A stretch of DNA of 40,144 nt from an uncultured Lachnospiraceae bacterium. GTDB lineage: Bacteria; Bacillota; Clostridia; Lachnospirales; Lachnospiraceae. Below the pieces are notes generated by a model. It worked only from the letters and a program-made list of their open reading frames with translations, did not search any database and was not told the origin of the DNA. The translations under genes and the position numbers were made by a program. The stretch is from assembly GCA_947588845.1 (NCBI GenBank), contig CANQAR010000028.1, forward strand, positions 1-40,144. The letters run 5' to 3'. Position 1 is the stretch's first letter. Every line of letters starts with the position of its first letter. Positions 1 to 40,144 of this stretch are shown piece after piece.

Positions 1-107
1 AATTTTACACGAAAAGAAAGAATCCTGCATGAAATCTTGCTGTTTTATTGCGTAATATTTTTATTCTTCAGAGCTGGGATTGCAAACTGTACTTTTTTCT
101 CCAGATT

Positions 108-695
108 CTACAATTTTTCTTTTGCCCACCTTAAAAATGTCTGGTGTGTTATACCAAGTTGGGCTGCTGCTTTTCTTGCCGATATCTCTTTCTTTTTCCA
201 TGCTGCTTTCAATGCTTCAAACTCTTTTGGGCGTTCTATAGGTTTTCGACCAAAATGTACCCCTCTCGCCTGGGCTGCCGCTATCCCTTCTGCCTGTCTT
301 TGTCTTATCATGTTTCTTTCAATCTCTGCTGTGTAACTTAAAATTTGAAGTATCATATCTGTGAGCAGTGTCCCTGTTAAATCTCTTTTTTCCCGGGTAT
401 CCAGAAGAGGAAAATCCAATACGACAATTGCAATTTTTTTCTGCTCTGTTAACGTTCTCCACTGCTCCAGGATTTCGTGATAATTTCTTCCCAGTCGGTC
501 AATACTTTTTACAAACAGAATATCTCCTGGTTTCATTTTTCTGATCATTTTTTTATAATTTTCCCGATTAAAATCTTTTCCGGATTGCTTATCTACATAG
601 ATATTTCTTTCTTCTATTCCACAATCCATCAATGCAATCATCTGTCTGTCGCCGTTTTGCTCTTTTGTAGACACTCTTACATACCCATATTCCAT
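108..695 (-). CDS. Serine recombinase (resolvase/invertase family)
   Basis: This protein of about 195 aa has the N-terminal resolvase catalytic domain: the start MEYGYVRVST carries the catalytic Ser, followed by the SIDRLGRNY segment and the helix ending IERNMIRQRQAEG. A short C-terminal Hin-type helix-turn-helix follows (KKEISARKAAAQLGITHQTF). Such enzymes recombine short dimeric DNA sites by Ser-linked double-strand cleavage, acting as resolvases or invertases of mobile elements. I place the start at the ATG at 695 because GGAGGT lies 8 bases upstream; the in-frame TTG at 710 is inside that ribosome-binding site. It is divergent from the HTH gene at 839. No transposase or obvious invertible segment is next to it, so its substrate is unknown. 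The stretch is AT-rich compared with the beta-glucoside operon, suggesting acquisition. Confidence 0.9.
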   Translation of the reverse strand: MEYGYVRVSTKEQNGDRQMIALMDCGIEERNIYVDKQSGKDFNRENYKKMIRKMKPGDILFVKSIDRLGRNYHEILEQWRTLTEQKKIAIVVLDFPLLDTREKRDLTGTLLTDMILQILSYTAEIERNMIRQRQAEGIAAAQARGVHFGRKPIERPKEFEALKAAWKKKEISARKAAAQLGITHQTFLRWAKEKL

Positions 696-763
696 TATGT
701 TGACCTCCAATCTATTTTTTCAAATAAATTGTAAGTCAGTTATCGTACCATCGTTTTATGTTT

Positions 764-792
764 ATTATACCCGATATATCGGGTATATGCAA
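764..792 (-). promoter_or_regulatory. sigmaA-type promoter of the recombinase gene
   Basis: Read on the minus strand, TTGCAT (787-792) and TATAAT (764-769) are separated by 17 bases, pointing at the recombinase gene. The spacer is almost wholly occupied by a 22-bp palindrome. Confidence 0.6.
766..787. promoter_or_regulatory. Perfect 22-bp palindrome, likely operator
   Basis: Each half-site reads TATACCCGATA (766-776) followed by its exact complement (777-787). The palindrome covers the spacer and touches both core elements of the recombinase promoter, in the space between two divergent genes. The simplest reading is an operator for a dimeric repressor such as the HTH protein encoded at 839. 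A recombinase crossover site is an alternative. Confidence 0.6.
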
Positions 793-838
793 TCCACTTC
801 ATTCTTCGTATATTGAACAAGAAGGAGGGTGCAGGAAC

Positions 839-1135
839 ATGATCTCTTATGAACCTTTGTGGGAAACCATGCGAAGAAAGGGCATAAGCACTTACGCTTT
901 ACAAAAATATTATCATTTCAGCCGCGGCACTCTTGATTCGCTGAAACAGGGTAGAAACATATCAACCGTTACGCTTAACGATCTATGTAACATTCTTGAA
1001 TGCAGAGTGGAGGACATACTGATCCATATTCCGGATATTAATTTTAGCAGACCTGAAATGAACAGGAGACAGAAAAGGAAAACTCAAAAGTCGGTAGAAA
1101 ATAAATATTGCGGCCCAAAGCCGCATACGCCTTAA
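839..1135 (+). CDS. Small XRE/HTH_26-type DNA-binding regulator
   Basis: This protein of 98 aa has a Cro/CI-like helix-turn-helix over residues 5-65: helix 2 TYALQKYYHFS, recognition helix RGTLDSLKQGR, then LNDLCNILECRVEDILIHIPD, typical of the YozG/HTH_26 group. The last 30 residues are basic and low in complexity. The ATG at 839 is chosen because AAGGAGGG lies just upstream. It has no ligand domain, so it probably acts as a simple dimeric repressor. Its position divergent from the recombinase, with a perfect palindrome between them, suggests that it controls the recombinase and itself; this is inferred. Confidence 0.85.
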   Translation: MISYEPLWETMRRKGISTYALQKYYHFSRGTLDSLKQGRNISTVTLNDLCNILECRVEDILIHIPDINFSRPEMNRRQKRKTQKSVENKYCGPKPHTP

Positions 1136-1179
1136 TGCCATCAATCAGAGAGGTAAAGGTCTTTAAAAGGTACAAAACA

Positions 1180-1222
1180 AAAGCCCCAAGTGTGTCAGAC
1201 TTGAGGGCTTTCTTTCTGTTTT
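1180..1222. terminator. Bidirectional intrinsic terminator
   Basis: The stem AAAGCCC plus CAAGT (1180-1191) pairs with ACTTG plus GGGCTTT (1199-1211), with one bulged A and a 7-base loop. A T-rich run follows on the plus strand and TTTTGTTTTG on the minus strand. It separates the convergent HTH (plus) and DUF3786 (minus) genes. Confidence 0.85.
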
Positions 1223-1251
1223 TTGAATATCCGGCAACTGCCTGTCTGCCG

Positions 1252-1881
1252 TTATATGTCTCCGTTCATAGTCTCCTTTATCCTGGAAACGATATGTCCC
1301 ATCATAAAGAAGATCGTTTCATAATGCATATAATCCTGAATATTTTCATCAAACATAAATTTCAGATTCGCGGGAAATTCCTCATCCGCCTCCCAGTACT
1401 GGAGTGTGACCGGCAGGAACGCGAAGGGATACAGCACGGCCGCCACATCTCCTTTCATCCTGCCATCCAATTCTCCCAGGACTTCGCAGGCACGCCGCAG
1501 TTCTTCTGTCTTTCCGGAAAACTCATCCGCTGCTTTCTGAAACATGCTGCCACCTGGTCCGGATGAATGTACCGTCCCTGGCAGCATGCTGATCGGACAG
1601 AATCTCCCCGACAGCCGGCAGTCATCTTTGGAGCAGCAAAGCACGTCGTATATTGTCATCGCCTCGTTGTAATCCGCCTCCACGGTCGACACAAAGCCGT
1701 CTCTAGACCATTCCACGAGCCCGCTCTTCCGGTGAATCCTGTAACGCCGCCGGACAAACTCAATATAAAGATACGCATCGTCATTTTCCAGACCGAATTT
1801 CCGGATCATCTTTTCCTGATCGTACTTTACAAATTCGCCGCGCATCTGGTTTCTCATAATCTCATAATTGGACAAAGCCAT
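1252..1881 (-). CDS. DUF3786 domain protein
   Basis: This protein of 209 aa is recognised as DUF3786 from the start ALSNYEIMRNQM, the middle block EAMTIYDVLCCSKDDCRLSG and the end LPVTLQYWEADEEFPANLKF. Four Cys residues lie in the middle of the chain (DVLCCSKDDC and GRFCP), compatible with metal or cofactor binding, but the family has no established function. The start at 1881 follows GGGAG with good spacing. It is downstream of, and co-directional with, the EFR1 ferredoxin gene, separated by about 210 bases holding two strong hairpins. The pairing suggests a redox-related role; this is inferred from position only. Confidence 0.8.
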   Translation of the reverse strand: MALSNYEIMRNQMRGEFVKYDQEKMIRKFGLENDDAYLYIEFVRRRYRIHRKSGLVEWSRDGFVSTVEADYNEAMTIYDVLCCSKDDCRLSGRFCPISMLPGTVHSSGPGGSMFQKAADEFSGKTEELRRACEVLGELDGRMKGDVAAVLYPFAFLPVTLQYWEADEEFPANLKFMFDENIQDYMHYETIFFMMGHIVSRIKETMNGDI

Positions 1882-1964
1882 TCTGCATCTCCCTTTCTGC
1901 CCGTCGTAAATAACCTTGTTCCGTTCAAATTCAGCACTTGCGCGAGAGTTCTGCACAAGATTTA

Positions 1965-2004
1965 CAGGAAATGACAAAATGAATTTCATTTTGATCATTT
2001 CCTG
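1965..2004. repeat. 40-bp near-perfect inverted repeat
   Basis: CAGGAAATGA (1965-1974) pairs with TCATTTCCTG (1995-2004). Inside it CAAAATGAA (1975-1983) pairs with TTCATTTTG (1985-1993), leaving one central base and one bulge. The result is about 19 bp of helix with essentially no loop, too tight for an ordinary terminator. It lies between the EFR1 and DUF3786 genes. Confidence 0.8.
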
Positions 2005-2014
2005 CGCGGAATTC

Positions 2015-2034
2015 GAGTCTGCGACAGCAGACTC
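2015..2034. repeat. 8-bp stem-loop beside the long inverted repeat
   Basis: GAGTCTGC (2015-2022) and GCAGACTC (2027-2034) form a perfect stem around the 4-base loop GACA. It is 10 bases from the 40-bp palindrome and lies just downstream of the EFR1 stop. No T-run follows on the minus strand, so termination is not obvious; an mRNA-stabilising or attenuating role is possible. Confidence 0.6.
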
Positions 2035-2090
2035 TCTCGATTCAAATCTCAGACGTTTTCTCACAAAGCGGATGTCTGATAAAGACTGAC

Positions 2091-2849
2091 TCACAGGAAC
2101 AGCTCATTCGGTTTTCTGCCGGAACATGCCTTCTTCAGCGCCAGTGAAGCCGCCGCAAGCATGGCACCGTTCAGTTTTCTCGTCTTCTGCGGACAGACAG
2201 ACACGCAGCGCATGCAGGAGATACACTTTGTCTTGTCCGCACCCTTCGGGGAGTGAACATCGATAGCCCCTGTCGGACATTGCTTCGCGCAGGTCCCGCA
2301 CTTTGTACAGGCGGATCCTGCCTGGGGAACCATCCCGAGATTCCCGCCTTTTTTATACGGCCTGTTCCCCGGAATCACCGGTTTGCTCTTGTCGCCTGCC
2401 TCGATTTTTTTCATGATCGCTTCCGCGTACCCGGAAAGCTCCCGGCAGTCTTCCTCATCCGGCCTTCCTGTCGCAAACTGACGCATGATCGAATGCTCCG
2501 CGACCGCGGCGACCGCGGCGATCACCTGAAATCCGCTCTTTTTGGCCGCATCCTCCATTTGCACCAGCGTATCCTCCCAGGCGCGGTTCCCGTAGACAGC
2601 CGCGAGCACGCATCTGGCCGAGTTCCCTTTTATTTTACTCAATCGGTCCAGAGCCGTCTGCGGGGCAAGCCCGCCAAAAGACGGCATGGCGATCAGCACA
2701 ACATCCTCCGGATCAAAACTGTATTTCGTGTAATCATCCGCCGCGACCGAGAGATCGATCCGTCCGGCCTCCGGCCAGTTTTTCGTCAGGGCGTCCGCCG
2801 CCTTCTGGGTTCCTCCTGTCGGACTGAAAATAATCTGCGCGTATTTCAT
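2091..2849 (-). CDS. EFR1-family flavodoxin-ferredoxin fusion protein
   Basis: This protein of 252 aa has an N-terminal flavodoxin fold (residues 1-150). The FMN phosphate loop is FSPTGGTQKAADAL, and MPSFGGLAP and YGNRAWEDT form the other cofactor loops. The C-terminal bacterial ferredoxin domain has two [4Fe-4S] motifs, CTKCGTCAKQCP and CISCMRCVSVCP. EFR1 proteins are predicted cytoplasmic electron carriers of anaerobes joining one- and two-electron steps; partners are generally unknown. GGAGGG precedes the ATG at 2849, and a near-consensus promoter lies 40 bases upstream. DUF3786 follows downstream. The length is normal and all eight cluster cysteines are present. Confidence 0.93.
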   Translation of the reverse strand: MKYAQIIFSPTGGTQKAADALTKNWPEAGRIDLSVAADDYTKYSFDPEDVVLIAMPSFGGLAPQTALDRLSKIKGNSARCVLAAVYGNRAWEDTLVQMEDAAKKSGFQVIAAVAAVAEHSIMRQFATGRPDEEDCRELSGYAEAIMKKIEAGDKSKPVIPGNRPYKKGGNLGMVPQAGSACTKCGTCAKQCPTGAIDVHSPKGADKTKCISCMRCVSVCPQKTRKLNGAMLAAASLALKKACSGRKPNELFL

Positions 2850-2889
2850 GGCAGATCCCTCCTTTGATGTATATTTTAATTATACAACC

Positions 2890-2918
2890 ATTATAGGGCC
2901 CTGTCGTTGTATTGTCAA
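2890..2918 (-). promoter_or_regulatory. Consensus sigmaA promoter of the EFR1 gene
   Basis: On the minus strand TTGACA (2913-2918) and TATAAT (2890-2895) are exactly 17 bases apart. TACAAC and GTTGTA arms flank the -10 region (about 2883-2912), and the spacer includes the 8-bp palindrome AGGGCCCT. A regulator site is possible. Confidence 0.8.
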
Positions 2919-2963
2919 TATTTACATCTACTGTCCGCTTTGTTTCGGCTCATCATCCTTTCA

Positions 2964-3215
2964 TTATTGCATATTTTCAAATTCATCCGTTGAACTGCCG
3001 CTTTTTGCAAAATCTTTAACGCAAATAACGATTCCTGTTACCATCAGCACCATAAAAAATAAAAATGGAATACCTGTATCATTTATGCTAAAATTTATCA
3101 GCCATCCTCCCTGACCATTTGATGTACCTTGATTTAAAAGGGTATATACATATGTTATCAGACTTCCAACTGCGCCATACCAAAATATGCTTATTCCCAA
3201 TACAAATTTTTTCAT
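2964..3215 (-). CDS. Small two-helix membrane protein
   Basis: This protein of 83 aa has two predicted membrane helices, at about residues 4-26 (FVLGISIFWYGAVGSLITYVY) and 48-68 (IPFLFFMVLMVTGIVICV), and a short acidic tail. I place the start at the ATG at 3215: GGAGG lies 8 bases upstream inside the end of the previous gene, whose stop is one base away, so the two are probably translationally coupled. It is the third gene of the ECF sigma and DUF4179 operon. No family is recognised. It could be part of the envelope sensing arm of the sigma factor or a regulated target. Confidence 0.7.
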   Translation of the reverse strand: MKKFVLGISIFWYGAVGSLITYVYTLLNQGTSNGQGGWLINFSINDTGIPFLFFMVLMVTGIVICVKDFAKSGSSTDEFENMQ

Positions 3216-3216
3216 T

Positions 3217-4281
3217 TCACATACCTCCATATTTATATTCTTTTAAGATTATCCTGAACGTTTGCCCAACAGGCCGCATTTCCGCGGAATCCACTCTGAA
3301 AATTTCACTTACCTCGCTTTCCATTGTCCCAAAATCCACCGTGTCCTTATTTTCCACATCATACGGCAAAGCATAAATCTGCACATCCAGCCATTCACTG
3401 CCAGAAGAAGGTATCGCTCCATCATTTTGGAAAGTAAACAGTTCCCCTTCCTTCTTTACCAGAGAATAAAGGAACTTATTCCCCTGCATATCTGTAATTT
3501 CAACATAATACTGCTCTTTTTCAGGAGAAAATTTATCACATTCCAGTTTCAGGCTGCTCGTGACGCTGTTCATGGAAAACTCTCTGACCACAGCCTCATC
3601 TTCGCCCAAATTTATCCTCTGATCCAGCTTCAAATTCACTGTATTTTTCTGCAATTCCTCCTTTGAGGCGGAAAAAGTGAACGTAAATGCCTCCCCTTCT
3701 ATATCGTTGATCTGCTTATGGACCACAATTCCCGCTTCAATATCCGCTTTCTCTGGCAATGGCACACCGCCATCAAAAATCCATTCCACAACATACTGAT
3801 TATCTTTTTCGTCCAGGTTTTGTTTCAGATAAACACTTGAAGAATCACACGCATATTCCCTGCCATTTATTTTAATGTTCTCCCCCGCACTTATCCCAAC
3901 GTCATCGTACTTGTCCTCAGCATCCAGATTTACAGATGCAAATAAGCTGTTTTCTGCCAAAATAACTTCATTTAACGTAATGGATATTCCATTTTTCGTC
4001 TGCGTGGTATTGATGACATCGGTATAAGGCGCCAGATCATCTGATACCTGCAGGATTTCAGCGATCATCGTGGTAAATCTGCTGATGGCGGCATAAACCT
4101 GGTCGTGGAATGCCAGACAAAATCCCAGCATCACAATCACTGCCAGGCAGGCAGCTTTTCTCCCGCTATGATATACCACGTATCTCCCTGTCTGCTCCTC
4201 CCATGGCTGCAGCGCCTGGGCAATGTATTCATCCTCTATGTTTCCGAATAATTCCAGAAAGCTGTATTCATCCTTTTTCAT
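3217..4281 (-). CDS. DUF4179 anti-sigma-like membrane protein
   Basis: This protein of 354 aa has a cytoplasmic N-terminus of about 40 residues, one membrane helix (about 42-58, ACLAVIVMLGFCLAF) and a large extracytoplasmic part. Residues 85-180 fit the DUF4179 domain (NTTQTKNGISITLNEVILAENSLFASVNL). The family is regularly encoded after ECF sigma factors in Clostridia and Bacilli and is thought to hold the sigma factor at the membrane. The ATG at 4281 overlaps the sigma stop by 4 bases, and its own stop is one base from the next gene, so the three form a tight operon. The anti-sigma role is family knowledge plus context. Confidence 0.85.
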   Translation of the reverse strand: MKKDEYSFLELFGNIEDEYIAQALQPWEEQTGRYVVYHSGRKAACLAVIVMLGFCLAFHDQVYAAISRFTTMIAEILQVSDDLAPYTDVINTTQTKNGISITLNEVILAENSLFASVNLDAEDKYDDVGISAGENIKINGREYACDSSSVYLKQNLDEKDNQYVVEWIFDGGVPLPEKADIEAGIVVHKQINDIEGEAFTFTFSASKEELQKNTVNLKLDQRINLGEDEAVVREFSMNSVTSSLKLECDKFSPEKEQYYVEITDMQGNKFLYSLVKKEGELFTFQNDGAIPSSGSEWLDVQIYALPYDVENKDTVDFGTMESEVSEIFRVDSAEMRPVGQTFRIILKEYKYGGM

Positions 4282-4838
4282 AACCGTCCCTCCTTTTCCA
4301 GTATCTTTTTCAGTTTTCTTTTATTCCGCAACAGATTCTGCTTAACTGCCCCTTCTGTCATCTTATGTCTGGCGGCAATATTTTTCATGGATTCCATCGC
4401 CCAGTATCTCTGGACGAAAATATCTCTGTCCCTGTCCGATAAACCGCCCAGGAAGCGATTGATCATTTCTATCAATTCCTCAGCTTCCATATGTTCGTCC
4501 AGATTATGTATTATGGCGGCATTTAAATTTTCTGTTTCTTCCGTTATGTCTGCCATATGCAAATCCATCCGTTTTGCCGCATACTTTTTTCTTAACATGT
4601 CTATTGCGAATCCCCTTGTGATTTTTCCCAGAAAAGCGGCCAGTTTTGGAGGCCTCTGTGGCGGGATATACCGCCATGCCGCGAACCATGTGTCATTTAC
4701 ACATTCTTCGGAATCTTCCCTGTTCCTGAGGATCTTCCACGCAATAGAATAACAGGTGGAATTATACTTTTTGTCAACCAATTGTATTGCATTTTCATCT
4801 CTGTTCCAGAACAAGTCTATAATATATGTATCTTCCAT
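4278..4838 (-). CDS. ECF-type RNA polymerase sigma factor
   Basis: This protein of 186 aa has sigma region 2 at about residues 8-85 (YSIAWKILRNREDSEECVNDTWFAAWR) and region 4 at 125-180 (LGGLSDRDRDIFVQRYWAMESMKNIAARHKMTEGAVKQ, a helix-turn-helix). It lacks regions 1 and 3, as expected for ECF factors. GGGGAAGG precedes the ATG at 4838. It is first in the operon with a DUF4179 membrane protein, so its activity is probably controlled by membrane sequestration in response to an envelope signal. The upstream space is largely filled by a 248-bp structured repeat, so its promoter is uncertain. Confidence 0.92.
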   Translation of the reverse strand: MEDTYIIDLFWNRDENAIQLVDKKYNSTCYSIAWKILRNREDSEECVNDTWFAAWRYIPPQRPPKLAAFLGKITRGFAIDMLRKKYAAKRMDLHMADITEETENLNAAIIHNLDEHMEAEELIEMINRFLGGLSDRDRDIFVQRYWAMESMKNIAARHKMTEGAVKQNLLRNKRKLKKILEKEGRL

Positions 4839-4871
4839 GCACCTTCCCCCGATTTCGTATTTTCAAACATC

Positions 4872-5119
4872 ATGATGCCAGGGTCGAAAGGTCATGCGTT
4901 CCATGTTCACATGGAAAAGCATGACACTGAGACCCAAAAAACACCGAAAAGGAGCCATTTTTCATGGAAAAATGTGCGGATTTGAGGTGTTTCAGGGTGC
5001 TGAACGTCCAGTGGACGTTCGCTCAGCACCGACCGGAGTGAAACGGAGATTCGTGAGCACGAAGTGCGGAGAAATCCGTGGCATCATGGGGGCAAAATTC
5101 CTTTTGACCCCAGCATCAT
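4872..5119. repeat. ITR-bounded multi-hairpin intergenic element (copy A)
   Basis: The ends are inverted: ATGATGCCAGGGTC at 4872 and GACCCCAGCATCAT ending at 5119. Inside are four hairpins. GTCATGC and TTCCATG (4891-4905) pair with CATGGAA and GCATGAC (4910-4925) inside an outer GGGTC/GACCC pair. CATTTTTC pairs with GAAAAATG near 4960-4978. GGTGCTGA plus ACGTCCA (4996-5010) pairs with TGGACGT plus TCAGCACC (5012-5030). The last is a GATT..AATC module with an inner GCAC-GAA-GTGC hairpin (5045-5077). No credible ORF is present. It fills the space between the sigma and Rrf2 genes and shares ends or modules with the elements near 6.3, 20.7 and 30.1 kb. Confidence 0.75.
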
Positions 5120-5376
5120 ATCATAGCAAAAAAGGTCCTCATAATGAACATCGTATTTTTTACGCTTTGGTTACGCTTTCTCTTCAAATTTGCTGTTCAA
5201 ATACCTCAAAAAAGTCTTTTGTTTTTTTATCGTTTGCGCTATGATTTATAAGGATAAATTTGCTAACTTGTAATATTGGCTGCAGGACGCTGCCTGACTG
5301 TAAGAGTGGAATCAAAAGATCTGCAGCAGACAGAACACCTGCCAGCGGGAAAGGCAGAAAGGATGCGGGATTGATT

Positions 5377-5838
5377 ATGAGACTGAATACGAAATGTTCG
5401 ATCGCGGTACACGCGCTCATTCTGACGGCAGAATTTGAATCCGACTGCAAGATCACCAGCGAGCTTCTCGCAAAAAGCATCGGCTGCAATTCCTCCGCGG
5501 TCCGCAGCATCCTAAACGCGCTGCAGAAAGCGGGAATCATCTCCATCGTAAGAGGCATCGGCGGCGCTCATCTCGAAAAATCTCCCGCCAAAGTGACACT
5601 GTGGGACATTTATTCCGCGCTTGAACCGGACGGCCTCTCCCACATGATCGGAATCCACCCGAATCCGTCGCAGCTCTGCCCGGTCGGACATAATATAGAA
5701 ACCGTTCTATCCGAGCCTTACGGCAGAATTGCCGGTGCGGTGAAAGATACCATGCAGGAAATTACCCTGCAGCAGATGCTGGACCGGTATCACCAGCTGG
5801 TGTCCGATTCCGAAACTAAAACGGAAACGACACAATAA
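5377..5838 (+). CDS. Rrf2-family transcriptional regulator
   Basis: This protein of 153 aa has the N-terminal winged helix of Rrf2 (MRLNTKCSIAVHALILTAEF, then ITSELLAKSIGCNSSAVRSILNALQKAGII and the wing RGIGGAHLEK). Its C-terminal half has a single Cys in LCPVGHNIETVL. It lacks the three-cysteine cluster of IscR or NsrR, so iron-sulfur sensing is doubtful. The start is uncertain: AAAGGA at 5358 sits 7 bases before a TTG at 5371, while the ATG at 5377 gives the family N-terminus. It stands alone, so its target is unknown; paralogues often repress oxidoreductases. Confidence 0.85.
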   Translation: MRLNTKCSIAVHALILTAEFESDCKITSELLAKSIGCNSSAVRSILNALQKAGIISIVRGIGGAHLEKSPAKVTLWDIYSALEPDGLSHMIGIHPNPSQLCPVGHNIETVLSEPYGRIAGAVKDTMQEITLQQMLDRYHQLVSDSETKTETTQ

Positions 5839-6033
5839 ACCAGACCTGGCAGGAACAGCAGCGCACAGTAAACTCCCATGCCAGACATACCGGCACCTCT
5901 ATAAATGAAAGGGCGTTTATTTTTAGCCTCACTTTATCCCGGAAGGCTTTGCACATTCTGCACAAAAATCACCTCGTATAATGATATATATGCGCAATAA
6001 CACGAAATTTCACAAATAATTACATAAACATTA

Positions 6034-6062
6034 TTGAAAACTTTTGTAAGTAATGCTATAAT
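6034..6062 (+). promoter_or_regulatory. Promoter of the beta-glucoside operon
   Basis: TTGAAA (6034-6039) and TATAAT (6057-6062) are 17 bases apart. The transcript would start near 6069, just upstream of the RAT antiterminator site. Confidence 0.8.
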
Positions 6063-6092
6063 GACTCCAGTTAGCAAGAATGAAGAGTACGT

Positions 6093-6175
6093 GGGTGTTA
6101 CTGGTCAGCAGGCAAAACCATGTTTATAAAGTTCCGCACAGGGGATGTGGGGGATTTTGTAAGCGTGGTTTTTTT
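6093..6175 (+). promoter_or_regulatory. LicT/BglG-type RAT antiterminator and overlapping terminator
   Basis: Positions 6093-6119 match the LicT RAT pattern (GGGTGTTACT, then GCAGGCAAAACC). The 3' end AAAACCA (6113-6119) can instead pair with TGGTTTT followed by T's at 6166-6175, giving the competing terminator with a long, internally structured loop. When LicT binds the RAT the terminator cannot form and licT, the PTS gene and bglA are read. The RAT is about 345 bases upstream of licT, unusually far, because a structured repeat lies in between. Confidence 0.85.
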
Positions 6176-6251
6176 ACTGTGAAAGCCCCGGACGGCGGCC
6201 ATCGGCGGGCATGCTCGCATGCATCGGCGAATGGACATCGGACGGGCAAGA

Positions 6252-6394
6252 CGGTATGAGCAATACAGTGACACGAACGAATGTGAGTGGCACGGTGCCG
6301 CGTGCCAGTGACACGCGTTTGGCACCGACCGAAACGAAGTGTAGATTGCGAATACCGGCGGCGATGACGAAAGTGCTGAAAGCACGGAGTCATC
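6252..6394. repeat. Modular structured intergenic element (copy C)
   Basis: The outer stem CGGTAT (6252-6257) pairs with ATACCG (6352-6357), then a GAG/CGA internal loop and CAAT/ATTG. Inside are CAC-GAAC..TGA-GTG (6272-6289) and a hairpin of GGTGCC plus GCGTG (6294-6304) with CACGC plus GGCACC (6312-6326). Downstream is GATGAC..GTCATC around an inner GTGCT-GAA-AGCAC hairpin (6363-6394). The same shapes occur in copies A and D with different paired bases. It lies within the leader of the beta-glucoside operon after the terminator; further hairpin-rich sequence with no gene runs from 6185. Confidence 0.7.
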
Positions 6395-6463
6395 TGCTTT
6401 CATTCATGGCGGTACCCGCAGAGCGTGAAAATTTAGTTTCATTCGGAAGGGAGCAGGTTCTCC

Positions 6464-7300
6464 ATGAAGATCCAGAAAGTTCTGAATAATAATATTGTGG
6501 TTTCTCGGGATGAGAAGCAGCGGGAGATCCTCCTCCTCGGACGGGGAATCGGTTTCGGGAAGCGTCCTGGCATGGACGTAGATGAAAGCAGGATTGAGAA
6601 AAAGTTTATCGGCTTCACGGAAAGCCGGTATGAAGAGCAGCTGGCGGAGCTGCTGGAACGGATCCCGACAGAACATTTCGCAGTCGGCCTGCTGATTGCG
6701 GAGCATGTGCGCGAACACATCCAGAAGCCGCTCAACGAAAATCTGGTTCTGATGATCTCCGACCATATCAGCTTCGCGATCGAGCGCCGGAAGAAAGGGC
6801 TGGAACTGCAGAACGCGCTTCTATGGGAAACGAAGAAGTTCTATCCGGATGAATACCGGCTGGGTCTGGACGCGCTGGATATCATCGAGAAGGAAACCGG
6901 CGTTCGCCTGGCAGAGGACGAGGCTGGATTTATCGCTCTGCATATCGTGAACGCCCAGTATGGGACAGACAGCGGGATTTCCCGCAAAATGATTCAGATG
7001 ATTCAGGACATCATCAACATTGTCCGCTATACATACAGCATGGAGCTGGACGACAGTTCTCTCGACTACATCCGCTTCGTGACGCACCTGAAATTTTTCC
7101 TGCAGCGGATCTTTACGGATAACTGCTATGAGAAAGACAGCGGCCTCTTCCAGATGGTGTCAAAGCTGTACCCGCAGGCGCTGAACTGCAGCATGAAGAT
7201 CCGCGAATATATCAGGAAAAAGCTGGACTACGTGTTCGGCGAGGAAGAACTCGGCTATCTGACAATCCATATCGAGAAACTGACACGAAAGCGAATTTAA
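6464..7300 (+). CDS. licT: BglG/LicT-family transcription antiterminator
   Basis: This protein of 278 aa has an N-terminal RNA-binding CAT domain (about 1-56, MKIQKVLNNNIVVSRDEKQR) and two PTS regulation domains. PRD1 has His in MISDHISFAI and FIALHIVNA; PRD2 has His in IRFVTHLKFF and YLTIHIEKL, the four phosphorylation sites of the family. It binds the RAT in its own leader and prevents termination when beta-glucoside is being transported; EII phosphorylates PRD1 to switch it off and HPr phosphorylates PRD2 to activate it. It is followed by the EIIBCA and 6-phospho-beta-glucosidase genes. The symbol rests on family and locus structure. Confidence 0.92.
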   Translation: MKIQKVLNNNIVVSRDEKQREILLLGRGIGFGKRPGMDVDESRIEKKFIGFTESRYEEQLAELLERIPTEHFAVGLLIAEHVREHIQKPLNENLVLMISDHISFAIERRKKGLELQNALLWETKKFYPDEYRLGLDALDIIEKETGVRLAEDEAGFIALHIVNAQYGTDSGISRKMIQMIQDIINIVRYTYSMELDDSSLDYIRFVTHLKFFLQRIFTDNCYEKDSGLFQMVSKLYPQALNCSMKIREYIRKKLDYVFGEEELGYLTIHIEKLTRKRI

Positions 7301-7390
7301 ATCGAGCAGGAGGCGTTTTTCCTCTCCTGCTCGCCAGCGCGGCCCGCATGCTGCGTCAGCAGCTAATCTCCATGTGCGGGCCTGTGCATA
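7301..7390 (+). repeat. ATCGAG double-hairpin 3' element (copy 1)
   Basis: It starts directly after the licT stop. GAGCAGGAG (7304-7312) pairs perfectly with CTCCTGCTC (7324-7332) around a T-rich loop. GCGC plus GGCCCGCA (7337-7348) pairs with TGCGGGCC plus GTGC (7375-7387). Copy 2 (17344) has the same two hairpins with different bases in the stems, and copy 3 (31940) has the first hairpin only. It could act as a partial terminator or processing site between licT and the PTS gene. Confidence 0.7.
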
Positions 7391-7400
7391 AAATACGCAG

Positions 7401-7434
7401 TTAAATATCCTGCTGCAGACAGCGGGATATTTAA
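7401..7434 (+). repeat. 15-bp stem-loop between licT and the PTS gene
   Basis: TTAAATATCC (7401-7410) pairs with GGATATTTAA (7425-7434), then a T-G pair and GCTG/CAGC with the loop CAGA. Smaller hairpins follow (CCGGAA/TTCCGG and CCGGCAG/CTGCCGG between 7470 and 7525). There is no T-run and no second RAT. mRNA processing or stability is the likeliest use. The rest of 7301-7595 holds no gene. Confidence 0.65.
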
Positions 7435-7574
7435 TCCCCGCGGCATCCGCCGGACACACAGACATACTGCATCCCCGGAAAGAGTTTTCGTTCCGGAACC
7501 GGCAGCGGCATCTGCCGGATACATGCAGGCATGGCCGCCTGGCTCACTGCCCGCGGAAATAAATAATACTATAA

Positions 7575-10975
<3,401 letters not shown>

Positions 10976-11097
10976 CGGCTTTGCCGCCGGATACGGAAAA
11001 CCAGAAACCTGTCAGATGAGGAATCGAAGATGTCTGCTGCGCAGACCCGAATTTCACCCGCGAGCGGGTTTCAAATTAAAATTTACCTTCTCAGAAA

Positions 11098-11142
11098 GAA
11101 GGATTGTCGGCATGGCACAATGCCGCACAGTCCTTCTTTTTT
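11098..11142 (+). terminator. Intrinsic terminator of the beta-glucoside operon
   Basis: GAAGGA, TTGT and GGCAT (from 11098) pair with ATGCC, ACAG and TCCTTC, followed by a run of six T's. The stem is about 15 bp with small mismatches and the loop is GGCACA. Confidence 0.9.
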
Positions 11143-11235
11143 ATCGTGAAAGCTCAGTGCCTCTGCGCTGAGCGCGCGAAAATGCGGCCGCGGAAGCGGC
11201 AGATTCCCAGTCTCTATGCAGAAACGCTGATTTCC

Positions 11236-12120
11236 CTATTGCTGTCCTCTGACATACGCACTGAACGCCTCAACAAACTTCTCCGCCGCTTTCGTCTGTG
11301 TCTGGTACTTCTTCCAGACAAGCGTCATGCCTACCGTCTGCTCCGGCTCAAAGGGAATGAAGACAAGATTGCGGCCTTCCGTGCTGATCAGCTTGTCCAG
11401 CGTCAGCACATAGCCCATGTTCTCTTCCGCCAGGATCGCGGCGTTGTTGATGAGATTATACGTCGCTATTACATTCAGCTCCGAGATTGGTTTTCCGATC
11501 CATTTCATCATCCGCGCGTTGTTCGGTATCTGCCTGGATATGATCAGAGGCTTGTCCCACAGATCCTCCGCAGTAATGGCCGTCTTTCCGGCAAGAGGCG
11601 CATCCCTGCGCATCAGCACACCCCACTTATCATAAAACGGAAGTTCCAGGTATTCATATTTTGACTGGTCGATCGCGCCGAGCAGCAGACAAAAGTCAAA
11701 AAGTCCTTTGTCCAGCCGCTCCACAAGATCGGTGCTGTCCCCGCTGACCACATGGAACTTTATTCCGCTGTACTCCTGCTGCAGCTGCGTGACGACACGA
11801 GCAACATGGCGGATTGCGTCGGTTTCCCCTGCGCCGACATAGATATCTCCGGCAATCATATCGTCCGGGTTTTTCATCTCCGCCTCCGTCCGGCGGGCAA
11901 GACTGACGATCTCCTCCGCCCTCTTTCGGAAATAAAGTCCGTCCTCGGTCAGCGTTATCTTTCTCTTCCCGCGGATAAAAAGAATCTTCCCAAACTCATC
12001 TTCCAGATCTTTCAGTTGCCTTGAGAGCGTCGGCTGCGTCAGGTGCAGGTATTCCGCCGCTCTGGAGATGTTCTGCTCGCGGGCGACTGCAAGAAAATAT
12101 TCCAGCACGCGAAGTTCCAT
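11236..12120 (-). CDS. LysR-family regulator (module 1)
   Basis: This protein of 294 aa has an N-terminal winged HTH (LEYFLAVAREQNISRAAEYLHLTQPTLSRQLKDLEDEFG, residues 4-42) and a periplasmic-binding-like effector domain from about residue 90. I use the ATG at 12120, 8 bases after AAGG; the ATG two codons upstream is too close. It is divergent from the DUF3737 gene, the usual LysR arrangement, so it probably controls that gene and the small helical protein after it. It closely resembles the second LysR protein in this window (22886-23761) along its length, for example in the shared MELR start, AVARE, TQPxLSRQLK and RKITLTE blocks. Confidence 0.92.
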   Translation of the reverse strand: MELRVLEYFLAVAREQNISRAAEYLHLTQPTLSRQLKDLEDEFGKILFIRGKRKITLTEDGLYFRKRAEEIVSLARRTEAEMKNPDDMIAGDIYVGAGETDAIRHVARVVTQLQQEYSGIKFHVVSGDSTDLVERLDKGLFDFCLLLGAIDQSKYEYLELPFYDKWGVLMRRDAPLAGKTAITAEDLWDKPLIISRQIPNNARMMKWIGKPISELNVIATYNLINNAAILAEENMGYVLTLDKLISTEGRNLVFIPFEPEQTVGMTLVWKKYQTQTKAAEKFVEAFSAYVRGQQ

Positions 12121-12350
12121 TTTCATCACCTTTCTTTCTGTCAAATTTCTTTTTTTCATATTCGCCATGTTTCATGCAATGTGAATTCCCATGTATCTTC
12201 CGTGATTCCGGTCTTCTCCATGAACATTACCCGAACATTTTCCCACCATCCAATACTTCACAATCCCTCTCTCAAATTTCACTCAACTTAATTCAGTATA
12301 GCAGTTTATATCATACATAACAAGCATAATAATCCATTTATCATAAGCAT

Positions 12351-12379
12351 TTGTCTTTTCTGTACTGCTGTCATATAAT
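12351..12379 (+). promoter_or_regulatory. Promoter of the DUF3737 gene
   Basis: TTGTCT (12351-12356) and TATAAT (12374-12379) are 17 bases apart. The region just upstream is AT-rich with the short palindrome TTATCATAA and repeats of AAGCAT, where the divergent LysR protein may bind. Otherwise 12121-12409 holds only the two promoters. Confidence 0.75.
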
Positions 12380-12409
12380 AATGGCGAACATTAAAGGAGG
12401 GGTTTTTTC

Positions 12410-13270
12410 ATGAGAACAAAAATTATCGGACAGCAGTTTGACGAGGAGCGCGCACTCTACCATTCACAGCACGCAGATGTGACCGACTGTATCTTCGCAG
12501 GACCGGCGGATGGAGAATCTGTTTTGAAAGAATCGCGGGACATTACCGTTTCCCGCTGTGATTTTTCTCTTCGTTACCCTCTGTGGCATGTAGAAGGTTT
12601 TTCTCTTACCGACTCAAAAATGGATGAGCTGACCCGCGCCGCCATCTGGTACAGTCATCATGGAAAGATTGCCGACAGCAGTCTTCATGGGATTAAAGCC
12701 GTGCGCGAGTGCTCCGATATCGCGGTCACGGATTCCGATATCGTTTCAGAAGAATTCGGCTGGAAATCCTCCGGGATCAGCCTGAAAAATACGAAGATCA
12801 CCAGCGCTTATCTGTTCCTTGACAGCAAAGATATCCGTCTGGATCACGTTCATATGACCGGCAAATATTCCTTCCAGTATGTGGACGGACTTGAGATCGA
12901 TGATTCCGAACTGGACACGAAGGACGCCTTCTGGCACAGCAAAAATGTGACCGTGCGCAATTCCATCGTAAAAGGCGAATATCTGGGCTGGTTCTCCGAC
13001 GGACTGACTTTGATTAACTGCAAGATCAGCGGCACGCAGCCCCTGTGCTACTGCAAAAACCTCACGCTGATCAACTGTGAGATGGAAGGCTGCGACCTGT
13101 CCTTTGAATATTCTGACGTCGACGCCGATGTGCGGGGCCACATCGATTCCGTGAAGAATCCGAAGTCCGGCAGAATTGTCGCGGACAGTGTCGGGGAAAT
13201 TGTTACGGAAGATCCGGTAATGGAGTGTACCGGGGAAGTGATTCTCCGCAAGCAGAAGGAGATTGCCTGA
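12410..13270 (+). CDS. DUF3737 right-handed beta-helix protein
   Basis: This protein of 286 aa is made of short beta-helix rungs with recurring patterns such as DITVSRCDF, SLTDSKMDE, DIAVTDSDI, SLKNTKITS, NVTVRNSIV and TLINCKISG, spaced by about 19-22 residues. The start IIGQQFDEERALYHSQ and the block GLTLINCKISGTQPLCYCKNL fit DUF3737. It has no signal peptide, so it is probably cytoplasmic. The function is unknown; a carbohydrate-active or scaffold role is often guessed for beta-helices but nothing here proves it. AGGAGG precedes the ATG. Its stop overlaps the start of the small helical protein gene, so both are made together. Confidence 0.88.
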   Translation: MRTKIIGQQFDEERALYHSQHADVTDCIFAGPADGESVLKESRDITVSRCDFSLRYPLWHVEGFSLTDSKMDELTRAAIWYSHHGKIADSSLHGIKAVRECSDIAVTDSDIVSEEFGWKSSGISLKNTKITSAYLFLDSKDIRLDHVHMTGKYSFQYVDGLEIDDSELDTKDAFWHSKNVTVRNSIVKGEYLGWFSDGLTLINCKISGTQPLCYCKNLTLINCEMEGCDLSFEYSDVDADVRGHIDSVKNPKSGRIVADSVGEIVTEDPVMECTGEVILRKQKEIA

Positions 13271-13503
13271 TGGAAAATGAATTCAAACCTAAACCGGAGG
13301 ATCTGAAAGCCTCTGGCTGTACTCTGGAACAGATTGAGCAGTTCGGAAACTGCAGATGCACGGCGGAGAAGCTCCGCTTCCTGCATCACCACAGAGATCA
13401 GCTTCTGGACAGCATCCACGAGCAGGAGCGGCAGATCAGCACGCTCGACTATCTGACCTGGCAGATGGGAAAGAATGCGGGACATACTGGTTTTCGATCA
13501 TAA
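13270..13503 (+). CDS. Small helical protein linked to LysR (module 1)
   Basis: This protein of 77 aa has a C-terminal half that is one long amphipathic helix (EKLRFLHHHRDQLLDSIHEQ, then STLDYLTWQM). It aligns without gaps to the 75-aa protein at 22527-22754: both have a GC pair followed by IxQ(F/Y), then HR..LLD.IHE.Q and LDYL. The helix recalls the dimerisation helix of MerR proteins, but there is no DNA-binding domain. The ATG overlaps the DUF3737 stop by one base, indicating coupling. The function is unknown; two copies, each with a LysR gene, suggest an accessory factor in this regulatory module. Confidence 0.75.
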   Translation: MENEFKPKPEDLKASGCTLEQIEQFGNCRCTAEKLRFLHHHRDQLLDSIHEQERQISTLDYLTWQMGKNAGHTGFRS

Positions 13504-13640
13504 CGGATACTTTCTCTTAATAATAGTCTGAAGGACGTCGTGTACTATATTTAATTTGATGGTACCGTCGTCCTTTTCATTTAACAGTTATCCTCTTTAT
13601 TTCCTTTCCAATTTTCTACAATCGCAAATCAAAGATTTCG

Positions 13641-13669
13641 TTGACAAAACAATATTTTATAATTATACT
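13641..13669 (+). promoter_or_regulatory. Promoter of brnT, predicting a leaderless mRNA
   Basis: TTGACA (13641-13646) and TATACT (13664-13669) are 17 bases apart. The expected transcription start, 7 bases after the -10 element, is the A of the brnT ATG at 13676. Confidence 0.7.
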
Positions 13670-13675
13670 ATAATT

Positions 13676-13963
13676 ATGAATGCACTAAAATTTGAATGGG
13701 ATGAAAATAAAAATCAGATCAACCAGAAAAAACACAAGATATCATTCGAGGAAGCTCAAACCGTATTTTATGATGCAGAAGCCCTTGTTATTGACGACCC
13801 TGAACACTCAGACAAGGAGGAACGATTTATCATACTTGGCTTAAGCAAAAAGGCTAATCTGCTGGTAGTATGTCATTGTTACAGGGAATCTGACACCGTA
13901 ATCCGGATTATTTCCGCCCGAAAAGCAACTTCAACAGAATCAAAACAATACTTCACTTTTTAA
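13676..13963 (+). CDS. brnT: BrnT-family type II toxin
   Basis: This protein of 95 aa has the BrnT pattern: LKFEWDENKNQINQKKHKISFEEAQTVF at the start, then DDPEHSDKEERFIILGLSKK and a C-terminal ending RIISARKATSTESKQY. BrnT is a small RelE-fold ribonuclease that blocks translation and is neutralised by BrnA. The ATG at 13676 matches the family start but has no ribosome-binding site; the promoter places the mRNA 5' end at this ATG. The antitoxin gene follows after 10 bases. The pair is AT-rich and sits beside element remnants, consistent with horizontal gain. Confidence 0.9.
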   Translation: MNALKFEWDENKNQINQKKHKISFEEAQTVFYDAEALVIDDPEHSDKEERFIILGLSKKANLLVVCHCYRESDTVIRIISARKATSTESKQYFTF

Positions 13964-13973
13964 AGGAGCCCTT

Positions 13974-14183
13974 ATGAGAGAAGAATATGATTTCAGCAAT
14001 GCTGTTAAAAATCCTTATGCCAGAAAACTGAAAAGGCAGGTAACGATCAATCTCGACGCTGACACAATCGACTACTTTAAGGATCAGGCAGTTGTCTCCG
14101 GTATCCCTTATCAAACATTAATTAACTTGTATCTGTCGGAATGTGCCCTTCAAAAGAAAAAGCTGCAAATCAGCTGGAACTGA
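13974..14183 (+). CDS. brnA: BrnA-family antitoxin
   Basis: This protein of 69 aa has a ribbon-helix-helix fold: strand KRQVTINLDADTIDYF, then helices FKDQAVVSGIPYQTLINLYLSEC. BrnA binds BrnT through its N-terminal part and represses the operon through the RHH domain. AAGGAG precedes the ATG, so this gene, unlike brnT, has a good ribosome-binding site, which would favour antitoxin excess. The toxin-first order is typical of brnTA. Confidence 0.87.
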   Translation: MREEYDFSNAVKNPYARKLKRQVTINLDADTIDYFKDQAVVSGIPYQTLINLYLSECALQKKKLQISWN

Positions 14184-14306
14184 TATTATTTACAAGGTGA
14201 ACATCATCAGGGCAGCACTCATAAAACAGCATAAGATTGTTTTCTGGAAACGGCGTAACTTTCGGGCTATGCCGTTTCTCCGTTTTGCAGGCTTTCCAAT
14301 AGCGAT

Positions 14307-14801
14307 TTGCTCTGTACACTATTTCTGACAAGAAATAACGCAAAATACACACAGACGGAGGAAGCTATACAAGGGACGCTCCCAGTGCTTTGTACTGTCG
14401 TATTATTTGGCTCGATCATTTCCGCTTTCTTCTATGCCGCAGTAGCTGATGTGATCAGCACCATATCCTCTGACGATGAAAACTATGAATTTTTCACAAC
14501 CACAATAATCTTTTCGTCCCAGGAATTATACTGCGAGCATATGGGGGAAGAAGTTACATTTAATATGCCAATCTCCAAACAAAGCAGACCATGCGGCTAT
14601 CTGGACGAGTGTGGGGAAACAGTATATGATTTTTCCTGTTTCGTTGAAGCGGATGTTGCTTATTCTATTAACGCCCCGAAACTTGTATCAGTAGAAGAGC
14701 GAGATAAGGCGTTGCTGACATTCAAAGAGGAAATGCAAAATTACTTGAATGGTCTAAGTGAAAAAGAAATTGCGGGCGGCGATATTAAAAAATGCTCATA
14801 G
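14307..14801 (+). CDS. Hypothetical protein, possible mobile-element remnant
   Basis: This reading frame of up to 164 aa has a hydrophobic segment near residues 26-50 (LPVLCTVVLFGSIISAFFYAA) and then a soluble part with Cys residues and the end ALLTFKEEMQNYLNGLSEKE. The style resembles small accessory proteins of Clostridia conjugative elements; that is recollection, not a match I can verify. No clear ribosome-binding site precedes the ATG at 14307, and the N-terminus may be a chance fusion, so the intact part could begin later. The stop overlaps the next small ORF by 10 bases. The stretch 14184-14306 holds no gene. Confidence 0.4.
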   Translation: MLCTLFLTRNNAKYTQTEEAIQGTLPVLCTVVLFGSIISAFFYAAVADVISTISSDDENYEFFTTTIIFSSQELYCEHMGEEVTFNMPISKQSRPCGYLDECGETVYDFSCFVEADVAYSINAPKLVSVEERDKALLTFKEEMQNYLNGLSEKEIAGGDIKKCS

Positions 14802-14908
14802 ACAAATCTGCTGAACTTGCAAATAGCTTATCCACTGAAAATATGAGATTATCGCCTTGTGAAATTTCCTTGATTGAAATCATCGGCGAAGCGGAGAAAA
14901 CCAAATAA
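14792..14908 (+). CDS. Small ORF overlapping the preceding gene
   Basis: This 38-aa frame begins MLIDKSAELANSLSTENM and ends EIIGEAEKTK. It overlaps the end of the previous frame by 10 bases, an arrangement common in tightly packed mobile-element operons. No family is recognised and translation is unproven. A GC-rich hairpin (GACGGC/GCCGTC, 14941-14967) and a second one (GCGGC/GCCGC, 14994-15018) follow and may end transcription. Confidence 0.3.
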   Translation: MLIDKSAELANSLSTENMRLSPCEISLIEIIGEAEKTK

Positions 14909-15085
14909 TAAAAGAAATAGTGATAGCCTTATCTGCCGCACGACGGCAAAAGAAAAAAGCCGTCGTACAGCAGGATATAGTTATGCCCTCACGCGGCGGT
15001 TTTGAGAAATCAAGCCGCTGTTTCTTTTATCTCCCAATCGAGACAAAGGCTAACCCCGATAGATACGGCGGCTAAATGGAGGTAG

Positions 15086-15256
15086 CCGCCGTGCGATATA
15101 GGGCATATCGAATATACCTTTAACGCCTTTTGTAAGCTCGGTCTCCGTAATGCCGCAATCAACGCATACCGCGATTTAAGACGGAAACAGGAGCACAAAA
15201 TATCCCTTGACTACCTTATGTCCGAAATTTGCTGCAGCAGCCGTCTCTCCTTCTAA
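15086..15256 (+). pseudogene. Truncated small ORF, likely conjugative-element regulator remnant
   Basis: An open frame bounded by stops, without a good start codon, encodes 56 residues including IGHIEYTFNAFCKLGLRNAA and RRKQEHKISLDYLMSEI. From memory this resembles the N-terminus of sigma-factor-like proteins of Clostridia integrative elements; the rest of such a protein is absent. With the two frames upstream it suggests that 14.2-15.3 kb is the eroded edge of an integrative element. Confidence 0.4.
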
Positions 15257-15288
15257 TACCAGAGCTGCAATTATCCTATCCTGTGTTT

Positions 15289-16503
15289 TCAATTCCACTC
15301 CTTTGCCAGCAGAAAATCCCGAATATTCCTGTGTTTGATCCCATCCCGGCTCATGTCAAACTCATCCAGCGTAACAACATATTTCGGAAAATTATCGCGG
15401 ACACGGTCATAAACTCCAAACTCCCGCGAAACGGTATCCTCGGACGCCAGCAGATAAGAAACCTGAATATACAGCTTCTGTCCCCGATCCTCACATACAA
15501 AATTAATTTCCCTGTCTCCCGCCTTGCCAACGGTGACAGAATAGCCGCGGCGCAGCAGCTCCATAAAGACAATATTCTCCAGAACCAGATTGATATCCTT
15601 CCTGTTTCCGCCGAACACTGCTTCCCGGACGCCATGATCAGCCACGTAGTATTTTTCATTGACTGTGAGTATCTTCTTGCCCTGCAGATCCTGACGCTTT
15701 ACCCGATAGAACAGAAAAGCATCCGTGCAGGCCTTGATATAATTCAGAACGGTATCCGGGGACACGGAGCGTCCTTCACTTTTCAGATATCTGGAAACAG
15801 CGGTAGAAGAAAAGGTGGTGCCGATATTTGATGTAATATAGGCAATGATCCTCTCCAGCGTATCCACATCCCGGATATTGTTCCGCTTAACAATATCCTT
15901 CAGTTCCACAGAATTGAACAGATCCCGCAAATACTGACGGCTGGCCGTTTCATCATAACGAAGATTGCTGAGATAAGGCATACCTCCCGCAGTCAGATAC
16001 CTGCTGAAACACTGGCGGATATCTGCATCCGGACAGACCGTTCGGTACAGCTCAATAAACTCCGCGAAGGAAAAAGGATAAATCACAAATTCCACATACC
16101 GCCCTGCCAGATAGGTTGCCAGCTCACCGGAGAGCAGTCTGGCATTTGAGCCGGTGACATAGATATCGCAATCCAGCTTTACCCGGAAGGAATTAATACA
16201 CTTTTCCCATGCATCCACTTCCTGTATCTCATCAAAAAAGAGATATACCTTTCCTTCCAGCTCTGAAGCCCTGCGGATAATCTCATCATGGAGTGCCGCC
16301 GCGGTACAGAGACGGGCATTGCTCATATTTTCAAAGTTAATGAAGATGATCTGCCTGTCATCTATCCCGGAAGCAAGCAGTTCTTTTTTGATCAGATCCA
16401 GCATGACGGACTTTCCGCTGCGCCGGATACCGGTCAGAACCTTCACAAGGTCATTTCCGATAAAAGGCCGGATACGGCTCATATAAGTTTCCCGTTTAAT
16501 CAT
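15289..16503 (-). CDS. AAA+ ATPase with DUF4143 C-terminal domain
   Basis: This protein of 404 aa has an AAA_14-type ATPase (about 1-170) with Walker A GIRRSGKSVM, Walker B LFFDEIQ and the arginine-containing GSNARLL loop. A winged-helix region follows, then DUF4143 with a restriction-endonuclease-like core (DREINFVCEDRGQKLYIQVSY) in which the usual E-x-K appears as Q-V-S, so cleavage is doubtful. Members are widespread, often variable gut-bacterial genes of unknown function. The ATG at 16503 follows AGGAGG; further upstream codons have none. A good promoter lies 70 bases upstream. It is convergent with the element remnants. Confidence 0.88.
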   Translation of the reverse strand: MIKRETYMSRIRPFIGNDLVKVLTGIRRSGKSVMLDLIKKELLASGIDDRQIIFINFENMSNARLCTAAALHDEIIRRASELEGKVYLFFDEIQEVDAWEKCINSFRVKLDCDIYVTGSNARLLSGELATYLAGRYVEFVIYPFSFAEFIELYRTVCPDADIRQCFSRYLTAGGMPYLSNLRYDETASRQYLRDLFNSVELKDIVKRNNIRDVDTLERIIAYITSNIGTTFSSTAVSRYLKSEGRSVSPDTVLNYIKACTDAFLFYRVKRQDLQGKKILTVNEKYYVADHGVREAVFGGNRKDINLVLENIVFMELLRRGYSVTVGKAGDREINFVCEDRGQKLYIQVSYLLASEDTVSREFGVYDRVRDNFPKYVVTLDEFDMSRDGIKHRNIRDFLLAKEWN

Positions 16504-16571
16504 AATGATCAGCCTCCTTTTGAAACATTTACCCCCTGCGCCGCAAGACAGACTATCATGAGACTGCCACG

Positions 16572-16600
16572 ATAATATCACGGATACAAACGAAATTCAA
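16572..16600 (-). promoter_or_regulatory. Promoter of the DUF4143 ATPase gene
   Basis: On the minus strand TTGAAT (16595-16600) and TATTAT (16572-16577) are 17 bases apart, reading toward 16503. Confidence 0.65.
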
Positions 16601-16646
16601 TCAAAAAATTTTAATTTATCTAGTATACTCGATAAAATTGAAGGTC

Positions 16647-16674
16647 ATTCTGTATTCTGTATTCTGTATCCTGT
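16647..16674 (+). repeat. Four tandem 7-bp repeats
   Basis: ATTCTGT occurs three times in tandem, followed by the variant ATCCTGT. It lies in the 346-base space between the ATPase gene and the small secreted protein gene. Slippage here could change promoter spacing, but neither promoter clearly spans it. The rest of that space holds no gene. Confidence 0.8.
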
Positions 16675-16849
16675 ATACAACTCACACAGAATGATCTTAC
16701 TATATCTTCATCTCTCAGAAACTAAAAACAGTTGAATTCCACACAGATTCCTTATTCATTCCCAATTGCTTCCAAACTCCTGACTTATACTTAAGACACT
16801 CCAACAAGGAGCATTCCCAGCAATACCAAACAGGAAAGGAGTCATTTTT

Positions 16850-17290
16850 ATGAAAAAATCAGCAATTATTGTTTCCGCTCTGGCAGCAGTTCTCACAGCA
16901 GGTTCCATGGCCGTTCCGGCTTTTGCAGCTTCCAACCCGGCCGACAATGCCGGCAGTTACAGTTACAATACCGGCAGGCAGGCTTATGAAGCCCGCATGG
17001 CAGAAGATCATCCGTGGTTCGATAATGAAGATGACGCAGCTACCGCGGACTACAGTTTCCATATCGGCACACAGGCATCGCAGGACCGCAATAATATTTT
17101 TGACGAAATGCCTGAAGGCGATGATCTGACCGAGGAGGAACTGGATGCTTTCTTCCAGAGCCATGGAATCGGCAGCGGGGCCGCCTACGTAAACGGGCAG
17201 TATGAGGAATCCGCAAAAAGCAGCTATGGCTATGCCAAAGGTCAGGCCGCCTATCAGCAGCGCCACGCTTCTTTTGGAGAAGAGAACTGA
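16850..17290 (+). CDS. Small secreted protein with three internal repeats
   Basis: This protein of 146 aa has a clear signal peptide (KKSAIIVSALAAVLTAGSM, cleavage after AFA at about residue 26). The mature part holds three copies of a motif (S/D)Y(S/G)(Y/F)-x2-G-x-(Q/A)A-x3-R: SYSYNTGRQAYEAR, DYSFHIGTQASQDR and SYGYAKGQAAYQQR, with acidic linkers such as DEMPEGDDLTEEELDAF. There is no sortase or lipobox signal, so it is probably released. AGGAAAGGAG precedes the ATG. No family is recognised and the function is unknown. An ATCGAG double-hairpin element follows. Confidence 0.8.
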   Translation: MKKSAIIVSALAAVLTAGSMAVPAFAASNPADNAGSYSYNTGRQAYEARMAEDHPWFDNEDDAATADYSFHIGTQASQDRNNIFDEMPEGDDLTEEELDAFFQSHGIGSGAAYVNGQYEESAKSSYGYAKGQAAYQQRHASFGEEN

Positions 17291-17343
17291 TTAACCCTGT
17301 TCCATCCGAAGAACGTCAAGCCATGCAGGCGTGGTCTCCTTCA

Positions 17344-17420
17344 ATCGAGTAGAAGGCGGTTTTTCCCTCCTGCTCGCTGCGCGGCCCAGGCTGTTTTCCC
17401 TTCCTGGGCCTGCGCATCAA
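17344..17420 (+). repeat. ATCGAG double-hairpin 3' element (copy 2)
   Basis: GAGTAG (17347-17352) and the following bases pair with CTCCTGCTC with one mismatch around a T-rich loop. GCGC plus GGCCCAGG (17379-17390) pairs with CCTGGGCC plus GCGC (17403-17415). Compared with copy 1 (GGCCCGCA/TGCGGGCC) both sides of the stem differ but pairing is kept. It follows the secreted-protein gene. Confidence 0.7.
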
Positions 17421-17440
17421 CTACAAAAGGGGGCTGTCAT

Positions 17441-18241
17441 TCAATAGGCAGTCCCTTCTGTATGAGTTCTCTGATTCATTTCATCCACGAAAGAACTGCT
17501 CTTTGCCGTCATCTCAACCCATGCGGGTCGAAATCCACTTTTGATGGCGTTCCGAACCGATTTTATATTTGACCATGCAGCGCAATAAAATGGAACCTTT
17601 CCCCTCTCCAGAATTTCAAACGCCAGATGGCTGGTAAGAGCGGAAGCAACCCCCTGCCTGCGATAAGCGGGAAGCACGTCCACGCCAATCTGCCACATGG
17701 TTTCGCAGTCGGCGGAACACGCCGCGAGACCAATCAGAGTCTGCCCATCGTACGCGCCAACGCCCAAGATGTCCAGTTCCCGCCGTTTTTCACACAGCGC
17801 ATTGCTCCATTGGGGAATATAGAGCGCCGAAAAATCCTCCGGATACAGTACTCTTAATCTGTAAGGGCAGTCCAGAATCTTAAGCGCATTCAGATCCGGC
17901 AGAAAATACTCCGCCATAAAACAAATTCTCAGATTTTCCTTCTGAAGTTCATCATTCAGGACATGCAGATTCGGCGTTTCAAAGCAATGCTCAACCGGAA
18001 AGCTGCTGATATATTCTGATACGAAATGGCGGTACTTTTCATTTATGGAAGCAACAATATTATTTCCATAGGAAATCAGATTGCAGTCCAAAGGAAGCGA
18101 CAAATATTTTCTTGCATCAGGATTTGCAATCGACGTAACGACAACATTTTCCTCGCGCATAAAATCTTCTGCCTTACAGTTTGCGTCCACCGCGGACTGC
18201 CGCATTGCAGTCTGCAATATGCTGTTATTTGTAAAATCCAT
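17441..18241 (-). CDS. GNAT-family N-acetyltransferase
   Basis: This protein of 266 aa has a C-terminal GNAT fold with the acetyl-CoA loop IGVDVLPAYRRQGVASALTSHL (R/Q-x2-G-x-A pattern) and the late strand AAWSNIKSVRNAIKSGFRPAW. Residues 1-130 form an unassigned N-terminal domain of the kind seen in multi-domain GNAT proteins. The substrate cannot be told. The ATG at 18241 follows AAGGAGG with a rather short spacer of 3-4 bases. The ThpR gene lies upstream in the same direction, 53 bases away. Confidence 0.85.
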   Translation of the reverse strand: MDFTNNSILQTAMRQSAVDANCKAEDFMREENVVVTSIANPDARKYLSLPLDCNLISYGNNIVASINEKYRHFVSEYISSFPVEHCFETPNLHVLNDELQKENLRICFMAEYFLPDLNALKILDCPYRLRVLYPEDFSALYIPQWSNALCEKRRELDILGVGAYDGQTLIGLAACSADCETMWQIGVDVLPAYRRQGVASALTSHLAFEILERGKVPFYCAAWSNIKSVRNAIKSGFRPAWVEMTAKSSSFVDEMNQRTHTEGTAY

Positions 18242-18294
18242 AGTCCTCCTTGTCTTTCCTGAATATAGCTTTTCCGCTGCTCTAAACTTTTTCC

Positions 18295-18816
18295 TCAAAG
18301 TTCTTCAGAAAATTCAACACACCCTATCTCTGTATACACCATCCCCTGCCTGCCGCGCTCCGACTTCATCAGAAATATCCGCTCCACTTTCATCTCCCCG
18401 GCCGGAACATCCAGAACAGGAATTTTCTGACCATTTCGATACGACGCTCTCCGTATCAGCGTAATATGCGGAGAGAACTTCTTTTTGTCAAACGGAATCT
18501 TCCTCTCAGAAAGTACTTTGCGGAGTCTTCCCGCAAGCGACGCCAGTTCTTCATTCTTCTCAATTCCGGCCCAGAACAGATCCCCATAATTCCCGACCCC
18601 TTTCAGCCGGATCGCAAAAGAACGAAATGATACCTGTTCCATCGCGTCAAGCACCTCATCCGGATTTCCATAATCCCCGATAAAAGCCATCGTCAGATGC
18701 AGATTTTCCCGCCTGGTATAATTGCCGGTCACACCCTGAGCCTTCATGGCTTCCTGAAATTTCGTCAGGGCATCCAGCATCGTCCGATCAAACTGTATGG
18801 CAATAAAAAGTCTCAT
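18295..18816 (-). CDS. thpR: RNA 2',3'-cyclic phosphodiesterase ThpR
   Basis: This protein of 173 aa is a 2H phosphoesterase. The two catalytic H-x-T motifs are HLTM (His40) and HITL (His117), spaced as in the LigT/ThpR family, and it begins RLFIAIQFD like typical members. It opens 2',3'-cyclic phosphates on RNA ends and can join tRNA halves in vitro; its cellular role is poorly known. It starts 6 bases after the upstream ATPase gene, so the two are probably co-transcribed. Confidence 0.9.
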   Translation of the reverse strand: MRLFIAIQFDRTMLDALTKFQEAMKAQGVTGNYTRRENLHLTMAFIGDYGNPDEVLDAMEQVSFRSFAIRLKGVGNYGDLFWAGIEKNEELASLAGRLRKVLSERKIPFDKKKFSPHITLIRRASYRNGQKIPVLDVPAGEMKVERIFLMKSERGRQGMVYTEIGCVEFSEEL

Positions 18817-18822
18817 TTCAGC

Positions 18823-20535
18823 TCACTCCTCCAATACTGCTCTGCATCGTTTCTTGTAACAGGCAATACCATACTTTTTCACCTTCTCAATTCCATCATC
18901 ATATAACTTCTCATCGTACCGCCGGTCCCTGATCTGTTTCAGCGCCTGCTGCACGCCTTTCTCCATATCGCCGTCGCGGGCATATTTCACCTCGATTATG
19001 ATCCCCAGTCCGTCATCCTCCGTCTCAATCAGGATATCTCCATAGCCGTCTCCGGTTTCATAGTTGCTGGTCACATACCAGTTCCCCTTAAAGCTCAGAA
19101 TCCCCAGCAAAATCCCATGATAAAAATTCTCCTTCAGGCTCTGCTTCACGAATGTATCCCGGATACTGACTGTCTTCCTGAGATACTGACCAAGCAGTTC
19201 TTCCACCTTCCGGGCGTTCCCTTCCTTAAGCGCGCCACAGAATTCCCTGACCATCGCGCCGTCCTGCGACACCTGTTCTTTGAACAGAGTCAGAATCTGT
19301 GTCTTAAAGATATCACGGATCTCCATGTTCGGAATCGTCAGCGGAACCACCCGCCCTTCCGGAACGCCGCGCTTTGTCAGATAGCCTGTCATATACAGCA
19401 GACTCCACAGATTCTCAACGGAACTGTACATTTCGCGATAAGTAAGTTCCGGACGGATTTCTTTTTGGACCGTCTCTCCCGCCGTCAGCCGCTCCAGTTC
19501 TCTGGCTGTCACACTCACATCCAGACGCCGCACAAATTCCCGCACCGCATCGTTTCCGCTGGAATTCGCCCAAAAGTTTTCCGGCTTCGCCTTCGGATTT
19601 CTCAAAAGACGTCTCACATAGCTGACTACATCCCATGGACAATATATCTCCGAGCTTCCAAAGCAGTACCCGTCGTACCAGGCCCTCATCGCCTCATAAT
19701 GGCTGTCAAGTTCATAATACTTCAAAAGCTCTCTCACTTCTCTGTCTGTGAATCCAAAGCAGTCCGAAAACTCCTCGTCTGCCACCGTCATCACACACAG
19801 ATTATTCATTCCCGTGAAAATGCTTTCTCTGGAAATGCGCAGGCATCCAGTCAGCACTGCGAATGCCAGACTGTCATTCGTTTTCAACGCCTGACTGAAC
19901 ATACTCCGGACCAGCCGCACCATCTGATCATAGTATCCTCCATAAAACGCTTTCTGAAGGGGAACATCGTACTCATCAATCAGCAGGATTACTTTCTGGC
20001 CATAGTGCTTTTCCAGAAGGAAGGACAGCAGCCGGAGCCCGTTTGTCATCACATCATCCGACATGGGAAACTGCGGCTCGCCGGGTTTCCCCACATGAAC
20101 CAGCTGGGCATACGCCGCTTTTTCTCTCTCTTCCAGCCTTTCGCTTTTCAGCAGAAAACTGTACTTAAGTGCCTCAAATCCGATAACACTGGCAAGCATC
20201 CTGCGCGCTCCCTCATAATCGTCTGCACTGATATCTTTCAAAGATATGGAAATCACCGGAAATTTTCCCATATATTCTCTACAGATTTCTGTCTCTTTCA
20301 AAATCGCAAACCCATCAAAAACAGACGGATCCCTCCCTGCCTCGAAAAAACATCTCAGCATACTCATGTTCAAGGATTTTCCAAAACGCCGCGGTCTGGT
20401 GAAAAGATTCACCTTTGCCCGGTTTCGGATCAATTCCGCAATCATTCCCGTCTTGTCTATGAAATAAAAGTTCTCCCTTATCAGCTGTTCAAAATTCTCT
20501 ATCCCAACAGGGAGCATTTTCTTTTCAGAAATCAC
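18823..20535 (-). CDS. AAA-ATPase-like protein with PD-(D/E)XK nuclease domain (1)
   Basis: This protein of about 570 aa has an N-terminal AAA-ATPase-like domain beginning LPVGIENFEQLIRENFYFID, with Walker A RPRRFGKSLNMS and Walker B VILLIDEYDVPL. A C-terminal PD-(D/E)XK nuclease-like domain has D and E-x-K in GYGDILIETEDDG and IIIEVKYA. The pairing matches the gut-bacterial PF09820-PF08011 family, which is abundant and of unknown function. The start is a GTG at 20535, 8 bases after GGAGG; the GTG at 20544 lies inside that site. A close relative is at 34624-36312. The nuclease residues look intact. Confidence 0.88.
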   Translation of the reverse strand: MISEKKMLPVGIENFEQLIRENFYFIDKTGMIAELIRNRAKVNLFTRPRRFGKSLNMSMLRCFFEAGRDPSVFDGFAILKETEICREYMGKFPVISISLKDISADDYEGARRMLASVIGFEALKYSFLLKSERLEEREKAAYAQLVHVGKPGEPQFPMSDDVMTNGLRLLSFLLEKHYGQKVILLIDEYDVPLQKAFYGGYYDQMVRLVRSMFSQALKTNDSLAFAVLTGCLRISRESIFTGMNNLCVMTVADEEFSDCFGFTDREVRELLKYYELDSHYEAMRAWYDGYCFGSSEIYCPWDVVSYVRRLLRNPKAKPENFWANSSGNDAVREFVRRLDVSVTARELERLTAGETVQKEIRPELTYREMYSSVENLWSLLYMTGYLTKRGVPEGRVVPLTIPNMEIRDIFKTQILTLFKEQVSQDGAMVREFCGALKEGNARKVEELLGQYLRKTVSIRDTFVKQSLKENFYHGILLGILSFKGNWYVTSNYETGDGYGDILIETEDDGLGIIIEVKYARDGDMEKGVQQALKQIRDRRYDEKLYDDGIEKVKKYGIACYKKRCRAVLEE

Positions 20536-20603
20536 CTGATCCACCTCCGTTTTGGCTCTGTTATTAAAAGTCCGGATAACTGTTTCTATACATTTTCAAT
20601 GAA

Positions 20604-20789
20604 ATGATGCCAGGGTCAAAAGTCCGAATCCACGACATGCTTGCATGTCGGTGGGTGAGTGACTTTATGACCCGCCCCAAGATGAGGAAAAAGTGGGGCA
20701 GGGGCCCCATGATTTCCGAATCCTGGGCTGGATTGTGGGAGTGCGAAGCACGAAACAATCCGTCTGGCATCTTTTGACCCCAACATCAT
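20604..20789. repeat. ITR-bounded structured intergenic element (copy B)
   Basis: The ends ATGATGCCAGGGTCAAAAG (from 20604) and CTTTTGACCCCAACATCAT (to 20789) are inverted and nearly match those of copy A. Inside are GACATGC/GCATGTC near 20634-20649 and the recurrent module GGATTGT..ACAATCC around GTGC-GAA-GCAC (20730-20761). The sequence between differs from copy A, so copies share ends and modules rather than overall identity. No ORF is supported. Confidence 0.72.
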
Positions 20790-20804
20790 GAAATGATGTT
20801 GGGG
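20778..20804. repeat. 12-bp hairpin at the right end of copy B
   Basis: CCCCAACATCAT (20778-20789) and ATGATGTTGGGG (20793-20804) form a perfect stem around GAA. It means that the right end of copy B is followed by an inverted third copy of the terminal sequence, as if two element ends lie head to head. The remaining sequence to 20930 is AT-rich with no gene. Confidence 0.7.
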
Positions 20805-20933
20805 ACAGAACATCTTAAGATCAGTATAGCATGATTTCTGTTTCAGAAAAACTATAACTTTAAAATTACCTGAACGTAACGAATTATCATATTTTATGTG
20901 AAGGATTTTGGGAGATTTTCCGAACAAAGTGAA

Positions 20934-20964
20934 GGGCCAGCAAATCCCAACGGATTCCTGGCCC
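20934..20964 (-). terminator. Probable terminator after the aldo-keto reductase gene
   Basis: GGGCCAG (20934-20940) pairs with CTGGCCC (20958-20964), with inner AATCC/GGATT. The minus-strand T-rich tail (TTCACTTTGTT) is weak, so efficiency is uncertain. Confidence 0.5.
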
Positions 20965-21002
20965 GTTCTGTTCTCTTTAAATTGTCTGCACTTGCCCGAT
21001 TT

Positions 21003-22502
21003 TCAATACCAGTCATGCTTCTCTCCCCGGTCAAGCGCGTTGATCCGGTCCATCTCGTCCTCGGTCAGACTGAAATGATACAGCTCCGTATTCTCTTTGA
21101 TGTGGTCTGGATTGCTGGAACCGGGAATAACCACCACGCCTTTCTGCAGATTCCAGCGCAGGATCACCTGGGCGGAGGATACGCCGTGATCTTTGGCAAT
21201 CGCGGAGATTACCGGATCTCCCAGCAGTTCTGCCGTATGGCCTCTGCCTCCCAGCGGATACCAGCCCTGCACCACAATCCCCAGATCCTGAATGAACGGG
21301 ATCACATCATTCTCCTGATAGTACGGATGAATCTCATTTTGTACCAGCGCCGGAGTGGTATCCACCTGCGGCAAAAACTCCGTCAACTCCTTCACATACC
21401 AGTTGGACAAACCGATTGAACGGATCTTTCCATCCTTCACAAATTCCTCAATTGCTTTGTAAGCCTTCACATCATTGCGGTCGGGGTGATGCAGAAGCAT
21501 CATATCCACATAGCCGATATCCAGCCGGTCCAAACACGCCTGGATGGAGTTTTTCGGGGAAGCCATCTCGCTGCCCGGGTAGATTTTTGTAATTACAAAG
21601 ACATCTTTTCGCTTAACAATCCCTTCCTCAATGGATTCCCGAATGGCCTGTCCGACTTCCTCCTCGTTTCCGTAGGCCGAAGCGGTATCAATGAGCCGCA
21701 CGCCGCTTGCGAGGGCGGATTTCACGGCATTGATGCACTCTTCCCCGTGAAGGCTGTATGTCCCCAGCCCGTTGATCGGCATCTCATATCCGCTGTTCAG
21801 TTTCACTGTTTTTGTCTTAAAATTAAATTCTGCTTTCACTGTCTTATCTGGTGTATCCGTGCCTGGTTTGCTGTCATCCGGTGTACTGCTTCCCGGTTTT
21901 TCTGTCTCCGGCGTATTGCCGTCCGGCTTTTCTGTCTCTGATGTGTCGTCTCCCGGGTTGCCGCCGCCTGTCTGCTCCGTCTCCGGTGTGCCGCTTCCCG
22001 GTTTTTCTGTCCCCGGCGTGTTGCCGTCCGGCTGTTCCGGTTTCGCCGGACTCTTCTTCACAACTTTGACCTTTACCCAGGCTGATACACTCTTCTGCCC
22101 TCCTTTTACTGTCACTTTGATCTTTGCCGTTCCGGTTTTTCTGGTCTTTATGACACCTTTTGCAGTTACCAAAACAATTTTTTTACTGGATGAGCTGTAT
22201 GTAATTTTCTTCTTCCCGCTCCAGCCGCTCACACTCACTTTCAACGTAGCTTTACTCCCTTTTGTCAGGGAATATGTCTGTTTTGTCACATTTTTCTTCC
22301 CGATTTTTATCGTCGCTTTCGCGCCTGTCTGCTTTTGAAGCTGCTTTGCGGCCTTTTCTGCCGCCGCAGTCCGGGAAGAACTGACGCCTGACGTCTTTTT
22401 CCCGGAAGCCGCATCCGCATGCCCAGAAAACAGACTCACCGCCACCATAAAGGCAAAAAACAGAATAATCACTTTTCCTGCGCTGTTGGTTTTTCTTTCC
22501 AT
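21003..22502 (-). CDS. Exported Ig-like/aldo-keto reductase fusion
   Basis: This protein of 499 aa begins with a signal peptide (IILFFAFMVAVSLFSGHADA, cleavage near residue 31). Residues 55-150 are Lys/Thr/Val-rich and resemble a bacterial Ig-like (Big_2) domain. A long Pro/Gly/Thr/Glu linker with repeated TPETEKPGS units follows (about 150-225). A complete aldo-keto reductase domain completes it, with Asp and Tyr in DTASAYGNEEE, Lys in VITKIYP and His in LLHHPD, plus the C-terminal VIPGSSNPDHIKEN cofactor loop. AKRs normally use cytoplasmic NADPH, so export is unexpected. AGGAGG precedes the ATG. It is co-directional with the small helical protein gene and divergent from a LysR gene. Confidence 0.85.
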   Translation of the reverse strand: MERKTNSAGKVIILFFAFMVAVSLFSGHADAASGKKTSGVSSSRTAAAEKAAKQLQKQTGAKATIKIGKKNVTKQTYSLTKGSKATLKVSVSGWSGKKKITYSSSSKKIVLVTAKGVIKTRKTGTAKIKVTVKGGQKSVSAWVKVKVVKKSPAKPEQPDGNTPGTEKPGSGTPETEQTGGGNPGDDTSETEKPDGNTPETEKPGSSTPDDSKPGTDTPDKTVKAEFNFKTKTVKLNSGYEMPINGLGTYSLHGEECINAVKSALASGVRLIDTASAYGNEEEVGQAIRESIEEGIVKRKDVFVITKIYPGSEMASPKNSIQACLDRLDIGYVDMMLLHHPDRNDVKAYKAIEEFVKDGKIRSIGLSNWYVKELTEFLPQVDTTPALVQNEIHPYYQENDVIPFIQDLGIVVQGWYPLGGRGHTAELLGDPVISAIAKDHGVSSAQVILRWNLQKGVVVIPGSSNPDHIKENTELYHFSLTEDEMDRINALDRGEKHDWY

Positions 22503-22526
22503 ATCTGAGTCCTCCTGATTTCATTT

Positions 22527-22754
22527 TTATTTTTGTGTCCTGCTGGTCATATAGATCAGATAGTCTAGACAGTCCAGTCTGTGCTGTTCCTCATGGATGC
22601 GGTCCAGCAGCGTTCTGCGGTGCTTCCGCAGCAGTAAAAGCTGCTCTGATAGTCCTTTGAGCTGCGCATACTGACGGATAAAAGCTGCGTCGCAGCCAGC
22701 ATCCAGCAGGTTCTGCGCCACCGATGGACTGCCCGGCTCAAAACTTTGCTGCAT
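22527..22754 (-). CDS. Small helical protein linked to LysR (module 2)
   Basis: This 75-aa protein aligns without gaps to the protein at 13270-13503. Shared points are the GC pair and IxQY, then HRRTLLDRIHEEQ and LDCLDYLIYM in a long amphipathic helix. The second ATG (22754) is preferred because GGAGG lies 7 bases before it; the first ATG at 22760 is only one base from that site. It is first in an operon with the exported aldo-keto reductase and divergent from the LysR gene at 22886. The function is unknown. Confidence 0.75.
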   Translation of the reverse strand: MQQSFEPGSPSVAQNLLDAGCDAAFIRQYAQLKGLSEQLLLLRKHRRTLLDRIHEEQHRLDCLDYLIYMTSRTQK

Positions 22755-22829
22755 TTTCATTCCTCCTCTTTTCTTTCATTATAGGAGCAAAGGAGAGTAA
22801 TATCAAATATATATATTAAATGGGTTTTT

Positions 22830-22844
22830 ATACTTGAAAAGTAT
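22830..22844. promoter_or_regulatory. Candidate LysR box (T-N11-A)
   Basis: ATACTT (22830-22835) and AAGTAT (22839-22844) form an inverted repeat around GAA and fit T-N11-A, in the 131-base space between the divergent LysR and small-protein genes. Upstream is an AT-rich stretch with alternating TA (22807-22817). Confidence 0.55.
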
Positions 22845-22885
22845 GGATTGATGTGTTATCTTGTTTGGAAAAAAGGAGGTGTCCT

Positions 22886-23761
22886 ATGGAACTGCGTGAT
22901 CTTCAGTATTTTCTGGCGGTAGCGCGTGAGGAGAGTATTACCAGAGCGGCCGAAGCGCTGCACATGACACAGCCGCCGCTCTCAAGACAATTAAAGAATC
23001 TGGAAGAAGAACTTGGCGTGCAGCTTTTTATCCGCGGCAGCCGTAAGATCACCCTGACCGAGCAGGGAATGCTGCTGCGAAGACGCGCGGAAGAGATGGT
23101 GGAACTGATTGAGCGCACAAGAGAGGAAATCAGCGCGGATCAGAAGTGCGTCAACGGTGATATCTATATCGGCTGCGGCGAGAGCGAAGGGATGCGGATC
23201 ATTGCCCGGACGATCCGCACGCTGCAGCAAAAGTATCCGCAGATCCGCTGCCACCTGGTCAGCGGCAACTATGAAGACCTGACCGATCGTCTGGACAGCG
23301 GCCTGTTTGACTTCTGCGTCCTGCTGCAGCCCTGGGACTATACAAAATATGACAATATCCGGCTTCCGTTTCTGGAACGGTGGGGTGTGCTGATGCTCCG
23401 GGACAGCCCTCTGGCCGCAAAAAAGGAAATCCGGGCCGAGGATCTGGCCGGACTGCCTCTGATTGCCTCCCGGCAGGCGATCGCCCACAATGAGCTTTCG
23501 GGGTGGCTGGGAAGAAGCGGCGAGACACTGAATATCACGGCTACCTACAATCTTCTGCACAATGCGGTACTGCTGGTAGAAGAACAGGTGGGATACCTTC
23601 TCTGCCTGGATCGTATCGTACCGCTGACAGACTCCGGCAGGCTTTGTTTTCGCCCGCTTGAGCCCCAGGTCACGGCAGGGCTGGACATTGTCTGGAAAAA
23701 ATACCGGATGTTCTCGCAGGCGTCCCAGCTGTTTTTGGATGAGCTGCTCGCTTCCATCTGA
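22886..23761 (+). CDS. LysR-family regulator (module 2)
   Basis: This protein of 291 aa has the same layout as the LysR protein at 11236-12120 and is clearly its paralogue: HTH LQYFLAVAREESITRAAEALHMTQPPLSRQLKNLEEELG at residues 4-42, then the effector-binding domain with GDIYIGCGESEGMRIIARTI. The ATG at 22886 follows AAGGAGGTG. It is divergent from the small helical protein and exported aldo-keto reductase genes and probably activates them in response to a small ligand. No downstream partner is co-directional; a wrecked SGNH gene follows on the other strand. Confidence 0.92.
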   Translation: MELRDLQYFLAVAREESITRAAEALHMTQPPLSRQLKNLEEELGVQLFIRGSRKITLTEQGMLLRRRAEEMVELIERTREEISADQKCVNGDIYIGCGESEGMRIIARTIRTLQQKYPQIRCHLVSGNYEDLTDRLDSGLFDFCVLLQPWDYTKYDNIRLPFLERWGVLMLRDSPLAAKKEIRAEDLAGLPLIASRQAIAHNELSGWLGRSGETLNITATYNLLHNAVLLVEEQVGYLLCLDRIVPLTDSGRLCFRPLEPQVTAGLDIVWKKYRMFSQASQLFLDELLASI

Positions 23762-23798
23762 TATACGATGCACAAGACCCGCAAATGAATCCTGAATA

Positions 23799-24053
23799 TT
23801 AAAGATAACGTTTCATCCAGATCATATCCCAAGCGTCCTCCCCCACATCCCGGCTCCACTTTTTCCCTGCTATTAAGGTGTCCTACCGGAAAAATCCAAG
23901 CCATAATCGTATCTTTATTCCGCAATCATTTCCACCGCGGCGCTGCTCTTATAAGCGTCGCGGCCAACATCCACAGCGAATCTGCACGTATCCCCTTCCA
24001 TACCGAATGATAAATGATATTTCAGAATCGGTACACGGTATTTCAGCATCCTG
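23799..24053 (-). pseudogene. Degraded copy of the SGNH-like gene
   Basis: Read on the minus strand this stretch keeps separate pieces of the protein encoded at 32170-33309. They are an upstream piece RMLKYRVPILKYH, a middle piece SSAAVEMIAE (followed by a stop) and RYDYGL, and the C-terminus AGKKWSRDVGEDAWDMIWMK before the stop at 23799. The segments between are deleted and stops interrupt the frame, so it is not functional. The DNA of the last 75 bases is close to identical to that at 32168-32245, so the duplication is fairly recent. Confidence 0.85.
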
Positions 24054-24127
24054 CCTCTCATTCTGACAGGTTTTACATCCCTCCTCTATAAACGTAAGTT
24101 TATATCTGACTCAGACTGTCGGATGCC

Positions 24128-24166
24128 AGTGCTGTCATCCACTCACTTCGTTCGTGGGACAGTACT
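24128..24166. repeat. Short structured element at the ROK gene end (copy E)
   Basis: AGTGCTGTC (24128-24136) pairs with GACAGTACT (24158-24166) with one G-T pair. Inside, read on the minus strand, is CCAC-GAAC-GAAG-TGA-GTGG (24139-24157), the same GAA/TGA loop hairpin found in copies C and D. It overlaps the ROK stop codon. Upstream, ATAAAC-GTAA-GTTTAT near 24088-24103 is another small hairpin. Confidence 0.5.
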
Positions 24167-25307
24167 AGGCTCCTGTACCAGGACCGATATCATCCAGAAA
24201 ACGCTGGATATACGGGAGAGCCGCGCCGATGTTGATATTATGAGAGGGCATCTTACTAATCAGAATGTAATCATTGCCGAGCTCAAACGGACAGTTGCGC
24301 CGGATTTCCTCGTAGATATACCGGATATCTTCCTCCGTAAAATACTGGGCAAGATAACCGCCGAGGATAAAGTCCACGTCAACGACCAGGCGGAGATTTC
24401 CAATCAGTCTGGAAAGGTTTTTTAAATAATACTGCCAGCGTTCTGTCTGCCCGGCCGCGCCACTGCGCACAGCATCAAAAAAAGCATCCGGATCATCATT
24501 TCCAAGCAGCGCGTCCATGGAGCAGATCGTTTCCGCGCAGCCGCGGCAGCCGCAATAGCAAAGCTTCCCATCAGGATCCATTGGAATATGCTCAAAAGTT
24601 GCCGTATGCCCATGTTTACCGAACATAATCTTTCTCTCTGAAATCAGAGAACCTCCCAGGTGACGGCTCAGCGAAAGATATAAGGCGGATGTCAGTTCAG
24701 GGGAACTCCAAAGTTCTGAGAGCGCCGCACTGTCAGAATCATGAATAAAATGGCATGGATAAGGCAGGCGGCCGGTGAATACATCAATTTTCAGTCCGCT
24801 GCAGTTGAGAATCTTTCCATATGTCACAGTATTACCGTCGGCGGAAACCAGCCCCTGCATGGCAAAACCGATTCCGAGGATTCTGCTGACCGTGATTTCC
24901 AGGGAGGAAATAAATTTCAGGATATCCTCACTGATTTTCTGATAGTATGCCGCCTGATTTTCATATTGTATCTCTCTTTCCACGCAGTTAATTTTCCTGC
25001 CATAGAGATCGACCGCAATGATTTTTACTGTTTCCAGCATAATCTCTACGCCAATAGCAATGCGGAAGTCCGGAGTAATGGAGTAGGCGGCCGCCTTGCG
25101 CCCGATCTGATCAGATTCCAGCTGACCGTTTTTTAAAATCAGACCATCTTCCTCCAGTTCTATGAGGTTGGTGGCCACAGTGGGACGGCTCAAACGCAAA
25201 GCATAGGCGATATCCTGCTGAGATACCCTTCTCTCTTTATAAATATAATCATAGATAAGCTGCCGGTTTGTTTTCTTAATCTGTCCCGGCGTAATTCGTT
25301 TTGGCAT
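24165..25307 (-). CDS. ROK-family transcriptional repressor (XylR-like)
   Basis: This protein of 380 aa has an N-terminal winged HTH (RRVSQQDIAYALRLSRPTVATNLIELEEDG, residues 25-55) and a C-terminal ROK domain with the zinc-binding motif C-x-C-G-x2-G-C in LCYCGCRGCAE. ROK repressors release DNA on binding a sugar or sugar phosphate. The ATG at 25307 follows AGGAG; two in-frame ATGs further upstream lack a site. It is divergent from the SDR/ABC/kinase operon, with TTGTAAA-type operators between, so it is the likely repressor of that operon. Confidence 0.9.
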   Translation of the reverse strand: MPKRITPGQIKKTNRQLIYDYIYKERRVSQQDIAYALRLSRPTVATNLIELEEDGLILKNGQLESDQIGRKAAAYSITPDFRIAIGVEIMLETVKIIAVDLYGRKINCVEREIQYENQAAYYQKISEDILKFISSLEITVSRILGIGFAMQGLVSADGNTVTYGKILNCSGLKIDVFTGRLPYPCHFIHDSDSAALSELWSSPELTSALYLSLSRHLGGSLISERKIMFGKHGHTATFEHIPMDPDGKLCYCGCRGCAETICSMDALLGNDDPDAFFDAVRSGAAGQTERWQYYLKNLSRLIGNLRLVVDVDFILGGYLAQYFTEEDIRYIYEEIRRNCPFELGNDYILISKMPSHNINIGAALPYIQRFLDDIGPGTGA

Positions 25308-25393
25308 GTTCTGTCTCCTGCTGATATTCAAGATTTTATTTTCCATCAATTCATTCTATCAAAACCGCTATAACGACACCATATACATTTTGC

Positions 25394-25405
25394 ACAAAAT
25401 TTTGT
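25394..25405. promoter_or_regulatory. Candidate ROK operator 1
   Basis: ACAAAATTTTGT is a perfect 12-bp palindrome, followed by AAAATAATTTGG. It shares the TTGTAAAAT core with the sites at 25471 and 25497 and lies in the divergent promoter region, 26 bases upstream of the -35 element. Confidence 0.6.
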
Positions 25406-25430
25406 AAAATAATTTGGCAAAATGTGTGGA

Positions 25431-25459
25431 TTGACAGATATATTACTCGGTGCTATTAT
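25431..25459 (+). promoter_or_regulatory. Promoter of the SDR/ABC/kinase operon
   Basis: TTGACA (25431-25436) and TATTAT (25454-25459) are 17 bases apart. The start site near 25466 is immediately followed by the TTGTAAA operator. Confidence 0.8.
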
Positions 25460-25470
25460 GTAATAGAAAA

Positions 25471-25504
25471 TTGTAAAATAAATTTACAAAATAAACTTGT
25501 AAAA
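25471..25504. promoter_or_regulatory. Candidate ROK operator 2 with extra half-site
   Basis: TTGTAAA (25471-25477) and TTTACAA (25483-25489) are perfect inverted half-sites 5 bases apart, and TTGTAAAA recurs at 25497-25504. Position just downstream of the transcription start fits repression by the divergent ROK protein. Confidence 0.65.
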
Positions 25505-25554
25505 TTATTTTTCATGAAATTACCCACATCAACAAATCAAAGGAGGAAAAAATT

Positions 25555-26331
25555 ATGGGTATCATCGAGAGAATGAAACTGGACGGTAAAAAAGGCTTTG
25601 TCACCGGAGGAGCACGCGGCATTGGCAAGTGTACCGCTGCTGCTTTCGCTGAAGCCGGCGCGGATGTCGCCATCGTGGATCTGGATCTGGCAACGGCACA
25701 GAATACCGCCGAAGAAATTGCCGCGGCTACCGGCCGCAAGGTCATCGCCGTCGGCTGCGATGTCACCAGTGAAGCACAGGTACAGGCCATGGTAGACTCA
25801 GTAGTCAAGGAGCTTGGAGGCCTGAACTTCTGCCATGCCAACGCGGGCATCTGCATCAATGCTCCTGCGGACAGCATGACCTACGCACAGTGGAAAAAGA
25901 ACATCGACGTCAATCTCAACAGCATGTTCCTGACCGATACCATCGCGGGCCGGTATATGCTGGCCAACGGCGGCGGCTCAATCATCAACACAGCTTCCAT
26001 GTCCGCCCATATCGTCAATGTCCCTCAGCCCCAGTGCGCTTATAATGCTTCAAAAGCCGGCGTTATTCAGCTGACCAAATCCCTGGCTATTGAGTGGGCC
26101 AAACGAGGCGTTCGTGTCAACAGCATCAGCCCCGGGTATATCGGTACCGATCTGACACTCTCTTCTCCTGATCTGCAGCCCCTGATCGCCCGGTGGAATG
26201 CCATGGCTCCCATGGGACGGCTCGGCATGCCCGAAGAACTGGCGTCCATCTGTGTGTATCTGGCGGGAGATACTTCCAGCTTTACTACCGGTTCCGATTT
26301 TATTCTGGACGGCGCTTTTACCTGTTTTTAA
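25555..26331 (+). CDS. SDR oxidoreductase, polyol dehydrogenase type
   Basis: This protein of 258 aa is a classical short-chain dehydrogenase. The cofactor loop is TGGARGIG, Asp in VDLDL suggests NAD preference, then HANAG, the catalytic Ser in NTASMSA and Y-x3-K in YNASK, with the C-terminal GSDFILDGAFTCF. It resembles D-arabinitol, xylitol or sorbitol-type dehydrogenases; with an FGGY kinase and a sugar ABC importer in the same operon, conversion of a polyol to a ketose before phosphorylation is likely. AAAGGAGG precedes the ATG. It is the first gene after the ROK-controlled promoter. Confidence 0.88.
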   Translation: MGIIERMKLDGKKGFVTGGARGIGKCTAAAFAEAGADVAIVDLDLATAQNTAEEIAAATGRKVIAVGCDVTSEAQVQAMVDSVVKELGGLNFCHANAGICINAPADSMTYAQWKKNIDVNLNSMFLTDTIAGRYMLANGGGSIINTASMSAHIVNVPQPQCAYNASKAGVIQLTKSLAIEWAKRGVRVNSISPGYIGTDLTLSSPDLQPLIARWNAMAPMGRLGMPEELASICVYLAGDTSSFTTGSDFILDGAFTCF

Positions 26332-26389
26332 TCCATCTGTATTCTGCGCTTTCATACAGCGCAAATCTTAAACGAAAGGAGAAACCTCT

Positions 26390-27490
26390 ATGAAAAAACG
26401 TATCTTAGCGCTTCTTGGTGTCACTGTCCTGCTGCTGTCCGCCCTGACCGGCTGCGTCAATACCGGTGAGGACAAAGTATCTCCTTCCGGAACTCCTGCC
26501 GCTTCTGAATCTTCCCAAAATGCAGACGCCAGCGATACCGCCAGCACTGAAGGCATCCAGGCGGATGCCGCTTTCTACGCCGCTGCTGACCTGTCTGTCC
26601 TGGATGGAAAGAAGATCGGCGTCACCATCCAGTCCCTGCAGAACGCCTACTGGGCCGGTGTTATGACCGCTCTGGAGGAGAGTCTGACCGCCAGCGGCGC
26701 CAACGTCACCATCGTGGCCTGTGACGACAGCTCTGCCACCCAGATCGGCCAGATCGAGAACTTCGTCTCCTCCGGCTGTGATCTCATCATGGTGCATCCT
26801 TCCGATGCTGCCGCTGTGGAGGACGCCTGCGCTCAGGCCCGCAGCCAGGGCATCAAGGTCATGTGCTGGGATGATCCCATGTCCAACACCGACGGCAACT
26901 GGGTTCTGAACAACACTGACCTGGGCATTGCCATCGGCAAGGCTGCCGGGGCTTTCATCAACGAGCATTACAGTGAAGACAATCAGGCCCAGATCGCCAT
27001 GATCAACTATCCCCAGACTATGATTCTGCTGGAACGTGAAGAAGGAATCCTGCAGGGTCTGGAACAGACCTGCCCCGGCAAGTATGAGATCGTCTCCAGT
27101 CAGGCCGGCCTGGATGCCATTCAGGCTCAGACCGCCATGGAAACCATTCTCCAGCGCTACCCTGACTGCAAGATTGTTACCGGTATCGGCTCAGGCGCCA
27201 TGATCGGCTCTGACGAGGCTCTGCAGATTTCTACCGGAGGCAGCATCCCTGAGGATATGGGCGTGTTCACCGCCGACGTGACCAGGCAGCAGCTGGAACA
27301 TCTGAAGGACGACACTTATCCTGCCCGCGCCGCCATTGGCTTTGAAGGTTCTGACGAAGATACAGGCAACGCCTGTGCAGCCATGTTCGCCCTGATTCTC
27401 AGCGATTCCCTGGAAAGCCAGAATGTGTTCCGTCAGCTGACTCAGATTGATGCCGACAATGTGGATGCCATCATGGCCGGTATGAAATAA
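26390..27490 (+). CDS. ABC sugar transporter, substrate-binding lipoprotein
   Basis: This protein of 366 aa has a lipoprotein signal (hydrophobic VTVLLLSALTGC, lipidated Cys22), then an Ala/Ser-rich linker and a periplasmic-binding protein type 1 domain (Peripla_BP_4, RbsB-like). That domain begins KKIGVTIQSLQNAYWAGVMTAL and includes IQAQTAMETILQRYPDCKIV. It captures a pentose or polyol outside the membrane for the ATPase and permease that follow. AAAGGAG precedes the ATG. A strong hairpin after the stop may protect this mRNA segment and raise binding-protein levels over the rest. Confidence 0.92.
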   Translation: MKKRILALLGVTVLLLSALTGCVNTGEDKVSPSGTPAASESSQNADASDTASTEGIQADAAFYAAADLSVLDGKKIGVTIQSLQNAYWAGVMTALEESLTASGANVTIVACDDSSATQIGQIENFVSSGCDLIMVHPSDAAAVEDACAQARSQGIKVMCWDDPMSNTDGNWVLNNTDLGIAIGKAAGAFINEHYSEDNQAQIAMINYPQTMILLEREEGILQGLEQTCPGKYEIVSSQAGLDAIQAQTAMETILQRYPDCKIVTGIGSGAMIGSDEALQISTGGSIPEDMGVFTADVTRQQLEHLKDDTYPARAAIGFEGSDEDTGNACAAMFALILSDSLESQNVFRQLTQIDADNVDAIMAGMK

Positions 27491-27505
27491 CCTGACACAA
27501 ACATT

Positions 27506-27549
27506 TTTCATGTGACGTTCTGTCCCGGAAGACAGAACGCCGCATGAAA
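27506..27549 (+). promoter_or_regulatory. Intercistronic hairpin after the binding-protein gene
   Basis: TTTCATG (27506-27512) pairs with CATGAAA (27543-27549). After a 3x3 internal loop, CGTTCTGTC (27516-27524) pairs with GACAGAACG (27531-27539) around CCGGAA. No T-run follows. Such hairpins commonly stabilise the upstream mRNA or reduce read-through to downstream transporter genes. Confidence 0.75.
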
Positions 27550-27573
27550 CCCCAAACATTCAGGAGGTACCAT

Positions 27574-29088
27574 ATGAATGAAGATTATGTTCTGGAACTG
27601 GAACACATCCGAAAAGAATACCCCGGCGTTGTGGCGCTGAAGGACGTAACGCTTCAGCTCCGGCGCGGCGAGGTCCTGGGCCTCATCGGTGAGAACGGCG
27701 CCGGAAAATCTACCCTGATTAAGTGCTGTTCCGGCGCGGTCATACCCACCTCGGGCAAGATCAGGATCAATGGGAAAGAATTTGACCGCATGACACCTCA
27801 GCTGGCGGCAGAAAACGGCATTGCCATCATCTATCAGGAATTCAACAACGTGGGCGAACTGTCCGCCGCCGAAAATCTGTTTCTGGGCCGTCCCATCCGA
27901 AAAGGCATCATGATCGACCGGAAAACCATGGAAGACGAGGCAGCCAAAGCCTTTGACCAGCTGAAAATCAGAATCAATCCCCGGGAACTGGTGAAAAACC
28001 TCTCCGTCGGTTATCAGCAGATGATTGAAATCGCCAAAGCTATCCAGCAGAACGCGCAGGTACTCATCATGGATGAACCCAGCGCTCCGCTGACTACCAA
28101 TGAAGTGGATAACATGTTTGCCGTGGTGGAACTTCTGCGGCAGAAAGGCGTATCCATCATTTATATCTCCCACCGCCTGGAGGAGATTTTCCGCCTGTCT
28201 GACCGCATTGAGGTTATCCGCGACGGAGAGTACGTAGATACCCTCATCACCCCCAAAGCCACTGTGGACGAACTCATCAGGATGATGGTAGGCCGGGAGA
28301 TGACCCAGAAGTATCCCCCGCGCAGAGACTGTATCGACCACAGCAAGGTGGTTCTGGAACTTAAGGATGTCTGCGGCAACGGCGACAAAAATATAACCAT
28401 GAAAATCCACGCCGGAGAGGTTCTGGGCCTTGGCGGCCTGGTGGGCGCGGGCCGCACGGAACTGGCTGAAGTTATCTTTGGTTCCAGGCCCAAGGAATCC
28501 GGCACAATCCTGCTCAACGGCAAGGAAATCAACCCCAGATCTCCCCGCGAAGCCATCGATCTGGGCATCGCCCTGGTGCCGGAGGACCGGAAGCGTCACG
28601 GCGCGCTGCTGACCAACTCCATCAAAAACAACATCAACATGCCCATCTATGAGCGTATTTCCAAAGTCAGCATTATTGACAGCGGCACGGAGAAACGGAC
28701 GGCAGAAAAATACAGGGAAGAAATCCAGATCAAATGCCCCACCATCAACCAGCTGGTCAAAAACCTCTCCGGCGGCAACCAGCAGAAGGTCATTCTGGGC
28801 AAATGGCTGGCCGCCGATTCCCAGCTTATTATCTTTGACGAACCCACCCGAGGCATCGATGTGGGCGCAAAATACGAAATCTATAAGCTCATCAACGATC
28901 TCGTGGAGTCCGGCCGCAGCGTCCTGATGATCTCCTCGGAAATGGAGGAACTGATCGGTATGTCCGACCGCATCATTGTCCTGGCCGAGCATGAGATCAC
29001 CGGAGAACTGCAAAAAGAAGCGTTTAACGCCGACACCGTCATGGCCTACGCCTCTGCGGTGGCAGATAAAAAGGAGGTTCCCGCATGA
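27574..29088 (+). CDS. ABC sugar transporter ATPase (RbsA/XylG type)
   Basis: This protein of 504 aa has two fused ATPase domains. The first has Walker A GENGAGKSTL, signature LSVGYQQM and Walker B VLIMDEPSAPL. The second has a degenerate Walker A GLVGAGRTEL, signature LSGGNQQKV and Walker B LIIFDEPTRGID, as usual for CUT2 transporters. The start at 27574 follows CAGGAGG. It powers uptake through the permease encoded next, whose ATG overlaps its stop by 4 bases. Confidence 0.94.
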   Translation: MNEDYVLELEHIRKEYPGVVALKDVTLQLRRGEVLGLIGENGAGKSTLIKCCSGAVIPTSGKIRINGKEFDRMTPQLAAENGIAIIYQEFNNVGELSAAENLFLGRPIRKGIMIDRKTMEDEAAKAFDQLKIRINPRELVKNLSVGYQQMIEIAKAIQQNAQVLIMDEPSAPLTTNEVDNMFAVVELLRQKGVSIIYISHRLEEIFRLSDRIEVIRDGEYVDTLITPKATVDELIRMMVGREMTQKYPPRRDCIDHSKVVLELKDVCGNGDKNITMKIHAGEVLGLGGLVGAGRTELAEVIFGSRPKESGTILLNGKEINPRSPREAIDLGIALVPEDRKRHGALLTNSIKNNINMPIYERISKVSIIDSGTEKRTAEKYREEIQIKCPTINQLVKNLSGGNQQKVILGKWLAADSQLIIFDEPTRGIDVGAKYEIYKLINDLVESGRSVLMISSEMEELIGMSDRIIVLAEHEITGELQKEAFNADTVMAYASAVADKKEVPA

Positions 29089-30038
29089 AAACACTCAATG
29101 TAAAAAATATTGTAAAATCCAATGCAATCTGGTTTGTATTCCTGGCAGAAGTCATTATCTTTGCCATTGCCAGCGGAGGTACCTTTATCTCTGCCAACAA
29201 TATCATCAATATTGCCCGCCAGGTCTCCTATTACGGCATCGCCTCCATTGGCATGACCTTTGTGATCCTGATTGCCGGTATTGATCTGTCCATCGGCTCT
29301 ATCATCACCATCGTCAATGTGGTCTGCGCCTATCTGATGGTCAACGCAGGCCTGAACATGTGGCTTGCAGTGGCTGTCTCCCTGATTCTGGCCATGGCCA
29401 TCGGCATCCTCAACGGAGCCATGATCGCCTCCGTCGGTATACCGGCCCTGATCGCCACCTTCGCCTCCCAGACCATTTTTGAAGGCGTGGCGTACCTGAT
29501 CTCCGGCGGCCGTCCCATCGCCGGATACGATTCCAGCTTCGGCATCTTCGGCCGCTGGTCCCTGGGTCCGATACCCATCTGCGCCATTATCATGATCGCC
29601 TGTTTTGCCATCGGCAGTTTTATTCTCAACAAATCCTTCTTTGGACGCTACTTCTATGCGATCGGCGGCAATGAAGAAGCCGCGGAGCTCTCCGGTATCC
29701 GCGTCAACCGTATCAAGTACCTGATCTACGCTCTGTCCGGTTTCTTTGCCGGTCTGGCCGGCATCGTCCTCCTGTCCCGCTCCGGTTCTGCTCAGAGTAC
29801 CGTCGGCAAAGGTCTGGAATTCGATGTTATCACCTGTGTGGTACTTGGCGGCGTTTCCGTCAACGGCGGCGTCGGCCGTATGTCCGGTGTCGTAGCCGGT
29901 GTATTGATTATCGGCTCCCTGACTAACGGCATGATTCTGATGGATATCAGCGATTACACTCAGATGGTGGTCAAGGGACTGGTTCTGGCCGTAGCTGTCG
30001 GCATTGACTGTATGTCCAAGAAACGTCAGATAAACTAA
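29085..30038 (+). CDS. ABC sugar transporter permease (RbsC type)
   Basis: This protein of 317 aa is very hydrophobic, with roughly eight to ten membrane helices and the family motif GIDLSIGSIITIVNVV and later RYFYAIGGNEEAAELSGI, the coupling region of BPD_transp_2 permeases. It forms the channel for the CUT2 importer with the two preceding proteins. Codon usage in this operon is rich in GCC, CTG and ATC, unlike the GCG/GGC-rich beta-glucoside operon, hinting at a different origin. Confidence 0.94.
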   Translation: MKTLNVKNIVKSNAIWFVFLAEVIIFAIASGGTFISANNIINIARQVSYYGIASIGMTFVILIAGIDLSIGSIITIVNVVCAYLMVNAGLNMWLAVAVSLILAMAIGILNGAMIASVGIPALIATFASQTIFEGVAYLISGGRPIAGYDSSFGIFGRWSLGPIPICAIIMIACFAIGSFILNKSFFGRYFYAIGGNEEAAELSGIRVNRIKYLIYALSGFFAGLAGIVLLSRSGSAQSTVGKGLEFDVITCVVLGGVSVNGGVGRMSGVVAGVLIIGSLTNGMILMDISDYTQMVVKGLVLAVAVGIDCMSKKRQIN

Positions 30039-30105
30039 GGCCAATACGTCCTTTTCCAAACTTTCATGCCGGGCATACCCAGCAACACCATGAATATAAG
30101 TCCAC

Positions 30106-30239
30106 GGATTGCTTCGTGCTTTCGCACTCCCGCAATCCTACAGGTATTCGCAATTCGCATCGTTCACTTTGTTCACGCTGCTGTATTGCTCATACCTGTT
30201 GTCGTCTCCTGTGCATAGTCGGTCTGGCAAGTAAACTTG
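30106..30239. repeat. Modular structured element inside the sugar operon (copy D)
   Basis: GGATTGC (30106-30112) pairs with GCAATCC (30132-30138) around GTGC-TTTC-GCAC. CAGGTAT (30141-30147) pairs with ATACCTG (30192-30198), then a TCG/CTC loop, CAAT/ATTG and inside CGT-TCA-C-TTT-G-TTC-ACG (30161-30177). GGCAAGT-AA-ACTTGCC follows (30224-30239). On the minus strand these are the same modules as in copy C. It occupies the 253-base space between permease and kinase genes, in an otherwise tight operon; no ORF is supported there. Confidence 0.72.
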
Positions 30240-30291
30240 CCTCCCGTCTCTGCACGGAGACTGGACTCATACAGTAAATGGAGGTGATCTT

Positions 30292-31887
30292 ATGAACGCA
30301 AAAGAACGGATCAAACAGGGCGAAACCGCCCTCGGCATTGAATTTGGCTCTACCCGGATCAAGAGCGTCCTTATCGACTATGACGGCAATGTGCTGGCCA
30401 CCGGCAGCCATGAGTGGGAAAATTCCCTGGTGGACGGCATCTGGACTTATGATCTGCGGGATGTTGACGCCGGCCTGCGGAGCTGCTATTCTTCCCTGCG
30501 AAAAAATATAAAAAAGAAATACGGTATTACACCCGCCACTTTTGGCGCCATCGGCATCAGCGCCATGATGCACGGCTACATCGCGCTGGACGCTGCCGAC
30601 AATCAGATCGCCCGGTTCCAGACCTGGCGCAACACCAATACCGCTGCCGCCGCCGATGAGCTCACGGAACTGTTCCACTTCAACATTCCCCTGCGCTGGT
30701 CCGTGGCCCATCTGTATCAGCGGATGCTGGACGAGGAACCCCATGTGCCCCACGTGGCCTCCGTCTTTACTCTGGCCGCCTATATGCACTACAAACTGAC
30801 AGGCCAGAAAGTCATCGGCATTGGGGACGCGGCAGGAATGTTCCCCATTGACTCCGACGCGCTGGACTATGATGAGCGCATGGTGCAGAAATTTGACGCC
30901 CTGGCAGCGTCGCGCGGCTATTCCCTGAAATTGCGGGATATCTTCCCCAGGGTTCTGGTCGCCGGCGACAACGCAGGCTGTCTGACGACAGAAGGAGCGG
31001 CGCTGCTGGATGAAAGCGGCAGCCTTCAGCCCGGCATTCCCATGTGTCCTCCCGAGGGCGACGCCGGCACTGGCATGACCGCTACCAACTCTGTCGCCCC
31101 GCGAACCGGAAACCTGTCCGCCGGCACCAGCACCTTTGCCATGGTGGTACTTGAAAAACAGCTTTCCAGGCTCTATCGGGAGATCGATATGGTGACCACA
31201 CCTTCCGGTTTCCCATGCGCCATGTCCCATGCCAACAACGGCACTTCCGATCTGAACGCCTGGGTGGGCCTGTTTCAGGATTTCTGCCAGCTGATGGGCA
31301 TGGAAACAGACATGGAGACCCTGTTTGGAAAACTCTATACCCATTCACTGAACGGCGACGCGGACTGCGGAGGTCTTCTGGCCTATGGTTACTATTCCGG
31401 CGAGAACATTACTTTTCTTAACGAAGGACGTCCTCTGTTTGTCCGCACCCCCGACAGCCGCTTTAATCTGGCCAATTTCATGCGCGTGAACCTGTATACT
31501 TCTCTCGGCGCAGTGAAACTGGGCATGGATATTCTCCTCAAGGATGAGCATGTCCCTCTGGACCGGATCATGGGCCATGGCGGTCTGTTCAAAACGCCCG
31601 GTGTCATGCAACGGTATCTGGCCGCGGCAGTCAATACTCCCGTTACTGTCATGGCCACCGCCTCCGAAGGCGGAGCCTGGGGAATCGCTCTGCTGGCAGC
31701 CTATCTGGCAAACGGCAGACTGGACGGCAGTCTGGAAGAATATCTGGACAAACGTATTTTCGCAGAGCTTACCGGTAAGGCAGTTTTTCCCGATCCTGCA
31801 GACGTGGCAGGCTTTGAGACCTTTACAACCCGCTATGTGAAAGGACTGGAAACGGAAAAAGCAGCCATTGCCGCTGTCAGCTGGTGA
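30292..31887 (+). CDS. FGGY-family carbohydrate kinase
   Basis: This protein of 531 aa starts with the ASKHA phosphate loop (ALGIEFGSTRIKSVLIDYDG), followed by GAIGISAMMHGY, the central GDAGTGMTATNSV and PRTGNLSAGTSTFAMV segments and the C-terminal IMGHGGLFKTPGV adenosine loop. FGGY kinases phosphorylate ketoses or polyols; by context this one probably acts on the ketose made by the SDR enzyme (xylulose or ribulose type), but the exact sugar cannot be read. GGAGGTGATC, an almost full match to the 16S tail, precedes the ATG, so it can be translated well despite the structured element before it. It is the last gene of the operon. Confidence 0.9.
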   Translation: MNAKERIKQGETALGIEFGSTRIKSVLIDYDGNVLATGSHEWENSLVDGIWTYDLRDVDAGLRSCYSSLRKNIKKKYGITPATFGAIGISAMMHGYIALDAADNQIARFQTWRNTNTAAAADELTELFHFNIPLRWSVAHLYQRMLDEEPHVPHVASVFTLAAYMHYKLTGQKVIGIGDAAGMFPIDSDALDYDERMVQKFDALAASRGYSLKLRDIFPRVLVAGDNAGCLTTEGAALLDESGSLQPGIPMCPPEGDAGTGMTATNSVAPRTGNLSAGTSTFAMVVLEKQLSRLYREIDMVTTPSGFPCAMSHANNGTSDLNAWVGLFQDFCQLMGMETDMETLFGKLYTHSLNGDADCGGLLAYGYYSGENITFLNEGRPLFVRTPDSRFNLANFMRVNLYTSLGAVKLGMDILLKDEHVPLDRIMGHGGLFKTPGVMQRYLAAAVNTPVTVMATASEGGAWGIALLAAYLANGRLDGSLEEYLDKRIFAELTGKAVFPDPADVAGFETFTTRYVKGLETEKAAIAAVSW

Positions 31888-31939
31888 TAAATGTGTATAA
31901 ATTGTGTAAAATTGGCGAAACCTGGCAGGATTTTTATCA

Positions 31940-31970
31940 ATCGAGCAGGGCGGATTTTCTCCGCCCTCTC
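31940..31970 (+). repeat. ATCGAG hairpin 3' element (copy 3, single hairpin)
   Basis: After ATCGAG (31940-31945), GGGCGG (31948-31953) pairs with CCGCCC (31961-31966) within GAG/CTC. It corresponds to the first hairpin of copies 1 and 2 with different stem bases; the second hairpin is missing. It lies 52 bases after the kinase stop and may serve as its terminator. The rest of 31971-32169 holds no recognisable gene. Confidence 0.6.
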
Positions 31971-32169
31971 AAATCTCCGCACATATCATTCAGCATATCT
32001 TTACCTTTCTCCTGATTTGCACACATGGATTATGGCTGCTTTCAGAATCTTTTCGATTTCGCTGTTCCTCTTTCCGCCCACATCTCACGATACTGCCATT
32101 GAGAATCATTTTCAGATTCATCGATAATCACATCCTGAGCGGACTTTCACCATAGAACGCAGACGTGCC

Positions 32170-33309
32170 TTAAAGATACCGTCTCATCCAGATCATATCC
32201 CAGGCGTCCTCCCCCACATCCCGGCTCCACTTTTTCCCGGCCATGGAAGCGGTGTACCTGGAAAAGGCATTGTAATAATTCCGGCAGATTTCCCACCGCT
32301 CTTTCTGGGAATCGGTGAGACTGCTCCTGGAGATCCCATAATTTTCCTGAAGGTAACGGCCCAGATATTCCGTAAATTTCTGCTGCCCGTAAATATTCAG
32401 GTGATCCAGATCGTAGAAATCCGTTGTCATGTCAAGGCCGGATTCCTCATAATTCAGCTCAAAACTGATATAATCGTATCCGTATTCCCGGATCAGTTCC
32501 GCCGCGGCATTGCTCCTGTAAAACAGCGGAAGCCGCCTCTTGATAATGATATGGGGAAACCGCACAAACACAACGTTCTCCAATCCTTCATCCCGGCAGT
32601 ACTCCAGCAGTTCGCGCAGATATTTCTCTCCGATCCCGTTCAGCGCTTCTTTTTCGGTGCAGTTTTTCAGGCTGTCATTGTAAATGGTTTTGGAGGTCGA
32701 ATAGACCTCTGCTCTGGTCTTGGTTCCTTTCAGACAGCTGTAGCCCCTGCACTTATCCTGCGCCGCAGCCAGCATCCACAGCACGCCCGCATGGGGATCC
32801 TTCCAGACGGAATGGTATTTCAGAATCGGCACGCGGTATTCCAGCATCCGGTCCCCCGCGTACTCCGTGACCAAATCCTCCCAGTCAGAATCATGCGGTA
32901 TGTTGTCAACATATTTCCGGAAACGGCCTTCCTCCGCATAATCCTCATCGTCAGCGTACAGCATCCCGTTTATCTCAATCACGACCAGCTTTGGATGCTG
33001 CTGTTTTATGGCAGTTTTCAGCTGCGTTTTGTAGCTGGGGGCTATGTTTCCCGTCGTGGCGACCGGGTAGCTTGTGTACCCGAACTTTTCATACGCATAG
33101 CAGGAAGAAAAATCGGAATAAACCTCGCTCGCCCCGATCAGAATTACATCGATGGAATCCTTATCCTCCAGGTAGAAACCTGTCAGCCGCTCCGTATTGT
33201 TGTCCGAATAACACAGCAGATACTTCTGAAGAAACCACAGACTTGCCGCAAGAGCCGCCGCGAGCGACAGAAGCTTGAGCGCCCGTATCCAGTGATATTT
33301 TCTTATCAT
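32170..33309 (-). CDS. Membrane-anchored SGNH-fold protein
   Basis: This protein of 379 aa has one N-terminal membrane helix (about 10-30, ALKLLSLAAALAASLWFLQ) and an extracytoplasmic SGNH-like domain. The block I Ser is in VILIGASEVYSDFSS, and the C-terminal Asp/His pair is in DLDHLNIYGQQ. Such proteins usually work with MBOAT O-acyltransferases in wall or polysaccharide acylation, as DltD does; no MBOAT gene is nearby here, so it is orphaned or acts elsewhere. A degraded copy lies at 23799-24053 in the same orientation, on the far side of the sugar operon. Confidence 0.8.
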   Translation of the reverse strand: MIRKYHWIRALKLLSLAAALAASLWFLQKYLLCYSDNNTERLTGFYLEDKDSIDVILIGASEVYSDFSSCYAYEKFGYTSYPVATTGNIAPSYKTQLKTAIKQQHPKLVVIEINGMLYADDEDYAEEGRFRKYVDNIPHDSDWEDLVTEYAGDRMLEYRVPILKYHSVWKDPHAGVLWMLAAAQDKCRGYSCLKGTKTRAEVYSTSKTIYNDSLKNCTEKEALNGIGEKYLRELLEYCRDEGLENVVFVRFPHIIIKRRLPLFYRSNAAAELIREYGYDYISFELNYEESGLDMTTDFYDLDHLNIYGQQKFTEYLGRYLQENYGISRSSLTDSQKERWEICRNYYNAFSRYTASMAGKKWSRDVGEDAWDMIWMRRYL

Positions 33310-33421
33310 GCGGGATCTCCTTTATCTTTTGAAATTTTCATTACGATTCTGGGAACCAGAAGCGCTTGTTCAGAACCAATCAAAACGAAGTGCAGAGCGC
33401 GCGTGAACTGCAGCCACACAA

Positions 33422-34609
33422 TCAATAATAGCAGTCGTGCGCTTTCTGCCATTCACAGATTATGTCAATGTTAGCGAGCTCCGTGCTGTTGATATACGTA
33501 TAGAGCATCTCGCTTGCCGAGGCGGACGGGCAGTACGGTTTGGCCGCTTCGTACCATGCGAGTCCTTCAAACCTGTCATAAGCTTCTTTCGCGGAGCCGC
33601 CCTGTTCCGGATCAAAGGCATAGCCGTACCGGACCAGAATCTCATTGATCGCGAGCTGAGAATTATAATGTTCCTCCTCCACACTCGCGCCTTCAAGCTT
33701 TGTCAGATCGGCGTCTGTCAGCATTTGTGTACTGCTGTACGGGAAGATGAAATCGGAAGCATCTGCCAAAATCCCGTTGATAATGGGAATCGTCTCATTG
33801 TCTCCGGCCGTAGAAACTGTGTCTGCACCAAGTATGGAGTCCAACCCGGTATCGGCTGTTCCGGACTGCGTACCCTCCAATACGGCCGCAAAGATTTCCG
33901 GCGTCACAAGGGCGGACTGCGGGCCGGCCACATATGGCGCAATCCCGTACGCGCCAATAACCACGTGCATACCGTCCTCTTCCATCCAGTATTCCATCAT
34001 GTCAAAGGAATCACGGATTGTATTTTCAGTGACCACTTCGCCGTCATATCCGATCAGCTGACCGATCACGTCCTTGCGGTAAGCTTCCACGACCGCATCC
34101 TGCGCGGTTGTCTCATCACATCCCAGAAGCTCCCCCATCGTCATCTCCTCGCCGGTCGAGAGATCAAAAGACTGACCTGTAACGAATGAATTGGGATGCG
34201 GGCCGCCCATATAGGAATAGTATAAAATGGAGACGGAGTAAGTGTTTCCGTCGATAAAAAGGCTCTCGCACGTCCCCTCATATGCCAGGGAATTTAACAT
34301 GTCCGGATTTGTGGCCGCGTAGTTTTCCACGGTCCATTCCATATCTTCGCTCTGTTCTTTGGCAGTCTGCACGGCCGCATCGTAAAAAGTCTGATTAATC
34401 GCGTCGACAATCTCCGGATCGTATCCGTCGATCCCGGTCAGCACCGGATACTGTATGGAAATATAATCTCCCTGCGTGACCGTCTCGACACTCGTCTGAT
34501 ATGTACCGGGCATCTGTCCGGCGGCAGGGCTCTCCTCCTGTGCGCCGGCCGCACAGCCGGCCGCGAGCCAGACGGCTGAAAAAAGCAGAACAGTCTTTTT
34601 TATAAACAT
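33422..34609 (-). CDS. Lipoprotein with DUF4163/DUF3298 and YARHG-like domains
   Basis: This protein of 395 aa has a lipoprotein signal (VLLFSAVWLAAGC, Cys19). Residues 40-235 match the DUF4163/RsiV-like pattern (ISIQYPVLTGID, YYSYMGGPHPNSFVTGQSFDLSTGEEMTMGELLG and the C-terminal VIGAYGIAPYVAGPQSALV). The last 110 residues look like a YARHG domain (FPYSSTQMLTDADL, then NEILVRYGYAF). It is probably an outer-face membrane protein; the DUF3298 fold is shared with lysozyme-sensing RsiV, but no sigma factor is adjacent. It follows the ATPase gene at 34624 by 14 bases and may be co-transcribed. Confidence 0.8.
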   Translation of the reverse strand: MFIKKTVLLFSAVWLAAGCAAGAQEESPAAGQMPGTYQTSVETVTQGDYISIQYPVLTGIDGYDPEIVDAINQTFYDAAVQTAKEQSEDMEWTVENYAATNPDMLNSLAYEGTCESLFIDGNTYSVSILYYSYMGGPHPNSFVTGQSFDLSTGEEMTMGELLGCDETTAQDAVVEAYRKDVIGQLIGYDGEVVTENTIRDSFDMMEYWMEEDGMHVVIGAYGIAPYVAGPQSALVTPEIFAAVLEGTQSGTADTGLDSILGADTVSTAGDNETIPIINGILADASDFIFPYSSTQMLTDADLTKLEGASVEEEHYNSQLAINEILVRYGYAFDPEQGGSAKEAYDRFEGLAWYEAAKPYCPSASASEMLYTYINSTELANIDIICEWQKAHDCYY

Positions 34610-34623
34610 AATAATCCCTCCGT

Positions 34624-36312
34624 TTAATCGAGGCTTCCCTTTTTCTCAGTTCCTCTTACTAAGCACTCCTTTTCAAAAAAAGCCGCCCCATAACATATAA
34701 TTTTCCGGTAACCTTTCAGAATTTCTCTGGCATACTGTTTTCTGTCTATCTGTTCCAGCGCCGCCCCGCAGTCCTTTTCCATCTCCTGCTCCGCACGGGA
34801 ACGTTTCACCTCAATAATGAGCGCTCTGCGGTTTTTCCGATCCTTCACAATGATATCGGCACGTCCTTTTCCCTGCTCCTGATTGGAAGATACCTCGTAT
34901 CCCGCACCCACAAAAAGCCCCGCGGTAAACGCGTGATAATAATCTTCCTTATAGTCAAAGTAACTGATCGTACTGAACAAAATGTCTGTTATCTGATCCG
35001 TTAACGCCTTGCTGTCCCCATTCCACCACGCATGAAACAGGTCCTGGCGGTCTGTTTTCTTAACGGAATCTGTAAACCATTTGAAAACCGTTTCGGCAAA
35101 GAGACTCCGTATCTCTTCATTCGGAATTTTCAAAAATATCTTATCCTCATCAGAACTTTCCGCTGCGGATCCGACAGCAGCCCGCGTCAGGTAACCTGTC
35201 AGATAAAGAATGCTCCACAGATTCTCTTCGCTGGAATTTGCGATATCATAGGTCAGGTCTTCCACAATTGTCTCCTGTATTGTCCCTCCCGCAAGAAGTG
35301 CTTCACATTTTCCTCCTACATCCAGTTCCGGCAGATCTATGAATCTCCGAATAATGTCATTATGGCTGGTGTCCTTCCAGTAATCGGCGGGTTTCGCGGA
35401 CGGATTGATCTGCAGCATGCTTATATGATTCATAACATCCCAGGGACAGTAAATTTCCCGGCTCCCGAACAGATATCCATCATACCACTTTTTTATCTCT
35501 TCAAAGTGATCTGGAAGTCCGTTTTCCTCCAGAAGCCTGCGGACTTCCTGTTCCGAAAAACCAAAACAACCTGAGTACCGCTCTCTCGAGACAGAGTTGG
35601 ATATGAAATTATTGGCTCCCGTAAAAATACTTTCTTTTGCAATCCTCAGACAGCCAGTAACCACCGCAAACTTAAGCGACGGGTTTGTCTTCCACGTCAT
35701 TCCCAGAAAACCGCGGACGACATTCAGCATTTCTTTATAATATCCGTTATCACTCGCTTTTGCCAGAGGAACATCATATTCATCGATCAAAAGAATGACT
35801 CTTTTTTTATAATGTGCCGCCATCATCCGCATAAGAATATAAAGAGAACTCTTTATTTCTGTCCTGTCGCCTTCCCGGTTTTTCAGCCGCAGGAAACTCT
35901 TTCTGTCCGCCTCGTCGACCGCCTCGCTGGTTTCCAGGTACGCATGCTCTATGCACAGGGAAGAAATTATAAACTGAAGCATTCCATACGCATCCTGAAA
36001 ACTATTGCCCTCCGCATCTTTCAATGACACAAAAAGCACCGGCCACTGATTCATCCATTTTCCGCACAGTTCCTTGTCCTTTGAAATTTCCAGTCCCTCA
36101 AAAAGCTCCCTGCTGTCTTTTCTGATATCAAAAAATTCCGCCAGCATGCTCATCGCCATTGTTTTTCCAAACCGGCGCGGACGGGTAATAAGATTCGTTT
36201 CAAAAAACGAACTCAGCAGTTCTCTGATAAATCCTGTCTTATCGACATAATAGCAGTTGTTTGTCCGCACCTTTTCAAAACTGTCCATTCCCAAAGGCAA
36301 GCTCCATTTCAT
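34624..36312 (-). CDS. AAA-ATPase-like protein with PD-(D/E)XK nuclease domain (2)
   Basis: This protein of 562 aa is a paralogue of that at 18823-20535. It begins LPLGMDSFEKVRTNNCYYVD, with Walker A RPRRFGKTMAMS and Walker B VILLIDEYDVPL. The middle block CLRIAKESIFTGANNF also matches the paralogue. The C-terminal nuclease core has D in GRADIIVKDRK and E-x-K in ALIIEVKRS. AGGATAGGG precedes the ATG at 36312. The role of the family is unknown; repeated, divergent copies per genome are typical. The key ATPase and nuclease residues look intact. Confidence 0.88.
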   Translation of the reverse strand: MKWSLPLGMDSFEKVRTNNCYYVDKTGFIRELLSSFFETNLITRPRRFGKTMAMSMLAEFFDIRKDSRELFEGLEISKDKELCGKWMNQWPVLFVSLKDAEGNSFQDAYGMLQFIISSLCIEHAYLETSEAVDEADRKSFLRLKNREGDRTEIKSSLYILMRMMAAHYKKRVILLIDEYDVPLAKASDNGYYKEMLNVVRGFLGMTWKTNPSLKFAVVTGCLRIAKESIFTGANNFISNSVSRERYSGCFGFSEQEVRRLLEENGLPDHFEEIKKWYDGYLFGSREIYCPWDVMNHISMLQINPSAKPADYWKDTSHNDIIRRFIDLPELDVGGKCEALLAGGTIQETIVEDLTYDIANSSEENLWSILYLTGYLTRAAVGSAAESSDEDKIFLKIPNEEIRSLFAETVFKWFTDSVKKTDRQDLFHAWWNGDSKALTDQITDILFSTISYFDYKEDYYHAFTAGLFVGAGYEVSSNQEQGKGRADIIVKDRKNRRALIIEVKRSRAEQEMEKDCGAALEQIDRKQYAREILKGYRKIICYGAAFFEKECLVRGTEKKGSLD

Positions 36313-36467
36313 ACTATCCCTATCCTTTCTGAACTTCCATGCCGGGCATGACTGACACAGCTTCTCTGTTCTGTCTCACATCCCGTATCCTATAAAGAGA
36401 GTATAGCAGATATTCATGAAAAAAACGACCCCATAAAGTCTGTCCGGTTAAGGGAAACATCAGAAAT

Positions 36468-37898
36468 TCAGCTTTCAAACAGATCATCCAGCGTTATCAC
36501 ACTGGAAAAAATGCCGCTGTATTCATTATAAGCCAGACCGAATGTCGTAACCAGTGTATTATGAATGGAGTATTTTGGTGAAATTTCTTCCGCCAGTATT
36601 TCCTGCCGGTGAAGCAGAACCTGGTAGTATTCTTTTCCAACTGAAAATTTATCGCCGTAGTATTTTATCTCGCACATATTAACAACATTGTCATTGCGCG
36701 TGAGGATCAGATCGATCTGTACTCCCTTTTCGTCGTCGCTTCTTTTGGACCATGCGGAATACGTTGTGATTACTCCGCTGATCCCAAGCGCTTTTTTTAT
36801 CTGCGGCACATGGCTGAAACACACATTCTCGAAGGCATAGCCCCGCCAGCTTACAATCTGCTGCGATGATACATTCTGCTGCCAGAAATTTTCCTCTGAT
36901 GTCTTTTTTTTGTCCACAAAATGCAGATAATACATGCAGAACGGATCAGCCAGCTTGTAATGCTCTCTTTTCCCTTTGCCAAACGGGAGATATTTTATCA
37001 CAAAATCACTGGCGATAAGCGCATTGAGACTCTGTGACAAAGTTCCTCCGTCCTTCATACCCGTTTTTTTTACAATCTCGCTTCTCGTATATCCGGCATT
37101 CCTGGTATACAGCAGACCGACAATTTTTTTCATTATCTCCGGATTGCTGAAAACCGACGCAAACAGCCTGTCATATTCATCTTTCAGTTTCCCCTGCTTT
37201 GAAAACAAAATATTGTCTATATTTTGTGCCAGACTCATCCCGCTCTGAAAATACCCCATATAATACGGGATCCCGCCAAGGATCATATAACTCTGAACAA
37301 TATCATATCTTGATAATTTTATATTTCTGCTTATATAGAATTCTTCACATTCTTTCAATGTAAACGGAGACAACTTTATTTCATAAGTAACTCTGTTATA
37401 TAAACCGCCGTGGTTATTGATCAGGTTATCCAATATCCACGAATTTGCACTGCCGCAGACTATGACCATCAAATTATTTCTATGGCATCCCCATGTATTC
37501 CAGAAGCCTTCAAAAGCTGTCATAAATCCTGACCTGGGAGTATCCAGCCAGGGCAGCTCATCCAGAAAAACCAGCTGTCTGCTTCCGTCATCAATTTCAT
37601 CCAGAAATTTTTCCAGCATATAAAAGGCTTCCAGCCAGTTCCCCGGTTTTTTGCTCTTCTTCATCCCCTGAAGCAGCAGCGAATAATAAAAATGTTCCAG
37701 CTGCGCTTTCAGCATTCCCTTTTTATTATCATCCACCGGTGAAAGTCCTGCATGTCTGAACGTAATACGTCCTCTGAATGTCTCGTCTACCAGATAAGTC
37801 TTCCCGACACGGCGTCTTCCATAAATTGCGGCCAATTCTGCTCTATTGCTGTTATATAATCGATTCAGCTCTTCTGCTTCTTTCTTCCTGCCTGTCAC
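36468..37898 (-). CDS. AAA ATPase with DUF234-type nuclease-like domain
   Basis: This protein of 476 aa begins TGRKKEAEELNRLYNS. The ATPase domain (about 1-210, ATPase_2 type) has Walker A YGRRRVGKTYL, Walker B LVFLDELPWLD and the sensor VIVCGSANSWI. A winged helix follows (about 265-310), and the C-terminal DUF234 domain carries D and E-x-K in VQIDLILTRND and MCEIKYYG. The start is a GTG at 37898 with AGGAGGG about 11 bases upstream. It is unrelated in sequence detail to the two PF09820-like proteins but shares the ATPase plus nuclease-like plan. It is AT-rich. A long inverted repeat lies just upstream. Confidence 0.88.
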   Translation of the reverse strand: MTGRKKEAEELNRLYNSNRAELAAIYGRRRVGKTYLVDETFRGRITFRHAGLSPVDDNKKGMLKAQLEHFYYSLLLQGMKKSKKPGNWLEAFYMLEKFLDEIDDGSRQLVFLDELPWLDTPRSGFMTAFEGFWNTWGCHRNNLMVIVCGSANSWILDNLINNHGGLYNRVTYEIKLSPFTLKECEEFYISRNIKLSRYDIVQSYMILGGIPYYMGYFQSGMSLAQNIDNILFSKQGKLKDEYDRLFASVFSNPEIMKKIVGLLYTRNAGYTRSEIVKKTGMKDGGTLSQSLNALIASDFVIKYLPFGKGKREHYKLADPFCMYYLHFVDKKKTSEENFWQQNVSSQQIVSWRGYAFENVCFSHVPQIKKALGISGVITTYSAWSKRSDDEKGVQIDLILTRNDNVVNMCEIKYYGDKFSVGKEYYQVLLHRQEILAEEISPKYSIHNTLVTTFGLAYNEYSGIFSSVITLDDLFES

Positions 37899-37935
37899 GA
37901 TGCCTTATTCCCTCCTTTCCGCTTATTTATATAGA

Positions 37936-38003
37936 ATAAATGTATTTTAATCAGCGGTCAACCCGTTTTTTATTCGTTAAACCGCTGATTAAATCACATT
38001 TAT
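37936..38003. repeat. Long inverted repeat, 23-base arms
   Basis: The left arm (37936-37958, ending TTAATCAGCGGT) and right arm (37981-38003, beginning ACCGCTGATTAA) are complementary at 21 of 23 positions, around a 22-base AT-rich loop with a T6 run. It lies between the 3' end of the RluA gene and the 5' end of the ATPase gene, both on the minus strand. It may end rluA transcription or mark the boundary of an inserted gene. Confidence 0.75.
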
Positions 38004-38025
38004 GTTTTCTAAGATCTGAAGTTTC

Positions 38026-39018
38026 TTAATTCGTCAGCAAAATCCTCTCCGGAAAGCAGACCTGCAGTTCTTCCCCGGTAAACGGCTGCCGCAGCACGGC
38101 ACGCCACGCACAGAGCTGTGCGTACTGTCCTTCTTTCCCATTTCCGTAAAGGCTGTCTCCCACGAGAGGGTGTCCGGTATAGGCCATATGCACACGGATC
38201 TGATGGGTTCTGCCGGTCTCGAGACGCAGACGCACCACTGTTTTTTCCTGCGGGGTCTCATCCAGCGCAAAGAGCTTTCTTCTGTCCTCTCTGCCAAGGC
38301 ACACAGCCTGCATATGCGTGACCGCCCGCTTTCCGGACGGCGTCACGCACATTTTATTCTTCTCAAAGGGAACCTGGCCAATCGGAGCATCAATCGTCTG
38401 TTCCGCACAAAAGGCCTCCGGCGGGTACTTTCCCTCCGCAAGAGCCAGATACTCTTTCCAGAATATACCCTGCTCCTTCTGCTCCCACAGCCTGGCTGCG
38501 GCAATCCGGTTCTTCGCAAACACCAGCACTCCGCTGGTATCCCGGTCCAGCCTTCCTATGCCACATATCTGCATATTTTCCTGTTTTTCCAGAAAATGCG
38601 CCTGCAGATAATTAGCCATGGTATCCCGGTAATGCCCATGCGCCGGATGCGTAACCATGCCCGCGGGCTTCCATGCGGCGATGAGATCCGCATCTTCATA
38701 CAAAATACGCGGAAAATCCCTCGTCTGCAGTTTTTCTGTATTTTTTTCATTTTCAGAATATTCCGATATTTTGGGATATATGGATGCTTCCAGATGTGCG
38801 GACGTTCGGCTTCCATCCTCCAGACAGAGCTCCAGAAGATCTCCGTCCTGCAGAAGCTGCGTCACACGCGCCCTGCTGCCATTCACGCAGATTCCATTTT
38901 CCCGAAATTTCAGACTGCGGATCTGCGCTTTCGAAAAACGCAAAACCGTTCTCAGATAACTTCCCACCGGCATGCCCGCGTCCGAATTAGATACGATCCT
39001 GTGTATTTTTCTTTCCAT
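38026..39018 (-). CDS. RluA-family pseudouridine synthase
   Basis: This protein of 330 aa has an N-terminal S4-like RNA-binding part (VGSYLRTVLRFSKAQIRSLKFRENGICVNG, residues 18-47) and the RluA catalytic domain with GRLDRDTSG, catalytic Asp158, and RLETGRTHQIRVHMAYTGHPLVGDSLYG. It converts uridines to pseudouridine in rRNA or tRNA; which site cannot be told from sequence. The ribosome-binding site before the ATG at 39018 is weak (AGGGA). It is 45 bases downstream of the TauE-like gene and reads the same way. Confidence 0.92.
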   Translation of the reverse strand: MERKIHRIVSNSDAGMPVGSYLRTVLRFSKAQIRSLKFRENGICVNGSRARVTQLLQDGDLLELCLEDGSRTSAHLEASIYPKISEYSENEKNTEKLQTRDFPRILYEDADLIAAWKPAGMVTHPAHGHYRDTMANYLQAHFLEKQENMQICGIGRLDRDTSGVLVFAKNRIAAARLWEQKEQGIFWKEYLALAEGKYPPEAFCAEQTIDAPIGQVPFEKNKMCVTPSGKRAVTHMQAVCLGREDRRKLFALDETPQEKTVVRLRLETGRTHQIRVHMAYTGHPLVGDSLYGNGKEGQYAQLCAWRAVLRQPFTGEELQVCFPERILLTN

Positions 39019-39063
39019 ATTTTTTAATCCCTGAATCTTTGCTGCGGCGGCTGTAGCCGCGCA

Positions 39064-39783
39064 TTACACTTTCAGCTCATTGAAAATCAGGGCCAGTCCC
39101 GACACAATCAGCATCACGATCACCGCTTTTTTCACAATCCGCTCATCCAGCCTGCCTCCGCACACCATCCCGCACAGCAGTCCTGCCAGCATCCACGGGG
39201 AAAGTCGAAGCGCCTGAATCAGCACCGGCCAGGTCAGGATTCCCCAAATCGTATAAAGCACAATCCGCAGCGTATTCTCCACAAGAAATACCACACAGAT
39301 GTTTGCCTTAAAGGAATGACTGTCCTGCGTGACACGGCTGATGTACGCACCAAGCAGCGCGCCGACTCCGTACAGACCGCACAAAACGCCGGACAATATC
39401 CCGATCACGCCAAGCAGCAGTTTTGACTGTTCTGTTTTCTTCGGGTTTCGCTCTCGAAAGAACATCTCGCAGCCAATCAGCACGATCAGAAATCCAAAAA
39501 TTATTTTTATGATCCTGCTGTCGCCATTTTTCAAAAACAGGATTCCCGGCACGCTGCCCAGAATCACCAGCGCCGCCAGAGGCAGGCAGATTTCCCAGCG
39601 GATCGCACTTCTCTCTTTGTATGCAAGAATGATGTTTGTGGGATATCCAAGAAGCAGCTCCACCGGAGATATATTGATATTATTGCTGCCGAAACTCAGT
39701 ATCGACGTAAATACCAGTGTGTTCGCAAACCCGCACAAACCTTTGACAAAAAAGGCCAGAAACGACGCAGCCATCCAGATCAT
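39064..39783 (-). CDS. TauE/SafE (TSUP) family membrane transporter
   Basis: This protein of 239 aa has about seven to eight membrane helices. The family pattern shows in ASFLAFFVKGLCGFANTLVF near the start and in the internal repeat GVIGILSGVLCGLYGVGALLGAYI. TSUP proteins move sulfur-containing or organic anions such as sulfite or sulfoacetate; the substrate here is unknown. Its ATG overlaps the stop of the upstream SDR gene by 4 bases, so the two are coupled and the SDR substrate may be the cargo. GGAGG precedes the ATG. Confidence 0.88.
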   Translation of the reverse strand: MIWMAASFLAFFVKGLCGFANTLVFTSILSFGSNNINISPVELLLGYPTNIILAYKERSAIRWEICLPLAALVILGSVPGILFLKNGDSRIIKIIFGFLIVLIGCEMFFRERNPKKTEQSKLLLGVIGILSGVLCGLYGVGALLGAYISRVTQDSHSFKANICVVFLVENTLRIVLYTIWGILTWPVLIQALRLSPWMLAGLLCGMVCGGRLDERIVKKAVIVMLIVSGLALIFNELKV

Positions 39784-40144
39784 GATTCCAGCCTCCAGCT
39801 ATGGTCCCCATGATAAATCATGAGTTTTGTCATCCCGCCGTCAATACAGATATTCTCTCCGGTAATGAACCCTGCTTTCTCAGAGCAGAGATACAGCACC
39901 ATATTCGCGATATCCATGGGATTTCCGACGCGGCCTACCGGCTGCTGCACGGCGTCAGCCCCCTCATATGTCTGAAAATCCGTGTCAATCCAGCCCGGCG
40001 AGATTGAGTTGACACGCACTTTTCCCGCCAGACTGACCGCCAGCGAATGTGTCAGCGCCGTGATACCGCCCTTTGCCGCCGTATAACTCTCCGTCTCCGG
40101 CTGACTCATGCGGTCCCGGCTGGAAGAAATATTGATAACCGCCG
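39780..40144 (-). CDS. SDR oxidoreductase, C-terminal part (cut by window edge)
   Basis: The C-terminal 120 or so residues of a short-chain dehydrogenase are present. The first visible residues include the catalytic Ser strand VINISSSRDR, then Y-x3-K in YTAAK, RVNSISPGWIDTD and the end GFITGENICIDGGMTKLMIY. The cofactor-binding N-terminus lies beyond the right edge. It overlaps the TauE-like gene by 4 bases. The substrate is unknown. Confidence 0.9.
   Translation of the reverse strand, partial: AVINISSSRDRMSQPETESYTAAKGGITALTHSLAVSLAGKVRVNSISPGWIDTDFQTYEGADAVQQPVGRVGNPMDIANMVLYLCSEKAGFITGENICIDGGMTKLMIYHGDHSWRLES

What the first reader, a model, noticed from the sequence alone, without database searches (positions are those of the whole stretch)
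5045..30138. Recurrent hairpin module with covarying stems at four loci
The module is an outer stem, an internal loop with GA-rich strands, a 4-5 bp inner stem and a GAA/GAAA cap. It occurs at 5045-5077, 6363-6394, 20730-20761 and 30106-30138 (the last on the minus strand). Outer stems read GGATTGC/GCAATCC, GGATTGT/ACAATCC, GATGAC/GTCATC and an imperfect GATT/AATC version. Inner stems read GTGC/GCAC or the swapped GCAC/GTGC. Changing bases with kept pairing and kept loop purines argues for a conserved folded RNA, perhaps a protein-binding motif like tandem sheared G-A pairs.
Basis: seen in the sequence. Interest (0 to 1): 0.75.

Follow-up and report, generated by a model that had tools for sequence, protein, structure and literature searches.

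The report
Mobile repeats carrying Clostridiales-1 RNA
The four look-alike hairpins are the last arm of a known but unexplained gut-bacterial RNA family, and the sequence indicates that these RNAs are the body of small jumping DNA elements, one kind of which probably borrows the transposase of a resident insertion sequence.

Summary
Each hairpin is the 3' arm (P4) of an Rfam RF01699 Clostridiales-1 RNA (60-124 bits, cut-off 48), listed in 2010 as probably RNA, probably not cis-regulatory, no switch. The genome holds at least 60 copies; P4 covaries strongly.

The copies look like short non-autonomous mobile elements of two kinds around one folded core. Type A (4873-5118, 20605-20788) has inverted ends and 5-bp target duplications: 25 exact of 51 usable pairs, shuffled mean 2.0. 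Its ends resemble those of a resident IS1182-like element, the likely mobiliser. Type B (6177-6435; 30057-30274 minus) begins after TTTA in 25 of 39 copies; its enzyme is unknown. Relative G046 has an empty TTTA site for the copy at 6177 and lacks the copy at 4873.

A second repeat, a 52-nt hairpin with 124 matches in the genome (15 partial), strong covariation and no G-U pairs, is nested in 12 of 60 copies and reached no Rfam cut-off.

Whether the fold acts as RNA or as single-stranded DNA is open.

The parts
4873..5118 (+). Type A mobile element, 246 bp: left inverted repeat TGATGCCAGGGTCGAAAGG, folded core (RF01699 hit 4873-5086), right end GACCCCAGCATCA
   Evidence: absent at the orthologous place in relative G046
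4868..4872 (.). Left target duplication CATCA (right copy TATCA, one mismatch)
5119..5123 (.). Right target duplication TATCA
   Evidence: G046 reads AAATATCATAAC here
4996..5049 (+). Nested hairpin module (model R1, 65.7 bits), in the 5' strand of the P4 outer stem
5045..5077 (+).
6177..6435 (+). Type B mobile element, 259 bp from after the left TTTA to the end of the right TTTA (RF01699 hit 6180-6402), behind a run of seven T, upstream of a LicT/BglG-type antiterminator gene
   Evidence: empty TTTA site in G046
6173..6176 (.). TTTA at the left junction
6432..6435 (.). TTTA at the right junction
6294..6345 (+). Nested hairpin module (model R1, 73.3 bits), here inside P3
6363..6394 (+).
20605..20788 (+). 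Type A mobile element, 184 bp (RF01699 hit 20605-20772, 124.3 bits)
20600..20604 (.). Left target duplication TGAAA (exact)
20789..20793 (.). Right target duplication TGAAA (exact)
20730..20761 (+).
30057..30274 (-). Type B mobile element on the minus strand (RF01699 hit 30097-30269); left flank TTTA at 30275-30278, right end TTTG (not TTTA) at 30057-30060
30106..30138 (-).

Best explanation
Shown: many type A elements have matching inverted ends and exact 5-bp target duplications, often TNNNA, and one window copy is missing in a related genome. Shown: the same genome has an IS1182-like insertion sequence with similar ends. Inferred: its transposase, supplied in trans, moves type A, making it a MITE of that IS. 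Shown: type B elements mostly start after TTTA or another NTTA, one copy sits between two TTTA in place of one TTTA in the relative, and some lie right behind terminator-like hairpins. Inferred: a site-specific or single-strand (hairpin-recognising) recombinase moves type B; the enzyme was not found. Shown: both types carry the same core, with one strand preferred in P3 and P4. Inferred: the core is kept because the element is copied with it, through recognition of the folded strand as DNA during transposition or as RNA in read-through transcripts; it is unlikely to be a cis-regulator of one gene class.
For: Copies: 60 in the own genome, 50 over the cut-off (150 of 189 candidates scored, so a lower bound); hits in 42 of 47 genomes of the genus (own included), 10 of 13 others of the family, 2 of 38 others of the order, 0 of 14 controls. 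Type A end pattern 135 hits against 6 for the reversed control. Duplications: 25 exact of 51 usable pairs (52 formed, one without a left flank), shuffled mean 2.0, maximum 9 in 10,000 shuffles. Empty TTTA site for the B copy at 6177, and absence of the A copy at 4873, in G046. metS: occupied in G000 and G046, absent in G029. IS1182-like IS of 1867 bp with ends TGATGTCGGGGTCAAAAC and TGATGCTGGGGTCAAAAC; the second matches the right type A end at 17 of 18, the first the left type A end at 14 of 18. Type B left end: TTTA 25 of 39, NTTA 31 of 39; consensus TTTA[CT][TC]GT[GA]AAAG. Hairpin plus T-tract just upstream: 8 of 39 B, 0 of 73 A, 0 of 39 control stretches 70 nt further up. Strand: G-T 18 against A-C 2 in P3 and P4 cells. 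By rough gene of 60 copies are mostly outside genes, in both orientations to their neighbours.
Against: 22 of 74 A-like copies had no recognisable right end and were dropped from the duplication test; 26 of 51 pairs are not exact, some of them off by one base under the fixed rule. The IS1182-like element is flanked by TGTCA and TAACA, not an exact duplication, and its protein scores 124.9 bits against NCBIfam's 270 for IS1182. Type B ends are less regular than type A: 14 of 39 left ends are not TTTA; a right end was recognised in 15 of 39 (two of these look like chance matches), and only 7 of the other 13 end in TTTA. No enzyme was found for type B; the IS605-type element here has other ends and another target, and no rve-domain transposase was found. 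The A empty site carries a 13-nt indel beside the junction, and the metS site in G029 is too changed to read the junction; G006 has a different degraded B-like relic there. Flanks of the copies at 20605 and 30097 were not found closely enough to test in the 13 genomes searched. P2 columns do not align: G-T 49 and A-C 44 in them. No expression data. Differences between species show past insertion or loss, not present activity.
Confidence: 0.84

Rival explanations
1. A dispersed family of true small RNA genes, as Rfam files it, duplicated by recombination; inverted ends and repeats are by-products.
For: Strong covariation in P3 and P4; one-strand preference G-T 18 against A-C 2; GNRA-like and GAA caps (sequence reading); Rfam type 'Gene; sRNA'.
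Against: Exact target duplications, empty sites, ends like those of a resident IS, tandem and nested copies, copies in either orientation to neighbouring genes.
Confidence: 0.08
2. The fold acts only as DNA: a single strand folds and is the substrate of a hairpin-recognising enzyme, as with IS200/IS605 ends, REP elements or integron attC sites (attC recalled); RNA plays no part.
For: Few wobble pairs: 18 of 904 core (P = 0.008 against tRNA), 0 of 311 module (P = 2e-5), 12 of 217 in ten tRNAs; a favoured short left target in type B; hairpins near both ends.
Against: Type A behaves as a double-strand DDE transposon; the ratio of one-sided to two-sided changes in the core (18:155) does not differ from tRNA acceptor stems (3:36; P = 0.77); no Y1 transposase with matching ends was seen in the two such loci read here.
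Confidence: 0.35
3. Post-transcriptional or attenuator element: B copies between a leader terminator and its gene change expression of that gene.
For: Copies lie just upstream of pheS (NCBIfam over cut-off; a T-box match of 82.7 bits, below the cut-off of 93, E 2.9e-17, ends just before it), of metS (no T-box match at E up to 0.1) and of a LicT/BglG-type gene, the first behind a terminator-like hairpin and T-run.
Against: Only 8 of 39 B and 0 of 73 A copies have hairpin plus T-tract just upstream; neighbours are of many kinds and orientations; relative G029 lacks the copy at metS.
Confidence: 0.12

Closest known systems
Clostridiales-1 RNA, Rfam RF01699 (Weinberg et al. 2010, PMC2864571)
   Same: Same family by Rfam's own model, all four copies over the cut-off.
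   Different: Table 1 there gives RNA 'y' (probably), cis-reg 'n' and switch 'n' (probably not) (Background section read). In the main text the name occurs once and the word 'transposon' not at all. The supplements were not seen (no look-ups allowed), so a remark there cannot be excluded.
bcr1-bcr3 repeats of the Bacillus cereus group
   Same: Short high-copy intergenic repeats called MITE-like; [quoted passage not shown] Type B favours TTTA.
   Different: Other bacteria; no sequence comparison was made; type A has variable 5-bp duplications and an IS with similar ends.
MITEs of IS1182-like elements
   Same: Protein-free, inverted ends like those of a resident IS, target duplications.
   Different: A complex conserved fold, shared with a second element type that has other ends.
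IS200/IS605-derived PATEs and REPINs
   Same: Hairpins near the ends and a favoured short sequence at the left junction in type B; PATEs as ends-only elements in PMC7290912 (passages); REPINs from a listing.
   Different: Ends and target do not match the resident IS605-type element.

Membership tests
RF01699 Clostridiales-1 | Covariance-model score over the gathering cut-off of 48 | tested here: met
   60.2-124.3 bits
RF01699 Clostridiales-1 | Independent small RNA gene (Rfam type) | not testable with these tools
   no expression data
MITE (type A) | Short, no transposase gene, terminal inverted repeats | tested here: met
   246 and 184 bp in the window; consensus ends 16 of 19 alike
MITE (type A) | Target-site duplication | tested here: met
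   25 exact of 51 usable pairs against 2.0 expected
MITE (type A) | Autonomous IS with the same ends | tested here: met
   one IS1182-like element; ends 17 of 18 and 14 of 18 alike
MITE (type A) | Movement in trans by that transposase | not testable with these tools
   needs an excision or transposition assay
IS200/IS605 PATE (type B) | Ends and target shared with a resident Y1 element | tested here: not met
   two of eight Y1 matches were read (L177, L179): TTTAAC target and different hairpins
IS200/IS605 PATE (type B) | Fixed short left target, no variable duplication | tested here: inconclusive
   TTTA 25 of 39, NTTA 31 of 39; one resolved empty site
bcr1 (type B) | Sequence relationship to bcr1 | not tested
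   bcr1 sequence not fetched

The most novel reading that the evidence does not exclude
A folded core has been captured by two unrelated mobilisation systems (a DDE transposase with inverted repeats, and a TTTA-favouring hairpin recombinase), so the conserved unit is the fold itself, not the transposon ends. It is in turn a landing pad for a second, smaller mobile hairpin that inserts in or beside its purine loops and spreads separately, as a parasite of a parasite whose helices change only by complete base-pair swaps.
Probability: 0.33. Interest if true: 0.75.

Novelty: new variant of a known kind. Interest (0 to 1): 0.5.

Why it matters
RF01699 has stood in Rfam as an unexplained RNA gene since it was described in 2010. 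If it is the body of mobile elements, its hits should be annotated as transposable elements, and a search for a target or ligand is the wrong question; a candidate transposase makes mobility directly testable. The nested 52-nt module gives a clean case for asking how covariation arises without wobble intermediates, which bears on how far covariation can be taken as proof of RNA function.

Tried and rejected
Autonomous partner of type A: in 20 loci around type A-like ends (of 135 hits) I recognised no transposase by eye between paired ends; no rve domain in the genome; the second DDE_Tnp_1 protein (L280) is IS1634-like and shows no such ends. The DDE_Tnp_1 search then gave the IS1182-like element. 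Its protein has only distant relatives in plasmid records: 11 records, all below 60% identity.

Type B as an IS605 derivative: the resident element has other ends, so I do not file B there. The likeness to IS608 (TTAC target, AAAG guide) is recalled, not from a call.

RNAalifold on the MAFFT alignment gave only a partial consensus; pairs were then named by hand. P2 could not be tested because its columns are misaligned.

T-box leaders: I first took the leaders of pheS and metS for T-boxes by eye. Rfam gives none over the cut-off; at E up to 0.1 there is one for pheS (82.7 bits, cut-off 93) and none for metS, where the contig starts about 0.7 kb upstream of the element.

Elsewhere: viral contigs 0 matches to the exact P4 pattern; plasmids no match to the 20605 element; phages 11 unannotated records, the ten listed human-faecal and 72-80% alike, not followed. 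Literature: 'Clostridiales-1' in 4 papers and 'RF01699' in 3; only Weinberg 2010 describes the family as far as listings and passages show. 'Miniature inverted-repeat' with Lachnospiraceae (3 papers) and 'repetitive extragenic palindromic' with Lachnospiraceae (7 papers) gave no title on such elements; nor did the wider searches for these bacteria (listings only).

The gene calls are rough: at 29046-30059 they chose the strand opposite to the Pfam hit.
Full report
The four hairpins are present with the stems and loops described. Rfam's gathering search gives four matches in the window, all RF01699 Clostridiales-1, and each ends in one of the four hairpins.

IS THE FOLD REAL? From 120 loci (60 own, 60 from relatives) 98 were near full length and 47 represent them below 90% similarity. 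P4: 96.9% of 516 cells pair, 10 of 11 pairs change on both sides, 68 cells, and none of 1000 shuffles reaches any of these values. P3: 96.4% of 419 cells and 87 two-sided cells, reached by no shuffle; its number of pairs with two-sided change (7) was reached by 10 of 1000. G-T outnumbers A-C 18 to 2 in these stems, so the strand Rfam models is the one that folds. P2 did not align and is untested.

IT IS A REPEAT. The own genome has 60 matches at E up to 0.001, 50 over the cut-off. Of 98 genomes searched (own included) 54 have a match: 42 of 47 in the genus, 10 of 13 others of the family, 2 of 38 others of the order; 0 of 14 control genomes. An exact-type P4 pattern hits five contigs of three metagenome-assembled genomes, all named uncultured Lachnospiraceae bacterium. 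Some genomes carry tandem runs, such as five copies in about 750 bp.

TYPE A LOOKS LIKE A MITE. Copies with TGATGCCAGGGTC-like ends have an inverted right end (consensus ends 16 of 19 alike) often followed by a repeat of the five bases before the left end. A rule-based test formed 52 pairs from 74 A-like copies (22 had no recognisable right end; one of the 52 lacks a left flank): 25 are exact, shuffled mean 2.0, maximum 9 in 10,000. Some of the rest are off by one base because of the rule; others show no duplication. The window copy at 20605-20788 has TGAAA on both sides; that at 4873-5118 has CATCA and TATCA. Other species have changed ends, for example TGATACAAGGGAC, with a changed right end. 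The end pattern has 135 hits in the genome against 6 for the reversed control. Looking around 20 such ends gave no transposase that I recognised, but a search for DDE_Tnp_1 gave L281: a 532-aa IS1182-like transposase (NCBIfam 124.9 bits, below that model's 270 cut-off) in a 1867-bp element ending TGATGTCGGGGTCAAAAC and TGATGCTGGGGTCAAAAC. The second matches the right type A end at 17 of 18 positions, the first the left type A end at 14 of 18. Its own flanks, TGTCA and TAACA, are not an exact duplication.

TYPE B FAVOURS TTTA. 46 of the 120 loci were not classed as A by the rule (partial copies of A among them); 39 of them have a readable left end with consensus TTTA[CT][TC]GT[GA]AAAG. TTTA is exact in 25 of 39, and 31 of 39 have NTTA. 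A right end was recognised in 15 of 39, two of them probably chance; 7 of the other 13 end exactly in TTTA, and the minus-strand window copy ends in TTTG. Relative G046 has the flanks of the copy at 6177-6435 at 93% identity in one piece (13 of the 46 other genomes of the genus searched), and the alignment shows one TTTA where the window has TTTA-element-TTTA. For the A copy at 4873 it is also continuous, apart from a 13-nt indel beside the junction. At metS the element is present in G000 and G046 and absent in G029, with the junction unreadable, and G006 has a degraded B-like relic. A hairpin plus T-tract just upstream was found for 8 of 39 B copies, 0 of 73 A copies and 0 of 39 control stretches (two of the B copies, L099 and L105, look like one orthologous site). 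The copy upstream of pheS follows a T-box match that is below Rfam's cut-off. The 6177 copy follows seven T and precedes a LicT/BglG-type gene, but its upstream hairpin (-8.7 kcal/mol) just missed the threshold. The TTTA recalls the TTTAT motif linked with bcr repeats (PMC6542083, passages). No enzyme was found; the resident IS605-type element does not fit.

A SECOND REPEAT INSIDE THE FIRST. Some copies hold an extra block of about 52 nt. A pattern for its 3' half has 133 hits in the genome against 7 for the reversed control. Of 48 distinct blocks collected, 8 failed a stem test (at most 2 of 6 outer pairs broken) and were dropped, which favours pairing in the outer helix; 25 represent the other 40, and 21 of these were aligned (four odd ones dropped). 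99.0% of 314 cells pair, 12 of 15 pairs change on both sides, 55 cells, none of 500 shuffles as high; there is not one G-U pair, and accordingly the number of pair types (14) is below the shuffled mean of 17.3. A model of it finds 124 places in this genome (15 partial; 150 of 2212 candidates scored) and hits in 55 of 98 genomes. By coordinates 12 of the 60 RF01699 copies contain it, in P3 or P4, at or near a G-A step of the purine loops (sequence reading). It also sits in other repeat contexts. Rfam has no family over its cut-off for it in the window or in six further loci. I did not determine how it moves.

RNA OR DNA? Wobble pairs are 18 of 904 in the core, 0 of 311 in the module, 12 of 217 in ten tRNAs from the same loci (P = 0.008 and 2e-5). 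That leans towards folding of DNA, or a copying process that changes both arms at once, but one-sided against two-sided changes in the core do not differ from tRNA acceptor stems (18:155 and 3:36, P = 0.77), and for the module (0:55) P = 0.07. I leave it open.

VERDICT. The reading as mobile elements is well supported for type A, with a plausible mobiliser, and fairly for type B. What stays unexplained is why two element types with unlike ends share one core, and what moves type B and the nested module.

Noticed in passing
window 4996-5049 and 6294-6345; 124 places in the genome, 15 partial: 52-nt nested hairpin module with covarying helices and no G-U pairs, not in Rfam at the cut-off; spreads separately from Clostridiales-1.
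   Followed up: partly
L216, L224, L231, L236-L238, L241, L243: Another repeat: TATAGCAAACGACAAAAATATTTGCCGTTTGCTATA (with small changes) followed by the nested module and GCGCACGAATTTGAAG.
   Followed up: no
L027 and L042: L027 has a type A left end and a type B-like right end, perhaps a recombinant; L042 mixes two B subtypes.
   Followed up: no
G080:C1:1032209-1032955; G058:C3:77379-78042; G080:C1:766643-766943: Tandem runs of similar copies; in the last, one copy is followed by several repeats of the P4 hairpin alone.
   Followed up: no
L037 right flank: The B copy borders CCCACAGCGTGGATTGAAAC, which resembles a CRISPR repeat end (recalled, not searched).
   Followed up: no
window 18823-20544 minus: AAA-ATPase_like plus PDDEXK_9 protein about 60 bp from the type A copy at 20605.
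   Followed up: no
G081 and G094 (another family of the order): 44 and 60 weaker matches to the nested-module model, best E 9e-8 and 2e-8, suggesting a diverged relative there.
   Followed up: no
phage records MT837342, MT837314 and others: 11 unannotated 'Bacteriophage sp.' records hold type A-like sequence; could be bacterial DNA.
   Followed up: no
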